Virus record (IMG/VR): IMGVR_UViG_3300032288_005197
Span: 1-64,000 of that record
Reading direction: 5' to 3' (one strand)
DNA length: 64,000 bases
Source: a virus
Shown one piece after another: positions 1-64,000 of the stretch. The position numbers and the translations under genes were made by a program. The first letter of the stretch is position 1. Each line of letters opens with the position of its first letter. The notes beneath the pieces were generated by a model. The model ran no database searches. It was not told the DNA's origin and saw only the letters and a program-made list of their open reading frames with translations.

Positions 1-1
1 A

Positions 2-886
2 TTAAGCACAGTTAGAGCAAACATTTCTGAAATTCAAAAGAAGCTTGACATTTACAATAAGAATAAATGTCCTCATTGCCTTTCTGACTTAACTGATGAA
101 GTTCATTCTCAAATCAAGGACAAACTTGTTGCAAAAAAGATTGAACAGGAATCAACATTTCCTGAAATAGCGGAAAAAATCAAAGCTCACGAAAAGACCT
201 TATCTTCAGTAGAGAATGAATCTAGCGAAGCGAAAGGAAAGTATTATCAAATTGAGGCTCAAATCACAGCCGCTAAACGTGAAATATCTGAGCTGAGTAG
301 ACAGGGTACTCAAACGTCGGATAAACATTTGACCGAGGTCATCAATAGCATCAAAGCAGAGATTCAAACCTCGAGTTCTAGCCTATTGGACCGCCAAGAA
401 AAGTTGAAAGTTTCACAAGAAATGGAAATGATTCTATCAGACAATGGCATGAAGAAGATGCTAATGAGTCAAATCATTCCATTACTAAATAAGAAGATAC
501 TAAAGACTGCTAAAGTTCTAGAGTTTAAATTCGCCTTTGAATTCGATCTGGAATTCAATCCAATAATAACTCATTTAGGGATGCAGGTTTCTCCAGACTC
601 TCTATCAGCTGGTGAACAAAAGAAGATGAATCTAATTGTTTTACTCTGTATACTCGAATTAATTAAACTAAAACATAATAAAGTAAATCTACTCTTCTTG
701 GACGAAGTGTTTTCTTCACTAGACGTTGATTCAATATTCAGAGTAGTCGACCTTTTGAAAACTTTTGCTAAAAAGTACGGAATGACAGTTTTTGTTATTT
801 CTCATGATCCTTTACCTGAAGAGTATTTTGATACCAAGATACAGGTTGAAAATACTGATCATTTTTCTGACCTAAAGATCGTTTAG
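2..886 (+). CDS. 46: Recombination exonuclease subunit gp46 (Rad50/SbcC-like ATPase), C-terminal part
   Basis: C-terminal 295 or so codons of an SMC-type ATPase; the frame is open to the left edge, so the N-terminal Walker A half lies outside the window. A CPHC zinc hook is encoded at 68-79, flanked by charged coiled-coil sequence. It is followed by the ABC signature LSAGEQ, Walker B LLFLDEVFSSLD and the H-loop VISHD. This is the T4 gp46/Rad50 layout; with gp47 it makes ends resection and host DNA degradation possible. The ATG at 329 is internal and not the real start. The stop is TAG, showing standard stop use. The thymidylate-synthase-family gene follows after a 55-base gap. Confidence 0.9.
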   Translation, partial: LSTVRANISEIQKKLDIYNKNKCPHCLSDLTDEVHSQIKDKLVAKKIEQESTFPEIAEKIKAHEKTLSSVENESSEAKGKYYQIEAQITAAKREISELSRQGTQTSDKHLTEVINSIKAEIQTSSSSLLDRQEKLKVSQEMEMILSDNGMKKMLMSQIIPLLNKKILKTAKVLEFKFAFEFDLEFNPIITHLGMQVSPDSLSAGEQKKMNLIVLLCILELIKLKHNKVNLLFLDEVFSSLDVDSIFRVVDLLKTFAKKYGMTVFVISHDPLPEEYFDTKIQVENTDHFSDLKIV

Positions 887-913
887 GCTAACCTTTTCTC
901 ATTTTCTTAGTAT

Positions 914-921
914 TATATTTG
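914..921 (+). promoter_or_regulatory. Bacteroidota-type -10 box (TAnnTTTG)
   Basis: TATATTTG matches the TAnnTTTG -10 box of the Bacteroidota housekeeping sigma factor. It lies 20 bases before the ATG of the next gene in an AT-rich gap. No clear TTTG -33 element is seen upstream, so the call is tentative, but it supports a Bacteroidota host. Confidence 0.4.
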
Positions 922-941
922 AATAGTATTATTTCCAAATT

Positions 942-1835
942 ATGATTACATTTAAGGGGCACACTTTTGCCCAAGCATACAAAGAGTCAATTGAGTACCT
1001 ATTGCAGAACGGGATGATCAATAATGCCAGGGGCACTACTAGTAAAGAATTGCTTGATGTTGCCATTGTTGTTGAAGATCCAGCCCAATGTCTTTACGAA
1101 AATGAAGTTAGAGGCTCCCAGCAAAAGTACATCGCTGCTGAATTTCTATGGTATTATGCCGGTAGAAATGACGTAGCATTCATTTCAAAATGGGCAAAGT
1201 TTTGGGAAACCATTCAGAACCCAGACGGAACTGCTAATTCTGCCTATGGAAATTTAATTTTTAACGAAAAGAATAATCACGGGCTTACTCAATATCAATG
1301 GGCAATTCAAAGCTTAATGAATGATTCGAATACTCGTCAAGCAATTCTTCACTTTAACAAACCGACTCATCAATACTTGACAAATAAGGACTTTGTATGC
1401 ACAATGTACGCAAATCTTCACATTCGTCAAAATAAGCTATACATGAGCGTCTATATGAGAAGTAATGATGCGATTTGGGGTACTCCGACGGACGTTGCTT
1501 TCTTTTGTTCTTTGCAAATGCAAATTCACGCTCATCTAAAGGAAATCTATCCGGATCTTGAACTTGGCACATATACTCATGTTGCAAATTCTTATCATGT
1601 TTACGATAGACACTATGATTTAGCTCAAAGGATGATTAGCTCAGACTTTGTGCCAGCTTCGCTGCCGTCAGTAAATACAGATCTAATAGAAATAGACGGA
1701 TCTCCAAGTCAAGATTTTAGTATTGTATTCGCAGCTTCTACTGGTCAAACTAATGAACTTGTACTTTTCCAACAGGACAATGATCTTTTGAAATGGATTT
1801 TTGAAAAACTAAAAGACGATACGAATGTCAATTAA
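942..1835 (+). CDS. Thymidylate synthase family enzyme, probably dCMP-specific (dCMP hydroxymethylase-like)
   Basis: The 297-residue protein has the thymidylate synthase fold signatures: catalytic Cys153 (DFVCT), the phosphate-binding RS at 173-174 and the block RSNDAIWGTPTDVAFF. In E. coli ThyA the last position of RSCDVFLGLPFN is Asn177, which reads the uracil ring; here the aligned residue is Asp184. Asp at this position is the hallmark of T4 gp42 dCMP hydroxymethylase and switches TS towards dCMP. The residue after the catalytic Cys is Thr rather than the usual His. A cytosine hydroxymethylase or related dCMP-modifying role is inferred; a TS with odd residues is the alternative. The 3' end overlaps the dCMP deaminase gene by 11 bases, suggesting one nucleotide operon. 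Confidence 0.8.
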   Translation: MITFKGHTFAQAYKESIEYLLQNGMINNARGTTSKELLDVAIVVEDPAQCLYENEVRGSQQKYIAAEFLWYYAGRNDVAFISKWAKFWETIQNPDGTANSAYGNLIFNEKNNHGLTQYQWAIQSLMNDSNTRQAILHFNKPTHQYLTNKDFVCTMYANLHIRQNKLYMSVYMRSNDAIWGTPTDVAFFCSLQMQIHAHLKEIYPDLELGTYTHVANSYHVYDRHYDLAQRMISSDFVPASLPSVNTDLIEIDGSPSQDFSIVFAASTGQTNELVLFQQDNDLLKWIFEKLKDDTNVN

Positions 1836-2298
1836 CTCAACTAGCATACAGCGGCAGCATCTAATTGATGTTACCTACATCAAAATGGCCCAAACTTGGT
1901 CAGGCCTTTCTCATGCAATTCGTAAAAAGGTTGGAGCTCTAATCGTGAAGAACAATACGATCATCGCTGATGGTTACAACGGCACGCCTTCCGGTTTTGA
2001 AAATGAATGTGAGATTGCAATAAACCATGAGGACGGTTCATTCAAAGAGTACCAAACTAAATGGTACGTTTTGCACGCTGAATCCAATGCACTGGCTAAA
2101 GTTGCTAAATCGACTCAAAGTAGTGAAGGCGCTACTCTTTATATTACTTACTCTCCATGCACAGATTGTAGCAAATTAATTTTACAGGCGGGAATCAAAA
2201 GAGTCGTATATTTGGAAGAATACCGAGATATTGCCGGCCTTGAGTTCTTAAGAAGAGCTGGCGTTGAAGTCAAAAAAATCGACCCAGAAACCCTATGA
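1825..2298 (+). CDS. cd: dCMP deaminase
   Basis: The 157-residue protein belongs to the cytidine/deoxycytidylate deaminase family. It has the zinc and catalytic motif HAE (residues 84-86) and the downstream PCTDC (Cys112, Cys115). The length and the GYNGTPSG segment fit phage dCMP deaminases such as T4 Cd, which convert dCMP to dUMP for dTTP synthesis. It overlaps the upstream TS-family gene by 11 bases and the downstream gene by 4, so the three are probably translated from one message. If the upstream enzyme uses dCMP, the two compete for the same substrate. Confidence 0.92.
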   Translation: MSINSTSIQRQHLIDVTYIKMAQTWSGLSHAIRKKVGALIVKNNTIIADGYNGTPSGFENECEIAINHEDGSFKEYQTKWYVLHAESNALAKVAKSTQSSEGATLYITYSPCTDCSKLILQAGIKRVVYLEEYRDIAGLEFLRRAGVEVKKIDPETL

Positions 2299-2696
2299 TC
2301 GATTCATTAGAAAGAAAGCTAGAGATAGTTTTCGTACGAGATCAAAAGCAGTTCATTCAAGCTTTTAATAAAAAGCAGAAATGCGATTATTTACTAAATG
2401 TGAATAAAATAATAAAGGAGAAATTCGATCACGAAATACTTGTGCCGAATAAAATCCAAGCATTCCTAATAAATTATGAGATTAAGAAATTAATTGATAA
2501 AGCGATCAATGTTAGGAATCGTAAGTACAACCGAATAATTTACGTTAATGCTGGACTCAGCGTTAGCAATATCAACAACACGATCAAGTTTCTAAATACC
2601 GCGTATGGAACAATCGAATTTGTTCCCAAATTAATAGACGGAGATTTTGAAATTGGAGAACTTTCGGGAGTAGAAACAATAAAAAAGGGGCATTAA
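2295..2696 (+). CDS. Hypothetical protein, end of nucleotide operon
   Basis: A 133-residue, Lys/Ile/Asn-rich protein with no motif I recognise. Its ATG overlaps the dCMP deaminase stop (ATGA arrangement), which supports it being translated. It ends just before a strong hairpin, so it is the last gene of the plus-strand operon. The sequence predicts a mixed alpha/beta soluble protein without membrane segments. Confidence 0.75.
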   Translation: MIDSLERKLEIVFVRDQKQFIQAFNKKQKCDYLLNVNKIIKEKFDHEILVPNKIQAFLINYEIKKLIDKAINVRNRKYNRIIYVNAGLSVSNINNTIKFLNTAYGTIEFVPKLIDGDFEIGELSGVETIKKGH

Positions 2697-2701
2697 GCCC
2701 C
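2687..2701. terminator. Bidirectional terminator between convergent genes
   Basis: GGGGC-ATTAA-GCCCC hairpin with A-rich sequence on the left and T-rich sequence on the right. It sits between the plus-strand gene ending at 2696 and the minus-strand gene ending at 2726, so it can stop transcription from both sides. Confidence 0.85.
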
Positions 2702-2725
2702 TTTCGTATTTTATTAATTCAGATT

Positions 2726-3076
2726 TTATGCTTTAACTTTCTCAACCTTTCCTGAATAAATCAATGCATCTTCCGGTTTATTCTTGTCATTAACTGCAAC
2801 AATATCGAAATCTCCATCTTTATCCGCTTTTGGCGAAATTGCAATGGTTGCACCGCCTTTAATGCTAGGATTAGTTGAGTTTATCACGTTAAACGAGATC
2901 ATTTCTTTTGTCGTGAATTCGCTATCGCTAGTTCCTTCAACTTCAAATGATTTTCCGTCTGCTGTGATTGTAAGCTTATAAGAACCAGGTTTCGCAGAAT
3001 TAGCCGGCTCCTCCTTTTTTGGAGAAGTTGCCATATCTTCCTCAGCTAACCATTGTTCAAATAATTTGAGCATCAT
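2726..3076 (-). CDS. Small protein with N-terminal capsid-targeting-like tag
   Basis: A 116-residue protein of unknown function. It begins MMLKLFEQWLAEE, matching the tag seen in many proteins here (hydrophobic-x-x-F-x-x-aromatic-hydrophobic-x-E). It resembles the T4 capsid-targeting sequence cut by the prohead protease after Glu. A Lys/Glu-rich linker leads to a beta-rich domain (residues about 32-116) with alternating polar and hydrophobic residues. It is the last gene of the minus-strand head/tail block. A packaged internal head protein is inferred; a minor tail protein is the alternative. Confidence 0.7.
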   Translation of the reverse strand: MMLKLFEQWLAEEDMATSPKKEEPANSAKPGSYKLTITADGKSFEVEGTSDSEFTTKEMISFNVINSTNPSIKGGATIAISPKADKDGDFDIVAVNDKNKPEDALIYSGKVEKVKA

Positions 3077-3080
3077 CTAA

Positions 3081-3737
3081 TTATGCGTTTTCGTCCTGGT
3101 TTTCGTCGTCTCCGATAGCGTTATCGTCATCGTCCTGGTTTTCGTCCTCATCGCTTTCTTCTGTGCAAAGTTTCTTAACTGCTGCACATAATAGATCGCA
3201 AATGTCTTCTTTTGCCATTTCCATCTTTTCAGCGATGTCTTCGATGATGTCTTTAAGATCATCTCCGAACTCTTCCATCAAAGTGGCTAATTGTTCTTCA
3301 TCGATTACTGGCTCGTCAGACGGCATATCGTCATCAGTTGGCATGTCATCGTTTGCTGGCATTTCTTCTTCTGCTTCAGCGAACATGTTGAAGTCTTCGT
3401 TAACGAATTGTTCAAAGCGAAGGATTTTTCCTTCTTCAACAGCGTCAACTGTTGCGATTGTTGGTTTTGCGTACATTGGGTCAAATGGTTTTTTCTTTGC
3501 CGTTCTTGAAATTAGGTCACGAGTTACTGCCTTCCAAGTTGGGTCATAATTATGATTGAATTTTCCACCTTCAAAATCGGCATTTCTGTCGATTACTCGC
3601 TGGTAGCCTTTCAATGTTTCTCTTTTTGATGTATCAAAGTCTTTCTTTGAATTTGGGCCTCCGAAACTAGGTTTCTTAGGATTCATGTAATCATCCATTG
3701 AAGGATTACGTCTGTCTTTAGTGTTGAACATGTCCAT
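3081..3737 (-). CDS. Acidic structural protein with internal capsid-targeting-like tag
   Basis: A 218-residue protein. The first 100 residues are basic and Pro/Lys-rich (KKPSFGGP, SRTAKKKPFDP). The tag ILRFEQFVNE sits at residues 105-114, followed by a very acidic tail (runs of D and E, DEPVIDEEQ, NQDDDDNA). If the head protease cuts after the tag Glu, it would separate a basic N-terminal piece from an acidic C-terminal piece, much as scaffold or core proteins are processed. It lies directly downstream of the tail-tube gene. The function is not known from sequence; a core or internal head protein is my inference. Confidence 0.7.
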   Translation of the reverse strand: MDMFNTKDRRNPSMDDYMNPKKPSFGGPNSKKDFDTSKRETLKGYQRVIDRNADFEGGKFNHNYDPTWKAVTRDLISRTAKKKPFDPMYAKPTIATVDAVEEGKILRFEQFVNEDFNMFAEAEEEMPANDDMPTDDDMPSDEPVIDEEQLATLMEEFGDDLKDIIEDIAEKMEMAKEDICDLLCAAVKKLCTEESDEDENQDDDDNAIGDDENQDENA

Positions 3738-3755
3738 ACCTTTAGATGATTATTT

Positions 3756-4340
3756 TTATTGTCCAATTCGTGATTCTGTATAAGAATCAGCTGTGAATTG
3801 TACAGTTAATTTATAGATACCTTCACTTGTGTAATCAAGAACGGTTTCTGTCATTTTGTTTGGTCCAATGAATACTGGCGAGAACATAAAATCTCTAAAG
3901 ATTAGACCTGCTCGGTTGAACTGAGTTACTTGAATGCTAGCATCAGCGTAATCAGTTTTTAGACCTTGACGACCAGTTAGTGGGTTGTAAATTAGATCAG
4001 CCCATGCTCTTAATGCATTGTAAATGTACATATCGTTAGAATTATTCAAGTTGACTTCAAAATCAATTGTGAATTGGTGATATGTTTGAGCTGGTTTTGC
4101 TGGTGCGTAAGTTCTTTGTGAGAATTTATAGTTTTGGATAACTACCGCTGATCCTGAACCTGCGTATTCTGGTAAGCTAGTCACTTTCAATACGTGTTCA
4201 AGCATTAGATTATTACCGAAACCAATTTTTCCAGACACGGCAGGTGGCGGGGTAATGATAACCTCGAACTGGTTAAGGTAAATAGGTTCGTACTTACCGG
4301 GACCTGCTGTTGAATTTTTAAAATGTGGTAGACCTGCCAT
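3756..4340 (-). CDS. 19: Tail tube protein (gp19-like)
   Basis: A 194-residue protein with the pattern of T4-type tail tube subunits. The N-terminal strand is YEPIYLNQFEVIITPPP, followed by a domain with YKFSQRTYAPAKPAQ and an insert around YNALRAWADLIYNPLTGRQG. It closes with a C-terminal strand pair (MTETVLDYTSEGIYKLTVQFTAD). Length matches gp19 (about 160-200). A late-promoter motif lies at 4361-4370, 21 bases ahead of the ATG. The tail sheath gene that usually neighbours it is not in the window. Confidence 0.75.
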   Translation of the reverse strand: MAGLPHFKNSTAGPGKYEPIYLNQFEVIITPPPAVSGKIGFGNNLMLEHVLKVTSLPEYAGSGSAVVIQNYKFSQRTYAPAKPAQTYHQFTIDFEVNLNNSNDMYIYNALRAWADLIYNPLTGRQGLKTDYADASIQVTQFNRAGLIFRDFMFSPVFIGPNKMTETVLDYTSEGIYKLTVQFTADSYTESRIGQ

Positions 4341-4360
4341 CTTATGTCTTTTATTTTTTA

Positions 4361-4370
4361 GTTATTTATT
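4361..4370 (-). promoter_or_regulatory. T4-type late promoter motif
   Basis: AATAAATAAC on the minus strand, 21 bases upstream of the tail tube ATG. It matches the T4 late -10 consensus TATAAATA except at the first base and coincides with the stop codon of the upstream gene. Confidence 0.65.
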
Positions 4371-5408
4371 CTGATCCTGATCCACTTGTTTATCAGGAGC
4401 CTTTTCTTTTTGATCAGGTTCTCTAGCGGCCAGTTCTTTCTGTATTTGCTTTTGAATCGACTTGATTTCAGAAGTAGACTTGTTTCCAAGAGTTATGTTT
4501 GTTGCTTTGATAACGTCAGCTAAGTCGAGTTCAGGTTTTTCCTTTGAGTACACTGTATTAATTTCAGGGGTAAAGCTTAATTCAATTGATGGAAGTATTT
4601 GAGCAAGTAAATTTCCGCCAAACTTAAACTCCTTTTCGTTGAATTCATCAAATGCCATTTTAAATTTGCTACCGAAAGCCCCGCTCATTGAAATTTCTGC
4701 CCAAATCTTTGGCTTATTGTCAACCTGTTCGCCTGACACCTTCTTTGTTAGATTATTCGATATTTTATACAGGAACTTAACGCCAGCCGAGTAAGCTCCG
4801 CGTTCTTGTTGACCTTCAATGAATCTTAATTTGTCTCCACGAACGACTACTGTGTATGCATAGTCTCCAGGCTCAGCAGGCTTAGATTCCTCAGGCTTCA
4901 CCTCAGGTTCATCATTTGCTTTTGGCTTATTGTCTATCACAGCAGGCGGTTGGGGTTGCTCGTACTTAACTAGGGCACCTCCAGAAGAGCCTTGACCTAA
5001 TTGTTTAGGAGCATCAGGTCCGGCAGGTAGAGCTTTCTGATCAGAATCATCGTCTTCATCTTCTTTTCCTGGGCCTAATGCTTTTGGTGCGTCTGGTCCA
5101 GCTGGAAGCTCTGCCTCGTTCTTAGCAGGTTCTTCCTTTTTCTGATCCTTCTTCATCATTGCTATTTTTGCATCAATTATCTTATTGATTTCAACAATTA
5201 GTTCGTTTAGAAGAGACCCTGATGTGTACTTTACGTACTGTGGAGCACCGTATGCTGAGCTGTACTTTAAGTCAGGATACACGTCAGTTTCATGAATCTC
5301 AATCGATTGCTTAGTTTGATCCCATATAGGTTGTTGACCTTTTCCTGGGTTCTTCCAAGTGATTGCGAAACTGATTATTGATTCTGCTATTACGCCTTGC
5401 TCTGCCAA
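4362..5408 (-). CDS. Probable virion protein with Pro/Ala-rich repeat linker
   Basis: A 348-residue protein. Residues 1-90 and about 180-310 look like beta-rich structural domains (TVVVRGDKLRFIEG; SIELSFTPEINTVY). They are joined by a disordered linker with two copies of PAGPDAPK(A/Q)LG plus acidic and Pro-rich stretches. The C-terminus is a charged helix (IQKQIQKELAARE). The N-terminal block (VYPDLKYSSAYGAP) has the look of phage tail proteins. It sits between capsid and tail-tube genes and is separated from its neighbours by only a few bases, so it is probably a late structural protein. No family recognised. Confidence 0.65.
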   Translation of the reverse strand: MAEQGVIAESIISFAITWKNPGKGQQPIWDQTKQSIEIHETDVYPDLKYSSAYGAPQYVKYTSGSLLNELIVEINKIIDAKIAMMKKDQKKEEPAKNEAELPAGPDAPKALGPGKEDEDDDSDQKALPAGPDAPKQLGQGSSGGALVKYEQPQPPAVIDNKPKANDEPEVKPEESKPAEPGDYAYTVVVRGDKLRFIEGQQERGAYSAGVKFLYKISNNLTKKVSGEQVDNKPKIWAEISMSGAFGSKFKMAFDEFNEKEFKFGGNLLAQILPSIELSFTPEINTVYSKEKPELDLADVIKATNITLGNKSTSEIKSIQKQIQKELAAREPDQKEKAPDKQVDQDQNK

Positions 5409-5411
5409 TTA

Positions 5412-5717
5412 TTATCCAATTTCTTTTTCTCCCTGGAATTCTTTTCCACGGTTAGATTTCTTTCTAGTTGGGTCAACTGGCTTGTAGTTAGCCCAAATTT
5501 CATTGTAAATTCTGCAAGAAGCTCCCATGAAATTAACGATTCCAACGTACTTCTTACGGTCTTCTCCCTTCATTTTAGAGATTTTCTTTCCAATGCTTCT
5601 CGCATCGTCCAAATCCAATTCCTCATCATCGGTCTTTCCGACCAAATCTTTAAGAGAATTTTCCTGGACCACATAAGCTTGAAAGGACTGAGCCCTATGC
5701 TTGTTTTGATCTTTCAT
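5412..5717 (-). CDS. Small basic protein with capsid-targeting-like tag
   Basis: A 101-residue protein. The N-terminus carries AQSFQAYVVQEN (residues 9-20), a variant of the recurring tag ending in VQE, then an acidic stretch (DDEELDLDDARS) and a basic C-terminal half (KKYVGIVNFMGASCRIYNEIW, TRKKSNRGKEFQGEKE). After cleavage behind the tag the basic part would suit DNA contact inside the head; this is inference. It is packed 4 bases upstream of the next gene in the same late block. Confidence 0.65.
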   Translation of the reverse strand: MKDQNKHRAQSFQAYVVQENSLKDLVGKTDDEELDLDDARSIGKKISKMKGEDRKKYVGIVNFMGASCRIYNEIWANYKPVDPTRKKSNRGKEFQGEKEIG

Positions 5718-5735
5718 TTCAGGATCGCTTTTTTA

Positions 5736-6101
5736 TTACTTAGGCATTTTAGCCATGCCAGGCTCAACATTCTTGTTGATAGTCTTTCCTTTGATAACTA
5801 ATTTAGCCATCTTAGGTTCAACTTCTTTCTTGATTGCGCTACCTTTAGTTGTAGGTAATTTAGAAGTTTTTTCGTCAACCGTTTTGTTAATAGCTTTACC
5901 TTTACCTTTAGGAAGGTCAGACATTTCAGGCTTAACTGATTTGCTGATCGTTTTACCATTTCCTTTAGGAAGATCTGAAGTGTTAGTGTCTACTGACTTG
6001 TTAGACTTAGAACCTTTACCTTTAGGAAGGTCAGCCATTTGTTGATCAATTGCCTTCTTTTCAAGAAGAAACTCGCCGTAGCTTAGAACTGATTTGCTCA
6101 T
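5736..6101 (-). CDS. Tagged Lys-rich 19-residue repeat protein
   Basis: A 121-residue protein. It starts MSKSVLSYGEFLLEK, a copy of the recurring tag with LLE as a likely protease site. The rest is about five tandem repeats of roughly 19 residues built as (S/A)-[DK]-L-P-K-G-x-G-K-x-I-x-K-x-V. The repeats are Lys/Gly-rich and basic, so a DNA-condensing internal head protein is plausible. T4 internal proteins share this tag-plus-basic-body design. A late-promoter motif at 6136-6145 precedes it, and it lies just downstream of the capsid gene terminator. Confidence 0.75.
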   Translation of the reverse strand: MSKSVLSYGEFLLEKKAIDQQMADLPKGKGSKSNKSVDTNTSDLPKGNGKTISKSVKPEMSDLPKGKGKAINKTVDEKTSKLPTTKGSAIKKEVEPKMAKLVIKGKTINKNVEPGMAKMPK

Positions 6102-6135
6102 TTTGTTTTATTATTTTATGTTGTCTTTAGGAATA

Positions 6136-6145
6136 TTATTTATTT
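6136..6145 (-). promoter_or_regulatory. T4-type late promoter motif
   Basis: AAATAAATAA on the minus strand, about 35 bases ahead of the ATG at 6101. It sits right after the capsid gene terminator, so the repeat-protein gene has its own late start. Confidence 0.6.
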
Positions 6146-6170
6146 GAGCTCGAATCATAAAAACAAAAAA

Positions 6171-6193
6171 AAGGCTCTCCATTGGAGAGCCTT
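6171..6193 (-). terminator. Rho-independent terminator of the capsid gene
   Basis: A 10-bp stem (AAGGCTCTCC / GGAGAGCCTT) with a three-base loop, followed on the minus strand by a T run. It lies 29 bases past the major capsid protein stop, as expected behind a highly expressed gene. Confidence 0.9.
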
Positions 6194-6221
6194 CTGTTAT
6201 TGTCCTGTTTCGTTATTACGA

Positions 6222-7958
6222 TTAGTAAGAAGCAGAAGGACGAGTTGAACCAGTCAATACGCCTAGGCCAGTTACTTCCATAGTGATGTATTGAGTTTCA
6301 GGATGCCATCCAGCCTCAGTGATTGCATAACGAGACTTCATACCGATCTTAGGAGAGAAAGTTCCCTCTGCGATAGTTTGAAGAGACTCAGCCATGATGT
6401 AAGGTAAGAATTTAACACCTGGTTCTTCGTCAGCACCTTTACGTCCGATGTGGATACGGTTATCGCTGAAAGACAAGTTAGGATCTACGTAGATGGTTAA
6501 ACCATGTACTTTACCTGCAGGATACAATTGACCTGGAGTAGAAGGTAGATCGTTGTTGAATGGAGCGAAAGAGTAACCAGCAACATCAGCAAGAGCAGAT
6601 GCAACACGACCGTTAGTTACGATGTAAGTACCAGCACCGAAACGACCTCTGTGATAGATCAAGTTAGCCATTTCAAGGATTTTGGTTACAACGCGACGTT
6701 GTAGTGTTGAGATGTTCTCGAAACCAGTTGAACCTACAGTTAGGTCAAGGTTACAGATGTTAGAACCTTCAACCGCTTCAAGAGCAGTTTTGTGAGTAGC
6801 ACCTAAAGTTAATACTCTGTCAACCAATTTCTTGTTGATAGATTGAGCAAGTTCGTTAACCGCTACGTTTTCTAACATAGAGATTACGTCGAAATTCCAA
6901 ACTCTGTTAAGATCTTGGATTTGCTCAACTGTTGCAGAGATAGCAACTTGGTCGCCTTTAGCTTCGATGAACTTAGTGAACATACGAAGACCCATTTGAC
7001 GGAATTTAGAAACCTCAGCGTTAGCACGAGTCATTCCACCAAAGTTAGCTTGAGAACCAGTAGCGCCTAAGAAAGGACCGTCTACGTCTGTAGCTTCAGT
7101 TGAACCTGTACCAGTCCACTCGTTATCACTTAGAGAAGTGAAACCAGAGATATGGTTTTCAAGAGCTGAAACTAATTCGAATTTCTCAGAACCTGAGAAA
7201 GTGAATAGAGCAGAACCAGTTACTGAGTAAGCACCAGAGCTGATCGCAGAAACCGCTTTAAGAACTGGAGAACCAGTAGTTAAGTAGTCTTGGATAGAGT
7301 TAGTAGCTGAATCAGTAGCAGAGATTACTTTGAAGATAGGAGTACCGTCAACACGAGATCTTCCAACGTATTGGATGATCAAGTCATCAGTTAGAGCTCC
7401 ATCGATACCGTAGATAGTACCTGCAGTGATTGATGCGATCAAACCTGTACCAGCAGAACCTGCTAATACCGCGCCAGTAAGCTTCACTAGGAATGGCTCG
7501 TATTGTTTGTCGACGTTACCACCTTGGTATACGTAATCTAGGTAAGGTAGGAAACCTACAGGAGAATCCATAGGAACTACACCAACTAGGTCGAAACCGA
7601 TAGTTTTAGCAGCAACTTGGATAGCTACTGGTAAAAGGCTTGGGAATTTATCACCAGAACCTGATACAGTTGAACCGTAACCTGCTTTAGTAGCACCACC
7701 ACCTGAGAATGGAGTCATTGTAGATGTTGGAGCTGAAATAGCGCCCATTGCGCTAATTGAACCTGGTTGTTGTAGGAATAATCCTGGAGCAACCGAAGAC
7801 TCGTTGATAGCACCTGCGTTATCGAAGATAGCATGGTTGTGAGCTAAGTCAACTAACCAAGGACGAGCGTTGATGTCTGCGCCATAACCTTCTAAAACTG
7901 GAGCCCATGTTTCTTTGATTGAAGAGTCATTCAATCTTTTGAAAATTTTTGTTGCCAT
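6222..7958 (-). CDS. 23: Major capsid protein (gp23-like)
   Basis: A 578-residue protein with T4 gp23 landmarks: TIGFDLVGVVPMDSPVGFLPYLDYVY near residue 115, helical regions with NRVWNFDVISMLENVA, and the C-terminal segment GRKGADEEPGVKFLPYIMAE. Likely prohead-protease sites of the (I/L/V)-x-E type lie in the N-terminal arm: VLE at 21-23 and INE at 51-53 (INE|SSV). This matches removal of an N-terminal piece in T4. The leader is A-rich with no Shine-Dalgarno. A strong terminator follows, and the protease-scaffold gene lies 19 bases upstream. The long Gly/Ser-rich region at 60-100 and the insert at 215-300 are larger than in T4. Confidence 0.92.
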   Translation of the reverse strand: MATKIFKRLNDSSIKETWAPVLEGYGADINARPWLVDLAHNHAIFDNAGAINESSVAPGLFLQQPGSISAMGAISAPTSTMTPFSGGGATKAGYGSTVSGSGDKFPSLLPVAIQVAAKTIGFDLVGVVPMDSPVGFLPYLDYVYQGGNVDKQYEPFLVKLTGAVLAGSAGTGLIASITAGTIYGIDGALTDDLIIQYVGRSRVDGTPIFKVISATDSATNSIQDYLTTGSPVLKAVSAISSGAYSVTGSALFTFSGSEKFELVSALENHISGFTSLSDNEWTGTGSTEATDVDGPFLGATGSQANFGGMTRANAEVSKFRQMGLRMFTKFIEAKGDQVAISATVEQIQDLNRVWNFDVISMLENVAVNELAQSINKKLVDRVLTLGATHKTALEAVEGSNICNLDLTVGSTGFENISTLQRRVVTKILEMANLIYHRGRFGAGTYIVTNGRVASALADVAGYSFAPFNNDLPSTPGQLYPAGKVHGLTIYVDPNLSFSDNRIHIGRKGADEEPGVKFLPYIMAESLQTIAEGTFSPKIGMKSRYAITEAGWHPETQYITMEVTGLGVLTGSTRPSASY

Positions 7959-7977
7959 TTTGTTTTAAAATGTTTTT

Positions 7978-9261
7978 TTAGTTTTGTGCTCTTCTTTGGA
8001 GCATTTCAATGTAAGAATTAGAGTAGCCTCTTAGACTTTCATTGACTTGTTTTAACGAGACATAACCTTCTTTACCTTGGTTTTCGTTAATTGTTTGATT
8101 ATTTATATTTGCTTGGGTAGCAATTCTTTCACTAATTCCTCTAAGATTACGTGAATCCCAGAAAGCTTTAACTTGGTATGGAGTGTTCAACGACATGTTG
8201 TTAGCTTGTGCTGAAATCCAATTTTTTTCACCGTCTGTCATGCTTTCGTATAGCTCTTTGTATTGAGCAGGCATGAATTTAACGTAGTTAGGAGTGTTTT
8301 CAACTTGTTTGTTAAGAACAGCTTCCATGATGTTAACTACTTCGTCTTCTGTGAAGAAGATAGCGCCTTTCATAGTCTCAACGATTGCGGTTTTAGACTC
8401 TTGATCCAAGTTGTAGAAAGCTTGTTTTCTAGCTTCGTTTAACAATTTCAAGAAAGGGTATTTACCTTCCAATACGGCGTTTGCTGTGTTAGATTTAATA
8501 TGAGTTAAAATACCGTCAACTGCATTAACTAGATCGTCAACTGATGAAGTTTCAGAGATTTCAAAATCAGCACTTTCGTTTAATTTCTTAACCTCTCCCA
8601 ATAGAGAACGAGTTTTAGCCGTTGCTCCAGGAATCATTTTTTCATTCAAAGTTTCAACGATGTAGTTAGAATACTTGATACCTTTATCTAAATTTTCTCC
8701 TAAGTAGTTAGAGTATTTGATCGCTGTATCAAGATTCTCAGCTAAGTAGTTAGAGAATTTGATACCGTTTTCAGCATGTTCTGCAACGTGCTCAGAGTAT
8801 TGAATGCTTAGATCAACGTTTTCAGCTAGGTAGTTTGCGTATTCAACTGTCTTTTCAACGTTTTCTGCAACGTATTCAGCATAATTGGCTGTTTCGTTTA
8901 CTTTTTGTCCTAAGTAATCAGAGTAAGCAATGTTCTTTTGAACTTTGTCTCCTAAGTAATCAGAGTAATCAATTACGTTGTTTACTTTTTCTGCAACGTG
9001 TTCAGTGTAGTTAACGCTCTGATTCAACATTGTTGAAAGATAGTTAGTATATTCAACTAGGCTTTCCATTTCGCCAGCTAAGTAGTTTACGTACTCAACC
9101 ATTTTCGAAACTACTGGAGATTCGCCAGTTGAAGCGTTTTCAGAGATCTTTTGAAGACCTTTATTGTTTTTAGAGATGCTCTCTTGTAAAGCTGAGAATT
9201 TCTTTTTAACCAATTCAGAGTATTGGTTCATCTCGTCTTTTGTTACAAACTCATTAGCCAT
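7978..9261 (-). CDS. 22: Scaffold/core protein from internal start within the protease gene
   Basis: In-frame internal ATG (MANEFVTKDEMNQ) preceded 36 bases upstream by a late-promoter motif at 9298-9307. The 427-residue product would hold the entire coiled-coil scaffold part, including the eleven 14-residue repeats, without the protease. Scaffold is needed in large excess over protease, so independent expression makes sense and mirrors lambda Nu3. The sequence shows the motif and start; that the protein is made is inference. After capsid assembly it would be chopped by the protease and lost. Confidence 0.6.
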   Translation of the reverse strand: MANEFVTKDEMNQYSELVKKKFSALQESISKNNKGLQKISENASTGESPVVSKMVEYVNYLAGEMESLVEYTNYLSTMLNQSVNYTEHVAEKVNNVIDYSDYLGDKVQKNIAYSDYLGQKVNETANYAEYVAENVEKTVEYANYLAENVDLSIQYSEHVAEHAENGIKFSNYLAENLDTAIKYSNYLGENLDKGIKYSNYIVETLNEKMIPGATAKTRSLLGEVKKLNESADFEISETSSVDDLVNAVDGILTHIKSNTANAVLEGKYPFLKLLNEARKQAFYNLDQESKTAIVETMKGAIFFTEDEVVNIMEAVLNKQVENTPNYVKFMPAQYKELYESMTDGEKNWISAQANNMSLNTPYQVKAFWDSRNLRGISERIATQANINNQTINENQGKEGYVSLKQVNESLRGYSNSYIEMLQRRAQN

Positions 9262-9969
9262 TTGCTGTGTATTATTTTGTTTAGGTGTTGTTTCAGAATT
9301 ATTTATTTTATAGATTCTCACAGAATCTTCAAAATTGAAGTTTTCAGAAATATCCGTTAATTTGTTGGTAATCGCAGTAGTCTTTAGGTTGTCTAAAGAT
9401 TCAAAAATCGCTGAGAAGCTGCCTTGTAAGCTTTCAGATACTTGAGATAGTGAAGCTTGTGAGAAACCAGGTTCAGCCACTAGATCGTAAGTAAAAATCT
9501 TATGTAGCTTAACTTTACCGTTCTGGTCAACATTACCTGCCGCTCTAGACGATACTGAGGTTGTGCAGCCTGATTCAACTAGAGTCTTTGCGATCTTTCC
9601 ACATGGAGTGTCAAGAAGACGTAGTCTAATCTTTACGCTATTAGAACCTTCATCGTAACTAAGACCTTCGATTACGTGAGATACGTTAGCTAGAGAAATA
9701 TCAAATTTTTGTGGATGATCAAGTTCACCAAAGAGTCTGCGCTCTTCAATCTTCTTGTTTAGATACTGTAAGTGAGGTAAGTATTCGTTCTTTTCGTATA
9801 CACGATTATTTTCGTTTACGACGCCAAAAACGGCAGCAGTACCTTCAAGAATAACGTCACCGTTAGTTTCTTTAGTTACAGTAACGGCCTCGTTAATTCG
9901 TTCAATGATGAACACCGAATTTTCAGGAACGACCGTTTGGTTTAGGTTAGCGATTTTAGTATTACTCAA
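7978..9969 (-). CDS. 21: Prohead protease gp21 fused to scaffold/core protein (gp22-like)
   Basis: The 663-residue product has a T4 gp21-type serine protease in its first 185 residues, with catalytic His85 (GELDHP) and the Ser in SVSSR (140-141), the same positions as T4 gp21. A linker leads to a second part starting MANEF at residue 237 and built of coiled coil. Residues 291-444 are eleven exact-length 14-residue repeats of the form (I/V)-x-Y-[ST]-x-Y-[LV]-x-E-x-[LV]. T4 encodes protease and scaffold as separate genes; here they share one frame, as in lambda C/Nu3. The start is TTG, with a late-promoter motif at 9988-9997. An internal promoter and start (9261) could make scaffold alone. Confidence 0.85.
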   Translation of the reverse strand: MSNTKIANLNQTVVPENSVFIIERINEAVTVTKETNGDVILEGTAAVFGVVNENNRVYEKNEYLPHLQYLNKKIEERRLFGELDHPQKFDISLANVSHVIEGLSYDEGSNSVKIRLRLLDTPCGKIAKTLVESGCTTSVSSRAAGNVDQNGKVKLHKIFTYDLVAEPGFSQASLSQVSESLQGSFSAIFESLDNLKTTAITNKLTDISENFNFEDSVRIYKINNSETTPKQNNTQQMANEFVTKDEMNQYSELVKKKFSALQESISKNNKGLQKISENASTGESPVVSKMVEYVNYLAGEMESLVEYTNYLSTMLNQSVNYTEHVAEKVNNVIDYSDYLGDKVQKNIAYSDYLGQKVNETANYAEYVAENVEKTVEYANYLAENVDLSIQYSEHVAEHAENGIKFSNYLAENLDTAIKYSNYLGENLDKGIKYSNYIVETLNEKMIPGATAKTRSLLGEVKKLNESADFEISETSSVDDLVNAVDGILTHIKSNTANAVLEGKYPFLKLLNEARKQAFYNLDQESKTAIVETMKGAIFFTEDEVVNIMEAVLNKQVENTPNYVKFMPAQYKELYESMTDGEKNWISAQANNMSLNTPYQVKAFWDSRNLRGISERIATQANINNQTINENQGKEGYVSLKQVNESLRGYSNSYIEMLQRRAQN
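8638..9099 (-). repeat. Eleven tandem 42-bp units encoding a 14-residue coiled-coil repeat
   Basis: Translated residues 291-444 of the protease-scaffold protein divide exactly into eleven 14-mers, each with Tyr/Phe at position 3, Tyr or His near position 6 and Leu/Val near position 7 (for example IKYSNYLGENLDKG). Fourteen is two heptads, so the array should form one continuous coiled-coil rod. The DNA copies are diverged, indicating old duplication under protein-level selection. Confidence 0.9.
9298..9307 (-). promoter_or_regulatory. Internal late promoter motif inside the protease gene
   Basis: AATAAATAAT on the minus strand within the protease coding frame, 36 bases before the internal ATG at 9261. 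Same form as the motifs in front of other late genes. Confidence 0.55.
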
Positions 9970-9987
9970 CGTAATTCGACTTTTTTG

Positions 9988-9997
9988 ATTATTTATA
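9988..9997 (-). promoter_or_regulatory. T4-type late promoter
   Basis: TATAAATAAT on the minus strand contains the exact T4 late consensus TATAAATA. It lies 18 bases ahead of the TTG start of the protease-scaffold gene, supporting that start. Confidence 0.75.
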
Positions 9998-10033
9998 CGT
10001 GCCCCCTTTCATATAAGGTGAGCAGTACTATCA

Positions 10034-10927
10034 TTATTTATTAAAGTCGAGTAGCAAGTCTTTTAAAATCTGTAGTTTTTCTTCACTAATTTTTGAAAAA
10101 TCCGGCTTGGTCACAATTATCTTGAATATGTAATTGCCTCTATTGCCAAAGGCAGAGACCAACCCCTGATTGGGTATTCTGACAGTAATATCATTAAGGG
10201 TGTCCCGGTTGAAAGATTTTATACGATATTTCTTACCAAGTTGACTCTCCAATAGGGTCTCTTCATTGAATAAAACGTCATGCAGTGAGAGCTCAATTTT
10301 TTGAACAAGATCGCTTTGATCAATCTCAAGGCCTAGCGTGTCAATGTTTACTCTGACTACCAAGTCACCGGTCACTAGCATTTTTTTGGTTCTGCCGAAA
10401 AAATCCGTCTCGTTGGCCTCTTGCACGGAACCTCCACCTCTAATCTTTAACAGAATGCAGTATCGACCATTTTCAAATGCGATAGGATAGCCGTTTTCTG
10501 ACAAGTTGACCATCACCTTTACGTTCTTCAACTCGGAACTGGTCGAGCCTCCAACGTTTTTGCTTATTGAGTACTGTACTTCAAACGAACAACCTTCCAT
10601 CAGATCCTTGATTGATGCCCACTTATCAACCGTATGAGTCAAGTTCTTGAAATCCGCACGCCTTCCACTGAATGAAAAGTCTTGGAAGCTATCGTAAAAA
10701 TTATTGTGAGGTCCTCTAGGTCTACGAGAATCATCATAGGCTTTGCGTTTGGTCTCATTACCTAGAGTCTCGTATGCCTCTGCGATCTCTTTGAATTTAT
10801 CCTCTGATTCCTTGCTTCCGCCGTTTTTATCAGGGTGGTGTTCGGTCACAAGCTTTCGATAAACCTTTTTTATTTCTGCCTGAGACGCATTTTCCGCAAC
10901 CCCTAACGTTTGATAATAATTTTTCAA
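10034..10927 (-). CDS. DnaJ-like J-domain co-chaperone
   Basis: A 297-residue protein with an N-terminal J domain (residues 3-67) including the HPD motif at 31-33 (EHHPDKNGG), a short Gly/Arg/Phe-rich linker ([21 protein letters not shown]) and C-terminal beta domains like those of CbpA. The zinc-finger region of classical DnaJ is missing. It probably recruits and stimulates host DnaK, perhaps for capsid or tail folding. A phage-encoded J protein is uncommon but not unknown. The gene lies upstream of the protease-scaffold gene on the same strand and diverges from the glycosyltransferase operon. Confidence 0.88.
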
Positions 10928-10990
10928 TGACTAAATCTAGTATGCTATTTACAGTATAATACTAAATACCTCAGACAAGTTTACGGTGTC

Positions 10991-11000
10991 AATAAATAAG
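10991..11000 (+). promoter_or_regulatory. T4-type late promoter motif for the glycosyltransferase operon
   Basis: AATAAATAAG on the plus strand, 18 bases before the GTG start of the first glycosyltransferase. It suggests this five-gene operon is expressed late, with virion genes. Confidence 0.6.
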
Positions 11001-11018
11001 AAAAAGTAAAATTCTCAA

Positions 11019-13055
11019 GTGAAATCAGTATTATTCACCTACTATTCAAATCCAGTACAGGATATTTTCTTGGAAAACGTCGAATCACTACTTAAAAATA
11101 GCGCATGTGTGTATGACGAAATTGTCGTTTGCTCACAAATCGACGTCCCAGTCAAAATAGTAAAAGCTCTATCAAGGCATGCAATAGTGAGTAGAGTTTT
11201 TCCTGATCATAACTCTCAGCAAGTTAAACGAGCATCTAATCCGACCAGGTCATATAAGGTCAATCCATTCATGTTAACTGCCCTCTCCTATAAAGAGTCA
11301 GTTGTTACCGTTTTTGATTCTCACCTGTTCGTAATTAACCCCATTCTTAACTATTCCGGCAACAATATTTTTTATAAGAATCATAGGGGGGTACTAAGCA
11401 CTCAACTTTTTACAATTGTCAATACTGAAGCAACATCCAATCTGCTAGTAAAGGGTTTGATTGATTGCGATTTCACAGATGATTCAACTAATCATAAGTT
11501 TACATTCATTGTTGCAAATGCAGTACCTTTCACGACAGCCATCATCTATGACAAATCATTCATATTTAGCAATCCGTCCGATCAGGATTCGATCGCAGAA
11601 GACAAGTTAATCGCATTTGACCTTTCCGAAACAATGACGTCTTCCGCTATCCACAAACAGATGTGGGCAATTCGAAAAACTTACATTCCAAAAGTATCGA
11701 CTTTGACAAAAATAGCAAATCATGCAAATTCAATAGTTTCAACAGCAGTTGCGGTAATCCAAGAAGTCGAAACTTCATTTACCAAGACTGGAAGTCAAGA
11801 TCCAACCATCCTATTCAAGTACACATCTAGAAGTAGACCCGATCAATTTTATCGAGGCTTAGTTAGCATCATAAATAAGTGCTCAAGTCCAAACTACTTA
11901 ATACTATGCAGCTTCGATCACAACGATCCGACTTTGCCAACCTACTTAGACTACATCAACGATCTAAATAACGATCGGATAACTGTCTGCTTGGGAGATA
12001 GTAAAAGCAAAATAGACGCGATAAACCGTGACATTAACTCTTATGACAAACACTGGGACATAGTCGTTAATATGTCAGATGACATGATTTTTACAAAAGA
12101 AGGATTCGATCTAATAATAAAAAGCGATTTCATTCAATACTTTCCGAAGTTCGATGGAGTGATGCACTATCCTGATCAGGACGCTGGTCAAAAATTAATG
12201 ACCTTATCAATATTGGGTAGAAATTATTATCTTCGATTCAATTACATATACCACCCAGATTATTCTTCTCTGTGGTGTGATAACGAAGCTATGGAAGTAT
12301 CAATGCTGCTTGGAAAATATCGATACTCTCCAGTTAGAATGTTCGATCACATTCACCCAGCGTACGGTCACTGTCAAACTGACGAGCAATATAAACACAC
12401 AGAATCATTTTATCACTCAGATAATGCTGTATACTTGCAGAGAAAAGCAAAAGGCTTTAAGTTGAAGTTTGCAATATTGATCGCAACGATTGAGACCAGA
12501 AAGCCGCAATTTGAAAAATTAAGAAGCTTCATACAGTCTCAAATCATTAAGAATTCTCTGATAGGTCAATGTGAGATCGTTCACATTAGTGACAATAAGG
12601 AAATTTCAGTAGGGTTAAAAAGGCAAAGGCTATTAGAATTAGCTAACAGCAATTACGTTGCATTCATTGATGATGACGATTGGGTAAGCGATGATTATTT
12701 GCAAGTGATCATTAATTCAATAGACTCAAACGCGCCAGACTCAATTGGATTTTTAGTTAGGTGCACGTTTGACGGTTCTGCACCAATCATGGCAAAGGCT
12801 TCAAACAAATACGCTGACTGGGCAGAAGACGTTGACGGTTATAAGTACGTTAGAACGCCATATCATAAAACACCAATCAGAAGAGACCTTGCTGTTCAAA
12901 TAGGCTTTAAGGATATTCGATACGCAGAGGATCATGATTACAGTCGCAGGTTAAAGGCAGCAGGTCTCATAAGAAAGGAAGATTTCATTGATTCTCCACT
13001 TTACTATTATAGTTATGTACACGAAAATCCAAATACAAAATACGGTTTAAAATAA
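11019..13055 (+). CDS. Large two-domain glycosyltransferase
   Basis: A 678-residue protein starting with GTG. The N-terminal ~250 residues resemble a glycosyltransferase-like domain of uncertain activity. Residues 265-470 form one GT-A-like domain (FKYTSRSRPDQFYRGL, VVNMSDDMIFT). Residues 480-670 form a second GT2-like domain with FIDDDDWVSDDY as the DxD-type metal site and ARYAEDHDYSRRL-like acceptor motifs. It is the first gene of a plus-strand operon of glycan enzymes. A role in decorating virion proteins or modifying the host surface is inferred; the sugar used cannot be read from the sequence. Confidence 0.8.
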   Translation: MKSVLFTYYSNPVQDIFLENVESLLKNSACVYDEIVVCSQIDVPVKIVKALSRHAIVSRVFPDHNSQQVKRASNPTRSYKVNPFMLTALSYKESVVTVFDSHLFVINPILNYSGNNIFYKNHRGVLSTQLFTIVNTEATSNLLVKGLIDCDFTDDSTNHKFTFIVANAVPFTTAIIYDKSFIFSNPSDQDSIAEDKLIAFDLSETMTSSAIHKQMWAIRKTYIPKVSTLTKIANHANSIVSTAVAVIQEVETSFTKTGSQDPTILFKYTSRSRPDQFYRGLVSIINKCSSPNYLILCSFDHNDPTLPTYLDYINDLNNDRITVCLGDSKSKIDAINRDINSYDKHWDIVVNMSDDMIFTKEGFDLIIKSDFIQYFPKFDGVMHYPDQDAGQKLMTLSILGRNYYLRFNYIYHPDYSSLWCDNEAMEVSMLLGKYRYSPVRMFDHIHPAYGHCQTDEQYKHTESFYHSDNAVYLQRKAKGFKLKFAILIATIETRKPQFEKLRSFIQSQIIKNSLIGQCEIVHISDNKEISVGLKRQRLLELANSNYVAFIDDDDWVSDDYLQVIINSIDSNAPDSIGFLVRCTFDGSAPIMAKASNKYADWAEDVDGYKYVRTPYHKTPIRRDLAVQIGFKDIRYAEDHDYSRRLKAAGLIRKEDFIDSPLYYYSYVHENPNTKYGLK

Positions 13056-13058
13056 AAA

Positions 13059-13736
13059 ATGGAAGCGTCAAAAGTTAAAGTTTGCATATTGAATGCATCG
13101 AATGGAACTGGCTGGTATCCAGTAGGTTCTCAAAGGCTCAAAAGATCATTAATACATCATGGATACGCTCATGATCTTTTATTTTTTAGTAACTGGCCAA
13201 ACAACGAATTTGATAAAATGTGTCCGTATAACATAAAAGCGGCAGCATTCGCTGAGGCTCTAAAAAAGGACTACGATATTATATTATGGGCAGATTGTTC
13301 GGTATGGGCAATTAACTATCCATATCCAGTACTTGACATAATAAACCATGACGGTTATTATTTTTGGAGATCTGGTTATAATTGTGCCCAGACCTGCTCG
13401 GATGCATGTTTAGATTACTTTGGAGTTGATCGAGACACGGCAGAAACCTATCAAGATGTTTCAACTTCGCTATTTGGAATTCACACAAAGAACGAGCTTG
13501 GCGCAAGATTCATCAATGAATGGCTAAAATCAGCAAGGGAAGGACAATTCAAAGGTTCTAGAGAACATGACGGTCAATCCGCTGATCCCAGATTTCTATT
13601 TCACCGCCAGGATCAATCATGTGCGAGTCTCATTGCTAATAAACTTGGATTAAAGATTCACGAGGAAGGGAATCACATACAATATTACAAGAAAAAACAA
13701 CCTGATCATCTCATATTCACAATGAGAGGTCTTTAA
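13059..13736 (+). CDS. Putative glycosyltransferase-like protein
   Basis: A 225-residue protein three bases after the large glycosyltransferase. Features such as KVCILNASNGTGWYPVGSQRL, DIILWADCSVWAI (a DxS/DxD-like site) and a C-terminal DHL segment fit small GT-A-like sugar transferases found in phage and capsule clusters. The call leans on context as much as motifs. It is rich in Trp, Tyr and Cys, and has no signal peptide, so it is cytoplasmic. Confidence 0.55.
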   Translation: MEASKVKVCILNASNGTGWYPVGSQRLKRSLIHHGYAHDLLFFSNWPNNEFDKMCPYNIKAAAFAEALKKDYDIILWADCSVWAINYPYPVLDIINHDGYYFWRSGYNCAQTCSDACLDYFGVDRDTAETYQDVSTSLFGIHTKNELGARFINEWLKSAREGQFKGSREHDGQSADPRFLFHRQDQSCASLIANKLGLKIHEEGNHIQYYKKKQPDHLIFTMRGL

Positions 13737-13749
13737 AAAACACTACTTT

Positions 13750-14373
13750 ATGTATTCACAAAACGACGAAGAAGCGATTCTTCTACAGCATCTAAATTCA
13801 TTCACTGGCACTTTGCTTGATATTGGAGCAAATGACGGAAAGACTCTTTCAAATTCACTGGCCTTAATTGAAAGAGGCTGGTCGGCGGTTTTAGTCGAAC
13901 CTGCAAAAACCCCATTTTCAAAATTGTCAGATTTGCATAAAGACAATGAGCGAATTCAGTGCGTCAATTTAGCAATCGGTACTCAAAACGGGGAACTTAA
14001 ATTTTATTCGAGCGGAACTCACCTAAATGAAGGTGATACTGATCTTCTTTCAACTTTATGTGAATCTGAATTATCTAGATGGGCAGGTACTGACAATGAG
14101 TTCACTGAAGAAACCGTATCGGTTGTGGATTTTAAAACCTTCTTGGAAAATTGCACCTTCAAACAATTCGATCTAATACTAATTGATGCAGAGGGTTTAG
14201 ATTACGACATATTGACTCAAATTAATCTAGAGGCAGTCGGCTGCTCGACCCTTGTCGTTGAGACGAATAGTAAGGACGATGAAAAGTACATAGAGTACTG
14301 TGCCTCTTTTAATCTAGTGCCTATTCATAAGACTCATGAAAACCTAATCTTTTCAAAAATTCAAATAGCTTAA
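13750..14373 (+). CDS. FkbM-family methyltransferase
   Basis: A 207-residue protein with the SAM-binding start LLDIGANDGKTLSNSLAL, an acidic loop VLVEP, and the FkbM-type segment FDLILIDAEGLDYDIL near residue 135 followed by VVETNS. These enzymes O-methylate sugars or polyketides and are common in glycan clusters. Here it probably methylates a sugar added by the neighbouring transferases. It abuts the next gene with no gap, so the two are co-translated. Confidence 0.85.
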   Translation: MYSQNDEEAILLQHLNSFTGTLLDIGANDGKTLSNSLALIERGWSAVLVEPAKTPFSKLSDLHKDNERIQCVNLAIGTQNGELKFYSSGTHLNEGDTDLLSTLCESELSRWAGTDNEFTEETVSVVDFKTFLENCTFKQFDLILIDAEGLDYDILTQINLEAVGCSTLVVETNSKDDEKYIEYCASFNLVPIHKTHENLIFSKIQIA

Positions 14374-15156
14374 ATGACCCATTTAGACATAACTTCCGGT
14401 ACTGGATTTTTTTCATGTTCGACTGAGGCTCTTCTTCAATTGGTGATTTACTCATCAATAAACGGAAATCTACCAGATTCGATTGATCGTAGTAAACAAT
14501 ACGAGTATCATAAAAACGACTCAGTTACGAATCTAATTCCCTATTATTTCAAGGAATCCGCTGAGGGTTTTGAAGTTCCCAATGGTGTTCAAATAAATTC
14601 AGACGGAGTCTATTCGCAATTCTGTGATTATCGGACAATCCAATTTGATATGATGAACTCTTACCTATCAAAGTACTTTCAACCCAGCGAAAGAGTTAAA
14701 TCTCGAGAATCTGAGTTCATTAAAAAGTATCAAATTTCTCCGGAAAATACTTGCGCGATTTTCTATAGGGGAAATGACAAGGCCAGAGAAACCGTGATCG
14801 CTAGTTATTCTGAATTCATTTCACAGGCTGAGGCGGTCAAAGCTGAAAATCCAAATATTGAATTCCTGGTTCAAACTGATGAGGCTGAATTTCTTGAACT
14901 ATTTTTAGGTAAATTCCCTGATTCTAAATACATATCAGAAATTCCAAGAATTTCCAAACAGGACAATTGGGTTACTCAAGTAATCGATAGAGATTCTCGT
15001 CCAGACTTTGGAGTGGACTTCTTTAGCGCGGTTTTGATACTTGCAAAATGCAAATCTCTCATAACTCATTCAGGCAATTGTGGATTTTGGAGCGTTCTCT
15101 ATCGTGGAACATTTGATGGGGTACGTCAATGGCAAAATGATCATTGGATAATTTAA
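14374..15156 (+). CDS. Fucosyltransferase-like glycosyltransferase
   Basis: A 260-residue protein. CAIFYRGNDKARET and FLVQTDEAEFLELF resemble the HxR-type GDP-binding and Q-T-D segments of alpha-fucosyltransferases (GT11/GT23/O-FucT superfamily, GT-B like). HSGNCGFWSVLYRG near the end matches the conserved C-terminal Ser/Gly nucleotide-binding region. Substrate is unknown. The start codon follows the preceding stop directly. It belongs to the same late glycan operon. Confidence 0.65.
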   Translation: MTHLDITSGTGFFSCSTEALLQLVIYSSINGNLPDSIDRSKQYEYHKNDSVTNLIPYYFKESAEGFEVPNGVQINSDGVYSQFCDYRTIQFDMMNSYLSKYFQPSERVKSRESEFIKKYQISPENTCAIFYRGNDKARETVIASYSEFISQAEAVKAENPNIEFLVQTDEAEFLELFLGKFPDSKYISEIPRISKQDNWVTQVIDRDSRPDFGVDFFSAVLILAKCKSLITHSGNCGFWSVLYRGTFDGVRQWQNDHWII

Positions 15157-15169
15157 AAATTTTATTTGT

Positions 15170-16021
15170 ATGAAATTAGCTGCAGGTTACGTAGTTTTCG
15201 ATGGGCTTGAAACATTAGAAGCCTCAATCAGATCGGTCAGAGAATGCGTCGATATCGTGATTGTTTCTTATCAGACCGTTTCATGGGGAAATACTCAATG
15301 CTCTCCATTGCTTTTGCCCACACTAGAGAGGCTCAAGGAGAATGGTCTAATTGATGTAATAATGGAATTCACAAACTTCGTTCCATCATCCCTAGCTAAA
15401 CCGGACGATGTGATTCGAGCTAAAAAATACGAATGTGATAAGCGACAAACTTGTTTGGAGAAAGCTCTTGAACTTGGAGCAACCCACTACATGTCAATGG
15501 ACGCTGACGAATTCTACATAAAGGAACAATTCGAGGAGGCAAAGCGCCAAATCGTAAATGATAAGTTACAGGCAACAGCAGTTCGTTACATAAACTACTT
15601 GACTCCAACTCTGCATCAAGGCTATTCTAGATTTAAAGTACCATTCATTTATGAAATTGGGCCAAAGAGTCGACACCATTCTGTCCAGTTCATGTTTTCG
15701 GATATCGATCCAACTCGCGGACTCACTGATGATTCATACACCAGATCTAGGGTTTTTGAACGTGACTTGATAACGATGCACCACATGGAGATGGTTAGGG
15801 AAGATTTGCTTGGAAAGTACCAAGCCTCAAGCCGATATTTCAGGAAACGAGAGGATCTTCCAACCCTGGCTGAGGACATCGCTCATGCAAAGAAAACCAA
15901 GGAGCTTAGGTTTAGAGCAATCCATTTTGGTGATTCACTAAGCGGTTTAAATAAGGAGTTGGTATTGACTGAATGCGAAGACCGTTTCGATTTACATTCC
16001 TACCGTTACGGTACCAGATAG
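15170..16021 (+). CDS. GT-A type glycosyltransferase
   Basis: A 283-residue protein with an N-terminal Rossmann-like nucleotide-binding half (AAGYVVFDGLETLEASIRSV, IVIVSY) and a clear metal-binding motif MDADEF around residue 107. MHHMEMVREDL in the C-terminal half fits GT2-like 'glycosyl transferase family' proteins in phage and bacterial glycan loci. It is the last gene of the operon and ends with TAG, overlapping the minus-strand spike gene by 30 bases tail-to-tail with no hairpin between. Confidence 0.75.
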   Translation: MKLAAGYVVFDGLETLEASIRSVRECVDIVIVSYQTVSWGNTQCSPLLLPTLERLKENGLIDVIMEFTNFVPSSLAKPDDVIRAKKYECDKRQTCLEKALELGATHYMSMDADEFYIKEQFEEAKRQIVNDKLQATAVRYINYLTPTLHQGYSRFKVPFIYEIGPKSRHHSVQFMFSDIDPTRGLTDDSYTRSRVFERDLITMHHMEMVREDLLGKYQASSRYFRKREDLPTLAEDIAHAKKTKELRFRAIHFGDSLSGLNKELVLTECEDRFDLHSYRYGTR

Positions 16022-16795
16022 TAATTTAGGCAGCATCGATGTAACGTATGCTGAGTTTGCACCAGGCGTGCTTGGCATTTTAGCATCGATTGCTGAGGCC
16101 AGAGTCACCAACACTTCAAATAGAGTATTTCCCATCACAGCATGCTCAGCTTTTGCATTCGCGCCAATGTTGGTTAATTGCCCGTTAACGTTTATCGTTT
16201 GGCCCTCTAGAGTTATCACGTTAGACGTGACGTTTACCTGAGACGAGCTTTGAACGTTAATGACATTTCCATCAAATTCCATTGAGGACAGTCCGTCCTT
16301 ATGATAAATTTCAATCTTTGAATTTTGGTCAATCGTTAAGTACGAATCCTTCATTTCAAAAGTTAGTCCCCTACCCTTAGTGAAGTATATTTTAATATGC
16401 TCATCTCCGTCAAATAGAATGTAATGAGCTCCCTCATATTCGTAATCCGTGCTGGATTGTAGGGCCTCCTTGATATCGTCTCCTATTTCTTGGATCTGAC
16501 CGTACTCTGGTGAGTAGAGATTTCCATTATTAAAAACAACTTCAACAATTGAACCTTTCTTTGGAATTGAAATTGATCCAGCTTTGGCATATTGGCCAAA
16601 GAACGTCGGCTTTTTCATCTGTATTGCCCATGGAATGTCTTCGACTGCCAAATTATCGAATATGCTAAATACCCTGACTCTACAACGGCCTTCTCTCAAT
16701 GGATCTTTCACGTCAACCACCTCACCTAAGTATCGAGTAACGATTAGTTCTGCGCCAGTCGAGTCTTTTACAATTTCATTATTTGAAGTTATCAT
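15992..16795 (-). CDS. 5: Baseplate central spike protein (gp5/VgrG-like, no lysozyme)
   Basis: A 267-residue protein. The N-terminus has the gp5-type OB domain (GEVVDVKDPLREGRCRVRVFSIFDN, then IPWAIQM and GSIVEVVFNNGNLYSPEYG). The C-terminal half has short beta repeats (ITLEGQTINVNGQLTNIGANAKAEHAVMG) expected of a beta-helix spike. The lysozyme domain present in T4 gp5 is absent. It is the most distal gene in the baseplate operon behind the gp27-like hub, the usual order. The last ten codons overlap the convergent glycosyltransferase gene. Confidence 0.8.
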   Translation of the reverse strand: MITSNNEIVKDSTGAELIVTRYLGEVVDVKDPLREGRCRVRVFSIFDNLAVEDIPWAIQMKKPTFFGQYAKAGSISIPKKGSIVEVVFNNGNLYSPEYGQIQEIGDDIKEALQSSTDYEYEGAHYILFDGDEHIKIYFTKGRGLTFEMKDSYLTIDQNSKIEIYHKDGLSSMEFDGNVINVQSSSQVNVTSNVITLEGQTINVNGQLTNIGANAKAEHAVMGNTLFEVLVTLASAIDAKMPSTPGANSAYVTSMLPKLLSGTVTVGM

Positions 16796-16802
16796 ATCTT
16801 AA

Positions 16803-17918
16803 TTATGGATAAACGTCTCCCAGTTCTCCGTCCCTAATTATTTTGTTTATGTCAGCTCCTGGATAAACATCATCATTGACGCCTTGACCTCCGGCCGGTC
16901 CAACCGGTGCACGTCTTCCGAATACCTCATTTGTTCCAAGAACTTCTGTACTTCTATTATACACGTTTTGTGATAAAGAGGTTTCAAGTCTGGTTTGCAA
17001 TTGATTGGTTAGGTCTCCAATGATTCTAGCGGGAAGTCTTGCTGCACTAGATAAGAACCTTTGAGCTCTACCCTCGAGTGAACTGGCGAGTCCCGCAAAA
17101 ATACCAAGTGAATGATAGTCTGAATCCGTTGAAGATTCGGATTCCTCTATGACCCAACCTGCCCTGATCTTGAACGATGTACTAAACGGTTTATCCTCAG
17201 TGTAGGCTTTAATTTCACTACCGCTGGTTGGACCACCTAGCGTCTCCGAAAAATCAAATTCGCATCTTTGTAGTCTGTACTTTATTTGGTGTAGCCCGCT
17301 CGCTAAATTAGCAGAACGATCGTCAATGTCTCTAATTTCAAATAGGGTGATCGTCATGTCGAAAGTTCTTAAATTATCGGGTAGGGTGTAGCATAGTTTA
17401 TCCGCATCGTAAATTGCTTTACGGTAGTACTCCGCGAACTTAAGCAAAGGCTGTTCGATTGAATCTAGGCAATTTATGGTAATTTCTACCTTTTTGTCTC
17501 CTTCCTTAACTCTCGATGAGGCTTTCCACAGTTGATCAACCCCTTGAATTGATTGGAAATACCATGGAGATTCTTGAAGTTTTCTTAACTGTGTAATCGC
17601 AGCAGTTAAGAACCCGGAAGTTCGTTTTGTCCATGCCGATCCGTACTCTAATAGCCAATCTTGAGCGGACCATTCTACGTTAACGTACTTAGAATTTTTC
17701 GCTAGAGACTCTTTATCTCTAGCTGGACGTAATAAGTTGTCCCAATACAAATCATCGCCTGTCGTCGAGGTTACCGTTGGAATCCAGGTAGAGTTTTCAT
17801 CAGCTTGATTTGGAAAAAAATCAAGATCAAAGGTTAGAAATACTGGGTCCTGTACATCGGCTAGCGCGCTCTTTACGAATTGTTTATAACGCTTAGGTCC
17901 GTTTATTAATTGAGCCAT
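16803..17918 (-). CDS. Baseplate protein, tail-tube-initiator-like (gp54/gp48 group)
   Basis: A 371-residue protein between the gp5-like spike and gp27-like hub. The middle part holds strands typical of tube-fold proteins (KVEITINCLDSIEQPLLKF, NLRTFDMTITLFEIRDI, YRLQRCEFDFSETLGG, FSTSFKIRAGWVIEE). The C-terminal 100 residues are a helical Ala/Leu/Arg-rich tail ending in a flexible Pro/Gly stretch. This suits a protein joining tail tube and baseplate, like T4 gp54 or gp48, but the assignment rests on fold-like patterns and position, not on a clear family motif. Confidence 0.5.
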   Translation of the reverse strand: MAQLINGPKRYKQFVKSALADVQDPVFLTFDLDFFPNQADENSTWIPTVTSTTGDDLYWDNLLRPARDKESLAKNSKYVNVEWSAQDWLLEYGSAWTKRTSGFLTAAITQLRKLQESPWYFQSIQGVDQLWKASSRVKEGDKKVEITINCLDSIEQPLLKFAEYYRKAIYDADKLCYTLPDNLRTFDMTITLFEIRDIDDRSANLASGLHQIKYRLQRCEFDFSETLGGPTSGSEIKAYTEDKPFSTSFKIRAGWVIEESESSTDSDYHSLGIFAGLASSLEGRAQRFLSSAARLPARIIGDLTNQLQTRLETSLSQNVYNRSTEVLGTNEVFGRRAPVGPAGGQGVNDDVYPGADINKIIRDGELGDVYP

Positions 17919-17923
17919 TATTA

Positions 17924-19423
17924 TTAAATTTTATTTTCCATTTTAGGTTCAGGTAACCAACTACGTCTACTTAGCATCATTACTGTTGAAAACTTTTGTC
18001 TAGGTTCAGCCATTGCATTGTAGTGATACTCTATACTTTTAACGTAATAAGCTCCACTTAAGTACTCATCCTTAATTTGAGCAGAAGCCGTATCTCTACC
18101 AGTCTTGTCTCTGTCCTGTTGGCTGTCTTGTACTATTAATTCGTCCTTGGTCGAATCATCGCTAGCTCTCTTTAATCTATCTCCATATATGTCAACCGCT
18201 ACTCTGGCTCCTCTGCTAATGTTATGATTAATGCCGTCAAGTTTGACTCTCATTAGATGCTTTTCAGTTTCTTCACGATTATGATGATTCACTAATTTTG
18301 CGTACTTGTAACTTAGGTGAGAATTTCCATAATCGGTTCCCATCCATTTGACTACTTCATTGCCTTCGTCCGTGTAATCGGTGAGATCTGGAGTTTGATG
18401 CACCTGTTCTCCGTCTGGTGAGACAGTTGATAGCGGTTCAACGAACCAATCTTTAAGAGCTTCTTCCTCTCCGTGTTGATACATTTGTAGTCGCTTTCTG
18501 AAACCTGATCTTTTTAGAATACTTCCATTTTCACTCATCATTGAGTATTCAACAATCGTAAAATCTGATCCTGCTCCAAGACTTGATCCGTTTGTCAAGA
18601 TTATTGGAACTTGTTCGTCAATGCTAAGACTTTCAGATGCATCTTTTGCCAAACTTAGGTCAATATATTCAGTTGAGGTCGCAGCATATCCCATTGGAAT
18701 GTCTTTATCACTGTCAAACGGTTTCAACTGATTTTCAACGTTCACTAAACACAGTGTGTAATATCGGTCAATGAAACACTCAAAAAAGGAGTCTTTATTT
18801 TTGAATGAGTGATCCGCAATCGTCTTGATGAAGGACTTATAGTTCAGATTTGGGTTGATCCATGTCATCTTATCATCAAATGTTTCTTCATTTGATGCGT
18901 ATCCGATTTCAAGCTCTCTAGCTATTTGCTGTAGTGCCTCTTGTGAAGTCATGTTTGAATATGACTTTATGAAATTTCCATTCAATTTTGGGATGTATAG
19001 TTCGCCATAGAAATCGTATCTAATGGTCGATTGACTCATTGGAATCGATTGAATGTCTGTTATTAAAAATGTCTGACATAGCTCATTTAGCTTAGCATGA
19101 CTTTTTGCAATGTAAATTGTTAATAGCGGATTCTTTTTGGGAAAAGTAACGGACGTGAATGTTCCAATTGAATCAAAAATGCTTACATGTATTTTCGGAA
19201 TAAAATCATCATAATAAATTGAGGCTGATATAATATCAGTAGATGCAATTCTAGCATTTCCTATCTTGATCAGCGGAGATTTCTTTCCAAGCTGATCTGC
19301 GTATCCAGTACGATCGGGCGTTCTCTGAACATCACCATCCGGTTTTTCTAGATCAAGAATGTCAAGACTCGGTGGAGTCAATTTAGGATCAATCTTAGTA
19401 AGAATTATGCTTTCTAATCCCAT
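17924..19423 (-). CDS. 27: Baseplate hub protein (gp27-like)
   Basis: A 499-residue protein immediately upstream of the tube-like and gp5-like genes, the standard hub order. It contains paired tube-like domains (IASTDIISASIYYDDFIPKIHVSIFDSIG; FYGELYIPKLNGNFIKSYSNMTSQEALQQIARELEIGYA) resembling T4 gp27 and phage P2 gpD. The segment ALQQIA...GYASN is typical of this family's cysteine-free hub domain. It overlaps the next gene by one base. It forms the trimeric ring around the spike; the lower C-terminal part (VKSIEYHYNAMAEPRQKFSTVMMLSRRSW) matches the closing strand. Confidence 0.75.
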   Translation of the reverse strand: MGLESIILTKIDPKLTPPSLDILDLEKPDGDVQRTPDRTGYADQLGKKSPLIKIGNARIASTDIISASIYYDDFIPKIHVSIFDSIGTFTSVTFPKKNPLLTIYIAKSHAKLNELCQTFLITDIQSIPMSQSTIRYDFYGELYIPKLNGNFIKSYSNMTSQEALQQIARELEIGYASNEETFDDKMTWINPNLNYKSFIKTIADHSFKNKDSFFECFIDRYYTLCLVNVENQLKPFDSDKDIPMGYAATSTEYIDLSLAKDASESLSIDEQVPIILTNGSSLGAGSDFTIVEYSMMSENGSILKRSGFRKRLQMYQHGEEEALKDWFVEPLSTVSPDGEQVHQTPDLTDYTDEGNEVVKWMGTDYGNSHLSYKYAKLVNHHNREETEKHLMRVKLDGINHNISRGARVAVDIYGDRLKRASDDSTKDELIVQDSQQDRDKTGRDTASAQIKDEYLSGAYYVKSIEYHYNAMAEPRQKFSTVMMLSRRSWLPEPKMENKI

Positions 19424-20022
19424 TAACCGTTAATTTTATTTTTTAACAAAGTTGAAAGAAGCTTAGTTCTTGAAATTGGATCAGGGCAATCTTCTTTTTT
19501 AATCGATGTAACTCCTGAACCAAATACGACCTTTCCATTTGCTATCTTGACCGACGTGTCCTTGGCTGCAGTAGTCGGAGCGACCGCCGTTCCGTATTTA
19601 GTTGCTAAATAGTCAAGACGCTTTTGATCCTGCTTAGTAGCAGGCTTAATGAATTGAGGTTTCTTCTTCTTTCTGGTTGAGGTTGTCCAATTATTATCTG
19701 ATCCATTTAATCTATCTGGATTAGATAGCATTGCCGATAGTACTGAACCGTCAGGTAGTTTAAGGATGTCATTCACATCAATTGCAAATGGATTTGAAAT
19801 TCCATTGTATTTCAGTAAAAGACATAAAAGACTTGAAGTCTGATAAAATATTTTAGAAATTAAATCACCTCTCATCTGTAATCCATCTTCAACGATATAT
19901 GTTTTACCTTGATTTACAGTTACTCCCCTAAACGAAACGCTTCTCCTAGTTAGGTCAACCACCGAATCTCCGTTAGTTTTGGTAAAGCTTATCTTTTTTC
20001 CAAGTATTGCAAGTTCTATCAT
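19423..20022 (-). CDS. 53: Baseplate wedge protein (gp53-like)
   Basis: A 199-residue protein. Residues 45-95 read DGLQMRGDLISKIFYQTSSLLCLLLKYNGISNPFAIDVNDILKLPD. This matches the pattern in T4 gp53 and LysM-like wedge proteins, where a short helix pair and 'lll.yNgi.dPf.i..gd.l.iP' recur. The second half is Lys/Thr-rich and probably flexible. It sits between the large tube-cap-like gene and the hub gene, with which it overlaps by one base. Confidence is moderate because only the core motif is recognisable. Confidence 0.55.
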   Translation of the reverse strand: MIELAILGKKISFTKTNGDSVVDLTRRSVSFRGVTVNQGKTYIVEDGLQMRGDLISKIFYQTSSLLCLLLKYNGISNPFAIDVNDILKLPDGSVLSAMLSNPDRLNGSDNNWTTSTRKKKKPQFIKPATKQDQKRLDYLATKYGTAVAPTTAAKDTSVKIANGKVVFGSGVTSIKKEDCPDPISRTKLLSTLLKNKING

Positions 20023-20028
20023 GTTTGA

Positions 20029-22029
20029 TTAGTTATTTCCGTATTGGCGCTGATAGTACAATAATAACAAGCTATCGTCCAATTTACTCTTGTCTGATGC
20101 AGCCGTGAAATTATTCCCAACCTTGTCAAATCCATAGCCTGTCAAGAATCTATCCCTAAACGATTGGTATGCCTGTTTCTTTCCAGGTTCAAGGTCAGAG
20201 TATACTTTGCCTAGCTTATCTGGAGTAGTTTCAGAGTTAGTTAAAGAATTCCAAACTTTATTATTTTGTTCTCCAAACGTATCATCGGCTGAAGAAGTTC
20301 TAAGAGCTCCAGCGGTCAATTTAGTTTGACCATGGTTCAGCATTCTTTCAATTGCAGTTTTATCTCTAGGCTTTCCTTGTCTTAATGTGACCGTGAACAT
20401 TACACCGGTTGGAAAATCATCCGGTCCAAGCTCATCATCCCATACCATTTTAACGTCTGAACAGAGTAGATCTCCCATTACAAATATGGGGTTCATTGGA
20501 TTTCCAACAACTATATGCCACTCGCCAACCGGTCTATCTGACAACGCTGACTTAATTGAAATTAGGTCCGGAATTGTTCCGCCCAGCAAATCAGGTCTCA
20601 TTAATCCAGTCTGTAAAACTTTTTGTCCAACTCCAAGCGGATCTGACACGATTTTACTGCCGGCCAATTTTACTGCGCCCACTAGATTTGCCCAAATTGT
20701 ACCGAATTCTTGTGAGTTATTACCAGCATGAGTTGAACCCCAGCTGGTCAAAATATTACCGATTGCCTCAGTTGTGGTAGGATCGAATTTTATTCCAAGC
20801 TTAGGAAAGTATCTTGCAAGCTGACCCAAGAATTGAGCATCTTGATATGTTAAGTTCATGAAGTTTGAAATAATATCAAGAGCAGCGATTTTCGGGCTCA
20901 TTCCATTGAATGATCTAAACGTGTAATGAAATTTCAAAACAATAGGATTTGACTCCCAGCCGGTTTGAATTCCTCGCTCTCTTCGAGTCGACTTGGTTAT
21001 CACGTTTACTGGTCCATATATTCTATTCCAATAAGGCCCGCTAGTTTGATCGTATAGATTCCTTTGATACCTCTGGATTTTTTCCTCGTATCCTGAAGCT
21101 TGCTGCATTTGTGCATCTGTTCCAACTGTTCCAACATACGCAGCTGTGATCGCTGACGCAATTTGATCTCCACCGGTTCCAACCTTTTTGACTAGATTCA
21201 ATAATTCGTTCAATGTAATCTCATTACCTTCAATCGTTTGACCAGTTGATCCGTCTACTGCATTAATTGTAGTCCATGGAATGTCCCAGTTGAAGACTCC
21301 AAGACTATTTAAAGTATTAGCAGTATCACCTCCGAACCAGGTAACTGCCTGTGCGACCGGTATAGCATTTCGACGCTCTCCACCAAGCCTCAATGAATCT
21401 CCTATCGGAAAAGGATACCTACGTAACGTGACCAATCGGTTGTTTGGAATTTTTCCGTAGTACTTACAATACATGAAATCAGTATATGAATATGGCTGAA
21501 AGCCTACAGAGGTTGATGCCGATACTTTCGAGCCCCAATCAATTAATCGGTTGGCAGTAGGGTTTGAGAGAACATCTGTTGAATTTTTGCTAAAATTCCT
21601 AGCCGCTGCTGAGACTGCACCCTCGCTGTTCTGATAAAACTTGATTCTAGCTTCAATATCTTTTACAAGAGCGTCCTTGCCTCTTCTAGCAGCGCTATTT
21701 TTTGCGTTTTGCAGAGCTGTTATTCTAAGTAAACTGTTTGCTTGAGACGCAGCTGTGTATTCTTGGTCAGATTTCAATTGACTTGAAAATCCAATAAAGT
21801 GCCCTTCTGCTCGATACGAGGCGCCTGCGTTTAGTGGAGCGTATTGAAACACCGTGAACTTGTTCATTATTGAACTCACGTTGTGTTGTAAGAAACCTTG
21901 GTCGTTTGGAGCAAGTAAAGAGTCACTAGCTTCAAATGGAGTCTTTGCTTCCATTCCGGCTAGCGCTTCCATGTAGTTGACTCCCGCGAACGCTTGTGTT
22001 ATCAATAGAGAATTAATATCTGCTGCCAT
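20029..22029 (-). CDS. Large baseplate/tail-tube-cap-like structural protein
   Basis: A 666-residue protein and first gene of the baseplate operon. The true start is the ATG at 22029 (MAADINSLL), 19 bases after the late promoter motif; an earlier TTG is less likely. The C-terminal 150 residues (EWHIVVGNPMNPIFVMGDLLCSDVKMVWDDELGPDDFPTGVMFTVTLRQG) look like the closing strands of a tube-fold protein such as T4 gp48. The middle has structural-protein motifs (GPYWNRIYGPVNVI). The N-terminal part is helical. It is bigger than gp48, so extra domains are likely. No exact family was identified. Confidence 0.55.
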   Translation of the reverse strand: MAADINSLLITQAFAGVNYMEALAGMEAKTPFEASDSLLAPNDQGFLQHNVSSIMNKFTVFQYAPLNAGASYRAEGHFIGFSSQLKSDQEYTAASQANSLLRITALQNAKNSAARRGKDALVKDIEARIKFYQNSEGAVSAAARNFSKNSTDVLSNPTANRLIDWGSKVSASTSVGFQPYSYTDFMYCKYYGKIPNNRLVTLRRYPFPIGDSLRLGGERRNAIPVAQAVTWFGGDTANTLNSLGVFNWDIPWTTINAVDGSTGQTIEGNEITLNELLNLVKKVGTGGDQIASAITAAYVGTVGTDAQMQQASGYEEKIQRYQRNLYDQTSGPYWNRIYGPVNVITKSTRRERGIQTGWESNPIVLKFHYTFRSFNGMSPKIAALDIISNFMNLTYQDAQFLGQLARYFPKLGIKFDPTTTEAIGNILTSWGSTHAGNNSQEFGTIWANLVGAVKLAGSKIVSDPLGVGQKVLQTGLMRPDLLGGTIPDLISIKSALSDRPVGEWHIVVGNPMNPIFVMGDLLCSDVKMVWDDELGPDDFPTGVMFTVTLRQGKPRDKTAIERMLNHGQTKLTAGALRTSSADDTFGEQNNKVWNSLTNSETTPDKLGKVYSDLEPGKKQAYQSFRDRFLTGYGFDKVGNNFTAASDKSKLDDSLLLLYYQRQYGNN

Positions 22030-22048
22030 TAAATGCAAATCATTTTAG

Positions 22049-22058
22049 TTTATTTATC
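22049..22058 (-). promoter_or_regulatory. T4-type late promoter motif for the baseplate operon
   Basis: GATAAATAAA on the minus strand, 19 bases before the ATG at 22029 and right after the terminator of the preceding gene, so the baseplate operon starts here. Confidence 0.7.
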
Positions 22059-22072
22059 GCAGAAAATAAAAA

Positions 22073-22093
22073 AGGAAGACTTGAGGTCTTCCT
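22073..22093 (-). terminator. Rho-independent terminator
   Basis: AGGAAGAC-TTGAG-GTCTTCCT stem-loop with a T run on the minus strand. It lies 28 bases beyond the stop of the gene ending at 22121. Confidence 0.85.
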
Positions 22094-22120
22094 ACTATCG
22101 GTATTATATGGTCAGGCGAA

Positions 22121-22672
22121 TTACCATCCTCCAATCGTGAACTCGTAACTAAATTGACTAGCGTCAAATGACTTATTCATGTGAATTTCGACCGAAGTCG
22201 GCTCAATCGGAAAATGCTGTTTTGCATTGTCCCATTCAAATCTATCTCCGATGTTATCGTCGATCATTTCAATGAAAGTGTTCACCGATTCGTCGTTAGC
22301 TTCATCCCAGGTCTCAATATCAATCACCAATTTCATTCGTTTAGGAATGAATAACATGGTTTGAACACCAGAATCGTCCCACACTATTATTATATCGTAT
22401 TCAAGTTCCAGTTTGTGAGCTGACACGTATTCAATCTCAGTTGCACTGGCAAATCCCATTGCCCTAAGTTCAGCTTGCTCTTCCTTTGATATTCCCGGAT
22501 CTTCGTTGTCTATTGTGTCAGGATTGTCATACAGGCTAACTTCACTACGCTCGAATGTCTTTTTAAAAATTTCAGGCTTTCGATATTGGTATTGCGACCA
22601 CTTAAGTTGATCTGGCCCTTTATATGATTCAGTTATCAAGTAAGACCTAAATGATTCGGTTGCCTTTGACAT
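22121..22672 (-). CDS. Tagged acidic protein, probable capsid cargo
   Basis: A 183-residue protein. The N-terminus has the tag ESFRSYLITE (residues 6-15; ITE is a good prohead-protease site). The rest is acidic and aromatic-rich (DIIIVWDDSGVQTMLFIPKRMKLVIDIETWDE, FEWDNAKQHFPIEPTSVEIHMNKSF). It looks like a compact alpha/beta domain I do not recognise. It ends the 22-27 kb operon before the terminator. A packaged internal protein is inferred from the tag and location. Confidence 0.65.
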   Translation of the reverse strand: MSKATESFRSYLITESYKGPDQLKWSQYQYRKPEIFKKTFERSEVSLYDNPDTIDNEDPGISKEEQAELRAMGFASATEIEYVSAHKLELEYDIIIVWDDSGVQTMLFIPKRMKLVIDIETWDEANDESVNTFIEMIDDNIGDRFEWDNAKQHFPIEPTSVEIHMNKSFDASQFSYEFTIGGW

Positions 22673-23016
22673 TACTTTATTAGATTTTCTCTTTTCATCA
22701 GATCCGCAAATGACATTGCGTATCTTTCATTAATTCTCTTTTTGCTAGATCTGCTTGTTTTTTCAGCAGCCGCTTTTCTGCTTTTTATCAGTTCAATATT
22801 GTCAGAATACAGACCTGGAACAACATTGATTCGTTCCCCATTGTATTCAATAGGTTCATCCAGCTCAACTTCAAATCGATCGACGTCAGGCTCGTAGTTG
22901 TTTTGATAGATCTCTGAAATGGTACCCGTAGTACCATCGACCATTTCAATGACGCCATTTTGTAGCTCTTCAGCGTCCGCCTTAATCATAATTCTGTCTC
23001 CGATTGAGAATTTCAT
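22672..23016 (-). CDS. Small KOW/SH3-like protein
   Basis: A 114-residue protein. The first 75 residues suggest an SH3-like barrel (FSIGDRIMIKADAEELQNGVIEMVDGTTGTISEI, FEVELDEPIEY, VVPGLYSDNIELI), as in KOW-domain proteins. A basic stretch (KAAAEKTSRSSKKRIN) precedes a possible C-terminal tag variant (MSFADLMKRE). It shares one base with the next gene's start. The function is unknown. Confidence 0.6.
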   Translation of the reverse strand: MKFSIGDRIMIKADAEELQNGVIEMVDGTTGTISEIYQNNYEPDVDRFEVELDEPIEYNGERINVVPGLYSDNIELIKSRKAAAEKTSRSSKKRINERYAMSFADLMKRENLIK

Positions 23017-23282
23017 GCTGGTTCCTTTTTAATTTTTAAAGTTAGTGTACCGGTTCCCTTAATTAGACGATGCCATTCATGTCTTGGAATCAGTATAGTA
23101 TTATTTAACGAGGTCGGTAGTGCATTATCCAATTGGATCATCCAGTCCGTCTCATTTTCTGAAATTATTTCCCTAGCCTCATCATCACGGTGCCACTTTA
23201 ACTCTATTGGATCAATCGTTTGAGAAAATTCTCTAATCAGAACCCCATTCTCTTCCTTGAGATTAGTGTATGGCTTTTCCAT
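23013..23282 (-). CDS. Small conserved-type phage protein
   Basis: An 89-residue soluble protein (YTNLKEENGVLIREFSQTIDPIELKWHRDDEAREIIS, then PRHEWHRLIKGTGTLTLKIKK). The W-H and R-H-x-W-H segments are typical of short proteins found in large T4-like phages, but no function is known to me. It overlaps the next gene by 4 bases, so it is translated with the tagged-protein operon. It has no obvious tag itself. Confidence 0.6.
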   Translation of the reverse strand: MEKPYTNLKEENGVLIREFSQTIDPIELKWHRDDEAREIISENETDWMIQLDNALPTSLNNTILIPRHEWHRLIKGTGTLTLKIKKEPA

Positions 23283-23283
23283 A

Positions 23284-24249
23284 TTACCAAAAGCCTGGGT
23301 AAGTTTTGCCTCCCCATAAATGAGCGTATCGGTTAATTCTGCATGCCCAATAGCCAGCTTTCATTCTGTCGTTTTTTAGGTGACATTGATGTCTTGCTGC
23401 AAAACTTTTACGTGCTTTAGGATTACTTACCTTGGCAGTTAATCCTCCATGTACATCACCGAACGCGATCTTTTTAACTCTTTTTGTTTTCGGATTCATG
23501 ACATACACGTAGTACTTCTTTGTTCCGCCACGCATGGGTTTTCCGATCTCGACCTTCTTTCCATTGTATTCTGCTTCAAACAAAAAATCCAATGGAACAA
23601 TTTCTCCTCGATACTCACCAAATCTTCCAAGGTCGGTCTCTTCGAATAGAATCTGGTCGATCCCAGTAAGTTCAATTTCTCCTCGGTCGTATGCCGTTCT
23701 AGCTTCAGCCAGAAGTTCAAAATGAGCTTGACTTGCAGGTCGATACACTGACTCTGCTATTGAGATACCTTCGTTGATGTGATAAAGTAGGCTTTCAGAC
23801 ATCGGGTCAAGATCCGGATTTGGAATTTTATTCCATGATCTTTCAGCATTAACTCCTCTTCCTCTAGCCAGTTTAATCTCATGGGCTACTTGTTTTAGAT
23901 ACACTAAGGCTTCTTCATAGTCCCCACTACTCATTAATTCATCGATCTCTTCAGCCTCTTCTTTATCTAGTTTTGCCATGTAAACGACTGCATGCCTTTG
24001 AGCATTGAATTGACATCTCATTGCCATCATGCCTACCGTATGATTAAATTCCTTTGTAACAGAATCACTATCTTCCTTTGAAATGATTCCCATGTCAAGT
24101 AGTTCAGTAGCCGCTTCCATTTCAACATCGCTCGGAGCCTTCATGAATGACTCTAGACCTTTACAATCGGCAATACCATAGTACCATTCAGCTTGTGAAT
24201 TTCTAAATGATTCATTGAATTGGCCAAATGATTTTACGAGTCCTTTCAT
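23284..24249 (-). CDS. Tagged protein with basic CHxC-type C-terminal domain
   Basis: A 321-residue protein. The tag VKSFGQFNE is at residues 5-13. Residues 30-215 are mostly helical. From about 228 comes a basic domain (KPMRGGTKKYYVYVMNPKTKRVKKIAFGD, FAARHQCHLKNDRMKAGYWACRINRY) of a type recurring in T4-like marine phage virion proteins. The LFE at 222-224 in front of it is another candidate cleavage site, so maturation could release the basic domain as a small DNA-binding peptide. This is inference from motifs. Confidence 0.7.
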   Translation of the reverse strand: MKGLVKSFGQFNESFRNSQAEWYYGIADCKGLESFMKAPSDVEMEAATELLDMGIISKEDSDSVTKEFNHTVGMMAMRCQFNAQRHAVVYMAKLDKEEAEEIDELMSSGDYEEALVYLKQVAHEIKLARGRGVNAERSWNKIPNPDLDPMSESLLYHINEGISIAESVYRPASQAHFELLAEARTAYDRGEIELTGIDQILFEETDLGRFGEYRGEIVPLDFLFEAEYNGKKVEIGKPMRGGTKKYYVYVMNPKTKRVKKIAFGDVHGGLTAKVSNPKARKSFAARHQCHLKNDRMKAGYWACRINRYAHLWGGKTYPGFW

Positions 24250-24254
24250 ATAGA

Positions 24255-24890
24255 TTATTCTCTAGTTAATGTACCTCCGCACTCACATAAATCGCCTTCG
24301 TTGATGACTGCTGCCTCATAAGAGATTCCACATTCATTACATTTGTAACTTCCATCGGCCATGTATTCTGCATTACCTGGATTATCTGAGAATCTACCAT
24401 TGTGCTCAGAACGCTCTTTCCCAGAAGAGTCTTTATCTTTAGGGCCAAAGTTCTTTAGTCTAGCTAAACTCTCGGCTCTTGCTTTAGGATCATAATCTCT
24501 CATAGTTCCTTTTACGTTTGTGTGAGGTGCTGATAAAATATCTCTATCATGAATACCTTCTTCAACTTCCTCAGTCATTTCACCGATTAAGAAGTTAGCA
24601 ACCTCTTCCATATCGTCCTTTGAAGTAGCGATATGATCTACTGCCCAGCTGTGTCCATTCTTTAAAATTTGATCAACCTTTAACGGATCCATTTTTAACA
24701 TGATCTCTGCTAATCTATGAACGGTTTCCAAGTTTCCAAAGAACATGTAGTTCTCAGTTTCATGATGATCATCATGGTCGATTTTAGCGGCTGGATGTTG
24801 CTGCATATCCGCGTTTGGTGCCTGGTGAGGCATCATGTCTTGGTCTTCATGACCATTAAAAAAACTTTCGAATGTTTTAACAATTCTCAT
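24255..24890 (-). CDS. Tagged protein with C-terminal zinc ribbon
   Basis: A 211-residue protein. The tag-like VKTFESFFNG is at residues 4-13; the Glu is replaced by Gly-His-Glu. A His/Asp-rich stretch follows (KIDHDDHHETEN), then a helical middle. The C-terminus is a zinc ribbon (YKCNECGISYEAAVINEGDLCECGGTLTRE) with two Cys pairs. It could bind nucleic acid or simply be structural. It lies in the cargo-like operon between the large coiled-coil gene and the basic-domain gene. Confidence 0.65.
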   Translation of the reverse strand: MRIVKTFESFFNGHEDQDMMPHQAPNADMQQHPAAKIDHDDHHETENYMFFGNLETVHRLAEIMLKMDPLKVDQILKNGHSWAVDHIATSKDDMEEVANFLIGEMTEEVEEGIHDRDILSAPHTNVKGTMRDYDPKARAESLARLKNFGPKDKDSSGKERSEHNGRFSDNPGNAEYMADGSYKCNECGISYEAAVINEGDLCECGGTLTRE

Positions 24891-24894
24891 TTTA

Positions 24895-26448
24895 TTATCT
24901 GTTATTTTGTTCTTTTATAAAATCTGCGAAGCCCAATACTAATGAAGATTTCTTCTTTTTCCCTTTGGTATTTCCGCCAAGCGAAACGAATTTGTCTCCT
25001 GAGCCTATCGTATTTTGAGTCGGTGGAGTTATCGGGCCCATTGATCCGATTGAACCTGGAACCTGTGGAGTTACTCCAGGAGCTTCGCCTTCCTCAGTGA
25101 CCGCTTTCGGTTTAGGTTCGTCAACTACTGACGTGTCTAGAATAAAGAGTCTAGTGAAAGCATCAGCTTTCATTTCACCTTCTCTACCCTTGACTGCTTT
25201 ACCAATAGTTTTACCGACCGTATTCAAAGTTTTAGCGTACAGATCATGAACGTGTTTGCCTGTTCTGGCAAAAGCCTGACCTGTTGCCGTGTTCCCGGTA
25301 GTATCTGCTCCAAATACAAGGCCCATTAAAGCCTGTGAAGCCTTTCTGAATTTCATTATCTTTGTATCGTCAGCTATCTGCTTTCCAGTTACTGGAAGAA
25401 CCGTTCTTTCGTATAAAGGTAGTTTTTTATTGAAGTCGTAATGGATTCCTTTGTATTTCTTTGTCTCAAATTCTTTGCTCTTAGCTCTTTCAATAAGACT
25501 CTTTTGAATTCCTTCTACCATTCTAGCTAAGTACTCCTTGGCTTCATCAGACACGTCTGGAAATCCATTGATGCTTACCTTTAAGGCATTCGCTTCCCTA
25601 ATGATGTCCGCCTCATTTGTCCAGTTTGTGTACTGGAACTGAAAGATTCTTCTAATTATTGATGCTGTGTTTTTATTAATGAACACTCCGCTCTTAAGTT
25701 CAGCTGAGGTGCCGGTTCCTAACTTTGCATCAATTTTTTTCTCGTATTCGGTATTTGCTGCTTGAATTCCATCGGTAAGTTCATCTGACATATCGTCAGT
25801 GATTACTTCGGCCGTGTGTATTGCATTAAATACTTCTCCGGCTGCTTCTCTTTGAGCATCTTCGGTATCAGCTTGTTCAAATTTAGAGTAGGCCTGTTTT
25901 GCCTTATCTGCTGGAATTTTAACCTTTAATGAGAAAGCTTCAGCCAAATCCTCTTGAACTTGTTTAATTTTTTCATAGATTTCTCCACTGAATTCGGTGT
26001 TTCCCTTAGTGTCTAGCTTAGCATACACCTTTTCCAGAACGTGAATCCTTGAAACGAACGTGAGAATTTTACGGCTAATCTCTTCGATTTCAACCTCATT
26101 GATCTCCTTCTTAGATAGAGCCTCTTCTAGATTCTTACGAAATTCTTTGACTCTTTCGGTTAAGTAATTAAAATAACTATCTAGAACAGCCTTCATTTTT
26201 GGATTACCGAAGTACTTTTCAAATGCCGGATCGTCTAATTTTGAGTTTAGATCATCTTCTCCCATTGCAAAAAGGGCATCCAATAATCTATTCAACATTT
26301 CATTAGTATCCTCTTTCTTCTTTCCATCCTCACTTCCGGATTTCTTGTCTTTGTCCACAAGATTGTCCATCTGACCTCCGATCTGGATGATGTCAGCTTC
26401 TAGGATCAGGCTCTGAATTGCCTGCAGTCTTTTTACTTTTAAAAACAT
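24895..26448 (-). CDS. Large helical structural protein with C-terminal tag
   Basis: A 517-residue protein, starting at the ATG at 26448 (MFLKVKRLQAI). It is highly charged and coiled-coil forming (residues about 60-350), with Gly/Pro-rich linkers at the end. The recurring tag is placed at the extreme C-terminus (LVLGFADFIKEQNNR). A near-tag ILEAD is at the N-terminus. This suggests a core or scaffold-like protein, possibly processed by the prohead protease. The function is inferred from composition and operon, not from a known family. Confidence 0.6.
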   Translation of the reverse strand: MFLKVKRLQAIQSLILEADIIQIGGQMDNLVDKDKKSGSEDGKKKEDTNEMLNRLLDALFAMGEDDLNSKLDDPAFEKYFGNPKMKAVLDSYFNYLTERVKEFRKNLEEALSKKEINEVEIEEISRKILTFVSRIHVLEKVYAKLDTKGNTEFSGEIYEKIKQVQEDLAEAFSLKVKIPADKAKQAYSKFEQADTEDAQREAAGEVFNAIHTAEVITDDMSDELTDGIQAANTEYEKKIDAKLGTGTSAELKSGVFINKNTASIIRRIFQFQYTNWTNEADIIREANALKVSINGFPDVSDEAKEYLARMVEGIQKSLIERAKSKEFETKKYKGIHYDFNKKLPLYERTVLPVTGKQIADDTKIMKFRKASQALMGLVFGADTTGNTATGQAFARTGKHVHDLYAKTLNTVGKTIGKAVKGREGEMKADAFTRLFILDTSVVDEPKPKAVTEEGEAPGVTPQVPGSIGSMGPITPPTQNTIGSGDKFVSLGGNTKGKKKKSSLVLGFADFIKEQNNR

Positions 26449-26449
26449 A

Positions 26450-26872
26450 TTAGGCCTCAAATTGTAATAAGTATTTAGTCTTGTTGACCAAATCTAAAAT
26501 TTCATCAGTCAAGTTGTATAGTTCTGAATCTTTATCCCTGTCGAATAGCTCGCAGAAAGTTCCTCTGAAGGTTACTTCAACCATGTCAAAAAATTCGCCG
26601 ACTGCCATTTCGTAATCGCATATTTCAATGGCTGCTTCTCCGAACTTCAGCTGGTCCTTTCCGTATTTACCGGCGATCGCTTCAACAATTATGTCCATTT
26701 GATCAATGAATCCCTCGTAAAAAGCACCATAATGGCGATGTTCTCTGTCATAACGAGTCTGCCAGTGAATTATTTTAGCCTGGTCAGCTATTTGCATCAA
26801 CGATAGCATGAAATATGCAATTGATACGTTTTGAGATTCTTCAGCTTCAGGTAGTTCTTCTAATCCAAACAT
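26450..26872 (-). CDS. Dps/ferritin-like protein (DUF5856-type)
   Basis: A 140-residue helical protein. AKIIHWQTRYDREHRHYGAFYEGFIDQMDIIVEAIAGKYG resembles the helix pair of Dps proteins. His (HWQ), a second His in EHRH, Asp and Glu are spaced such that H-x14-D-x3-E equals the ferroxidase ligand spacing of Dps (H43, D58, E62). The first His is three residues closer than in Dps. Phage relatives occur in T4-like phages with unknown role. It sits in the capsid-cargo-like operon and could bind metal or DNA inside the head. It shares one base with its upstream neighbour. Confidence 0.65.
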   Translation of the reverse strand: MFGLEELPEAEESQNVSIAYFMLSLMQIADQAKIIHWQTRYDREHRHYGAFYEGFIDQMDIIVEAIAGKYGKDQLKFGEAAIEICDYEMAVGEFFDMVEVTFRGTFCELFDRDKDSELYNLTDEILDLVNKTKYLLQFEA

Positions 26873-27054
26873 TATTTGTTATGTGTTTTTTGTGACTTCT
26901 GCCATTTAGAAAATGGAGTTACCCAAAAATCACGATTCACGTTCTTTTTCAAGTAATCGTAAACGTCATTTCCGGTAGGGTGCTGTAGTACCGCATTACG
27001 TAGAGGTTCTTTGCCCTTGCGGTAATTGTCCAAATTTTTAAACGTGTTTTCCAT
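26872..27054 (-). CDS. Small basic protein, operon leader
   Basis: A 60-residue basic protein (about one in five residues Lys/Arg) with no recognised motif. It begins only four bases after a late-promoter-like AATAAATAAC and is the first gene of the 22-27 kb operon, overlapping the Dps-like gene by one base. It could be a DNA-binding head protein; no evidence beyond composition. Confidence 0.6.
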   Translation of the reverse strand: MENTFKNLDNYRKGKEPLRNAVLQHPTGNDVYDYLKKNVNRDFWVTPFSKWQKSQKTHNK

Positions 27055-27058
27055 CTAG

Positions 27059-27068
27059 GTTATTTATT
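27059..27068 (-). promoter_or_regulatory. T4-type late promoter motif for the cargo operon
   Basis: AATAAATAAC on the minus strand, four bases before the ATG at 27054. So close a spacing would give an almost leaderless message from the normal late start. Confidence 0.55.
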
Positions 27069-27157
27069 AAACGTCACCATCATTCTTTCGAGAGAGCTGG
27101 TTAAAACTTTATCGCCCGGGTAGATATAATTAATAAACATAAAAACTGTAATTACTG

Positions 27158-28729
27158 ATGAAGTTTGAAGAATTAACAAAGGAACAGGTATTACTAATTT
27201 CTGAAATTTACTGGAACAAAGAGCTAAGCTGGGACGATCGAATGAAACAGCTTAGTGACTATTTAGACAAATCGGAAAGAACTGTTCAAAAATGGTTAGC
27301 TAAGCTTGGAATAACCGAGAGCTCTGTTCAAGAGTCTCCGCAATTAATAAAGGCTAGGGAACGAAAGTTCGATAAGAAAAAGAAAAAATTTCTAATCACT
27401 TGGGCACAAAACGACACACCAGTTCATGAAGCTTTCGTTTGTAACTTGGAGGCCTATGCTAAAGAGATCAATGCTGACATTCATGTGATCGCCGGTCGGT
27501 ACAAAAATCCAACATCGGTTTTTACCGATAAGAACTATGAAACTTGGGCTGATCGCATTTTAGATTATCTAGATGCAAATCGTCATGAACTTCATAAGCA
27601 CATGTGGATCATGTCGGACGTAAAGATTCAACCGACCGCCGTTGACCCAATGACCGGTTTACAGGGAATGAGCGGAATCAATTCCTGCGTTTTTGGCTCT
27701 CCCAAAGTACATTTAGAAACAATTCCGGTACTTGAGGGTAATTTACCAAAAATGATGTTAACGACTGGTGCTTGCACCGTCAAGAATTACACCGACTCGA
27801 AGTCCGGTAAAAAGGGAGAGTTCCATCACACTCTTGGATTTGCAATCGTTGAAATCAAAAACTCAGAAGTGTTTTTTGTTCGTCAAGTAACAGCAACTGA
27901 GGACGGAAATTTCTATGATCTTAACTATAGAGTTGAGTACGACACGGACTCTTTTGAGAGTGCTGTTTCTAAAAATTCAGAAGTGTCAGCTGCCATTCTT
28001 GGAGATCTCCATTACGGCCAGCACGATCAAAGAGTGATTGATAAAACTCTAAATCTTTTCAAGGTTCTAAAACCTGATCACGTAGTCCTACATGACGTGT
28101 TTGATGGGTTATCAATAAATCATCACGAAAGCAAAGATCCATTCATCCAATATCAGAGAGAAATTGACGGATCCAACCGACTGCGTTGGGAGATCGATTC
28201 AATGCTTTCCGGGCTGGAAGATTTTAAAGAGTACGACGTGACCATCGTTAGAAGTAATCACGATGACTTTTTGGACAGATGGCTAAAGAGCACAGATTGG
28301 CGAAAAGCTACCACTCTTAAAAATTCGCTAGAGTACATGGAGTTTAGTACCCTTCTCTTAAAGGGCGAAGCTCCAAATGGAATCATACCTTACTTAATCA
28401 AGCAAAAATTTCCAAAGTTTAGGACCTTAGGCCGAAGCGATAGCTTTGTTGTTAACGGCTGGGAGCTCGGTCAACATGGAGATATTGGATCAAACGGTTC
28501 ACGCGGGTCTCTGTTACAATTTAGGAAGTTAAATACTAAAGTAGTAGTTGGCCATTACCATTCACCAGGCAGAAAGGACGGAGCATTAGCTGTCGGAACT
28601 TCAACTCTGCTGAGAGTCAATTATAACGTAGGCCCTAGCGGTTGGTTACAATCTCATGTGATCATCCATAAGGACGGAAAAGCACAACACATAAATTTCA
28701 TTAAGGGCGAATTTACGACCTTATTTTAA
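27158..28729 (+). CDS. HTH plus calcineurin-like metallophosphoesterase (T5 A1-like)
   Basis: A 523-residue protein. Residues 1-52 form a helix-turn-helix-like domain (LSDYLDKSERTVQKWLAKLGI). The middle (ITWAQNDTPVHEAFVCNLEAYAK, TTGACTVKN) resembles the N-terminal part of T5 A1-type phage proteins. The C-terminal half has all metallophosphoesterase motifs: GDLHYGQHD (G282), DVFDG, SNHDD, GQHGD and GHYHSPG. It could be a nuclease or phosphatase acting on DNA or RNA. T5 A1 is linked to host DNA degradation. The upstream region (27100-27157) is AT-rich with no clear promoter box. Confidence 0.75.
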   Translation: MKFEELTKEQVLLISEIYWNKELSWDDRMKQLSDYLDKSERTVQKWLAKLGITESSVQESPQLIKARERKFDKKKKKFLITWAQNDTPVHEAFVCNLEAYAKEINADIHVIAGRYKNPTSVFTDKNYETWADRILDYLDANRHELHKHMWIMSDVKIQPTAVDPMTGLQGMSGINSCVFGSPKVHLETIPVLEGNLPKMMLTTGACTVKNYTDSKSGKKGEFHHTLGFAIVEIKNSEVFFVRQVTATEDGNFYDLNYRVEYDTDSFESAVSKNSEVSAAILGDLHYGQHDQRVIDKTLNLFKVLKPDHVVLHDVFDGLSINHHESKDPFIQYQREIDGSNRLRWEIDSMLSGLEDFKEYDVTIVRSNHDDFLDRWLKSTDWRKATTLKNSLEYMEFSTLLLKGEAPNGIIPYLIKQKFPKFRTLGRSDSFVVNGWELGQHGDIGSNGSRGSLLQFRKLNTKVVVGHYHSPGRKDGALAVGTSTLLRVNYNVGPSGWLQSHVIIHKDGKAQHINFIKGEFTTLF

Positions 28730-28744
28730 ATAACCCAGCACTAA

Positions 28745-30031
28745 ATGATAGATTCATCAAACATTCAAACTCTTGTAGGAAACCATGTAGCTCCTTACAT
28801 TTACAACTCAAAAGAGTTTATTCCAGGAAAAACTCCAATTTATTACTCAGGGCCTTATTGGGACAATCGCGAAATCGAAGCTGCGATAAATGCTTTCGTA
28901 AACGGAAAATGGATAACTACTGGAGAGAATGTTTTCAAGTTCGAAAGAGCTTTTTCTCGTAGATTCAATGTGAAACATTCGCTAATGGTGAACTCAGGTT
29001 CTTCCGCTAATCTTGTGTTAATCACCGCTCTAAAAACTAGATTCGGTTGGCAAGATGAGGATGAGGTAATCGTTTCACCAGTTGGATTTCCAACTACAAT
29101 CTCTGTGCTTTACCAGAATCGACTTACCCCAGTGTTCGTTGATATTGAATGGGATACTCTTAACTTTGATGTTGATAAAATCGAAGAGAAGATCACTCCA
29201 AGAACAAAGGCAATTTTTGTTTCCCCAGTATTAGGTAATCCTCCTAACTTCGATAAACTAATTGAACTTTGCGAAAAACACAATCTGCAACTAGTTGGAG
29301 ATAATTGTGATAGCTTAGGTTCAAAATGGAAAGGTAAATATCTCAATGAGTATTATGTTGCATTTTCAAATTCATTTTATCCAGCTCACCACATTTCGAC
29401 GGGTGAGGGCGGAATGGTTTGTACAAACGACGATGAACTTAAAAAGATAATGACTAGCGTTGCTTGGTGGGGTAGAGACTGCTATTGCGTAGGTTCTGCC
29501 AATCTTTTAGCGTGTGGAACTTGTGGAAAAAGATTCGATAAATGGTTGGACTCCTATGACGGAATAATTGATCACAAGTACGTGTTCTCAAATATGGGAT
29601 ATAACTTAAAGCCACTAGACCTTCAAGGCGCAATCGGAACTGAGCAGTTGCTTAAGATCGATGAGATTGAAACTAATCGTAAGGCATCAAAATCTAGACT
29701 TGAAAAAATATTTTTGGAAAATATCCCTGGGATCAAAGCAGTTGCTAGTCTAGACGACTCTGATGCTTGCTGGTTCGGAACACCTTTCATTTGTGAAGAG
29801 CCTGGACTAAAGCATCGTTTGGTTCAGTATCTAGAAGATAATAAGATCCAAACTAGAAACTATTTTGCAGGTAATATCTTATTACACCCTGGGTACTCTC
29901 ACTTGGGAGATTCCAATGATTTCCCTGAATCAAATAAAGTGCTAGACAAAGTATTCTTCATTGGAGCAGCACCTCACTACACAGAACCGGTATTTGAATA
30001 CGTTGAACAAGTCATAAAGAATTTTAAATGA
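28745..30031 (+). CDS. rfbH: E1-type 3-dehydrase (RfbH/DegT family) for deoxysugar synthesis
   Basis: A 428-residue PLP-dependent enzyme. In place of the catalytic Lys it has HH at 215-216 (YPAHHISTGEGG), the mark of CDP-4-keto-6-deoxyglucose-3-dehydrase. Four Cys in the pattern C188-x57-C246-x-C248-x8-C257 match the 2Fe-2S cluster of E1 almost exactly. It removes the C3 hydroxyl of a nucleotide-linked 4-keto sugar and needs a reductase partner. It overlaps the next sugar gene by 4 bases. It is not a simple aminotransferase. Confidence 0.85.
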   Translation: MIDSSNIQTLVGNHVAPYIYNSKEFIPGKTPIYYSGPYWDNREIEAAINAFVNGKWITTGENVFKFERAFSRRFNVKHSLMVNSGSSANLVLITALKTRFGWQDEDEVIVSPVGFPTTISVLYQNRLTPVFVDIEWDTLNFDVDKIEEKITPRTKAIFVSPVLGNPPNFDKLIELCEKHNLQLVGDNCDSLGSKWKGKYLNEYYVAFSNSFYPAHHISTGEGGMVCTNDDELKKIMTSVAWWGRDCYCVGSANLLACGTCGKRFDKWLDSYDGIIDHKYVFSNMGYNLKPLDLQGAIGTEQLLKIDEIETNRKASKSRLEKIFLENIPGIKAVASLDDSDACWFGTPFICEEPGLKHRLVQYLEDNKIQTRNYFAGNILLHPGYSHLGDSNDFPESNKVLDKVFFIGAAPHYTEPVFEYVEQVIKNFK

Positions 30032-31299
30032 TCGTAGTTTTAGGAGACGGATTACTTGCAACTGAAATAGTCAAACAGACAGGTTGGGCCCAAATCTCTA
30101 GAAAAAAGGATGGGTTCGACATCACGGATCTTTCTACTTGGCAAAATCTACTAGACGAAGCGACTGCTATTGTTAACTGCATTGCCTACACTAATACCTA
30201 TGACTCTAATAGGGAATTGAATTGGCAAGTTAATGTGGTCGGAGTAAAATCATTAATTGATTTTTGCAATCAACGATCTATCAAGCTGATTCACATTTCG
30301 ACCGATTACGTTTACTCAAATTCAGTAAGACTCGCGTCAGAAACCGATGTTCCAGTTCATTTACCTACCTGGTACGGCTACTCTAAATTGGTTGGGGATG
30401 CTCTTGTGCAATTAGAGTCAAATGACTATTTGCTGTGTAGAGAATCTCATAAACCGTATCCATTTCCATACGATAAAGCCTGGAATGATCAATTAACTAG
30501 CGGAGATTTTGTAACCACAATCTCACGATTAATAATTGACTTGATCGACAAAGACGCGAAAGGGCTCTACAATGTTGGCACTCGGTTAAAAACGTGGTAC
30601 TCATTAACCGTAAACGAATTCAATACTGAACCTATTCCTAGACCAAAACATGCCCCAGCTGATATTTCAATGAATACTTCAAAGCTCAAGAGCTTCTTAT
30701 CTCAAATCGATAAAGAAGTTGTCATTGCCGCGTATGATCGAGACTATTCATGGATTAATAAACTCGATTCAAATGTCAAAAAGACGGTCTATCGAAAAGG
30801 CGATCCTGCTCTAAGTAATGAGTTCGAAATCTACCTTCCAAATAATGTCGGAAGAGACGTTCACACGTTCTTTTATCATATTGTCAACCGATACGATAGC
30901 TTATCTGATTTTACGTTTTTTTCACAAGATGACCCTTTCGATCATGTCAATAATTACATTCATTTAATTAATGGAGTCCCTAGCGATTGGACTACTTGCG
31001 CAGTTCTCAAAATCGATGAAATTTGGTTTTTTGATACTTGCTACAAACGTGTCTTAAAGACAGATAAATTCGGAAATCCTCACCATACCGGATTGGAATT
31101 AGAACCAGTGTGGTCTCGAATATTCTCTGAGCCTTTTCCTGAGAGTCTTGACTTTGTCGCAGCTGGCCATTTTTGCGCTTCGCGCCAACAGATCCACACT
31201 AAACCAAAAGAGTTCTATGAAAAGATTCTTAGAGTTCTAGAGGATGATCCAATTTCTCCATGGTGCATTGAACGATTTGAATCTTACATATTCACATAA
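30028..31299 (+). CDS. RmlD-like sugar reductase fused to DUF3431-like domain
   Basis: A 423-residue fusion. Residues 1-205 form a short-chain dehydrogenase of the dTDP-4-dehydrorhamnose reductase kind (VVLGDGLLATEI, ISTDYVYS, YGYSKL for Tyr and Lys), probably NAD(P)H-dependent. Residues 230-423 resemble DUF3431 glycosyltransferase-like domains (YLPNNVGRDVHTFFYHIVNRYD, FFSQDDPFDH, GHFCASRQQIHTKPKEFYEKIL). Fusing sugar synthesis with transfer would channel the product. It partners with the dehydrase encoded just upstream, and a terminator follows. The activities are family-based inference. Confidence 0.7.
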   Translation: MIVVLGDGLLATEIVKQTGWAQISRKKDGFDITDLSTWQNLLDEATAIVNCIAYTNTYDSNRELNWQVNVVGVKSLIDFCNQRSIKLIHISTDYVYSNSVRLASETDVPVHLPTWYGYSKLVGDALVQLESNDYLLCRESHKPYPFPYDKAWNDQLTSGDFVTTISRLIIDLIDKDAKGLYNVGTRLKTWYSLTVNEFNTEPIPRPKHAPADISMNTSKLKSFLSQIDKEVVIAAYDRDYSWINKLDSNVKKTVYRKGDPALSNEFEIYLPNNVGRDVHTFFYHIVNRYDSLSDFTFFSQDDPFDHVNNYIHLINGVPSDWTTCAVLKIDEIWFFDTCYKRVLKTDKFGNPHHTGLELEPVWSRIFSEPFPESLDFVAAGHFCASRQQIHTKPKEFYEKILRVLEDDPISPWCIERFESYIFT

Positions 31300-31300
31300 A

Positions 31301-31322
31301 AAAAGCTCCCTTTGGAGCTTTT
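31301..31322. terminator. Bidirectional terminator
   Basis: AAAAGCTCC-CTTT-GGAGCTTTT hairpin flanked by A and T runs. It separates the plus-strand sugar genes from the minus-strand RNA-repair genes. Confidence 0.85.
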
Positions 31323-31326
31323 TCTT

Positions 31327-33195
31327 TTAATCTTCAATTTGTATTATTGGTTCTGGGTAGGATTCATTAGGTTCATCAGCCGTCACATTAGAATGATTAA
31401 TACTTTCAGTTATTGATTCCATTAAATCCTTATTTAGATTATAAAATTCTGAATGGACTGATGACGGGGTGTATTCCTTGTAGGTACCGTAATTCTTTTC
31501 TTTTATTGAGTTTAAGATTGTTTCCGATACTAAATCGTTTGGAATTTCAATTAGCTTAGTATCTCTCTTAATGTTCAAGTTTCGTGATCTCTTTTTTGCT
31601 AATTCTAATTGTAGAGCAAGGTCCTTTATTCTGCTAGGTTCTGCTGCTATTGATAGCGGTTCGTACTGGGGTTTAATTGACTTAAGAATGCTTTCGATAT
31701 TTCCATCGCTAATTACTACATGTCCTGTAATATTTTGAGTATCACTTGCTGCTAATTTATTAAGAGCATTAGCTAATGTTTCCTTTTTAAACGGAAACCT
31801 TTTAGTTTGCTTTCCTGGATGAATACACACAAGCAAAGTGGGTACTCCAGTTTTTTCATTTAAGGTCTTTGCGGTTTTGATATGGCCTTTATGAATTGGT
31901 TGAAATTCAGATACCAATAAATTTACTTTTTTAACTTTGCGTTGCTCGTCTTGCTGTAAATCATAGGTTTCAAAATAACCTGGGGATTTTTCATCTCCAA
32001 CAAACTCATTAAACGAAGGAAAATAATTCTCGTATAGTTTTTCGCCCATTGCAACCTGATTTAATTTTTCAATTTGAGAAATCAGGTTAGCTTTCATTGA
32101 GTCAGTGAACAGTGGAGAATTTATTTTAATTTTCTTTTTACGAAAGGTATTAATAAAAACTCTGTATATTTCTTTGTAGTTCGGATTCTCTTGAATTATG
32201 GGTATAAGAATAGGATCGTTTATTAGATCAGTATTAATGTCAAATTCTTCACGTTTCAAGAATTCTGGCACCTGGATGTCAAGATCACTATACTTGTCTC
32301 CGTATTCATGGATGAACTCTACGAATAGATGATTAAGTAAAGATACAAATCTCTCTTCGACGGTTTCTCCAGAAATGGTGAATGATCTTAGGTCAGAAAG
32401 TCGATAGCTCTCAATGAAATTCATCAAGTCGCTCACAATTATCCAAATGTAATCGTCGCTTTTTTTACCAACTTGAGGTTTAGGCAAGTTCTTTGAATTA
32501 TCGTAAAATACCGGATCAACCAATTTTGCCAATACTGCAGAATCGTCAATTGAAGGTCCGTCGTCGTAGAATCTAAACACAACTTCGTCAATTGAACGCT
32601 CGTCAACCGGATTTTGAGAATTTTCATCAATGGTTGGGCTGAGTATTGATATGAGATGCTTAGTAAATGATTCAGTCTTGAACTTCTCTGATAACTTTTC
32701 CAAAGGGGTAAAAATGAATTCTTGGATCTTTACTTGTTGATCTTCAGAAAGCTTTCCTTGAAAAAGAATTGCTGGTTGATTAACGTTGAACGCTCCTGCC
32801 CATTTATTAAGTTCTTCTCTGTCGTGAATTACGCTAGAGGTTTGATAATTCTCATCTAACACCTTTATGTGACTTATCGTTAGCGGGGTCGCTCTGCCTG
32901 GAGCATAGTCAAATCCAAACACGTAGTTTTCAGGTAATGATTTTATTGCATCAATCCCAAGGCTCTCAAAATGTTTAACGCCTGGTTCATAGTACTTACT
33001 AAGAACTCGGTCGATGTAACTAATTTTGCTGTCCTTTTTAAAGAAGTTAAATTTATCTGTGCTCGCATCTCTTTTGACGCCAAAATACGCGCCTTCTATT
33101 TTTTCGTTAATGATGACGGTTTTATTAAGAAGATTCTCCAAGAACTCCTTGCCACGTTTTTCATAAACGTCTCGTAAATGTGATAGTCCTGCCAT
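31327..33195 (-). CDS. RNA ligase fused to nicotinamide/cytidylyl-type nucleotidyltransferase
   Basis: A 622-residue fusion. Residues 1-~215 are a nucleotidyltransferase/ligase: motif I EKIEG (Lys32), YVFGFDYAPG (91-100, motif III-like) and DEVVFRF (204-210, motif IV-like). Residues 424-~560 form an HIGH-type adenylyl/cytidylyltransferase (NLLVSEFQPIHKGH) as in NMN adenylyltransferase. The linker holds a copy of the capsid tag, FPSFNEFVGDE (392-402). The gene follows the P-loop kinase and HAD genes, recalling T4 Pnkp/Rnl RNA repair. A late-promoter motif lies five bases before the ATG. The real substrates are unproven; the tag suggests processing or packaging. Confidence 0.7.
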   Translation of the reverse strand: MAGLSHLRDVYEKRGKEFLENLLNKTVIINEKIEGAYFGVKRDASTDKFNFFKKDSKISYIDRVLSKYYEPGVKHFESLGIDAIKSLPENYVFGFDYAPGRATPLTISHIKVLDENYQTSSVIHDREELNKWAGAFNVNQPAILFQGKLSEDQQVKIQEFIFTPLEKLSEKFKTESFTKHLISILSPTIDENSQNPVDERSIDEVVFRFYDDGPSIDDSAVLAKLVDPVFYDNSKNLPKPQVGKKSDDYIWIIVSDLMNFIESYRLSDLRSFTISGETVEERFVSLLNHLFVEFIHEYGDKYSDLDIQVPEFLKREEFDINTDLINDPILIPIIQENPNYKEIYRVFINTFRKKKIKINSPLFTDSMKANLISQIEKLNQVAMGEKLYENYFPSFNEFVGDEKSPGYFETYDLQQDEQRKVKKVNLLVSEFQPIHKGHIKTAKTLNEKTGVPTLLVCIHPGKQTKRFPFKKETLANALNKLAASDTQNITGHVVISDGNIESILKSIKPQYEPLSIAAEPSRIKDLALQLELAKKRSRNLNIKRDTKLIEIPNDLVSETILNSIKEKNYGTYKEYTPSSVHSEFYNLNKDLMESITESINHSNVTADEPNESYPEPIIQIED

Positions 33196-33200
33196 ATTGG

Positions 33201-33209
33201 TTATTTATT
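33201..33209 (-). promoter_or_regulatory. T4-type late promoter motif
   Basis: AATAAATAA on the minus strand, formed by the last codons and stop of the kinase gene and five bases from the ligase ATG. It would make a nearly leaderless late message for the ligase fusion. Confidence 0.5.
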
Positions 33210-33809
33210 AGGCTCAATGCCCAATAGCCTGCAGCATTCGTTATTAAATGAAACGACTGAGGCTTGATCAAATTGATTGAAAACAAAGCTCAGGCCATTA
33301 TTTTTATCTGAGTCTGCTAGATTTTTTAATCCGGACTCAATCAATGTTGCCATTAACTGCTGTTCTTCAATTGTTGAATGCTTGCCATCCCAAGTATCTT
33401 TGACTCTGTGAGAATCACCGGTTTGACCAGCAACTGAAACAACAAGAGTCTTTGAATTCTTATAGAGATCAGAGCTTATGAGTTTAAGAAACTCTAGCTC
33501 AGCTTGACTTCGGCCCAATCGCTTTCTTAGTATTGCCCAAGTATACGCAGATATGATAGCCCTATCGAATATCCAAATCTTGTCCTTGTATTCGGGCCTC
33601 AAGTTCATTTCCATGATGGTCATGATATTTCCTAGGCTAAAGTAGTGCAGTGCTGGAGTTTCATCAAGATCGACGAGATCGAGAGCCTTTACGTGATTTG
33701 CAAAATAAAACTTGTAATACTCGATTCTTGGATCCTTGTGATTCTCAAGGAATTGATTAATTAAAAACGTTTTGCCAGAGTGTCTGGCTCCTTCTACGAA
33801 TAGTATCAT
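33201..33809 (-). CDS. P-loop kinase (deoxynucleotide or polynucleotide kinase-like)
   Basis: A 202-residue protein starting at the ATG at 33809 (MILFVEGARHSGKT), which overlaps the stop of the HAD gene; the longer reading from 33866 adds only upstream sequence. Walker A is EGARHSGKT, and FDRAIISAYTW resembles the DR catalytic segment of dNMP kinases. With the HAD protein and RNA ligase it could act as a 5'-end kinase in RNA repair; a dNMP kinase role is the alternative. The C-terminus ends in Asn-Lys-stop, forming part of the downstream promoter motif. Confidence 0.65.
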   Translation of the reverse strand: MILFVEGARHSGKTFLINQFLENHKDPRIEYYKFYFANHVKALDLVDLDETPALHYFSLGNIMTIMEMNLRPEYKDKIWIFDRAIISAYTWAILRKRLGRSQAELEFLKLISSDLYKNSKTLVVSVAGQTGDSHRVKDTWDGKHSTIEEQQLMATLIESGLKNLADSDKNNGLSFVFNQFDQASVVSFNNECCRLLGIEPNK

Positions 33810-34336
33810 AATAATTTTAATCTTTCTGCTTCTGAAAATTCTTCCAGGGATCTTGCCGAATCCCAATCTATTTTAATGACTCTGCTTTTGTCGACAAAAA
33901 CGAAATCGACTTTACAATTAAGCCCAATATCTAAAAAGTAGGAGGTGTACTTGATGATTTCCCAAAGAGAATCCTCAAATACGGTAATTGAATCAGCGCC
34001 AGTAGTTCTTATTAGCTCAATAACGGTCTCAGCTTTATCGCTTTCTCTTCCCAAGAAATAAGTTTTGTCGAACCTAATATTATACTCAGAAAGTAGATCT
34101 AGAACCGCAGATTCGCAGGCTTTAACTCGATGAGTTATCAAGTAGTTAAGACAATCGTCTCCAGTTCTTTCAATTGTGTTTGCAATTCCCCTAATGTTGA
34201 ATTTCTTTGACAAAGATTCTGGCGAATCGAACCATTGATAAGGTTCCATACCCGTTGCTTCGCTACAAGTGTATCCTGGCACCCTAAATAATGTCTCGTC
34301 AAAATCAAATATGTTAATATGTGGTCCGTTTTCCAT
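33806..34336 (-). CDS. HAD-superfamily phosphatase, RNA-repair type
   Basis: A 176-residue protein with the nucleophile motif FDFDETLF (residues 9-16), THR as motif II (YLITHR) and FEDSL as motif IV. The pattern matches the HAD domains of polynucleotide kinase-phosphatases and 'Swiss Army Knife' RNA repair proteins. It overlaps the kinase gene by four bases and precedes the ligase. In T4, PseT joins phosphatase and kinase in one polypeptide; here they are separate. RNA 3'-end cleaning is the inferred role; a sugar phosphatase is possible. Confidence 0.7.
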   Translation of the reverse strand: MENGPHINIFDFDETLFRVPGYTCSEATGMEPYQWFDSPESLSKKFNIRGIANTIERTGDDCLNYLITHRVKACESAVLDLLSEYNIRFDKTYFLGRESDKAETVIELIRTTGADSITVFEDSLWEIIKYTSYFLDIGLNCKVDFVFVDKSRVIKIDWDSARSLEEFSEAERLKLL

Positions 34337-34349
34337 ACGATATTTTACT

Positions 34350-34359
34350 GATAAATAAC
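34350..34359 (+). promoter_or_regulatory. T4-type late promoter motif
   Basis: GATAAATAAC on the plus strand in the divergent gap, 28 bases before the ATG at 34388. Confidence 0.5.
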
Positions 34360-34387
34360 CTAGTAGTTTTATCTAATATACCAAATA

Positions 34388-34855
34388 ATGAACAGAGTAC
34401 TAAGACACACACGCGAACACATGGGCAACCGCTATCACCTGGTTAGGGAATGCGTGCAGGCTCAAAAACCTTTCGCGATCTATAATTTCACGAATTCTAA
34501 GCAATACAACCAATTTCTTTACGATTTGGACAACTACGGTAAGCTTAATTACGTTTTGCAGACCATTACATCAGTTGACATGTCCAATCGAGCTAGAAGA
34601 GTTTTTCCAAGCATTTTTGTAACAAATGAGGGAACTGAAGTTAACCTAGATCAATTCAAAGAAATGGTCAAGGGCTCAATCAAGCACTACAACTTAGACT
34701 CTATCGTATGCCTATATGACGGAGCTGTATCAGTTTTCTACAAGAACGGAGAACACCATGAAATCGGAAGTTCTCTGTACGCAAGTAGTAGCATTCAGGA
34801 ATTCAATAGCGATTTCTATCAAATTGAGGGCATCTATTATTGTTTTATCAGATAA
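34388..34855 (+). CDS. Hypothetical protein upstream of recombination genes
   Basis: A 155-residue protein, soluble, with mixed alpha/beta predicted pattern (FAIYNFTNSKQYNQFLYDLDNY, SIVCLYDGAVSVFYKNGEHHEIG). No family recognised. It starts behind a late-promoter motif in the divergent region and is followed after 32 bases by the UvsY-like gene, so it may or may not be co-transcribed with the recombination genes. Confidence 0.65.
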   Translation: MNRVLRHTREHMGNRYHLVRECVQAQKPFAIYNFTNSKQYNQFLYDLDNYGKLNYVLQTITSVDMSNRARRVFPSIFVTNEGTEVNLDQFKEMVKGSIKHYNLDSIVCLYDGAVSVFYKNGEHHEIGSSLYASSSIQEFNSDFYQIEGIYYCFIR

Positions 34856-34887
34856 AACTTCGGTCAATATCTTGATAAAATATAAAG

Positions 34888-35328
34888 ATGGAAGAAACTA
34901 CTCAAAAAAGAACGATTGCCGAAGTATTTAGAGATAAGCGAGAGCTCTTCTCCGGCGAAATCTATACAGGAATCAAGTTACTTGAAAACGTACGTAAGAT
35001 TCCAGAAGCCCAGGTCACTTTCCTGAGCTTGAGACAGAGAATGTTGGAAGAAAACCACACTCTAATCGAACACTTTACTCAATTGAAAAAGACCTATCGT
35101 GAGAAAAAGGGAGAAGAGTGGATTGATGCTTCAAAAAGTCATCAAGTTCGATACAATTCCAATGAAAAGAATACAATAGTCGACGGTAAAACTGCCTCAA
35201 TCAAGGAAAAACTTGAACAGGTTGAAAATCAAATAGGGTTCTATGCAGAATCAATCAAAACAATAGACGCAGTACTGTTTGGGATTAAAACTCGTCTAGA
35301 CGTTCAAAAGCTCCTTGACGGACATTAA
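34888..35328 (+). CDS. uvsY: Probable recombination mediator UvsY-like
   Basis: A 146-residue, highly charged, helical protein. The C-terminal part (ENQIGFYAESIKTIDAVLFGIKTRLDVQKLLDG) has the same pattern as the end of T4 UvsY, where a helix with 'd..dai..r...i..l' is conserved. Length and position just before uvsW match the T4 neighbourhood. UvsY helps load the UvsX recombinase on gp32-coated DNA. The similarity seen by eye is limited, so a different coiled-coil protein is possible. Confidence 0.55.
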   Translation: MEETTQKRTIAEVFRDKRELFSGEIYTGIKLLENVRKIPEAQVTFLSLRQRMLEENHTLIEHFTQLKKTYREKKGEEWIDASKSHQVRYNSNEKNTIVDGKTASIKEKLEQVENQIGFYAESIKTIDAVLFGIKTRLDVQKLLDGH

Positions 35329-35344
35329 AATTACTGATACTTGA

Positions 35345-36877
35345 TTGTTAACATTTAAAGTCACAGAGGACAGACGTCATCTACAATTAGTCTCTCACGA
35401 CCTAAAGGGCGAGCTCAAGGACCTGCAGCTTTATTTTAGAAAGAGGCAAAAGGGCTATCATTTCAATAAGCTTTATAAAAGAAAACTTTGGGACGGCTTT
35501 GACAAATTCATTGATCCTGAACTAAAAATAGGGGTCGGTTTGTGGAAAGAGGTCATTAATTTCGGCAAGAAATACGATTATGAGATCAATATTGAGGGCC
35601 TTGAGGATCTACTTAACCTAAAATTCACCAAGGAGCAGCTTGACAAATTTGCTTCAGTTTTACTAGATGGAACTGGAATTGACATGCGCGACTATCAGTT
35701 AGAAGCAGCCCATCGTGCTCTAAAATACAAGTTCTGTTCTCAAGAACTTGCAACATCCGCCGGTAAAACCTTGATTCTCTATATTTACCTCTCGTTTTTG
35801 AAACGTAAGGGCATCATTACTACTGACAAGAAAGCCTTGATTGTTGTTCCAAACATTTCGTTAGTCGGTCAGACCGCTGAGAAATTCGAAAAGGATTATG
35901 CGACAGGTTTAATCAACTACAATGTGCTCTCTATTGGAGGAACGAATAAGTATTCTGACAAGAAATTCGATGAGGCCGACTTAATCATATCGACTTATCA
36001 GAGTTTAAAGAACAAGGATGCTGAATTCTTCAAGAAGTTTTCAGTTTTGTGTATTGATGAATGTCACACGAGCCGAGGCGACTCAATCAAGAACATTTTA
36101 CTTTCATCAACTAACGTAGAATATAAATTGGGCTTATCTGGTACAATCAAAATCGAGGAGCAATACTCGGATTTCTTCAAGATTCAAGAATACTTGGGGC
36201 CGCTAAGCATGACCCTAAAGTCAAGCTTCTTAATCGATCAGCAACACTCTCCTAACGTCTATATTAAAATGATTAACCTACAGTATCCAGATAGCGAACC
36301 TTTCGTTAATCAATACAAAGCTTTGCGAGAATCAGGTCAAGCAGGTAAACAGTTATTTGATGCTGAGCGAGCTTTCATTGTGAGTTATGAACCTAGAGTT
36401 CAATTCATCTCTCAATTCGTTAGGAAACTTGGAGGAAATACGCTAATCCTATTCATTAATGTTAAGGATCAATACGGCCAGCGTATTTGCGATAAGATTA
36501 GGGAATGGAATGACCATGCGTATTACATCGACGGTGGAGTGGATGGAGACGACCGTGCTGACTACAAGGAGGCAATGGAACGTGAGGAAGGAGCCGTCAT
36601 TGTGGCAAGTTACGGAACGTTCTCAACTGGAATCGACCTCAAGAAGGTCAATAATATAATATTCGCTGAAAGTTATAAATCTGAAATCACGATCCGTCAA
36701 TCGATAGGTCGTGGAATGCGTAAGCTTGCTGGAAAGCATGAAGTCACGGTGTACGATCTAATTGACGATCTTGACGGATACATCGTGAAACACGGAAAAG
36801 TCCGCGAAGCAATTTATCTTAAGGAAAAATTCATTGTGTCAAAACACAGTTACGATCTAAGTAAGCTTAAGGGTTAA
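35345..36877 (+). CDS. uvsW: DNA/RNA helicase UvsW
   Basis: A 510-residue SF2 helicase. Residues 1-90 match the N-terminal UvsW domain (YFRKRQKGYHFNKLYKRKLWDGFDKFI). Motif I is ATSAGKT, motif II DECH (DECHTSRGD), motif III SGT, and motif VI is RQSIGRGMRK. UvsW unwinds branched DNA and R-loops and moves T4 from origin- to recombination-dependent replication. The start is TTG, with no better ATG nearby. It overlaps the convergent tagged gene by 11 bases without a hairpin. Confidence 0.92.
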   Translation: MLTFKVTEDRRHLQLVSHDLKGELKDLQLYFRKRQKGYHFNKLYKRKLWDGFDKFIDPELKIGVGLWKEVINFGKKYDYEINIEGLEDLLNLKFTKEQLDKFASVLLDGTGIDMRDYQLEAAHRALKYKFCSQELATSAGKTLILYIYLSFLKRKGIITTDKKALIVVPNISLVGQTAEKFEKDYATGLINYNVLSIGGTNKYSDKKFDEADLIISTYQSLKNKDAEFFKKFSVLCIDECHTSRGDSIKNILLSSTNVEYKLGLSGTIKIEEQYSDFFKIQEYLGPLSMTLKSSFLIDQQHSPNVYIKMINLQYPDSEPFVNQYKALRESGQAGKQLFDAERAFIVSYEPRVQFISQFVRKLGGNTLILFINVKDQYGQRICDKIREWNDHAYYIDGGVDGDDRADYKEAMEREEGAVIVASYGTFSTGIDLKKVNNIIFAESYKSEITIRQSIGRGMRKLAGKHEVTVYDLIDDLDGYIVKHGKVREAIYLKEKFIVSKHSYDLSKLKG

Positions 36878-37595
36878 CTAGCTTTATCGTAAAGTCACGA
36901 GCATCTCCGAATTCAGAAGAAGACCAGGTGCTAACGTAAACGTCCAACTTTCCTACCTTGATGGGGTTTTGTTCAAAACCTTCTCCCCAACCGTCAGAGT
37001 ATTGACCGGATAACCATTCTTTCATTTCTTCAACTGACAAATCCGATGTTGCGTTAACCTCAACTCTAAACATTCCGTCATCGGTTACCTCAACCGCTTT
37101 GATTGACTCAACTCCTGGAATTTCACAAAACTGAACAAGATCAGTCTCATTGAAATCTTCAATCATTTCATCAGCTATATCAGCTGGATCAATACTGGTG
37201 TATTGAAGAGGTTGCGGACGATTGCTAGATTGACGACTCATGCTCTGAATTTCGCTCCAAACATCATCAAAGAATTCATCATCAGTTATTTCTTCATCTT
37301 GAAATTGTTTGTATTGCCATTCGAACTCTGCTTCATACCCAATTTCTCCCATTGCTTGCATGAATTGGTTCGGATCTCCCCATTGCATTGCATTTTCAGC
37401 GTATGCCTCAATGTCTTCTCTAATATAGATTGGCGATTCAAATATGAACGCGTGAGTTGTTGGAAAACCCATTGTCCCAAGTTCACGAGTTGAAGTATCA
37501 TCCATCGTGGGAGTGTCAGTTTCAGAATTACGATCAAAATCGAATTCTAACTGTTTTTCAGTTGTGAACTGTTCGAATAGTTTAATGTGTTTCAT
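36867..37595 (-). CDS. Tagged acidic protein
   Basis: A 242-residue, strongly acidic protein. The tag IKLFEQFTTE occupies residues 4-13 and a TTE site could be cut. The remainder is rich in Asp, Glu and Trp (SGQYSDGWGEGFEQNPIKVG; VYVSTWSSSEFGDARDFTIKLV) and contains an alpha/beta domain I cannot place. Together with the next two genes it forms a small minus-strand operon of tagged proteins. The tail overlaps the uvsW gene by 11 bases. Confidence 0.65.
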   Translation of the reverse strand: MKHIKLFEQFTTEKQLEFDFDRNSETDTPTMDDTSTRELGTMGFPTTHAFIFESPIYIREDIEAYAENAMQWGDPNQFMQAMGEIGYEAEFEWQYKQFQDEEITDDEFFDDVWSEIQSMSRQSSNRPQPLQYTSIDPADIADEMIEDFNETDLVQFCEIPGVESIKAVEVTDDGMFRVEVNATSDLSVEEMKEWLSGQYSDGWGEGFEQNPIKVGKLDVYVSTWSSSEFGDARDFTIKLVNP

Positions 37596-37611
37596 TTATC
37601 TTTGCTTTATT

Positions 37612-38373
37612 TTATGAGTAAATATCGGTAATCCAATCATAGAAAAGATCTTCAGCCTTTTCTCTAAATCTTTCAATTTCTTCTGTTATGACTGCCAGGT
37701 CTTCCTTGATTTCAGTAAGTTCAGCGAGTTCCTTATTGACCCAGTTTAGCAAGTCTTGCCTAGATTTCATTGCCTCTTGACCATTCTCAAGCTCATCAGC
37801 GCTAATCAAGCCCATATCGGCAAGCTCCTTAATGTCTGGATTGCTCACCAAATTCTTAATTAGTTCAAGATCAGAATCGCCGTTGATGTAGTTCAAATAG
37901 TCTTCTATTTGATAACTTGCATCGTCTTCAATATTATCATGAGTCGCTTCAGGGTAAATTAACAACCAACCTCCGCTCTTACCGCCTGCTCCAACATCTT
38001 TTATCCATGAAAATGATTGTTTGTAGTCTTCAGCGTGCACTTCGTAAGTTCCTTCCATGTATCTAGCCCAGTCTTCATACATCATTTCATCATTAACATC
38101 CTCCAAGTCGTCTTCTCCTCTTGCTCGTGCCCATTTCGCTAAGTCTGGGTATTCATGAATTTTCATGTTCAACGCGTAGTGAGCTCTACCGCCCTCTCTT
38201 TCATACCAGTACTTGTTCTCCAGATCATTCAGCGCATTAGATAGTTCTTCTAATTTACCAATGACTTCAGTATCTTGCAGTTGATCTAACTTATTTAAGT
38301 AATACGAGCCAACATCTCGATTCGCTCTTTCCAATATGAATTGTGAAAACGTAAATATTCTATTACCTAGCAT
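37612..38373 (-). CDS. Tagged protein of unknown function
   Basis: A 253-residue protein. The N-terminus carries IFTFSQFILERA (residues 6-17), one of the best tag copies, with ILE as cleavage site. The rest is acidic and helical, with a short Gly-rich turn (GAGGKSGGWLLIYPEATH). The 3' half is a coiled coil (LAELTEIKEDLAVITEEIERFREKAEDLF). It overlaps the upstream gene by 11 bases. Internal head or core protein is inferred. Confidence 0.65.
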   Translation of the reverse strand: MLGNRIFTFSQFILERANRDVGSYYLNKLDQLQDTEVIGKLEELSNALNDLENKYWYEREGGRAHYALNMKIHEYPDLAKWARARGEDDLEDVNDEMMYEDWARYMEGTYEVHAEDYKQSFSWIKDVGAGGKSGGWLLIYPEATHDNIEDDASYQIEDYLNYINGDSDLELIKNLVSNPDIKELADMGLISADELENGQEAMKSRQDLLNWVNKELAELTEIKEDLAVITEEIERFREKAEDLFYDWITDIYS

Positions 38374-38764
38374 TCCTCGCTTTACTTATTTCAATCGCCT
38401 GTAATTGCTTTACTGCTTTTTTACGGCTTGAGTGAGTTCCCAATACCTTGGTCCCCTTTTTGTTCTTTACTTCCCATTTATCTCCGTGCTTAACGATTTT
38501 TTCGTTCATCTCGCTAAACTCTGAAAAACTATGAACCTTATTTTCCTGAATCGCTAATTCCAGCTGTTTGACCTGTGCAACCGCGACTGGTTCTGATTCG
38601 GTACCGCAATTGCCAAAGGCAGCTGCGCAGGTTTCAACTTTTTTGACTATCTCGGCTACCTTATCTTTAATAACCTCAAGCTTTTGAACTTGAACTGTCG
38701 TTAATTCAGTCGTATTTTCTTCGATCATGTACAGATACTCAAGAAACTGGTCAATTTTTTCCAT
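38363..38764 (-). CDS. Tagged protein with basic C-terminal 'KGTKVLG' domain
   Basis: A 133-residue protein. The first 75 residues are helical with a Cys pair. The tag VHSFSEFSEMNE is at residues 77-88. The final 45 residues form a small basic domain (KHGDKWEVKNKKGTKVLGTHSSRKKAVKQLQAIE), a type of short alpha/beta module common in phage proteins. Cleavage after the tag would release this basic module. It is one base from the next gene upstream. Confidence 0.65.
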   Translation of the reverse strand: MEKIDQFLEYLYMIEENTTELTTVQVQKLEVIKDKVAEIVKKVETCAAAFGNCGTESEPVAVAQVKQLELAIQENKVHSFSEFSEMNEKIVKHGDKWEVKNKKGTKVLGTHSSRKKAVKQLQAIEISKARNAR

Positions 38765-39373
38765 TTACAGTGATATTTTTGAGGCAATTACGATGCCGAG
38801 TATTAATTTAGCGTAAACTAATTTAAAGTGAAAGTAGGTGAATATGATGTTTAAATTCTCCTTTGAGACAGAGATCACGCCTTTTTTCGTGTACATCTTG
38901 TTCACCGAGTTTATTACCGAAACTGCTTCAGCTAAAGGTTTTCCTCCAAGTAGAGACTGTATGACTTCGTTAAAGGTTTCCTTGCTTAGTGATGCAGATC
39001 GGTCTTTGATTTGATGGAGCCATGCTTCTGCCTCCATTGCAATATCTCTCTTAAGGAAAATGTCCCTAGTCTTAAGGCCCTTGTCTAATCTCTTTGCAAT
39101 TTTGTCTAGGCTTCGAATCGAGTCAGCAACATTACCTATCCATTCAAGCTCGTCAGAGTACATCGATATCACCATAGTTGATGGTGATCCGATATGGGTA
39201 AAATTTATTAAATTAGGGTTCGACTTTTTAAAAGTTGAAAAGTCTTCGTCAAACATCATGGCCATGACCGGCGGCGATGCTACTTCCATTGCAAATTCAT
39301 CCCCAAAAGGAAAATTCTTCATAAATGGAAACGCCCTGTTAATCTTGGTTCTCTCAGTAGTGACTTCTCTCAC
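38765..39373 (-). CDS. Hypothetical late protein
   Basis: A 202-residue protein, mostly helical, with a hydrophobic C-terminal stretch (LNIIFTYFHFKLVYAKLILGIVIASKISL) that could be a membrane anchor. The start is set by context: GTG at 39373 lies 18 bases after the late motif AATAAATAAC, matching the spacing of other late genes; an ATG at 39322 is the alternative. Residues 80-180 hold DxxxAKRLDKGL and helical repeats. No family recognised. It is divergent from the polymerase gene. Confidence 0.6.
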   Translation of the reverse strand: MREVTTERTKINRAFPFMKNFPFGDEFAMEVASPPVMAMMFDEDFSTFKKSNPNLINFTHIGSPSTMVISMYSDELEWIGNVADSIRSLDKIAKRLDKGLKTRDIFLKRDIAMEAEAWLHQIKDRSASLSKETFNEVIQSLLGGKPLAEAVSVINSVNKMYTKKGVISVSKENLNIIFTYFHFKLVYAKLILGIVIASKISL

Positions 39374-39391
39374 CTGGCAACAAGCTTTTTG

Positions 39392-39401
39392 GTTATTTAT
39401 T
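39392..39401 (-). promoter_or_regulatory. T4-type late promoter motif
   Basis: AATAAATAAC on the minus strand, 18 bases before the GTG at 39373. It decides the start of the otherwise ambiguous gene. Confidence 0.6.
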
Positions 39402-39444
39402 TGGTAAATTAAACCAAATTGTGTATTTAAAGTACAACAAGTAT

Positions 39445-41070
39445 ATGTCAAAACAACTCGAACAACAAATCAAATCTCTAGATCTAAAGCAGAATGCAAT
39501 AAAGATCTTGATTAATTCATTTTACGGCGCCTTCGGCAATAGATACTTCTATTTTCACAATAATGATATTGCCCAGTCAATCACTTTGCAGGGACAAGAC
39601 CTGATCAAGTTCTCGATCAAAGCGGTCAACCACTATTTCACTCACAAGTGGCATTTGGATACTGAACTTCACGAAAAGCTTGGAATTTCTGGCATGAAGG
39701 TCAATCAAATTGAAAGAGAAGCAGCCGTTTACACTGATACTGATTCGGTTTATCTGTGTTTTGATTTTGCAGTTCAATCGGTTGAAGGCCTGAATTTATC
39801 CGACCGTGAAGCTCTTGAATTTTGCTTGGGAATCAATCGCCATCGATTGAAACACTATTTTGAACAGGCTTTTGAAAAGTACGCATCTCATTTCAACACA
39901 GATAACCGTCAAAACTTTGAGCTTGAAAATCTTTCGCGTGCAGGCATTTGGCTCGCAAAGAAAAAATACGTGCTAAAAGTTTCTTATAAGGACAATAAAC
40001 ATGAGCGTCTTCTAGACAAAGAATCTCTAATCATCAAGGGGCTTGAAGCAATTCAAGCATCATATCCAATTTGGGCACGTAAACATTTACAAGATCTTTA
40101 CTGGGAACTCTTAGATTTGGGATATAGTTTAGATCTTGAAAGAGACCTAATCCCAAGGCTCATGTCTCTCAAAGAAGAGTGCAGTCAACTCACGATTGAT
40201 GAGATAGCCTTCAACTTCTCAGTTAGAGTTTACGAAGATTACGTTAAGAAACTAAATCCTCTTGAACTCGAAACTGGCATGCCAATTTACGGAAGAGCAG
40301 CAGCTTACCATAACCACCTAATTAAAAAGACAAATAATCAAAAGTACAATCTAATTCGTAGCGGTTCAAAGATTAAGTTCTACTATGCTGCTGCTAATGA
40401 ACATAATTTTGATATTTTCGCCTATGCGCCAGGAGCCTTTCCTGAAGAATTCGCAATGCCTATGGATAGAGATCAACAGTTCTTTAGATTAATCGTTGAA
40501 CCTATTAATAAGCTATTAGTAGCAATGGGATATTCTGAGTTGACCCCAAGTCTTGCCCGAAAGGTTGACATAATCAAATCAAGAAGCCGCAGTAAGGAGT
40601 TCACTCCAGAAGAAACATTCCCATTGTACGCAGTCAGCTCAGTCACTCTAGAATACGCTGAGATTCCAGAAAGCTGTCAAGATTTCATCGGTAATCCTGA
40701 TCTGCAGGTTCCTCCAGCAATTTTTCCAATCTATATTTCATCAATTTCAAAATTTGGATTGAATACCGTAATTGTTCCAAAACATGAACTTAAGAAGTAT
40801 CGAGATCGAGTTGCAAAAAAATTAGGAATTGAAGTAGAAGATCCTTTTGCGATTTCAATTGAAACGATGCAAGACTACTTAAGACAAAACGGGTGGACTG
40901 AAATCATTGATAGCCCAAGCGGAGGTTCATGGTTGCAAACTGAAAAGTATGAAAAGGCGCTTAAGAGCGGAAAGGATGTTTACAAAATGGGGTATGATTT
41001 AGAAAAAGCCTACAAGAGTGCAATAAAGCCAAAACCTGTTAAAAAATCCGAAACGGTAGAATCCGAATGA
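39445..41070 (+). CDS. 43B: DNA polymerase (gp43-like family B), C-terminal half
   Basis: A 541-residue protein that begins just ahead of motif B. It has K-x3-NSFYGAFGN (motif B), YTDTDSVYL (motif C, Asp106 and Asp108 by the GTG numbering), LAKKKYVLKV and a thumb-like C-terminus. Missing are the 3'-5' exonuclease and motif A (DxxSLYPS), which make up the N-terminal half of T4 gp43. No N-terminal half is encoded next to it: minus-strand genes flank its 5' side. A GTG at 39421 gives eight more residues. It is a genuine split polymerase, not a truncated remnant, since the coding is intact. Confidence 0.88.
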   Translation: MSKQLEQQIKSLDLKQNAIKILINSFYGAFGNRYFYFHNNDIAQSITLQGQDLIKFSIKAVNHYFTHKWHLDTELHEKLGISGMKVNQIEREAAVYTDTDSVYLCFDFAVQSVEGLNLSDREALEFCLGINRHRLKHYFEQAFEKYASHFNTDNRQNFELENLSRAGIWLAKKKYVLKVSYKDNKHERLLDKESLIIKGLEAIQASYPIWARKHLQDLYWELLDLGYSLDLERDLIPRLMSLKEECSQLTIDEIAFNFSVRVYEDYVKKLNPLELETGMPIYGRAAAYHNHLIKKTNNQKYNLIRSGSKIKFYYAAANEHNFDIFAYAPGAFPEEFAMPMDRDQQFFRLIVEPINKLLVAMGYSELTPSLARKVDIIKSRSRSKEFTPEETFPLYAVSSVTLEYAEIPESCQDFIGNPDLQVPPAIFPIYISSISKFGLNTVIVPKHELKKYRDRVAKKLGIEVEDPFAISIETMQDYLRQNGWTEIIDSPSGGSWLQTEKYEKALKSGKDVYKMGYDLEKAYKSAIKPKPVKKSETVESE

Positions 41071-41285
41071 TAGTTCAGTTAAATCCAACAATACCATTAA
41101 CTACACCGAAGGGAGAGGGTTATGCTATTGCCGTGATAGACTATGGTGAAGATCATGACCTAAAGTGGGTGGTCATTCAGACCGAAACTGGCGAGATCTG
41201 GACTTGGAATAACGGTGATGTCCGTGGAGTCAAGAACATTACTAACGGGAGAGTTAACATAAGTAAAATTAAGAATGAAGATTGA
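41067..41285 (+). CDS. Small phage protein between polymerase and primase
   Basis: A 72-residue protein whose ATG overlaps the polymerase stop. The segment GEGYAIAVIDYGEDHDLKWVVIQTETGEIWTWNNGDVRG suggests a small beta-barrel. Similar short proteins sit by replication genes in T4-like phages, but I know no function. It overlaps the primase gene by 11 bases. Confidence 0.65.
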   Translation: MIVQLNPTIPLTTPKGEGYAIAVIDYGEDHDLKWVVIQTETGEIWTWNNGDVRGVKNITNGRVNISKIKNED

Positions 41286-42396
41286 GGAAGTAGCGGCCTT
41301 TTTAGAAATTCTCTTACGCAAGAGGTTTCATGATGTACCGGAAAAACAAAAGATTGAAGAGCACAGCTCACGTAAGTTAAATTTTGCGTGTCCAATATGC
41401 GGCGACTCTGAGAAAAAGGTCTCCAAAAAACGTGGTAACCTCTACTTGGATACTGGGGCTTACAAATGCTTCAATGACGGCTGCATGGCCTACTTGCCAA
41501 TAGGTGAGTTCATTGCCCGAATGAGTAAGGAACATGGTATCATGTTGCCGAGCTTCTTATTAGATGGCGATTATCAACCTGTGAAAGTAAAAAGGGTTGA
41601 GAACCAGCTTTTGAGATTCTTAACCTCTGATACAAGCCAACTCGTAACCATCACCGACATCATTAACCGGTTCTCATTAAAGAGGCTAGACCTTGTTCCG
41701 GAAACATCGACCGCATTTCAATACATCAAGTCCAGGGATCTTAACTTAATCGAGGATTTTGGTGATTGCCTCTATACTGATGCAAGCGATAATAAGGTTT
41801 ACATATTTAATTTTGATCGCAAGTCAGGTAGATTATTAGGCTTTGCAATTCGCAGCCTGGACCCTAATTCTGATCGAAAGTATATCATCAAGTCCTACAC
41901 CGATCTCTCTATTATTTTCGCTCAGCGTGGATTGAGCAAGGAATTGGTTGAGGATGCTAACTTCTTGAACAATTACTTTAATATCTTGAACGTTGATTTC
42001 ACCAAGCCGATTCTAATGACTGAAGGCCAGTTCGATTCACTGTTGCTGGAGAATTGTATTGCAACTTCCGGTGCTTCAAAGGCTCGTAGCATTCTTGCAA
42101 ACTTGGGAGCAAAGGGAGCTACTCGAGTGGTGTTTGATCGTGATAAAGCCGGCAAAACCCAAATGATGAATTTCATCAAGCAAGGCTACTCAGTTTTTCT
42201 ATGGAACAAGGCAATCGACTTTCTAAAAAAGAAATACTCTTCAATTGATGAACTAAAAGAGATTCAAAGAATCAAGGACATCAATGATATGTACTCATTC
42301 ATTCATTCCAAGGACTCCGAGTACAGTCCGCGTGATTTTAATCAATGGATCAATAGCTATTTTAGCGAAACCGTGTTTGACATGGCGTACCTATAA
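41275..42396 (+). CDS. 61: DNA primase (gp61-like)
   Basis: A 373-residue protein. The N-terminal zinc finger has C39-P-I-C42 and C65...C70 (CPIC, CFNDGC). The Toprim core shows TEGQFDSLL (Glu250) and FDRDKAGK (Asp288-Asp290). These make it the RNA primase that works with the replicative helicase gp41, which is not in the window. It ends with TATAAATAA just downstream, where the next late gene starts. Confidence 0.9.
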   Translation: MKIEEVAAFLEILLRKRFHDVPEKQKIEEHSSRKLNFACPICGDSEKKVSKKRGNLYLDTGAYKCFNDGCMAYLPIGEFIARMSKEHGIMLPSFLLDGDYQPVKVKRVENQLLRFLTSDTSQLVTITDIINRFSLKRLDLVPETSTAFQYIKSRDLNLIEDFGDCLYTDASDNKVYIFNFDRKSGRLLGFAIRSLDPNSDRKYIIKSYTDLSIIFAQRGLSKELVEDANFLNNYFNILNVDFTKPILMTEGQFDSLLLENCIATSGASKARSILANLGAKGATRVVFDRDKAGKTQMMNFIKQGYSVFLWNKAIDFLKKKYSSIDELKEIQRIKDINDMYSFIHSKDSEYSPRDFNQWINSYFSETVFDMAYL

Positions 42397-42400
42397 ATAA
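42391..42400 (+). promoter_or_regulatory. T4-type late promoter for gp4-portal operon
   Basis: CTATAAATAA on the plus strand with the exact T4 late consensus TATAAATA (42392-42399). It overlaps the primase stop and is five bases before the gp4 ATG, so the head-completion operon can start inside the replication operon. Confidence 0.7.
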
Positions 42401-42404
42401 CTAT

Positions 42405-42911
42405 ATGAAACCTAAAGAGCAGAAGAGCATCAAGACCTTCTTAAAACCACGAGCCGGATCAATCAGACAGGGCTATTTTAAACCAGCATTTCCTGAAAAA
42501 TACGTCGGCGATCCAACCCAAATCATATTTAGATCAAGTTGGGAATTCAAGTTTCTTAAGTGGTGTGATCACAGCCCAACCGTAATCAAGTATTCAAGCG
42601 AACCCGTTGGAATTCCCTATTACAGCCCGTTGGACAAAAGGGGCCACACCTATTACATTGATTTTTACGTTGTGACAAAGGATAATGAAGGTCGAGAACA
42701 GGCATGGCTCATTGAGATTAAGCCTGACAAGTACACTAAGCCCCCAACCGCACCTGAGCGAATGACTAATAAACAGACCGCAAACTATGTTTATGCTGCA
42801 AAGCAGTACATTGTTAACCAGGCCAAATTTGAAGCAGCAAAAGAATTTGCATCAGTTAGGGGATTAAAATTCGGAATAATTACCGAAAACTTTCTGTTCA
42901 AATCAATATAA
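42405..42911 (+). CDS. 4: Head completion nuclease gp4
   Basis: A 168-residue protein aligned by eye with T4 gp4: PEKYVGDPTQIIFRSSWEFKFLKWCD (T4 has YRGDPKKITYRSNWEKFFFEWLD), YYIDFYV and the catalytic-type IEIKP. The closing LKFGIITENFLF equals IKFRILTED in gp4. gp4 is needed to finish the head before tail joining and has nuclease-like residues. It lies right after a late promoter and before the portal operon. Confidence 0.9.
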   Translation: MKPKEQKSIKTFLKPRAGSIRQGYFKPAFPEKYVGDPTQIIFRSSWEFKFLKWCDHSPTVIKYSSEPVGIPYYSPLDKRGHTYYIDFYVVTKDNEGREQAWLIEIKPDKYTKPPTAPERMTNKQTANYVYAAKQYIVNQAKFEAAKEFASVRGLKFGIITENFLFKSI

Positions 42912-42920
42912 AAGATAGTA

Positions 42921-43553
42921 ATGGCAATACAGCAAATAAAGGACTACATCGAAACCGGCAGGGTCGAGAACTTCGCTCAACCAGGTCCAAATTATCGGTT
43001 CTCTGAGGAATCGATACAAGTACCTTTCCTGATTCCAGGTCATGTCTATACGTTTGTTGCAAAGACCATCAAAGGAAATGATGGATTGCCTAGCCTAGAT
43101 GACTACACAACAGGCCAGAGCAAAGGAACTAAACCTTATGTTGACAATTATCCAATCTTCATTTCATTAGGAAGTAGCGGGCCGATTGAATTTGGTCTGA
43201 ACATCAAAGTAATGCCTCAGCAACTAAGACGAAGATTCATTCAGACCTACTTAAATCGGATTCTACCTGTGCTGTCTAACCTAACTGATGACAAGGGAGA
43301 ATTTATAGAATACCAAAAAAGAATCAGGCAACCAGAAATGAATCCGTTCGGCTCGGTGAATAAGAACTTTGTAATGAGCATCAGCCCGTATTCAGGTATT
43401 AAATTTGAGTTCCTGGTTGATAAATATAACAGAGACGAAATGAGATACTTGAGCTTGATAGATTGGCCGAATGTGCCAAAGGTCGGGGAGATTAACTACT
43501 CTCGTGATGAATCTATTGCGACAAGATCACAAATTTCAGACTTTTTGAAATAA
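42921..43553 (+). CDS. Conserved-type structural protein before the portal
   Basis: A 210-residue protein. LIPGHVYTFVAKTI, YPIFISLGSSGPIEFGLNIKVMPQQLRRRFIQTYLNRIL is a pattern I recall from T4-like marine phage proteins of unknown function (a beta-hairpin, then 'GLNi..lP...R'). It lies in the head operon between gp4 and the portal, so a virion or DNA-packaging accessory role is likely. No known T4 gene matches clearly. Confidence 0.5.
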   Translation: MAIQQIKDYIETGRVENFAQPGPNYRFSEESIQVPFLIPGHVYTFVAKTIKGNDGLPSLDDYTTGQSKGTKPYVDNYPIFISLGSSGPIEFGLNIKVMPQQLRRRFIQTYLNRILPVLSNLTDDKGEFIEYQKRIRQPEMNPFGSVNKNFVMSISPYSGIKFEFLVDKYNRDEMRYLSLIDWPNVPKVGEINYSRDESIATRSQISDFLK

Positions 43554-43558
43554 CATAA

Positions 43559-43567
43559 CATAAATAA
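43559..43567 (+). promoter_or_regulatory. T4-type late promoter-like motif at the portal start
   Basis: CATAAATAA runs directly into the portal ATG at 43568. It would place the transcript start inside the gene if used as a normal late promoter, so it may be a coincidence or a leaderless start. Confidence 0.35.
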
Positions 43568-45253
43568 ATGGCAGGATTTTTAGATAGCAATCCAGTAAGA
43601 GGACTTAGATCAGGTTTAACAGCACTCAGCCGATTCGGTATGAAGTACGATGATCTACTCGTTAAGAATTCCCAAGCAATCGGTTACATTGAGGGCCAGC
43701 TAACGGGATTCAACAATTCGTTGGGCGACGACCTAATGAAAGCAACCCTTGCTCTATCGGACACTACGTCTTCACTCAAGAACAAATCAATTGCATTCTT
43801 TCAATTGGACTACGTTCAAAAAAGAGAACGTCTTCGTGATCTTGCATCAAACGGCGAGATTGAATTCATTATTGAAACGATCGCGGACGATGCAATCGTC
43901 TTCGACCAAGATAATCGATTCTGTTATCCAAACGATCTAGTTGGGGAAATCAACTATCGTGGAAAGAACAAGGACGAAAGATTGAACTACCAGCAAAAAA
44001 TCTTGGACAAGTACCAAGAAAATTTCGAAAAGATCTATAACGCATGGGGATTTGATCGAGGTATTTCCGCCTGGCAGTATTTCTATCAATGGTTGATTGA
44101 AGGTCACTTGGCCTTTGAAATCATCTACGATAATTTGACGAATCCTAAGGACATTATTGGTTTCAAGGAGTTGGACCCATCGACACTCTATCCTGAAGTT
44201 AAAAAGGACTCAAGTGGTCGTATTTACCTACAGTGGGCTCAACGCGATCCAGTCAATCGAATGAATCGTACCCTAACTGATTCGCAGATCATCTATATCT
44301 CGTATTCAAATGAATTTAGAACAAAAAGAGTTAGTTTTGTTGAGCGTCTGATTCGTTCGTTTAATCTATTGCGCCTGATCGAGCACTCAAAGGTCATTTG
44401 GCACACAATGAACGCTCCAATTCGTTTGAAGACGACTGTTCCAGTTGGAACCAAGTCAATGCAAAAGGCGAAAGAGGATGTTCGTGAATTCACAAATACT
44501 CTAAAAGAAGACATCACGTTTGACGGCAGCTCAGGAGAATTAATGGTGGACGGTAAGCCCAACATCTTGTTCTACAAGAACTACGTTTTACCAAAGAATG
44601 ATCGTGGCGAAGCAATCGATATTGAGGCGCTCGAGTATCCAGGACCAAACTTATCAGGTTCTGAACTCTTGAAGTACTTCCAAGATAAGTTAAAACTTGA
44701 TTCTAAATTGCCGTATTCTCGTTGGTCCGAGAATCAAGGTTCCTACACAATGAACGCTGAAGGAATCTCAAGGGAGGAAATTCGATACAATAAATTTGTC
44801 AAGCGTTTGCGCTCAGCTTTTAAAGAGCTTGTTACCAAACCTCTTTACTTGCAAATGTGTTTGGACGTGAAGGACCTTAAGTCCGATCACCGATTCGCGA
44901 ATGCGGTTGGTTTAACGTGGCACGATGATAACGTATTTGAGGAAATCAAGACTCAAGAGCTACTTAACAAGCGCCTTGCGACACTTAATGCAATGAAAGC
45001 CGTTGTTAACGATGAAAATAAACCTTACTTCTCAACCGAGTACCTGATCAAGGAATACTTAAAATTGAGTGATGAAGATATTGCCAAGAACAAGAGTTAT
45101 CAAGCTACTTCTGAAGGCGAAGCCGCTGCTGGAGCAGCAGGTGGAGCCGGGTCAGCCGCTGCTCCAGCAGGAGGCGCCGCTGCTACACCAGCTGGAGAAA
45201 CTCCGGCTTCTGGAGAAACTTCATCAGAAGTAGGAACTAAGGGACAATTGTAA
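43568..45253 (+). CDS. 20: Portal vertex protein (gp20-like)
   Basis: A 561-residue protein. Key segments are KRERLRDLASNGEIEFIIETIADDAIVFD (stem/clip start), QYFYQWLIEGHLAFEIIYD, GFKELDPSTLYPEV and SFVERLIRSFNLLRLIEHSKVIWHTMNAPIR, all typical of T4-like portals. The C-terminal 50 residues are an unusual Ala/Gly/Pro-rich tail (GEAAAGAAGGAG; ATPAGETPASG), probably disordered. Length is near that of gp20 (524). It forms the 12-subunit ring for packaging and tail attachment. The terminase and neck genes are not seen beside it. Confidence 0.85.
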   Translation: MAGFLDSNPVRGLRSGLTALSRFGMKYDDLLVKNSQAIGYIEGQLTGFNNSLGDDLMKATLALSDTTSSLKNKSIAFFQLDYVQKRERLRDLASNGEIEFIIETIADDAIVFDQDNRFCYPNDLVGEINYRGKNKDERLNYQQKILDKYQENFEKIYNAWGFDRGISAWQYFYQWLIEGHLAFEIIYDNLTNPKDIIGFKELDPSTLYPEVKKDSSGRIYLQWAQRDPVNRMNRTLTDSQIIYISYSNEFRTKRVSFVERLIRSFNLLRLIEHSKVIWHTMNAPIRLKTTVPVGTKSMQKAKEDVREFTNTLKEDITFDGSSGELMVDGKPNILFYKNYVLPKNDRGEAIDIEALEYPGPNLSGSELLKYFQDKLKLDSKLPYSRWSENQGSYTMNAEGISREEIRYNKFVKRLRSAFKELVTKPLYLQMCLDVKDLKSDHRFANAVGLTWHDDNVFEEIKTQELLNKRLATLNAMKAVVNDENKPYFSTEYLIKEYLKLSDEDIAKNKSYQATSEGEAAAGAAGGAGSAAAPAGGAAATPAGETPASGETSSEVGTKGQL

Positions 45254-45271
45254 CCTTTTAATATTTTATAA

Positions 45272-46189
45272 ATGCTAATAAGAAAAGTAACAGTGATAGG
45301 TGGGGCCGGATTCATCGGATCTCACCTAGTCGAACTATTGATAGAGAAAGGCTTCTTTCCAGTCGTCATCGATAATTTTTCAACAGGCAAAAGATCTAAT
45401 TTGCCAAATTCAGGTATTGATGTAATAGATCTCGACATTACTGAGGATCCCCAGAGGATCGCTGAGATGATACATGGATCAGAATGCGTATTCCATTTAG
45501 CCGCATTAACCTCTGTCCAGGAGTCATTAGATCACCCTGACCGATATACTAAAGTTAACGTCGTTGGTACAGCAAATGTTCTTGAAGCCTGTAGAATCGC
45601 AGGAGTAAAAAAGCTCGTGTTTAGTTCGACCAGCGCGATTTACGGAAACACTGCAAAGTTCCCGACAGTTGAGACTCAATCGCCTGATCCAATCTCAGCC
45701 TATGCTCTATCTAAATTAGTCGGTGAAACTTATGCAAGGTATTATGCCGAAACTACTGACGTTACGACCACATGCTTAAGGTATTTCAACGTGTTCGGCG
45801 AAAGAACCAATCCCAGCAGTTCATACCGCTCAGTCATTCCAATCTTTTTAGACCAATTTAAAAACGGAAAACCGTTAACGATCACCAATGACGGCCTTCA
45901 ACAAAGGGATTTTGTCTATGTGAAAGACGTTGCTCTTGCAAACTTAAAGGCAATGAATCACACTCGAAGATTCGATGTTATTAACATCGGCGCCGGTAGA
46001 ACATGGGCAGTCAATCAAATCGCTGACATGATTTCAAAACGTCGAGAAAATATTGGATTTAGGTTGGAACCAAAGATTAGTTTAGCTGATGTAAGTAGAG
46101 CTCAGTCCGTTTTAGATTGGACAGCTTCCACCGATTTAGAAGTGTGGATTAAAGATCAAATAGCGTCGCGAACGCTGACTGGCCGTTAA
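45272..46189 (+). CDS. NAD-dependent nucleotide-sugar epimerase (GalE/WbpP type)
   Basis: A 305-residue short-chain dehydrogenase. Features are GGAGFIGSHL (NAD binding), HLAALTSVQES, STSAIYG, the Ser/Tyr/Lys triad in SAYALSK, and RYFNVFGERT, as in UDP-glucose/UDP-GlcNAc 4-epimerases. It likely supplies a sugar nucleotide for virion or host-surface glycosylation. It follows the portal directly on the same strand. Its last 41 bases overlap the gp25-like gene tail-to-tail. Confidence 0.85.
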   Translation: MLIRKVTVIGGAGFIGSHLVELLIEKGFFPVVIDNFSTGKRSNLPNSGIDVIDLDITEDPQRIAEMIHGSECVFHLAALTSVQESLDHPDRYTKVNVVGTANVLEACRIAGVKKLVFSSTSAIYGNTAKFPTVETQSPDPISAYALSKLVGETYARYYAETTDVTTTCLRYFNVFGERTNPSSSYRSVIPIFLDQFKNGKPLTITNDGLQQRDFVYVKDVALANLKAMNHTRRFDVINIGAGRTWAVNQIADMISKRRENIGFRLEPKISLADVSRAQSVLDWTASTDLEVWIKDQIASRTLTGR

Positions 46190-46541
46190 TCTTAATATCA
46201 AGGCCTAGTCCAACTTTGTAAGGATCAGCGATATCGTCAAGTGTGAATACTTTAGCGTCTATATTATAAGGCTTTGATAGCAAAACAAATTCTGATATTT
46301 GAGAATTCGCCTCTGCTTCCATCTCTGATAAATTGGAAAATTCAAACTCGAAAAGGTATTTTTCAGCATTGAATCCAATGTCTTCACCCAAAACTTCACC
46401 TGATCTAGTCAGCAACACCATTCTAACCTGTTGAATAGCGTTTTCCAGTGAATCATTTGATTCAAGGGTATCAGCCGTGTAGTTAGGATCCCCTGGCGAT
46501 CTTAAATATAAATCTTTTCCAATAGGTTGAATAGTTACCAT
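46149..46541 (-). CDS. 25: Baseplate wedge protein (gp25-like)
   Basis: A 130-residue protein. SLENAIQQVRMVLLTRSGEVLGEDIGFNAEKYLFEF is the gp25/GPW signature, with LLTR-GE-LG near residue 43 and a glutamate-rich conserved arm. The remaining strands (VFTLDDIADPYKVGLGLDIKINGQ) fit the lysozyme-like fold of the family. gp25 is a core wedge component at the sheath-baseplate interface. It is the most distal gene of this minus-strand group. Confidence 0.85.
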   Translation of the reverse strand: MVTIQPIGKDLYLRSPGDPNYTADTLESNDSLENAIQQVRMVLLTRSGEVLGEDIGFNAEKYLFEFEFSNLSEMEAEANSQISEFVLLSKPYNIDAKVFTLDDIADPYKVGLGLDIKINGQSAFATLFDL

Positions 46542-46548
46542 ACGTTAA

Positions 46549-47289
46549 TTACCATCTAGCGAAGAACAAAAAGTCCGCTGTATTTTCTCCCTTCATCATC
46601 TCAATTACCTGGTTAAGCTCATTTTCAGCTTTAGTAACGAGATTCGTGTAGTTGGGCTTTATTCCACCCGGTAAATTATAGTCAAATGTCGTCAATAGAT
46701 CGCCCAATCTTAATTTAGCCTTGGCTCTTACGTATCTTTGAAATAATTCGTCGTTATAGAGATCGTCCGATGGAACTTTTTTTGCAATTTGTAAAACAAC
46801 TGATGAGGTTCTTGGCGTTCTACCCAAAATCATCAGTTTTCGAGTATTCTTATTGTAGTCATAGGCTAGAGTATCGATCGTAAATCCTTTAACTAAATCT
46901 AAAAACGAGAACACTACTGTTCTGTACATAATTGATTCACCAATGAACGGCGTTAAGAATACTTCAGAGCCAATGAATTTATTGTCAGCGAAATCGACGT
47001 CCATTGTTCCAAACATCGAGGTTGTGCCCTTTGCTTCTTTTACTTCATGTACGAATGCAACGCAATCCGGTAATTGAATCGTTCTCTCCTTTTTGAAAAG
47101 CGGGTGGTTGAACACAGCAGAAGGAATCACCATGTATCTTGCCTCAACTGCATGTCTCCAATTGTCATGAAAATATCTTTCAGCATTGGTGATAATACGC
47201 TGTATTTCCTTTTCCGGAATTGAGTAAGGTAGCGCTTTTGCAAATGTCAATTCCTCCTGTATGTCGAGTACTAATTCGTCTAAAGTCAT
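46549..47289 (-). CDS. Probable neck/baseplate structural protein
   Basis: A 246-residue protein seven bases upstream of gp25. Helical start (LVLDIQEELTFAKALPYSIPEKEIQRIITNAERYFHDNWRHAVEARYMVIP), then beta-rich middle, then RAKAKLRLGDLLTTFDYNLPGGIKPNYTNLVTKAENEL. Such patterns occur in tail-completion or adaptor proteins of T4-like phages. No precise family can be named. Confidence 0.5.
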   Translation of the reverse strand: MTLDELVLDIQEELTFAKALPYSIPEKEIQRIITNAERYFHDNWRHAVEARYMVIPSAVFNHPLFKKERTIQLPDCVAFVHEVKEAKGTTSMFGTMDVDFADNKFIGSEVFLTPFIGESIMYRTVVFSFLDLVKGFTIDTLAYDYNKNTRKLMILGRTPRTSSVVLQIAKKVPSDDLYNDELFQRYVRAKAKLRLGDLLTTFDYNLPGGIKPNYTNLVTKAENELNQVIEMMKGENTADFLFFARW

Positions 47290-47304
47290 TTGACTTGTGT
47301 ATTT

Positions 47305-47673
47305 TTAGATAGCTTTGCTAGCCTTGTTCTTTTGCTCTATTTGCTGTTGAACCTGCTTGATTCGGCTCAAGATAGAAAGACGTTTGTCATCCGTGTCAGC
47401 ATTCGCTAACTCTTTTCTAAGTTCGCGAGTTGCAGTGATTGCATCCATCTCAGATTGAGTATCCGCTGAACTTTCCTTGATCGGCTCAGTTACCGTTTTT
47501 GTGTAATCCGGTTCAGTCGCCTTTATTCCAGTAGACAGGCTTGCTCGCTTGACCTGATCAATTGATTTCTCCTTTTTTACTGGAGCTGCAGCTTTAACAT
47601 CAAGCGCAGTTTTCGGATCTTCAAGTTTCGGACCCTTTACGAATGAATCGAAGTTTAAAATTTTGTTACTCAT
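47305..47673 (-). CDS. Tagged coiled-coil protein
   Basis: A 122-residue protein, starting at the ATG at 47673, which lies 17 bases after the late motif; an upstream TTG adds four residues. The tag ILNFDSFVKG is at residues 5-14, with Lys-Gly instead of x-Glu. The rest is Lys/Glu-rich with a long coiled coil at the C-terminus (ELRKELANADTDDKRLSILSRIKQVQQQIEQKN). Internal head or core protein is inferred. Neighbours are a second tagged gene downstream in genome order and a structural gene. Confidence 0.6.
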   Translation of the reverse strand: MSNKILNFDSFVKGPKLEDPKTALDVKAAAPVKKEKSIDQVKRASLSTGIKATEPDYTKTVTEPIKESSADTQSEMDAITATRELRKELANADTDDKRLSILSRIKQVQQQIEQKNKASKAI

Positions 47674-47690
47674 AGTATTTGTCAATTTTT

Positions 47691-47700
47691 ATTATTTATC
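47691..47700 (-). promoter_or_regulatory. T4-type late promoter motif
   Basis: GATAAATAAT on the minus strand, 17 bases before the ATG at 47673. It overlaps the stop of the upstream tagged gene. Confidence 0.65.
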
Positions 47701-47946
47701 GCTGCTCTGATCTGGTTCAAATATTCCATCCACGAATTCGTTGAACGTTAGTACCTTTTTGGTCTTTGGGTTGACTCCTATTCCTGGAGTATTGTTCATT
47801 TTCATGTCCCTTCTTGAAATCGGCTGGGTCGCTAACCAATGATTCGGAATTCCACCCATGTGAATATTAATCGGAGTCGGTTGAATATTTGGATCATTAC
47901 TCTGGGTGAAAGCTGCTGCGGGTACTGACCCTGTGCTATTTGCCAT
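47692..47946 (-). CDS. Small tagged protein
   Basis: An 84-residue protein. The better start is the ATG at 47946 (MANSTGSVPAAAF), 24 bases behind the late motif; the ATG at 47967 would be only 3 bases from it. The tag VLTFNEFVDG is close to the C-terminus (residues 65-74). The first 60 residues are Pro/Asn/His-rich and flexible. Its role is unknown; the tag suggests capsid cargo. Confidence 0.55.
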   Translation of the reverse strand: MANSTGSVPAAAFTQSNDPNIQPTPINIHMGGIPNHWLATQPISRRDMKMNNTPGIGVNPKTKKVLTFNEFVDGIFEPDQSSDK

Positions 47947-47970
47947 ATTTTTAGCGTGTTCTTTCATAGG

Positions 47971-47980
47971 ATTATTTATT
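47971..47980 (-). promoter_or_regulatory. T4-type late promoter motif
   Basis: AATAAATAAT on the minus strand, 24 bases before the ATG at 47946, helping to choose that start. Confidence 0.6.
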
Positions 47981-48001
47981 CGGGTCTAACCAAAATAAAA
48001 A

Positions 48002-48019
48002 AGCCCGATTTCTCGGGCT
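48002..48019 (-). terminator. Rho-independent terminator
   Basis: AGCCCGA-TTTC-TCGGGCT hairpin with a T run on the minus strand, downstream of the large tagged gene that ends at 48042. Confidence 0.85.
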
Positions 48020-48041
48020 CATTCACTTAATTAATTCTATA

Positions 48042-49487
48042 TTAGTATTCTGGGCTCCAGTTACGATCTCCGCAATTAGAACATCTCATTCTAGGATTCT
48101 CTGCAATCTCTTCGTGTTCTGCACGTTCTCCGCACGTATCACAAGAGTACGCAGTAGATTCATTAACGTTTAAATTTTCAACGGTGACTTTAAAAATCAC
48201 CTTATCCATATTTAATTCCCATGTACCGGTATTTTGCATGCGGGATGCTCCAATATTAACCGGCTTGCTATAAGTCTCGGTTTTACCACCGTTCATGAAA
48301 GTAACCTTTGTTCCGTTTGAGGAAAACGTTCCGTTTTTTGCAGCAGGGCCTAGTTTGTGACTAATCCAACTAGCTAAAGCATGGTCCATCACCGAGTATT
48401 GATTACCTGGACCAGTTGCAGGCTTTCCCTCAGTAACACGTAGGTTTGCAGCAGCTTCCATCATGCACTCTGTCATGTAAGAACCGCATTCATTCAAATA
48501 CGATTCGTAAGTGTGCATTGGATCCTTGTCCTCATCGCACATTTGAGCCTCTTTAATCAAAATTTCTTCGCAAATCGTCTTAACAGCTCTCTTTGCCTCT
48601 TCTGACATTGCTAGATTGTAGCCTTCTTCCATTGGATTCCAACACTCATTCACGAAACTCTGAAAAGACTCAACGACCTTTGTTGATTTGCTTTTTCTTA
48701 GCAATTCAAAATCATTTTTGTCCAACTTACCGTTTTTATTCTTATCAAGTTTCTTTTGACCCTTAGTTAATTTTTCAGAAACAGGTTCAATCATTGGACC
48801 TGGTACAGGCTTACGAAGTTCTTCGTGTCTAACTTTATCTACGAATCTAACTAATCGGCGTTGAATGTTATCTGGAAACTGCCCAGTCTTGTCAACTCGA
48901 CCGTCTGAATATATTACAATTCTTGCAAAAATTCCACGAGCTTCGTGAAACTCTATTGAAATCGACTGTTGATAATCATCAGAACTACCCATTCCGGTCT
49001 TTTTGACCTCAGCTGTAACATCATCTCCGAACATGCTTGCGATTGATTGAGCTTCTCTCTTGATTTCTGGGCTAATATGAGTTTCAAAAGAACGTGCTTG
49101 TTGCAATACTTTATTACGTCTGAATCCCTCTTTTTCTGGATCAAGCTCCTTTTCTTTATCCCAAGCTTTTATGAAAGCACTACGTTTAACCGCATTAGAA
49201 ATCTCGTCAACTTGGCTAGATTCTTCCATGCCAGAAACGATTTCAACCTCAACTGGAATTGAGTACTCGTGATCGCCGTGTTGAGCGATCAACATTCCGT
49301 CACCGTCATAGTCAAATCTCAACTCAACTTCTTGACCGTCGTGTGTTTTTATTAGGATCATGGCATGATCATCACCATGTCCACTTAATGATAATATTTC
49401 TGGATGAATTGATCTTCCCTCGTGTGATTCTGGAATGGGCTCTCCCATCATGAATTTAGGTATTCTCTTGTTACCGAACTTTCCCAT
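48042..49487 (-). CDS. Large tagged protein with EF-hand and zinc ribbon
   Basis: A 481-residue modular protein. Residues 30-90 are beta-rich (AMILIKTHDGQEVELRFDYDGDG). Residues 95-225 are mixed. DKNKNGKLDKNDF (248-260) is a canonical EF-hand loop. The tag VVESFQSFVNE follows at 271-281. The C-terminal 34 residues are a zinc ribbon with two CxxC pairs (SCDTCGERA, CSNCGD). The middle tag could be a protease site freeing the C-terminal half. Its late promoter carries the exact T4 consensus. Internal virion protein is my best guess. Confidence 0.65.
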   Translation of the reverse strand: MGKFGNKRIPKFMMGEPIPESHEGRSIHPEILSLSGHGDDHAMILIKTHDGQEVELRFDYDGDGMLIAQHGDHEYSIPVEVEIVSGMEESSQVDEISNAVKRSAFIKAWDKEKELDPEKEGFRRNKVLQQARSFETHISPEIKREAQSIASMFGDDVTAEVKKTGMGSSDDYQQSISIEFHEARGIFARIVIYSDGRVDKTGQFPDNIQRRLVRFVDKVRHEELRKPVPGPMIEPVSEKLTKGQKKLDKNKNGKLDKNDFELLRKSKSTKVVESFQSFVNECWNPMEEGYNLAMSEEAKRAVKTICEEILIKEAQMCDEDKDPMHTYESYLNECGSYMTECMMEAAANLRVTEGKPATGPGNQYSVMDHALASWISHKLGPAAKNGTFSSNGTKVTFMNGGKTETYSKPVNIGASRMQNTGTWELNMDKVIFKVTVENLNVNESTAYSCDTCGERAEHEEIAENPRMRCSNCGDRNWSPEY

Positions 49488-49506
49488 TTAATTATGGATA
49501 TTTTTG

Positions 49507-49516
49507 GTTATTTATA
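49507..49516 (-). promoter_or_regulatory. T4-type late promoter (exact consensus)
   Basis: TATAAATAAC on the minus strand, including TATAAATA. It lies 19 bases ahead of the ATG at 49487 and overlaps the stop of the heptose kinase gene. Confidence 0.75.
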
Positions 49517-50279
49517 TGGACAAGTCAACCGAAACGACGCCCTTATGTGAAACCGCTTCGCCCGCGCATTGATTTGCGAACTTAATTGACTCTAAGATGT
49601 CACCGGTTTTGGCGTATTTTGCCACCAGGCCGGCTAAAAATGTGTCCCCTGCGCCAGAAACGTCCTTAACCTCAACTCTTTTTGTTTGCATCACTTTAAT
49701 TTTGCCTAAGTCCGCACCCTCTTCTCCCCTAGTGACTATGATCTTATCTAAACTAGAGCTAATGAAGTCTTTATCGTGCTCGGGATTTGCGAACTCCTTT
49801 TTATTGATCTTAATGTAGTCAAATTCCTCTGCCCATTTGCTCAAAGGCTTCTTTGTGTCAATAAAACTGATCTTTGCTATGCATGCAATATCCGATAAAT
49901 CATCCTCCGTTAAGAAACCTTTGTTGTAATCTGATACAACCACAATGTCAGCCTCATGTATCATGGAAATCACATCAGGGGTTAGCCTGAATGGATCAAC
50001 TGGCCCATCCTTATCGACTCTCAATATAATATAATTGGAAGCGGTGTCGACGAACCTATGCTTAATGATATCGCCGGCGAATTGATGAAGGAAGCTGATT
50101 TGCCAAGAGTTTGGGCAAATTTTGGTTAGATTTGTGTATACGTTACCTGCCATTCCACGATTCTGTATCACTTGATTTGATACGAAAACCGGTGTTGGGG
50201 CTTCTGGATTAAGTCGAGTGCAAATCCCGTACTCAAATATGTCAGTGCAGTCCTCGCCTATAACTAATATGTTAGCCAT
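49512..50279 (-). CDS. hldE1: PfkB-family heptose kinase (HldE kinase-like)
   Basis: A 255-residue carbohydrate kinase. The N-terminus IGEDCTDIFEYGICTRLNPEAPTPVFV matches the RfaE/HldE kinase start, and VSGAGDTFLAGL is the PfkB catalytic motif. The family makes D-glycero-D-manno-heptose-1,7-bisphosphate. It is shorter than the usual 310-320 residues. It overlaps the nucleotidyltransferase gene by eight bases; the two are fused in many bacteria but separate here. The order HldD, cupin, HAD, HldE-C, HldE-N is one minus-strand operon. Confidence 0.8.
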   Translation of the reverse strand: MANILVIGEDCTDIFEYGICTRLNPEAPTPVFVSNQVIQNRGMAGNVYTNLTKICPNSWQISFLHQFAGDIIKHRFVDTASNYIILRVDKDGPVDPFRLTPDVISMIHEADIVVVSDYNKGFLTEDDLSDIACIAKISFIDTKKPLSKWAEEFDYIKINKKEFANPEHDKDFISSSLDKIIVTRGEEGADLGKIKVMQTKRVEVKDVSGAGDTFLAGLVAKYAKTGDILESIKFANQCAGEAVSHKGVVSVDLSI

Positions 50280-50664
50280 GAGTCTTTAGTATTTTTGAAG
50301 TCGATAGATCTTCGAATCTATCAAAATATTTTACTTCGTCAGCCCATTCGGATCCGATTACTCTTTTGCCTAGATAATCTGACCCTACTACCATCACTGC
50401 TGGTTTAAACGATTTAATGTGTTCAATTAGTTCGTTATCGGTTCCAAAGGTTACGACCGAATCCACGTACTTGATGGATTTTAAAAAGTCAATTCGATAT
50501 TGACAATTATTTATGGGTCTTGGAGAGCCCTTTAATTCAGTAACTCGATGATCGCGATCGATTCCGACCACTAGTACATCACCGAGACCCTTTGCGAATT
50601 CTAGGAGTTTGATATGACCCATGTGCATCACATCAAATGTTCCGTTAACCCACACAACTTTCAT
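50272..50664 (-). CDS. hldE2: ADP-heptose synthase nucleotidyltransferase (HldE C-domain)
   Basis: A 130-residue cytidylyltransferase-fold protein. VNGTFDVMHMGHIKLLEFAKGLGDVLVVGIDRD has the GTFDxxHxGH signature and GSPRPINNCQYRIDFLKSIKYVDSV is typical of RfaE2. It would transfer AMP to heptose-1-phosphate. Short but complete for the family. It follows the HAD gene with a 4-base overlap. Confidence 0.85.
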   Translation of the reverse strand: MKVVWVNGTFDVMHMGHIKLLEFAKGLGDVLVVGIDRDHRVTELKGSPRPINNCQYRIDFLKSIKYVDSVVTFGTDNELIEHIKSFKPAVMVVGSDYLGKRVIGSEWADEVKYFDRFEDLSTSKILKTHG

Positions 50665-50966
50665 ATTTCTTCGATTCTTTTTGATTTATCGCAAATGAGA
50701 AGATCATAATGAGGTTTATGATTCATTTTAAGCTCATGAAATTTGCAGCCCCACTCATGCAACTGAACTAGAGTTAGAACACTCCAATCCTTTTTGGAAA
50801 CTTGACCTCTGGCTGTGTAATAAATGATCTCATGACCCTCATCGAAGAGTCGATTGATCTTTGCGATATTTTCAGATATTGGTTTAGCACGACTATACTC
50901 TGACTCTTGAGTACAGATGGTGCCATCAATATCAACGTAAATTATTTTTGACTGTCTCCCTTCCAT
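50661..50966 (-). CDS. HAD-family phosphatase in heptose operon
   Basis: A 101-residue HAD protein with YVDIDGTICTQ (catalytic Asp pair) and YYTARGQ (motif II). The size fits capsule-type HAD phosphatases rather than GmhB (about 190). In this operon it may perform the 1,7-bisphosphate dephosphorylation step, but the size difference makes that uncertain. It overlaps the cupin gene by 25 bases. Confidence 0.65.
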   Translation of the reverse strand: MEGRQSKIIYVDIDGTICTQESEYSRAKPISENIAKINRLFDEGHEIIYYTARGQVSKKDWSVLTLVQLHEWGCKFHELKMNHKPHYDLLICDKSKRIEEI

Positions 50967-51319
50967 ACTCTATAAGAATCTTCGTCAAAATGTTGAGTTG
51001 ATACTTCAAATACAACTCCATCCTCAAGCGCTTCAAGCTGATGAGGTTGTCCAGGCCTCTGCCTAACCACATCTCCAGATTTTAAAACCTGTTCGTGTAC
51101 TTCAGCGTTTACAGTATCAATCCATCTGTAAACAAATGAGCCTTTGTCAACGTACCAAGTTTCATCCTTAATCATGTGATAGTGCATTGAAAACTTGAAA
51201 CCCTTTTTAAAGATCAAGAGCTTTCCGCAGTACTTTTCGTTATTTTCAATTATGATCTCTTCTCCCCAACCTTTCGGCACTCTGCACCCTTCACAAACCG
51301 TTGGCTTAATTCTCTCCAT
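50942..51319 (-). CDS. Cupin-domain sugar enzyme or sensor
   Basis: A 125-residue single cupin. FKFSMHYHMIKDETWYVDKGSFVYRW holds the HxH...E metal motif and RPGQPHQLEALEDGVVFEVST the second His. The form resembles mannose-6-phosphate isomerase type II and dTDP-sugar isomerase cupins. The gene lies between HldD and the HAD in the heptose operon, so a sugar-phosphate isomerase is possible; the substrate is not visible. Confidence 0.65.
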   Translation of the reverse strand: MERIKPTVCEGCRVPKGWGEEIIIENNEKYCGKLLIFKKGFKFSMHYHMIKDETWYVDKGSFVYRWIDTVNAEVHEQVLKSGDVVRQRPGQPHQLEALEDGVVFEVSTQHFDEDSYRVWKGDSQK

Positions 51320-52139
51320 CTTGTTCTGATTTTTTTAAGTAGTCCAGGTATTCTGGAACCCCAGTATCGATATTGTGCTTTGGTGTCCATCCGCTAAGCC
51401 ATTCATTTGAGTTACTAACCGTAAAGAATTGATAGCCTTCAGGTATTTGAGACTCGTCCGCATATTCAAAAGGAATCTGCATAAGATTAAGCACATCTTC
51501 AAAAGATCTACTTTCTCCACTACCTACATCGAAGTGATTACCTTTAAAGTACTCGTAATGAGCCCATGCGTGCATGTTAGCATAGACTATATCATCAACA
51601 TGAACAAAGTCTCTGGTTGGATTCTTTGGAAATAGAATCACTCTTTCTCCTGCTTTGTGTTTTAAGTACGATTGATATGCAACTGATGCCATTCGACCTT
51701 TATGTTCTTCGCCTGGCCCATAAACGTTAAAGTATCTCAATGCAACTCCTCCAGTCAAAGTCACAACGTCTTCTGCTGCATACTTACTCCAACCATATAG
51801 ATTCGAAGGATGCTTTCCATCACTTCCGTAATTCGCAGCTGATGAAGAATAAATGAGCTTGCACTCAGTATAACTGCAGTAACTGGCAAGAATCTTAGTA
51901 GATTCATAATTGAGCTTCATCATGTAATTGACATCCTTCTCTAGAGTATCGGAACATGCACCAACATGGAATATTACGTCTGGTGAAAGGTCGGCAACAA
52001 TACTTGCAAGTTCTTTCTGCCAGTCTTCAGAGTTCATGAAGTCGTCCACATCAATTCCGAATACTGTAAAATTGCGGTCTAATTTTGAAATGAGTCTTTT
52101 TGCAATAAATCCGTTATCGCCAGTTACTAGTATCTTCAT
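51306..52139 (-). CDS. hldD: ADP-L-glycero-D-manno-heptose 6-epimerase-like (HldD)
   Basis: A 277-residue short-chain dehydrogenase. TGDNGFIAKRL is the NAD loop, SSSAANYG and YGWSKYAAE supply Ser, Tyr and Lys, and RYFNVYGPGEEHKGRMASVAYQ is characteristic of HldD, as is NPTRDFVHVDD. It would convert ADP-D-glycero- to ADP-L-glycero-heptose. Its ATG overlaps the ClpC-like stop by one base. With the kinase and nucleotidyltransferase it makes an almost complete ADP-heptose pathway; GmhA is not seen. Confidence 0.8.
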   Translation of the reverse strand: MKILVTGDNGFIAKRLISKLDRNFTVFGIDVDDFMNSEDWQKELASIVADLSPDVIFHVGACSDTLEKDVNYMMKLNYESTKILASYCSYTECKLIYSSSAANYGSDGKHPSNLYGWSKYAAEDVVTLTGGVALRYFNVYGPGEEHKGRMASVAYQSYLKHKAGERVILFPKNPTRDFVHVDDIVYANMHAWAHYEYFKGNHFDVGSGESRSFEDVLNLMQIPFEYADESQIPEGYQFFTVSNSNEWLSGWTPKHNIDTGVPEYLDYLKKSEQDGEN

Positions 52140-54118
52140 TACTTAATCGATAATTTTTCGTCCTTTGATTTACATGTGATTACTAAATGATCACCGTCCT
52201 TGATGTTACCGTCAATGTAGGCTTCAGCGATTAGGTCCTCAACGTAAGTTTGAATTGCTCTTTTTAGAGGTCGAGCTCCGAATTTTTCGTCATAACCTTT
52301 TTCAATCAAGAATTCTTTTGCCTGTTTAGTTAATTCAACAGAGTATCCGTTTTCTTTGACTCTTGAGTAGAGATCAACTAATTCAGTCTCAACGATTTTA
52401 GCGATATCTTCCCTCTTTAGAGATTCGAATATGATAATGTCGTCCAAACGATTTATGAATTCCGGTGCGAACTGTTTGCTAACAGCTTTTCTTAAAACAC
52501 CGGCCGCGATTTCTTTCTGCTTCTCATAGTTATTACCAGTCGCAAAGCCTATTCCATTTCCAAACTCCTGTAACTCTTTAACTCCAAGATTTGAGGTCAT
52601 AATGATCACTGTATTCTTGAAATCGATCTTGCGACCAAGTCCATCAGTCATGTGACCTTCATCCAATACTTGTAGTAGAGTGTGGAAAATATCAGGGTGA
52701 GCTTTTTCAACTTCATCCAATAGAACGACTGAGTAAGGCTTACGTTTTACGCGCTCAGTCAATTGACCTCCCTCTTCGTATCCAACGTAACCCGGAGGAG
52801 CTCCCAATAATTTAGTAGCATTGAACTTTTCTCCGTATTCTGACATATCAATTCGGATCATTGCATCCTCTGAATCGAACATGAATTTGGAAAGTTGTTT
52901 TGCCAATTCTGTTTTGCCTACTCCAGTTGGGCCCAAGAACATGAACGTTCCCACAGGTCTCTTTTTGGATTTTAGACCAGCTCTAGAGCGCTGAATTGCT
53001 TTAGTTAATTTAAGCACAGCTTCTGACTGACCAATTATTCTTGATTCCAACCATTTTGCCATGCTCGCAAGCCTTTCCAATTCCGATCCAGTTAATCTAG
53101 TGATCGGGATACCTGTCATTGTTGAGATCACTTGTGCAATATCGTCTTCCGTTACAGTCAATCGATTGACCTTCAAAGACTCTTCCCACTTGATTTTTTC
53201 TTCATCGATTTCCTTCTGCACGGAGAGAGCGTCATCTCTTAGTCGAGCAGCGGCTTCGTATTGTTGAGAATCCACTGCTTTTTGTTTTCTTGCAGTCGCT
53301 TCAACCAGCTTTTCTTCAAGTTTCTTAATTAAATCGGGTACTACGACGCCGTTGATGTGAACGCTTGAACCAGCTTCATCCATTAAGTCAATCGCTTTGT
53401 CCGGCAAGAACCTATCCTGTAAATATCGATCGCTATAGCTAACGCATGCATCAAGTGCAGCGTCCGTGTACTTAACTGAGTGATGATCTTCGTATTTAGA
53501 TCGAATATTCTCGATGATCTGGCGTGATTGTTCCGGAGTTGATGGTTCTACCATCACTTGCTGAAAACGGCGATTCAGAGCACCATCCTTTTCAATTGAA
53601 CCTCTGAACTCATCAAGAGTAGTTGCTCCCAAACACTGAATCTCTCCACGAGAAAGAGCCGGTTTTAGAATATTTGCTGCGTCCAACGAACCGCTCGCAG
53701 AACCTGCTCCAATCAAGGTGTGAATTTCATCGATGAATAGAATGATGTTTGGATTCTGTTGAACCTCATCAATGATCTGTTCCATTCTCTCTTCGAATTG
53801 GCCTCTATACTTTGTGCCAGCTACAAGATTCGCAAGCTCAAGCGAAACTATCTTTTTATCAAAAAGAACTCGAGGACAGGTTCTGTCCACTATCATTTTT
53901 GCTAAACCTTCAACTATCGCTGTCTTACCTACACCAGGTTCGCCAATCAATATTGGATTGTTCTTTTTTCTGCGAGCTAGAATTTGACTGCATCGCTTAA
54001 TTTCCTTTTCTCTACCAACTACTGGATCTAGCTTACCTTCAATTGCTAATTGAGTTAGGTCTTTGCCGTATGAATCCAACATTGGAGTCTTTCCTGGTTT
54101 ATTCACTTGTTTTGCCAT
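52139..54118 (-). CDS. clpC: ClpC-like AAA+ unfoldase without N-domain
   Basis: A 659-residue protein with two AAA+ modules: Walker A GEPGVGKT at 59-66 and GPTGVGKT at 396-403. The short middle domain (about 265-312) has UVR-like residues ([14 protein letters not shown]), as in ClpC rather than ClpB. The N-terminal Clp_N adaptor domain is missing. IGF at 523-525 (NGIGFATG) sits where ClpA/C/X carry the ClpP-docking tripeptide, so it may use host ClpP. It is first in a minus-strand operon with the heptose genes. A phage-made unfoldase could redirect host proteolysis. Confidence 0.88.
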
Positions 54119-54139
54119 ATATTATTATTATACCATACT

Positions 54140-54748
54140 TTAGTCCCACCATCCTCGAATCCCGCTGCCGTCAAAATGACTATCCCAATCGTAATCTTCA
54201 CGCTTTTTAATATTTTCGTAGTCCTGGCCCTTTAGTATTTCCCAAAGCTCAGCCCACTCAGTCTCTCCCAGCTCACGGGCTCTTTCAAAAACCTTACGAT
54301 TGTGTTGCTTTTCTTCGGGCGTATCCTTATCGACCATTTGATAATACGACGGATGGTCTGGAGCCGGCTCAAATTCAATGTCATGTAGCACTAACTCGCC
54401 AAGCTCAGCCTCTGCCATGTCTATGTACAGATCATCATTGTAATTCCGGATAAGCTGTGAAGCTCTACGCATTTTAGCAACCTTCTTTAGTCGACTCTCG
54501 TCAACCTCAATACCTTGAGATTCGATTTTGTCCGCCATTTGATCTAATGCGATTTGCAGATGCATCAGTGGACCGTGATGATCCCACCAATAAGTATTCC
54601 ATAGAGATTTCCTAAATAACCAAACATTCCTAATGAACCTAGGAATGTCGTATCGGATTGTCTCGTAAGTTTTATACCACCAAGTGTTGTGGAGGATCAG
54701 CGTCTTTATACTCTTCGCAAAAGAGTCTGCAAATTTAATTTCCATTTG
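54140..54748 (-). CDS. Conserved-type phage protein
   Basis: A 202-residue protein with many aromatic residues (TLILHNTWWYKTYETIRYDIPRFIRNVWLFRKSLWNTYWWDHHG) and an acidic, Trp-rich end. Similar W/Y-rich proteins occur in large phages, function unknown. The start is chosen at the ATG at 54748 (MEIKFADSF), which overlaps the upstream stop by 14 bases; 54778 is an alternative. Confidence 0.65.
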   Translation of the reverse strand, partial: QMEIKFADSFAKSIKTLILHNTWWYKTYETIRYDIPRFIRNVWLFRKSLWNTYWWDHHGPLMHLQIALDQMADKIESQGIEVDESRLKKVAKMRRASQLIRNYNDDLYIDMAEAELGELVLHDIEFEPAPDHPSYYQMVDKDTPEEKQHNRKVFERARELGETEWAELWEILKGQDYENIKKREDYDWDSHFDGSGIRGWWD

Positions 54749-55052
54749 TAATGTGTGAATCTTTTTGAATTGAGTCAATTCGTGTCAATGATTGACTTTT
54801 GCTTATGATTAGAGCGTTATCACAATGCCGTCTTGAACATGGAACCTCAATTCGGATTGTGTCACGAACAACACGCTCAACTACTCTTTCAATCCTAACT
54901 GTGTCCGCTCGGTCAATAGAATCCTGTATTTGTACTATAGGTCGATTCTCAATTGCCTGTTTTATTCCAAAATAGAGCATGGAAGAGCCAAGTACAATAA
55001 GTCCAATCACTATGGTTGAACCCAAGAGAGTGAGTCGCGTAAACTTATTCAT
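54735..55052 (-). CDS. Small membrane-anchored protein
   Basis: A 105-residue protein. One N-terminal transmembrane helix (LLGSTIVIGLIVLGSSMLYFGI, residues 9-30), then an Arg/Val/Glu-rich helix (ADTVRIERVVERVVRDTIRIE) and a Cys pair. This topology fits a membrane protein with a periplasmic or cytoplasmic coiled coil, possibly spanin-like, but spanin partners are not adjacent. It is co-directional with its neighbours and overlaps both. Confidence 0.55.
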   Translation of the reverse strand: MNKFTRLTLLGSTIVIGLIVLGSSMLYFGIKQAIENRPIVQIQDSIDRADTVRIERVVERVVRDTIRIEVPCSRRHCDNALIISKSQSLTRIDSIQKDSHITNGN

Positions 55053-55494
55053 CGATTTTTACCAATATTGTTTTTAAAGAGTGCTTAACGTTTTCTTTGA
55101 AACTTACTTCCATTTCAAGCCTGCGTTTTTCAAGCTCAATATTGAAAGCCTCATTCAATGATTTGTTAGTTTTTTGAGAAATACGAATGTTGTAACTAAA
55201 TACATGATTGATCACAGTCAATTCAGTGTTGTCTAAAATTAGCAAAATTCGCTTTTCATCGTTTCTAACGTATTGCTTTTGAGAAATTGGACTCATTAAC
55301 AGTTCGCTTTCTTGGCATTTAATCATCTTTCTAAAAATGACTGATGCATCTTTCTCTGCTTCGCCTGACCGAGTTTCGGATCGATCGGTTGGGTCCAACA
55401 TTCGATGGACTTTGATGCTGATCTTTTTAGAAAGCCTCTTAAATTTATGAATCGACCTTTTGGTTCCTTCTGAAAATTCCTTTGTAAGTTCCAT
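55045..55494 (-). CDS. Hypothetical protein
   Basis: A 149-residue basic, coiled-coil-like protein (TKRSIHKFKRLSKKISIKVHRM; NKSLNEAFNIELEKRRLEMEVSF). No family recognised. The start is uncertain: the ATG at 55494 (MELTKEFSEG) has an A-rich leader; 55527 gives 11 more residues and overlaps the upstream gene. Confidence 0.5.
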   Translation of the reverse strand: MELTKEFSEGTKRSIHKFKRLSKKISIKVHRMLDPTDRSETRSGEAEKDASVIFRKMIKCQESELLMSPISQKQYVRNDEKRILLILDNTELTVINHVFSYNIRISQKTNKSLNEAFNIELEKRRLEMEVSFKENVKHSLKTILVKIDE

Positions 55495-55513
55495 TTTTAT
55501 TAATAAATTACCT

Positions 55514-55906
55514 TTAACTTTTTCCATTGAAAAACCCTCCCATTAGATTAATTATGAAGTTCTCATCAACCTCCTTGGGTTCAGGAAGTTCATACTCGAC
55601 AAAATCGTCCGCGCATCTAAGTTCTTCAACGCATTTCCATAGGCTTGGAATATCATAGCAAATCTCATTGCCGTCCTTGTCCCAAGCTTGTAAAATCTCT
55701 CCGCTAAAGCTTTCTTTTTCGTAAAGATACCAGCTTATCCAGTCCTCACCGTCTTTTCCGTAGTATGCTCTCAACAACAAAGTTATTACGGCCGCGTAAG
55801 AATCATCGTAGTTGATTAGATCAACTCCCATCTCCGCCAGCTTAAAACTCCGATCGTTGTGTTCCTTAATTAGAGTTATTATCTTTTCGAATACTTCCAG
55901 TTTCAT
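55514..55906 (-). CDS. Hypothetical protein
   Basis: A 130-residue acidic protein with many Trp/Tyr (LLLRAYYGKDGEDWISWYLYEKESFSGEILQAWDKDGNEICYD). It resembles short conserved proteins of large phages of unknown function. It overlaps the upstream gene by 41 bases, so translation of the pair is probably coupled. Confidence 0.55.
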   Translation of the reverse strand: MKLEVFEKIITLIKEHNDRSFKLAEMGVDLINYDDSYAAVITLLLRAYYGKDGEDWISWYLYEKESFSGEILQAWDKDGNEICYDIPSLWKCVEELRCADDFVEYELPEPKEVDENFIINLMGGFFNGKS

Positions 55907-56099
55907 TTATGATTATCTTTGATTGATTTTCGACCTCAATAACGTACTCTTCTAGAGCAGTTTCTATCCCGGATGCTATTAGTACAGTAAGTTCTTCCTG
56001 AGAAGAAACCATTCCCATTTGTTGGGCTAGCGCCAGTGCCTGTACTGTTTCTTCAGCGGCTTCTCTTGCGATTTTTTCAATTAGTCCTTGAGTTTCCAT
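55866..56099 (-). CDS. Hypothetical helical protein
   Basis: A 77-residue helical, Glu/Ala-rich protein (IEKIAREAAEETVQALALAQQMGMVSSQEELTVLIASGIETALEEYV). It follows the TAGTATAATAAC-type promoter motif (56110-56121). No function visible. It opens the small minus-strand gene run toward 54 kb. Confidence 0.5.
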   Translation of the reverse strand: METQGLIEKIAREAAEETVQALALAQQMGMVSSQEELTVLIASGIETALEEYVIEVENQSKIIINETGSIRKDNNSN

Positions 56100-56109
56100 G
56101 TTTCTTTTA

Positions 56110-56121
56110 GTTATTATACTA
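56110..56121 (-). promoter_or_regulatory. Second promoter motif (TAGTATAATAAC)
   Basis: TAGTATAATAAC on the minus strand 11 bases before the ATG at 56099. Similar sequences occur near 58754-58764 and 63488-63499 and contain a TATAAT-like -10 box. It may mark early or middle promoters; the role is inference. Confidence 0.4.
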
Positions 56122-56124
56122 CGT

Positions 56125-56721
56125 TTATTGTAAAAATTTCAAAATTTTATCCTTGACTCCACTTTGTTTGATTCCCTCCAATGATTTTGGAGTTAACACA
56201 AAATTCGTAAGACCCCAATCCCTTTCGGTTTCTCCCCAATGCTTGTCCTTATAGTGAAATCCCATGTTCAAATCATCAATTGCGACCCAATGAGTAACTT
56301 CCGGATGATCATGTAAATACTGCTTGATTTGAACCGCTCTACACTGTTCAAGATCCCAGTCCTTGGACCAGATAAAGACTTGGTCTAGGTGAGATGTGCA
56401 GTCCTTTAGATCTGGAGTGAATGCAATGGGTCTCTTCACAATGCCCTTCATCTCATAATAGTCACCCATCTCCTCGACAGTTGCCCATCTTGTCCAATCC
56501 GAACTTACGACGATTTCGGCGCCGGTCTCTTCAATGATTGAGTTAAGAACTGAGATAGCTTTTCTATTGAAATTATCGAATCTAACATCAACTGGTCCAT
56601 TCTGAGCAAGCCCCTGTCTGGGATTAGCTTCGGTGAAGTATGCTCGCTGTTTTTTGTATCTGCTACCCCATTCAGTTGAGAGGCAAATCACTCCATCATG
56701 ATCCAGAAATATTACTTTCAT
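56125..56721 (-). CDS. HAD-superfamily protein (Swiss Army Knife-type HAD)
   Basis: A 198-residue protein with FLDHDGVI (residues 5-12) as nucleophile motif, VVSSDWTRW as motif II-like Ser and IDDLN as motif IV. The layout resembles HAD domains in RNA-repair and phage proteins. The reaction is unknown; 5'-nucleotide or RNA 3'-phosphate removal is possible. It overlaps the next upstream gene by 26 bases. Confidence 0.75.
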   Translation of the reverse strand: MKVIFLDHDGVICLSTEWGSRYKKQRAYFTEANPRQGLAQNGPVDVRFDNFNRKAISVLNSIIEETGAEIVVSSDWTRWATVEEMGDYYEMKGIVKRPIAFTPDLKDCTSHLDQVFIWSKDWDLEQCRAVQIKQYLHDHPEVTHWVAIDDLNMGFHYKDKHWGETERDWGLTNFVLTPKSLEGIKQSGVKDKILKFLQ

Positions 56722-56962
56722 AGTCTTTCTTGATTTGATTGATTAGATCCTGAGGAGCCTCAATCAATTCGAATTTTTGGTCAACGAGCCCAAATTCTGG
56801 ATTCTCGGTCAATTCCTTTAATAGGGAATCGTAATCAGCTGCGCTAGGTTTTTCAAAATACCCACAAAAGTGTAGCACATCGATTCCTTGTGAATCACCA
56901 ATTCGCTTTACTGCAGCAATGCCGTGAGTAATGTCCATTATGGTTTTATCGTCTGATCTCAT
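56696..56962 (-). CDS. Hypothetical protein
   Basis: An 88-residue soluble protein (ITHGIAAVKRIGDSQGIDVLHFCGYFEKPSAADYDSLLKELTENPEFGLVD). The middle resembles a small alpha/beta fold; no family identified. An alternative ATG at 56938 would remove the overlap with the upstream gene. Confidence 0.5.
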   Translation of the reverse strand: MRSDDKTIMDITHGIAAVKRIGDSQGIDVLHFCGYFEKPSAADYDSLLKELTENPEFGLVDQKFELIEAPQDLINQIKKDYESNISGS

Positions 56963-57242
56963 ATACTGAATTTTCTGTTTTGAATCTAATTAGCTCGTAA
57001 TAACCTTCATCGTCCTTTTTCTCTTCAACTATTTCAGTTACTTTAGTAGTTAGCCAATAGTCTTGAGCCGAGTAGCTTCGAGCTGTGACTGATCCGACTA
57101 ATAATGAACAGCCGACTACTGGCTTGGAATCAACGATCTCTTTGAAAGTACCGTCTTCATTCCATGCAATTGCTTCGACCCTTTGGCCTTGCTCTTTAAT
57201 TTCCTCGCGGCCGTCTTTGTGTATTTTAATTAGAGTTGGCAT
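56946..57242 (-). CDS. Hypothetical beta-rich protein
   Basis: A 98-residue protein starting at the ATG at 57242 (MPTLIKIHKDGREEI), chosen because it leaves a small 17-base overlap; 57281 is possible. The sequence alternates beta strands (VVGCSLLVGSVTARSY, WLTTKVTEIVEE, ELIRFKTENSVYEI), typical of small phage beta-barrel proteins. Function unknown. Confidence 0.5.
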   Translation of the reverse strand: MPTLIKIHKDGREEIKEQGQRVEAIAWNEDGTFKEIVDSKPVVGCSLLVGSVTARSYSAQDYWLTTKVTEIVEEKKDDEGYYELIRFKTENSVYEIRR

Positions 57243-57465
57243 CTTCTTGTATTTTATGAAGTCGTGTGTAAACCTTTTCATCTAAAAGGTTTCTTAGCTT
57301 TCTAGAGTACAAGGAATAGGCTCCCTTACCGTCTCTTAGTAGGCGCTCTTCAAAGAGCCTTAATAATTTTCTAGCAGTAATCTCCTGTTGCGGAGTTTCG
57401 CAAGAGTTGATTACCTTTTCTATCCAGATTCCAACGTCGCCGTCGTGATTACTTGTTGCTGCCAT
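57226..57465 (-). CDS. Hypothetical helical protein
   Basis: A 79-residue protein starting at the ATG at 57465 (MAATSNHDGDVGIWIEKVINSC). It is Arg/Lys/Leu-rich and helical (ARKLLRLFEERLLRDGKGAYSLYSRKLRNLLDEK). No family seen. It sits in a tight run of small genes each overlapping the next by up to 17 bases. Confidence 0.5.
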   Translation of the reverse strand: MAATSNHDGDVGIWIEKVINSCETPQQEITARKLLRLFEERLLRDGKGAYSLYSRKLRNLLDEKVYTRLHKIQEDANSN

Positions 57466-57778
57466 GTAATTTAGTTTTTTTACGGTTATTAAATACGGCC
57501 TCACTGCGATCGATGGTTGACTGTCTGAATTGAACGCCCTTATCTGTTAACCATACTGAGCAGATCATGTTCTTATCTACCTGAAGGATCCATGCAGAAC
57601 AATTCTCTTCGCCAGCTTTAGTTAACAGAGCCACCGCATTATCTAGTGAATCTATTTGAAATACGTGGCCAGTTTCATAAACCAACCATCTTCCAGGTAC
57701 GCTGATCTCAGCAACCTTTGTTTGTGCGTTCAATGTAAGTGCAATCAAACACGCAATTATTAATATTAAATTTTTCAT
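57449..57778 (-). CDS. Small secreted protein with signal peptide
   Basis: A 109-residue protein. The first 19 residues are a typical signal peptide (MKNLILIIACLIALTLNA, then QTKVA). The mature part contains WLVYETGHVFQIDSLDNAVALLTKAGEENCSAWILQVD, so it would be exported to the periplasm. It may act in lysis, superinfection control or cell-envelope interaction; nothing more specific can be read. Confidence 0.55.
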   Translation of the reverse strand: MKNLILIIACLIALTLNAQTKVAEISVPGRWLVYETGHVFQIDSLDNAVALLTKAGEENCSAWILQVDKNMICSVWLTDKGVQFRQSTIDRSEAVFNNRKKTKLHGSNK

Positions 57779-57975
57779 GATTTTTCGTCAATTATTTTAA
57801 GTTCAAGATCATCGTTTACCTGCTGTATTCCCATTTTAAACATCCATGTTTGTAGCACAGGGCCGGCATTGAATTCAAGATACTCGATCACAGGCTTACC
57901 TTCGTGATTTTCAATGTAATCCAGAGCTCTCGCTCGGATACACTCGGTGTACAGCTCCTTATCGCTTTTCCACAT
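57775..57975 (-). CDS. Hypothetical protein
   Basis: A 66-residue soluble protein (WKSDKELYTECIRARALDYIENHEGKPVIEYLEFNAGPVLQTWMFKMGI). No motif recognised. It overlaps neighbours by 4 and 17 bases, which argues for real translation within the small-gene run. Confidence 0.5.
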   Translation of the reverse strand: MWKSDKELYTECIRARALDYIENHEGKPVIEYLEFNAGPVLQTWMFKMGIQQVNDDLELKIIDEKS

Positions 57976-58207
57976 ACTGATAGTATCTATAGGTTATTGT
58001 ATCTTGAGGTCTTGTAGTTCCGGTAACTGGAACAATATCGCCATTATCTAGAACGGCATAGTATCTTGGTGAAATTTCGTCGTGAATGCTGACCGGTCGC
58101 TTTTTAAAGACGCTCACAATCACGTGTTTTTCGACTTTTACAGAAGATGGGCCTGCGCAGCTTGCAATCAGGCCTAAGACCAATGTTAATATGATTAAAT
58201 TTCTCAT
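57959..58207 (-). CDS. Small lipoprotein
   Basis: An 82-residue protein with an N-terminal signal peptide and lipobox (LGLIASC, Cys17), so it should be lipid-anchored in the envelope after Lgt/LspA processing. The mature part has about 65 residues (KVEKHVIVSVFKKRPVSIHDEISPRYYAVLDNGD). A superinfection-exclusion or outer-membrane spanin role is possible but unproven. It overlaps the next gene by four bases. Confidence 0.6.
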   Translation of the reverse strand: MRNLIILTLVLGLIASCAGPSSVKVEKHVIVSVFKKRPVSIHDEISPRYYAVLDNGDIVPVTGTTRPQDTITYRYYQYVEKR

Positions 58208-58617
58208 ACGAAAGATTCTTTTGTTATTGCAGCAATTCGGGCTTTTTGCTCGTTAGTTAACAACCAACGGTCTTCCCAAAGTTTATGTAATACAGTACCA
58301 AATTCCTGTTCAGAATAGGTTCCGCCAGAGAAAAGCTCTTCGGGAGTTTTTGGCGAATCATCGTCATCTCCAAATTCCTCCTTTAAATCTTCGTACATTC
58401 GCTGCTTGTCCCATGAGCTTGCTTCCCAAAGTATGTCATCAATATCGACATAGGTGGAGGCTTCTAGATTTCTGGGATGATACTCTCCATCGGGAATTGG
58501 AGTGCCGAACTCTTCTTCCATATCCTCCCTTAAGTATTCAACCAGTTTTCGTTTTTCATTTAGGTTCAGATCGTCAACCAATTCGGTGACATCGACTGTG
58601 ACTCTTATGTCTGACAT
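58204..58617 (-). CDS. Hypothetical acidic protein
   Basis: A 137-residue acidic protein (VTELVDDLNLNEKRKLVEYLREDMEEEFG; LKEEFGDDDDSPKTPEELF). Helical, soluble. No known family. It is the first gene of this small-gene run and follows a 209-base intergenic region. Confidence 0.55.
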   Translation of the reverse strand: MSDIRVTVDVTELVDDLNLNEKRKLVEYLREDMEEEFGTPIPDGEYHPRNLEASTYVDIDDILWEASSWDKQRMYEDLKEEFGDDDDSPKTPEELFSGGTYSEQEFGTVLHKLWEDRWLLTNEQKARIAAITKESFV

Positions 58618-58753
58618 GATAGTATTGTTATTTGTTTAATTTACTTGTTAATACTGATGGATTCATCCGCCTAGCACGTCTATGACAACTATGTCAATTA
58701 AACTTGCTACTATTTTAAGTCTTTTACCGGATCTTATCATCATTAATATTTAG

Positions 58754-58764
58754 GTTATTATACT
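58754..58764 (-). promoter_or_regulatory. Second promoter motif (AGTATAATAAC)
   Basis: AGTATAATAAC on the minus strand, same class as the motif at 56110. It lies about 137 bases upstream of the ATG at 58617, with a long leader. Confidence 0.35.
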
Positions 58765-58778
58765 CAATAAAAACAAAA

Positions 58779-58798
58779 AAGTCCCCAATTGGGGACTT
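58779..58798 (-). terminator. Rho-independent terminator
   Basis: AAGTCCCC-AATT-GGGGACTT perfect hairpin followed by a T run on the minus strand, 29 bases past the stop of the gene at 58827. Confidence 0.88.
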
Positions 58799-58826
58799 AA
58801 TTAAATAGTGGTCGTAAAAATTAGCT

Positions 58827-59222
58827 TTACACAGATTTAAAAACTATGCTAACTAGTATGCCGGCAACTGCTGTGAATAGAATCCACAGAATTTTGGTTA
58901 CCGTGCTCTTCCATGACATTAATTCCTTGTGTTCGTCAATGATGTTTTGAAAAGTCTTTTCGGACTCCTCTTTTCTTTTACGAAATTCGGTGTTCTTATT
59001 AACTCTGACAACGATTCCGTCCTCTGGATCTAATAGTTGCTTTTTGATCTGTCTCAGATCTTCATGCATGTCCTCTTGAGCAGATTCAATATTCTCAATC
59101 TTGTCCTGTATTGACTTGATCTCGCCGTTTGGCATCTTGTCCTTGATCACATCAAGGGCATCAAGAATGTCATTCATCATAGAGTCAATATCGTGATTGA
59201 CTTCTCTGCGTCTTCCGCTCAT
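58827..59222 (-). CDS. Coiled-coil protein with C-terminal transmembrane helix (holin-like)
   Basis: A 131-residue protein. Residues 10-70 form coiled coil (IDSMMNDILDALDVIKDKMPNGEIKSIQDKIENIESAQEDM). The last 25 residues are one membrane helix (VTKILWILFTAVAGILVSIVFKSV). The shape matches XhlA-type hemolysin/holin-like proteins and DUF-type phage membrane proteins. A role in lysis timing is the most likely guess, but single-pass coiled-coil proteins have other roles too. Confidence 0.5.
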   Translation of the reverse strand: MSGRRREVNHDIDSMMNDILDALDVIKDKMPNGEIKSIQDKIENIESAQEDMHEDLRQIKKQLLDPEDGIVVRVNKNTEFRKRKEESEKTFQNIIDEHKELMSWKSTVTKILWILFTAVAGILVSIVFKSV

Positions 59223-59232
59223 CTAGGAAAAA

Positions 59233-59541
59233 TTAGTCTTTTTTAGGCTCGTCATCCATCATGACGTTTGCATCAACGACAGGGGCATTAGCTTCTCCGT
59301 TTTCGTCATCCGTCATGTGAACTGCTGCGTCCGCTTCAGGCTCATCATCAATAGGCTCTTGAGCTGGAACTGGCATATCGTCACCAGTCGGCTCATCGCT
59401 AATTGGCTCGTCCATTACAGTAGGCAGTTCGTCTTGCATTGGCTCAATTTCAGAAGCTGGCATCTCTGGGCCAACTTGACCTTGTGCATTCTGCTTCACG
59501 AAATCCTCAAAGCTTAAGATTGTACTGTTATTAGTCTCCAT
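59233..59541 (-). CDS. Tagged acidic protein
   Basis: A 102-residue, very acidic protein. The tag ILSFEDFVKQN is at residues 8-18; the Glu site is replaced by Gln-Asn. The remainder is Pro/Glu/Asp-rich and disordered (EPISDEPTGDDMPVPAQEPIDDEPE). It resembles the acidic tail of the 3.1-3.7 kb tagged protein, hinting at a common internal-head role. A late-promoter motif precedes it (59561-59570). Confidence 0.6.
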   Translation of the reverse strand: METNNSTILSFEDFVKQNAQGQVGPEMPASEIEPMQDELPTVMDEPISDEPTGDDMPVPAQEPIDDEPEADAAVHMTDDENGEANAPVVDANVMMDDEPKKD

Positions 59542-59560
59542 TTTAGTGAAATAATTTGAG

Positions 59561-59570
59561 TTTATTTATC
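59561..59570 (-). promoter_or_regulatory. T4-type late promoter motif
   Basis: GATAAATAAA on the minus strand, 19 bases ahead of the ATG at 59541. Confidence 0.65.
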
Positions 59571-59576
59571 TGGGAA

Positions 59577-59601
59577 ATTGGAACAATTTGAGCCTCGCTC
59601 T
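59577..59601. repeat. Left copy of an inverted repeat flanking the zinc-ribbon gene
   Basis: ATTGGAACA + ATTT + GAGCCTCGCTCT. The reverse complement recurs at 60446-60468 with a two-base spacer instead of four. GAGC-CTC-GCTC is itself a small hairpin. The pair brackets the 59612-60370 gene. Confidence 0.7.
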
Positions 59602-59611
59602 AGGCTAATTG

Positions 59612-60370
59612 TTATTCTGAGACTGGGGTTCCGCAATTAGGACAGAACTTCCAGCTTGATTTTTTGTGACGGGTGCCACAGCCTGTGCAGTACGAGCGGA
59701 TTTCTCCCATCTCGACAGGTTTTTTGCTCTCGGGCAAGATTTGCCACTCGGAGGTGACGCTAGCCCAATCGCTAAAGTTGCCGTAACCGTTTGAGAACTC
59801 CTGTTTTGAATCGGAGCCCTGCTCAACTCGACCAGTTTCAAAGGACCCGGCAATACTTGAATTGCAGTAGTTCAAGCTAGCTCCAATTGAGCTTGTGAAA
59901 GTCGCTGGGCTTGATGAGTATGTGATTGTGCTTGGATAAAGCTGCCAGTTGGTCGTGCCTGAATTGCTTTTCCAGGCTGGAGAGATCTCGTCGTAAAAGA
60001 ACACTTTGATCTTACCATTGTTTGCAACTGCTGCTTTCGCTTCAGCCGAATCCTCAACCTCGTAAGTTTCAAAGACAAGTTTCTTTGCTACGTCAATGAA
60101 CCTTTCAAGATAAACTCGTTGGCCTGGTTTCAGGATGATGCCTGCTTCCGAAAGCCATTGACCATTCACCATGATCTTTGCAAGTACTTGGGTTGTTTTT
60201 GGATTAAAGAGCTCAATTTCGAAATTTGAACCCGTTTTTAAGTAGACCGTGTGGCCGTATGCCTTTAGTCTTCCTCTGCTCTTTGTGATGTGAGCGGTTG
60301 GTTGTGGTTGACTGTTAAAAGTATTGAATACTGCAGTCGAACCACCTAGTGTGATTGTTTGTTGGTACAT
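59612..60370 (-). CDS. Beta-rich protein with C-terminal zinc ribbon, flanked by inverted repeats
   Basis: A 252-residue protein, starting at the ATG at 60370 (MYQQTITLGGST). Residues 20-100 form a beta-domain (RGRLKAYGHTVYLKTGSNFEIELFNPKTTQVLAKIMVNGQWLSEAGIILKPGQRVYLERF). A Ser/Thr-rich middle follows, then a zinc ribbon (YCTGCGTRHKKSSWKFCPNCGT) with two CxxC pairs. I recall similar beta domains in phage and virus proteins but cannot name a function. The gene is more GC-rich than neighbours and bounded by a 21-base inverted repeat, consistent with a mobile or acquired cassette. Confidence 0.6.
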   Translation of the reverse strand: MYQQTITLGGSTAVFNTFNSQPQPTAHITKSRGRLKAYGHTVYLKTGSNFEIELFNPKTTQVLAKIMVNGQWLSEAGIILKPGQRVYLERFIDVAKKLVFETYEVEDSAEAKAAVANNGKIKVFFYDEISPAWKSNSGTTNWQLYPSTITYSSSPATFTSSIGASLNYCNSSIAGSFETGRVEQGSDSKQEFSNGYGNFSDWASVTSEWQILPESKKPVEMGEIRSYCTGCGTRHKKSSWKFCPNCGTPVSE

Positions 60371-60445
60371 AGTAGTTATGTTATTTTTGCGCATCTCATC
60401 GTAACCTTTAGCGATTACTCAAGGGCTCGTAAACCCGAGACGAAC

Positions 60446-60468
60446 AGAGCGAGGCTCTATGTTCCAAT
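60446..60468. repeat. Right copy of the inverted repeat flanking the zinc-ribbon gene
   Basis: AGAGCGAGGCTC + TA + TGTTCCAAT, matching the left copy in reverse complement over 9 and 12 bases. AGAGC-GAG-GCTCT is a perfect 5-bp hairpin. It lies upstream of the gene start, in the leader. Confidence 0.7.
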
Positions 60469-60499
60469 AATATTTAACTAAGTTCCCTAAAAAAGTTTT

Positions 60500-60895
60500 T
60501 TACTTTCGTATCCACTTATTTTCAGAGGTTAGAGTAAAACTGCCAATGAAGCAGTCTGCTTTGCCCCATTCCTGAGGTGATATGAGGCTCAGTGTGTTCG
60601 TTCCATCAAAATCATATAAATGATAGGTTTTTCCAACGATTGGATCAAACGATATTTTAGATTCCCAAACCATTAGCGAATCGTTGAATTCAGTTGTTAG
60701 TTTCGCAGCTCTTTCAATTAGCTCAACCCGTTCTCTCTCAAAAACGTCCATCATCTTTTTGGACGACTCTGTTCGAATTAATGATACGTTGGGTAATTTG
60801 AATGCCGGGGCACCAATATTGGTTGGATAGGGCTTAAGATTTGCATCGTATCCATTTTCTTCTGACCAAACAACTAAATCGGGTTTTTTACTCAT
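60500..60895 (-). CDS. DUF2452-like protein
   Basis: A 131-residue protein with the pattern PTNIGAPAFKLPNVSLIRTESSKKMMDVFERERVELIERAAKL, FDPIVGKTYHLYDFDGTNTLSLISPQEW and FTLTSENKWIRK. This is the layout of DUF2452 proteins, a conserved family in phages and bacteria of unknown function. Complete length. It is followed by DUF2493-like and other small genes on the same strand. Confidence 0.75.
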   Translation of the reverse strand: MSKKPDLVVWSEENGYDANLKPYPTNIGAPAFKLPNVSLIRTESSKKMMDVFERERVELIERAAKLTTEFNDSLMVWESKISFDPIVGKTYHLYDFDGTNTLSLISPQEWGKADCFIGSFTLTSENKWIRK

Positions 60896-60912
60896 ATCAT
60901 TTTTACTCTACT

Positions 60913-61260
60913 TTAATATTTCACCACTTTGACGCTAAGCCCAGCCTTTTTCGCCAGCTCAATCATGTGGCCTGTGCCCTTGCTTTGACCGTCCCAGAAA
61001 CATATACAGGAGTCAGCGTACTGAGCCATTTCAGCATTTCTCTTGAATCCAGCAGCCTTTCCGAATCTTTCCCAATCCGCTGGAAATCTTTTGACTGGCA
61101 GGTCCTTATCGATTGCATAATGCTCTCCCAGAAGATCAGCACCCTTTGCTCCACCCGACACAATCTCAACTCCTGGAACTCCTGAGATTAGCTTGCCCAC
61201 TTCCTCGCATAACAAATCGTAGTTAACGAAATTTCTGCCTCCTGCAATTATGAGTTTCAT
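60913..61260 (-). CDS. DUF2493/YspA-type SLOG-fold protein
   Basis: A 115-residue protein with IIAGGRNFVNYDLL, VSGGAKGADLLGEHYA and FPADWERFGKAAGFKRNAEMA..AD. These are the nucleotide-binding SLOG motifs of the DUF2493 family. Members bind nucleotide or ribosyl ligands; several sit in defence or counter-defence islands. Its ATG overlaps the previous gene by four bases. Confidence 0.85.
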   Translation of the reverse strand: MKLIIAGGRNFVNYDLLCEEVGKLISGVPGVEIVSGGAKGADLLGEHYAIDKDLPVKRFPADWERFGKAAGFKRNAEMAQYADSCICFWDGQSKGTGHMIELAKKAGLSVKVVKY

Positions 61261-61469
61261 CCTTGCTCTTTCATTAGATGTTGAGGTAGTTCCGATTCAT
61301 TGAACGCTCGACATAGCCCAAAGTGGATCCATCGATTAATGAAATCGGTTGAATACTCGTTGGCATCAGTAATGACCTTTCCTTTGATTGGGTCAGATGA
61401 TGCCTTAACAATCCTTTCCTGACGTTTGCCTTCCGCAAACACAAGAACCATTCCTTTTTTCAGTTTCAT
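61257..61469 (-). CDS. Hypothetical protein
   Basis: A 70-residue protein starting at the ATG at 61469 (MKLKKGMVLVFAEGKRQERIVKAS). Strand-rich N-terminus, then ANEYSTDFINRWIHFGLCRAFNESELPQHL. No family recognised. It overlaps an upstream frame by 65 bases, which is unusual. Confidence 0.5.
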   Translation of the reverse strand: MKLKKGMVLVFAEGKRQERIVKASSDPIKGKVITDANEYSTDFINRWIHFGLCRAFNESELPQHLMKEQG

Positions 61470-61593
61470 TTGTATTAGTGTTTTCTGATCCAAAATACAA
61501 TCTTCTAACCTTCTCTCCTAGTTCCATGTCATTTGGAATCGTTTGGATAAGCTCAATAACTTTTTTGCTGAAGACTTCGTCGATTTTGCTCAT
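61405..61593 (-). CDS. Short protein overlapping the next gene
   Basis: A 62-residue reading frame (MSKIDEVFSKKVIELIQTIPNDMELGEKVRRLYFGSEN...). The first 40 residues look like a real helical protein; the rest overlaps the next gene in another frame and may be spurious. It could be a gene joined to the next one by a frameshift. Treat with caution. Confidence 0.35.
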   Translation of the reverse strand: MSKIDEVFSKKVIELIQTIPNDMELGEKVRRLYFGSENTNTNETEKRNGSCVCGRQTSGKDC

Positions 61594-61621
61594 AGTTTAA
61601 TCGATTATTTTATGCAATATT

Positions 61622-61825
61622 TTACCCAAATTTTGCAATACTTTTATATTTCTTTTTAATATCGTCGATCTCTTTCATGGCCTCGTTAAACTTATCCTTG
61701 ATCTCATCGTTAACTGTAAAATCCAATATCGTTTGACAGTTAGGACAGACTGAAACTGGATGTTTCATTATGAATTGTAGGTCTATGCCTAGGGGTGTTC
61801 TGCATGCTGGACAAGGTAATGCCAT
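61622..61825 (-). CDS. Small zinc-binding protein
   Basis: A 67-residue protein with CPACRTPLGIDLQFIMKHPVSVCPNCQTIL, a four-Cys zinc ribbon (C5, C8, C27, C30), and a helical Lys-rich tail. It sits directly upstream in transcription of nothing else and directly downstream of the DUF2589-pair gene, so it may belong to that module. Function unknown. Confidence 0.65.
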   Translation of the reverse strand: MALPCPACRTPLGIDLQFIMKHPVSVCPNCQTILDFTVNDEIKDKFNEAMKEIDDIKKKYKSIAKFG

Positions 61826-61826
61826 A

Positions 61827-62540
61827 CTAAGAAGTTTTGTCAGTATGACTTACATCATCTAATTTTTGAATCAACATTTCGACTAATCGAGAAACGGCTT
61901 CCGGCTTTTCGTCCTTCTTGAATTTAACTTTCACAGTTGCCATACCTGCTTTACTTTCTGAATTTGGTGCATTACTGTCAACTGCAATATTAGTTACAGT
62001 ATGAGTGTAATCCGACGCAGTTGAGACTCCAAGTAGTTTACAAGTTGCATCATCCGCTTCTCCAGTTTGAGGTATCTTGTGTTTTGCTTGGTAAATCTTT
62101 AGGGCTTCTCTACATTTAGGCCCAATCACTCCATCCACTCCGTTCTTGTTGGCTCCAGTTTTTCCAAGTAAAGTCTTATAAGGCTCTCCCAGTTTAACTA
62201 GGGCTTCTTGAACTCCACGGATAGTTTGAACCTCAATCTTCTTAAATATGGGTAAAACATTTTCTTTAAGACTCGATGGAGTCCTATCGTCTGAAGCTAA
62301 CAACCTAATATCGAAATTAATATCGAGTTCTTCTAGTCCCATTGAAGAATGGTCAGCTAGAATGTAGAGAGGAATGTCTATCTCCTTATCGCCGATTAGA
62401 AATTTTTTAGTAAGTGGTGTACCGTCCGGCGTAAAGTACTTTGAAATAGTATTTATGTGTTGTCTTTCCTGAATACCGAGAACGATTAATGCTGCTTCTT
62501 GTAGACCTCCCAGTAATTCTTCTAGATTAATTTTAGCCAT
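61827..62540 (-). CDS. DUF2589-partner protein with inserted peptidoglycan-binding domain
   Basis: A 237-residue protein. Residues 1-85 (LEELLGGLQEAALIVLGIQERQHINTISKYF; IDIPLYILADHSSMGLEELDINFDIRLL) and 200-230 (ATVKVKFKKDEKPEAVSRLVEMLIQKL) fit the partner usually found beside DUF2589 proteins. Residues 104-171 are an inserted peptidoglycan-binding (PGB_1-type) helical domain (GVDGVIGPKCREALKIYQAKHKIPQTGEADDATCKLLG). This domain implies contact with the cell wall, perhaps on a tail tip. It precedes the DUF2589 gene's terminator by a short gap. Confidence 0.65.
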   Translation of the reverse strand: MAKINLEELLGGLQEAALIVLGIQERQHINTISKYFTPDGTPLTKKFLIGDKEIDIPLYILADHSSMGLEELDINFDIRLLASDDRTPSSLKENVLPIFKKIEVQTIRGVQEALVKLGEPYKTLLGKTGANKNGVDGVIGPKCREALKIYQAKHKIPQTGEADDATCKLLGVSTASDYTHTVTNIAVDSNAPNSESKAGMATVKVKFKKDEKPEAVSRLVEMLIQKLDDVSHTDKTS

Positions 62541-62596
62541 AGGTATGCGATTTTATTAAAAATTATACTAATTAAGTGCAATTGGTTTAAACAAAA

Positions 62597-62619
62597 AGAG
62601 ACCAGCTAAACTGGTCTCT
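62597..62619 (-). terminator. Rho-independent terminator
   Basis: AGAGACCAG-CTAAA-CTGGTCTCT hairpin with a T run on the minus strand, 26 bases after the DUF2589 gene stop. Confidence 0.88.
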
Positions 62620-62644
62620 TTATGATTTAATATCAAACTATCGA

Positions 62645-63241
62645 TTACTTAGTTGGATCAACAGTAAGAGGAATTAAAGAAGGCTCTAACATTTGAGTCA
62701 AATAGTCAGAAAGCTTCAACATACCTTCAGTTGCAGGTAACTGCTCAGCGTGAACTTTTACGTTATACTTTGCTGAGTTATCCGTGCTACGAGTGTTCTC
62801 TTTGTGAGTTGCAACTTTACCAGCCATGCTCACCGAGTATTTCATACCCCAGAATCCGCCAGACGCAGAAGCTGAAAAAGATCCCTCTTTGTCTTCGCTT
62901 GATTTATCTACTTCTGAAGTTTTTACTTCCATCGTGAATTCGATATCAGCTGAAGTGATAGCCAATGAAGGAAGTGGAACCAAAGGTAACATAGGAACCT
63001 TTGAGTATAGAGTTTGAACTGATTGTTCACCAGTCGTACCGTCAGTAACAACGCGGTTCATTTGGACGTCCAAAGAACGAGCTTCAGTTTTACCTTCGTC
63101 ATTTTTTACGAATGCAACCTCAGAGATATATTTCCAAGTTACATCGTTTAGTTTTGCCTGACCTTTGGCCATGCCTACAATTGGAGATACTATTAGATCT
63201 TCAATCGGTAATCCAGCAAATTGTTGTGCTATGTCTGCCAT
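62645..63241 (-). CDS. DUF2589-family protein
   Basis: A 198-residue protein. MADIAQQFAGLPIEDLIVSPIVGMAKGQAKL is the DUF2589 N-terminus, followed by long amphipathic strands. ITSADIEFTMEVKTSEVDKSSEDKEGSFSASASGG is the family's central beta section, and KYNVKVHAEQLPATEGMLKLSDYLTQM the closing part. The function of DUF2589 is unknown; pairs with partner proteins are common in bacterial genomes and large phages. A late-promoter motif (63258-63267) precedes it. Confidence 0.75.
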   Translation of the reverse strand: MADIAQQFAGLPIEDLIVSPIVGMAKGQAKLNDVTWKYISEVAFVKNDEGKTEARSLDVQMNRVVTDGTTGEQSVQTLYSKVPMLPLVPLPSLAITSADIEFTMEVKTSEVDKSSEDKEGSFSASASGGFWGMKYSVSMAGKVATHKENTRSTDNSAKYNVKVHAEQLPATEGMLKLSDYLTQMLEPSLIPLTVDPTK

Positions 63242-63257
63242 TATTCTTGATTTTTTT

Positions 63258-63267
63258 ATTATTTATC
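63258..63267 (-). promoter_or_regulatory. T4-type late promoter motif
   Basis: GATAAATAAT on the minus strand, 16 bases ahead of the ATG at 63241. It indicates late expression of the DUF2589-type protein. Confidence 0.6.
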
Positions 63268-63321
63268 TAGGCAGTCTACTCCGAGTCGATGAAAATTACA
63301 GCTTGTTAATATTCAGTTAAT

Positions 63322-63398
63322 TGGTACACCCGGAGAGATTCGAACTCCCAACCCCTTCGTCCGTAGCGAAGTGCTCTAATCCGTTGAGCTACGGGTGC
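63322..63398 (-). tRNA. tRNA-Arg (anticodon ACG)
   Basis: Complete cloverleaf on the minus strand. Acceptor GCACCCG pairs with CGGGTGT, anticodon loop CTACGGA gives ACG, T arm has GGTTGG..TTCGAAT. A CCA end is encoded. ACG needs A34-to-inosine editing by host TadA. Confidence 0.93.
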
Positions 63399-63403
63399 AA
63401 AAT

Positions 63404-63480
63404 TGGTGATCCCGACAGGGCTCGAACCTGTAACCCCCAGCTTAGAAGGCTGGTGCTCTATCCAGTTGAGCTACGGGACC
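63404..63480 (-). tRNA. tRNA-Arg (anticodon TCT)
   Basis: Complete cloverleaf. Anticodon loop CTTCTAA gives TCT for AGA codons, common in AT-rich phage genes. Acceptor GGTCCCG pairs with CGGGATC; CCA is encoded. Confidence 0.94.
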
Positions 63481-63487
63481 ATTTTTT

Positions 63488-63499
63488 GTTATTATACTA
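63488..63499 (-). promoter_or_regulatory. Second promoter motif between tRNA genes
   Basis: TAGTATAATAAC on the minus strand in the only sizeable gap of the tRNA cluster, of the same class as 56110-56121. It could drive the two Arg tRNA genes. Confidence 0.35.
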
Positions 63500-63503
63500 A
63501 ATC

Positions 63504-63592
63504 TGGCGGAGAGCGGAGGGATCGAACCTCATACGTTTTACCGTACGTCGCGCTTAGCAGGCGGACCCACTCGCCGTTGTGGATCACTCTCC
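63504..63592 (-). tRNA. tRNA-Ser (anticodon GCT)
   Basis: Class II tRNA with a long variable arm (TACG...CGTA). Anticodon loop CTGCTAA gives GCT. Acceptor GGAGAGT pairs with GCTCTCC; CCA is encoded. One mismatch in the anticodon stem is visible. Confidence 0.9.
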
Positions 63593-63593
63593 A

Positions 63594-63681
63594 TGGTACC
63601 TCAGGCCGGACTCGAACCGGCACGGACCTTACGGTCCACTAGATTTTAAGTCTAGCGTGGCTACCTTTACACCACTGAGGC
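63594..63681 (-). tRNA. tRNA-Leu (anticodon TAA)
   Basis: Class II tRNA with a variable arm (GGACCGTAAGGTCC). Anticodon stem CTAGA/TCTAG and loop CTTAAAA give TAA. Acceptor GCCTCAG pairs with CTGAGGT; CCA is encoded. Confidence 0.94.
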
Positions 63682-63686
63682 ATTCG

Positions 63687-63767
63687 TACCCAGAGTCGGA
63701 CTCGAACCGACACGTCTTTCGACACTAGTTCCTAAGACTAGCGCGGCTACCATTACGCCATCTGGGC
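63687..63767 (-). tRNA. tRNA-Leu (anticodon TAG)
   Basis: Class II tRNA. Anticodon stem CTAGT/ACTAG and loop CTTAGGA give TAG, for CTA codons. Acceptor GCCCAGA pairs with TCTGGGT. The 3' end reads ACGA, so CCA is not encoded. Confidence 0.92.
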
Positions 63768-63770
63768 AGA

Positions 63771-63848
63771 TGGGGTGACCGATGGGAATCGAACCCACGA
63801 CCTCTTGAACCACAATCAAGCGCTCTAACCAACTGAGCTACGGCCAAC
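63771..63848 (-). tRNA. tRNA-His (anticodon GTG)
   Basis: Anticodon stem CTTGA/TCAAG and loop TTGTGGT give GTG. An extra G (position -1) pairs with C73, as in His tRNAs; one acceptor mismatch is present. CCA is encoded. Confidence 0.92.
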
Positions 63849-63849
63849 G

Positions 63850-63932
63850 CGGAAGAAGAGGGAATCGAACCCCCAAGGCTTTTACACCCAGCTGTTTTCA
63901 AGACAGTTTCCTCGTCCATTCGGACTCCTTCC
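63850..63932 (-). tRNA. tRNA-Ser (anticodon TGA)
   Basis: Class II tRNA with variable arm (GGGTGTAAAAGCC). Anticodon stem CTGT/ACAG and loop CTTGAAA give TGA. Acceptor GGAAGGA pairs with TTCTTCC. CCA is not encoded. Confidence 0.9.
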
Positions 63933-63941
63933 AATTTTTCG

Positions 63942-64000
63942 AGGTCAGTGTTGGAATCGAACCAACTCCGCAGATTTTGCAGACCTGCCGGCCTCCACGA
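63942..64000 (-). tRNA. tRNA-Cys (anticodon GCA), partial
   Basis: 3' part of a tRNA that runs off the window edge. Anticodon stem CAGGT/ATCTG and loop CTGCAAA give GCA. The T arm GTTGG/CCAAC and the 3' acceptor strand ACTGACC with U73 fit tRNA-Cys. CCA is not encoded. Confidence 0.88.

Follow-up and report, generated by a model that had tools for sequence, protein, structure and literature searches.

A T4-type capsid-targeting tag very probably marks a large set of unrelated proteins in huge phages

Introduction

Capsid targeting in bacteriophage T4 is known for a handful of proteins. We know of no published virion proteome for the huge phages considered here, and a survey of literature titles and abstract openings, with most subscription journals outside its coverage, turned up no report of either such a tag or such a scaffold of repeats in phages of this kind. 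In T4 IPIII, aromatic residues 4 and 7 serve mainly for targeting, and residues 8 and 10 (I and E) for processing (excerpt of PMC9026906). An N-terminal address is likewise found in phage P1, where the N-terminal 30 residues of DarB carry a reporter into the capsid; unlike the tag described here, they share no consensus with other Dar proteins, and P1 seemingly works without a separate scaffold system (excerpt of PMC9024508). SPN3US and its relatives resemble the phages studied here in having many head proteins, several of them cleaved by the prohead protease, and ejection proteins, whereas most of their propeptides far exceed the tag in length, and four have more than 100 residues; as of the excerpted account, no gp22 counterpart had been confirmed in giant phages (PMC5694885).

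Here we describe a tag found in a 64-kb stretch of viral DNA (the window), part of an 85.6-kb contig whose relatives are huge phages 462-735 kb in size. Like the tag of T4 IPI, IPII and IPIII, it is N-terminal, is about 10 residues long and has an aromatic pair at the same spacing, in many but not all cases with an I/L-x-E site at or near its end; as in T4, the protein bodies are otherwise unrelated and a gp21-family protease is encoded. In T4 the search expression finds ipII, ipIII and gp61.1, and ipI is added by eye, whereas up to 61 called genes per huge-phage genome carry the pair and site, many tagged huge-phage proteins have enzyme domains, and a second spacing, YKIFE|S, is also present. 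We consider it very likely that this is a T4-type capsid-targeting sequence shared by a great many otherwise unrelated proteins, which would dock on the internal scaffold, plausibly on its repeats, and be released by the protease.

Results

The tag in the window

The original prediction was that a motif, hydrophobic-x-x-F-x-x-[FYW]-[VIL]-x-E, recurs in about sixteen proteins. All sixteen quoted peptides are present at the genes named, but the motif as written fits five of them; a shorter core, [FY]xx[FYW], is found in 16 of 16. Scanned against shuffles over the 85.6-kb contig, a loosened motif is clearly enriched at N-termini (5 proteins vs 0.38 shuffled, maximum 3) and weakly above chance in whole proteins, with 10 proteins outside the protease/scaffold protein vs 4.9 shuffled (maximum 12) and 18 hits, overlaps counted twice, vs 6.0 (maximum 16). 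Since the whole-protein counts are too weak for a claim, we moved the analysis to N-termini, orthologues and other genomes. Genes were called with a simple dicodon script without benchmarking on a reference annotation, and start codons are possibly wrong; some window genes are trimmed by this caller.

A tag matrix trained solely on N-terminal tags from four other huge phages selects eight contig genes at p ≤ 0.0022, those starting at 5736, 37612, 59233, 64180, 65945, 36867, 2726 and 47305. It recovers six of the ten N-terminal copies originally proposed, while 24255 (p 0.02), 5412, 22121 and 23284 are missed; it also picks up two of the six copies placed internally or at the C-terminus, those in 3081 and 24895, and misses the other four. 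A further hit in the 16803 gene (RYKQFVKS, p 0.0007) is kept by close relatives; without a Glu, and absent in the distant L031, L036, L037 and W01, it is a doubtful tag and was excluded.

The six matrix-recovered N-terminal tags are LKLFEQWLAEE (3038-3070, p 0.0013) in a small protein (2726..3076), whose pair all 12 relatives retain, even at 37% identity; VLSYGEFLLE (6060-6089) in 5736..6101, with the pair in 15 of 15 relatives; IKLFEQFTTE (37557-37586, p 0.0004) in 36867..37595, which has two relatives; IFTFSQFILE (38329-38358) in 37612..38373, with the pair in 6 of 6 relatives and three homologues (28-30% identity) that begin with MKLQRFQQFINEA; ILNFDSFVKG (47632-47661), which has no Glu, in 47305..47685; and ILSFEDFVKQN (59488-59520), with no Glu at the usual place, in an acidic protein (59233..59541). 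Those missed are AQSFQAYVVQE (5661-5693) in 5412..5717 and ESFRSYLITE (22628-22657) in 22121..22672, in both of which Glu is shifted one residue later than usual (pair in 14 of 14 and 4 of 4 relatives, respectively); VKSFGQFNE (24211-24237) in 23284..24249 (9 of 10 relatives); and VKTFESFF (24858-24881) in 24255..24890 (7 of 8 relatives), which has Gly in the Glu place where G004 and G001 have Glu.

Internal copies are ILRFEQFVNE (3396-3425, p 0.0003) in an acidic-tailed protein (3081..3737; 15 of 15 spanning relatives), VHSFSEFSEMNE (38501-38536) in 38363..38764 (5 of 5 relatives) and VVESFQSFVNE (48645-48677) in 48042..49487 (4 of 4). GFADFIKE (24910-24933, p 0.0045) is C-terminal in 24895..26460 (10 of 10), and VLTFNEFVDG (47725-47754), again without Glu, lies near the C-terminus of 47692..47967 (4 of 4). 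The internal pair in PSFNEFVGDE (31990-32019), in 31327..33195 (11 of 11), retains its aligned place in distant huge phages; this gene gives a weak nucleotidyltransferase match, below the curated cut-off. Across 13 contig genes, 83 of 85 distinct relatives retain the N-terminal pair by a loose test that accepts a pair anywhere within the first 20 residues, and the internal and C-terminal pairs are retained in 49 of 49 spanning relatives, both counts including many close relatives. Several window tags are without a gp21-type site ([VILM]xE or I/L-x-E) at the expected place, and because several have no Glu there, we take the tag to be the aromatic pair and not the whole 10-mer. All these genes lie on the minus strand, a location that had been proposed as a feature of tagged genes; it is not general, as relatives have tags on both strands.

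N-terminal enrichment in related phages

Among the 3618 proteins of 12 genomes or fragments, 249 start with hydrophobic-xx-[FY]xx[FYW] and have [VILM]xE within 12 residues, against 15 when sequences are shuffled. Proteins shorter than 40 residues were removed before this count. Proteins with at least five core motifs were removed both here and from the canonical counts below; they are the majority of the scaffold fusions and a tape-measure-like protein of W04, while the W01 fusion, with fewer than five, was retained. This N-terminal enrichment is seen in all 12, and the tagged share of genes is about 5-12%. For the canonical pattern [FY]xx[FYWH][VILM]xE, observed counts vs the mean of 200 shuffles are 5 vs 0.3 in the window contig, 12 vs 0.5 in G001, 3-10 vs 0.2-0.6 in G002-G007, 23 vs 2.5 in LR756500 and 25 vs 3.4 in LR745206, and, over the first 400 kb each, 22 vs 2.2 in LR756504 and 32 vs 2.0 in LR756501. 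Glu falls at residues 9-14 in 107 of 286 matches (six genomes), and only W03 and G001 show site enrichment outside the canonical spacing at p<0.05.

The canonical expression selects ipII, ipIII and gp61.1 among 247 called T4 genes; this count lies within the shuffled range (mean 0.8, maximum 4), and T4 is therefore a control by identity only. T4 ipI also has the pair, found by eye, followed by a later site. Syn33 has no excess of tagged N-termini, nor has Lak-C1, whether its genes are called under the standard code (2 observed, 1.5 shuffled) or re-called with TAG=Q over the first 300 of 540 kb (1 vs 1.1).

The protease-scaffold fusion

The gp21 homologue named in the original prediction is indeed encoded in the window: 7978..9969 (minus strand) specifies a prohead protease that matches T4 gp21 in a profile comparison (5jbl, E 2.9e-4) and is fused to a scaffold-like C-terminal region. 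The protease part covers residues about 25-270 (9160-9897, minus strand), the part to which the PHROGs match at E 0.001 is confined, and residues 291-444 (8638..9099, minus strand) form eleven tandem 14-residue repeats. This fusion of a protease to a region of eleven 14-residue repeats is a new observation. The scaffold region adjoins the protease and a gp23-like major capsid protein (6222..7958, minus strand) and has several gp21-type sites, as does T4 gp22, whose gene is likewise beside those of the protease and major capsid protein; in contrast to gp22, it forms a single protein with the protease and consists of aromatic repeats. No 14-residue aromatic repeats were seen in T4 and Syn33 gp22, so repeats are not needed for such tags.

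The repeats carry an aromatic pair, [YF]xxY, in 9 of 11 cases (YxxH, with His, in 2 of 11) and the cleavage signature [VLI]xE in 7 of 11, and the tag thus resembles one repeat. The likeness is inexact, since repeats favour Y or H as the second aromatic and Ala before Glu, whereas tags favour F and Asn or Lys, and the hydrophobic residue is one place closer in the repeats. When a tag matrix derived from other phages is applied, the scaffold fusion comes top among the 580 proteins of W02, the 933 of W03, the 520 of W04 and the 189 of G007; in G001 its score equals that of a 560-residue protein that is presumably the portal, and it is not the top protein in the window contig or W01. Tag and repeat were not seen to change together, residue by residue, between phages, and the sole contrast is Lak-C1, which is without repeats and without the aromatic tag and has a different tag. 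As the similar FVKYLIE repeats of the W04 tape-measure-like protein show, a likeness to the tag can arise in helical repeats. The predicted structure of the fusion is of low confidence (mean pLDDT 47.5, with 28-47 in the repeats) and gives no more than a hint that it may be helical.

A late-promoter-like upstream element

The element ATAAATAA is found at 6143, 47699, 49515 and 59569, upstream of the 5736, 47305, 48042 and 59233 genes, respectively. In five of the six genomes compared, late-promoter-like elements are commoner before tagged than before untagged genes: 16/32 vs 50/547 in W02 (p 2e-8) and 34/66 vs 149/866 in W03 (p 1.5e-9), both p-values uncorrected for 19 pattern-by-genome tests, 10/34 vs 44/625 in W01, 9/20 vs 23/185 in G001 and, for ATATATAG, 13/51 vs 24/467 in W04. 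All three patterns are negative in G007, as are GATATATA in W01 and W02, AAAAATAA in W04 and TATAAATAA in G001. The element also precedes capsid and scaffold genes.

Domains of the tagged proteins

Two sets were annotated: A1, comprising, of 119 proteins with the canonical motif in the first 16 residues, the 111 whose Glu is at residue 15 or earlier, and A4, 106 additional proteins, with the canonical ones included for G007 and three proteins spanning a 20-kb boundary skipped. Their Pfam domains are very different (tallies from the best 25 of 57 families in A1 and 25 of 26 in A4), and enzyme domains include RNA ligase, PPK2 and methyltransferases. PHROGs and Pfam give no function for most tagged proteins of the window. 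Some tagged genes probably arise by chance, e.g., a DegT aminotransferase, a family whose start, we presume, resembles the tag; within the looser class, genes for RecA-like proteins, tRNA synthetase and the portal are probably chance matches as well. Candidate counter-defence or repair enzymes in the predicted cargo are an Acb1/2H-type phosphoesterase, an RNA ligase, a PNK phosphatase and a NUDIX protein.

Discussion

Capsid targeting by the tag, as the original prediction held, is well supported by N-terminal enrichment in 12 of 12 genomes or fragments, the match to T4 internal proteins, T4 mutagenesis, the gp21-family protease and the upstream element. By analogy with T4, a hydrophobic residue plus the pair [FY]xx[FYW] near the N-terminus would dock a protein on the internal prohead scaffold, and the prohead protease would free the mature cargo at a gp21-type site, [VILM]xE, beside the pair or a few residues later. 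Docking through mimicry of a scaffold repeat is plausible: as the repeats mostly share the aromatic pair and often the site, a tagged protein probably gains entry to the head as a mimic of one repeat, after which the protease would cleave scaffold and tags alike. The particles of these phages would probably carry a large protein cargo, if T4 is a guide. More tentatively, and with slightly less than even confidence, we suggest that the tag is a single scaffold repeat, the core being a fibre of 14-residue repeats that incorporates any protein gaining one at its end and whose own protease frees the cargo, such that the products of about one gene in 10-20 travel within the particle to the next host.

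The motif could instead be no more than an extended prohead-protease recognition site in the precursors of head proteins and play no part in targeting, since [VILM]xE occurs in tags and scaffold repeats alike and the 65-residue propeptide removed from T4 gp23 (excerpt of PMC9026906) ends, in its sequence, in FGSFLTE, pair included. We regard this as unlikely. In the 59233 and 47305 proteins, and in relatives as well, the pair persists while Glu is missing from its usual position, as expected if targeting is a role of its own, although a more distant site may exist; in T4 ipI the pair is 12 residues from the presumed site, and predicted capsid-protein sites in the same phages are without the pair, such as AINE|SS in the window's major capsid protein (6222..7958). 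Targeting and processing are, moreover, separated by T4 mutants (excerpt of PMC9026906).

Because RNA ligase, PPK2, methyltransferases and other enzymes of the presumed cargo might work inside the cell, the tag might send proteins to another intracellular phage structure, e.g., a replication compartment or membrane, an explanation made quite improbable by the match to T4 internal-protein tags, the protease sites beside the pair and an upstream element common to capsid and scaffold genes. Least credible is that the tag is a relic of common descent among diverged copies of one family: the few paralogue clusters, the largest with 8 and 7 members, are what such descent would leave, but the 111 canonical proteins, with the tag removed, fall into 89 clusters, 78 of them singletons (BLASTP E 1e-3), with very different Pfam domains.

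Under the capsid-targeting reading, the tag allows packaged cargo to be predicted by a sequence scan in some of the largest known phages, and would mark which of their unknown genes act at the start of infection. The scaffold repeats are a concrete candidate for the docking partner, and many natural tag variants are available for loading proteins into phage heads. If the single-repeat reading is true, the delivered cargo would include the candidate counter-defence and repair enzymes. Tagged genes continue just outside the window, at 64180, 64976 and 65945.

An N-terminal aromatic pair marks otherwise unrelated proteins

We find that all 16 tag-like peptides of the original prediction are present in predicted proteins, but the motif under which they were grouped, hydrophobic-x-x-F-x-x-[FYW]-[VIL]-x-E, fits only 5 of them, whereas a shorter aromatic pair, [FY]xx[FYW], is common to all 16. 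Scanned against shuffles, the loosened motif is weakly enriched over whole proteins of the contig (the whole viral record) and strongly enriched at N-termini. Occurrences of [FY]xx[FYWH][VILM]xE within the first 16 residues, compared with 200 shuffles, number 5 in the contig (shuffles 0.3), 12 in the related viral locus G001 (0.5) and 3–10 in the related loci G002–G007 (0.2–0.6), with G001–G006 being close relatives of the window and so not independent of it. Among four distant huge phages, the counts are 23 vs 2.5 (LR756500), 25 vs 3.4 (LR745206) and, over the first 400 kb only, 22 vs 2.2 (LR756504) and 32 vs 2.0 (LR756501). For the same expression, C-terminal counts overall are not raised over shuffles, and interior counts are mildly raised at most. 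Across six genomes, both aromatic positions are filled in 10–17% of N-terminal [VILM]xE sites vs 1–2% of interior sites, and the Glu falls at residues 9–14 in 107 of 286 matches. With a matrix derived from the four distant phages, six of the ten N-terminal copies originally listed and two of the six internal ones are picked up in the contig. Reduced to this core, the observation is real.

The constant part of the tag is the aromatic pair together with a hydrophobic residue three places upstream. Relative to shuffles of the first 45 residues, this combination is found 114 vs 23 times in LR745206, 72 vs 12 in LR756501, 58 vs 15.5 in LR756504, 57 vs 15 in LR756500, 26 vs 3 in G001 and 11 vs 1.5 in the contig, with no excess in the comparison phages Lak-C1 (8 vs 6.8), T4 (3 vs 4.5) and Syn33 (0 vs 2.3). 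The gp21-type cleavage signature, [VILM]xE, follows the pair at variable spacing: canonically as F[VILM]xE, immediately (YKIFE|S) or a few residues later (e.g., FSINE|A). Pair and site occur together in 249 of 3618 proteins from 12 genomes or fragments of the huge-phage group, vs 15 expected, which amounts to an excess of ~5–12% of the genes in each. Displaced sites characterize part of the set, because none of six further pair-bearing N-termini in the contig has [VILM]xE within reach, and the site excess among pair-bearing proteins without canonical spacing attains p<0.05 in LR745206 and G001 only. Gene 24255 (genes are named by start coordinate) carries Gly in the window at a position occupied by Glu in two relatives.

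The pair lies within the first 20 residues in 83 of 85 distinct relatives of 13 N-terminally tagged contig genes, the starts of the relatives having been chosen by hand near the homologous start, and in several of these genes it is conserved down to 25–45% overall identity. None of the 49 relatives that span the internal or C-terminal pairs of 3081, 24895, 48042, 47692, 31327 and 38363 has lost the pair, and for 31327 a pair occupies the aligned position even in the four distant phages and G007, at 22–27% identity. In 65535, a gene outside the original list, the pair is missing from G002. The tagged proteins are otherwise unrelated, as had been proposed: after tag removal, 111 of them fall into 89 BLASTP clusters. 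Of 30 tagged proteins from relatives, chosen mainly by length and searched one at a time, 19 have no Pfam match (E 0.001). Domains in the tagged set include LRR (5 members), methyltransferases, PPK2, T4-type RNA ligase, GH108, FMN reductase, a 2'-5' RNA ligase/Acb1-like domain (2 members, one exceeding the Acb1 cut-off) and, in the group tally only, PNK 3'-phosphatase and SMODS-associated NUDIX. Some matches to known domains are probably due to chance. The chance expectation for the 249 tagged proteins is ~15.

Probable capsid targeting and a scaffold-like repeat region

According to a review (PMC9026906), residues 4 and 7 of T4 IPIII serve mainly targeting and residues 8 and 10 processing, Asp at 10 stops processing and leaves targeting unaffected, and the internal proteins co-purify with gp22. 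The two aromatics of IPIII are residues 4 and 7, and we therefore read the pair as a docking element. Comparison between genomes and T4 genetics back the proposal that the tag is a capsid-targeting sequence in these huge phages, a putative but well-supported role; the scale of tagging and the scaffold-like repeats exceed the published descriptions found in the literature searched. Applied to 247 called T4 genes, the N-terminal expression returns three, ipII, ipIII and gp61.1, two of them annotated internal proteins, a total within the range of shuffles (mean 0.8, maximum 4). In T4 ipI the two aromatics are again residues 4 and 7 (MKTFKEF), and an ITE|A-like site follows further on. The hypothetical gp61.1 (NC_000866, 18966–19130) starts MKTFKEFIKED, like the internal proteins. 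T4 57B (73952–74410), presumably Acb1, starts MMEFKDFSTG, its aromatics being residues 4 and 7 as in its neighbor ipI, and judging from this N-terminus could be a packaged protein.

The gp21-family protease expected in the window is present and is fused to a repeat region (7978–9969, minus strand). The continuation of the protease gene holds eleven tandem 14-residue repeats (8638–9099, residues 291–444; self-match 0.41 at lag 14), with [YF]xxY in nine, YxxH in two and [VLI]xE at a constant place in seven; the order protease/scaffold–capsid is that of T4 21-22-23. Repeat-bearing homologous fusions, some degenerate, are found in all four distant phages and G007-type loci, and the Lak-C1 fusion is without such repeats. 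Scored with a tag matrix built from N-termini of other phages, the fusion outranks every other called protein in LR756504, LR745206, LR756501 and G007; in G001 it ties, and in the contig and LR756500 it is not first. Because repeats and tags are similar but not identical, mimicry of the scaffold-like repeats by the tag stays a good hypothesis and nothing firmer. A probable DnaJ-like co-chaperone gene (10034–10927) lies immediately upstream of the fusion, and a 1691-residue tape-measure-like protein of LR756501 (21458–26533) contains repeated FVKYLIE units resembling the tag pattern.

A late-promoter-like element upstream of tagged genes

ATAAATA[AG], which resembles the T4 late promoter (TATAAATA), occurs 27 times in the contig: once ~20 bases before the protease/scaffold gene, once 21 before the tail tube, and 4–34 bases before tagged genes 5736, 31327, 47305, 48042, 59233 and 65945. 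None lies close to the window capsid gene, and several precede no called start. In the four distant phages, whose genomes are AT-rich, ATATATA lies within 70 bases before every one of the 8 capsid and scaffold genes, and exact AATATATA before 6 of them. AATATATA precedes tagged vs untagged genes in 16/32 vs 50/547 cases in LR756504, 34/66 vs 149/866 in LR745206, 10/34 vs 44/625 in LR756500 and 13/51 vs 67/467 in LR756501; the corresponding figures are 13/51 vs 24/467 for ATATATAG in LR756501 and 9/20 vs 23/185 for ATAAATAA in G001, the difference is not significant in G007, and all patterns were drawn from upstream 8-mers of all genes, in 19 pattern-by-genome tests (several negative, p-values uncorrected). 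Tagged genes adjoin one another above chance in five of six genomes, LR745206 being the exception.

The window phage and its relatives

The 85,560-base IMG/VR record containing the 64-kb window encodes, besides the prohead protease, a gp23-like major capsid protein, tail tube, portal, head-tail adaptor, baseplate protein, tail sheath piece and DNA polymerase piece; the last (39421–41070) matches only the C-terminal part of its profile (498–839 of 856), and the polymerase may be split. Clustered kinase-like, nucleotidyltransferase-like and epimerase-like genes (49512–52139) suggest a pathway for a sugar nucleotide, perhaps of heptose. When 24 kb of the window is searched by Megablast, no match appears in a phage collection that may omit very near records. 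Protein searches find protease relatives in 801 phage records, best in LR756500 (462 kb), LR756504 (636 kb), LR745206 (635 kb) and LR756501/3 (735 kb), with Lak phages next, and a viral-contig scan yields 44 loci. PMC7162821 places Lak in a Mahaphage clade, with phage genomes of 634, 636, 642 and 735 kb and predicted Bacteroidetes hosts.

Lak-C1 (MK250029) has a different repeated start, MNKxIKxL[LVI]E[SN]LFDD-like, in 7 of 313 genes called in its first 300 kb vs 0.03 expected (e.g., 1557–2606 and 34333–35541). Beside it we note a 61-residue T4 gene (123265–123450) starting MELITELFDG, a start similar to that of T4 Alt. The C-terminal end of the Lak protease fusion, AKILEQTYDNI, is a faint echo of the Lak repeated N-terminus.
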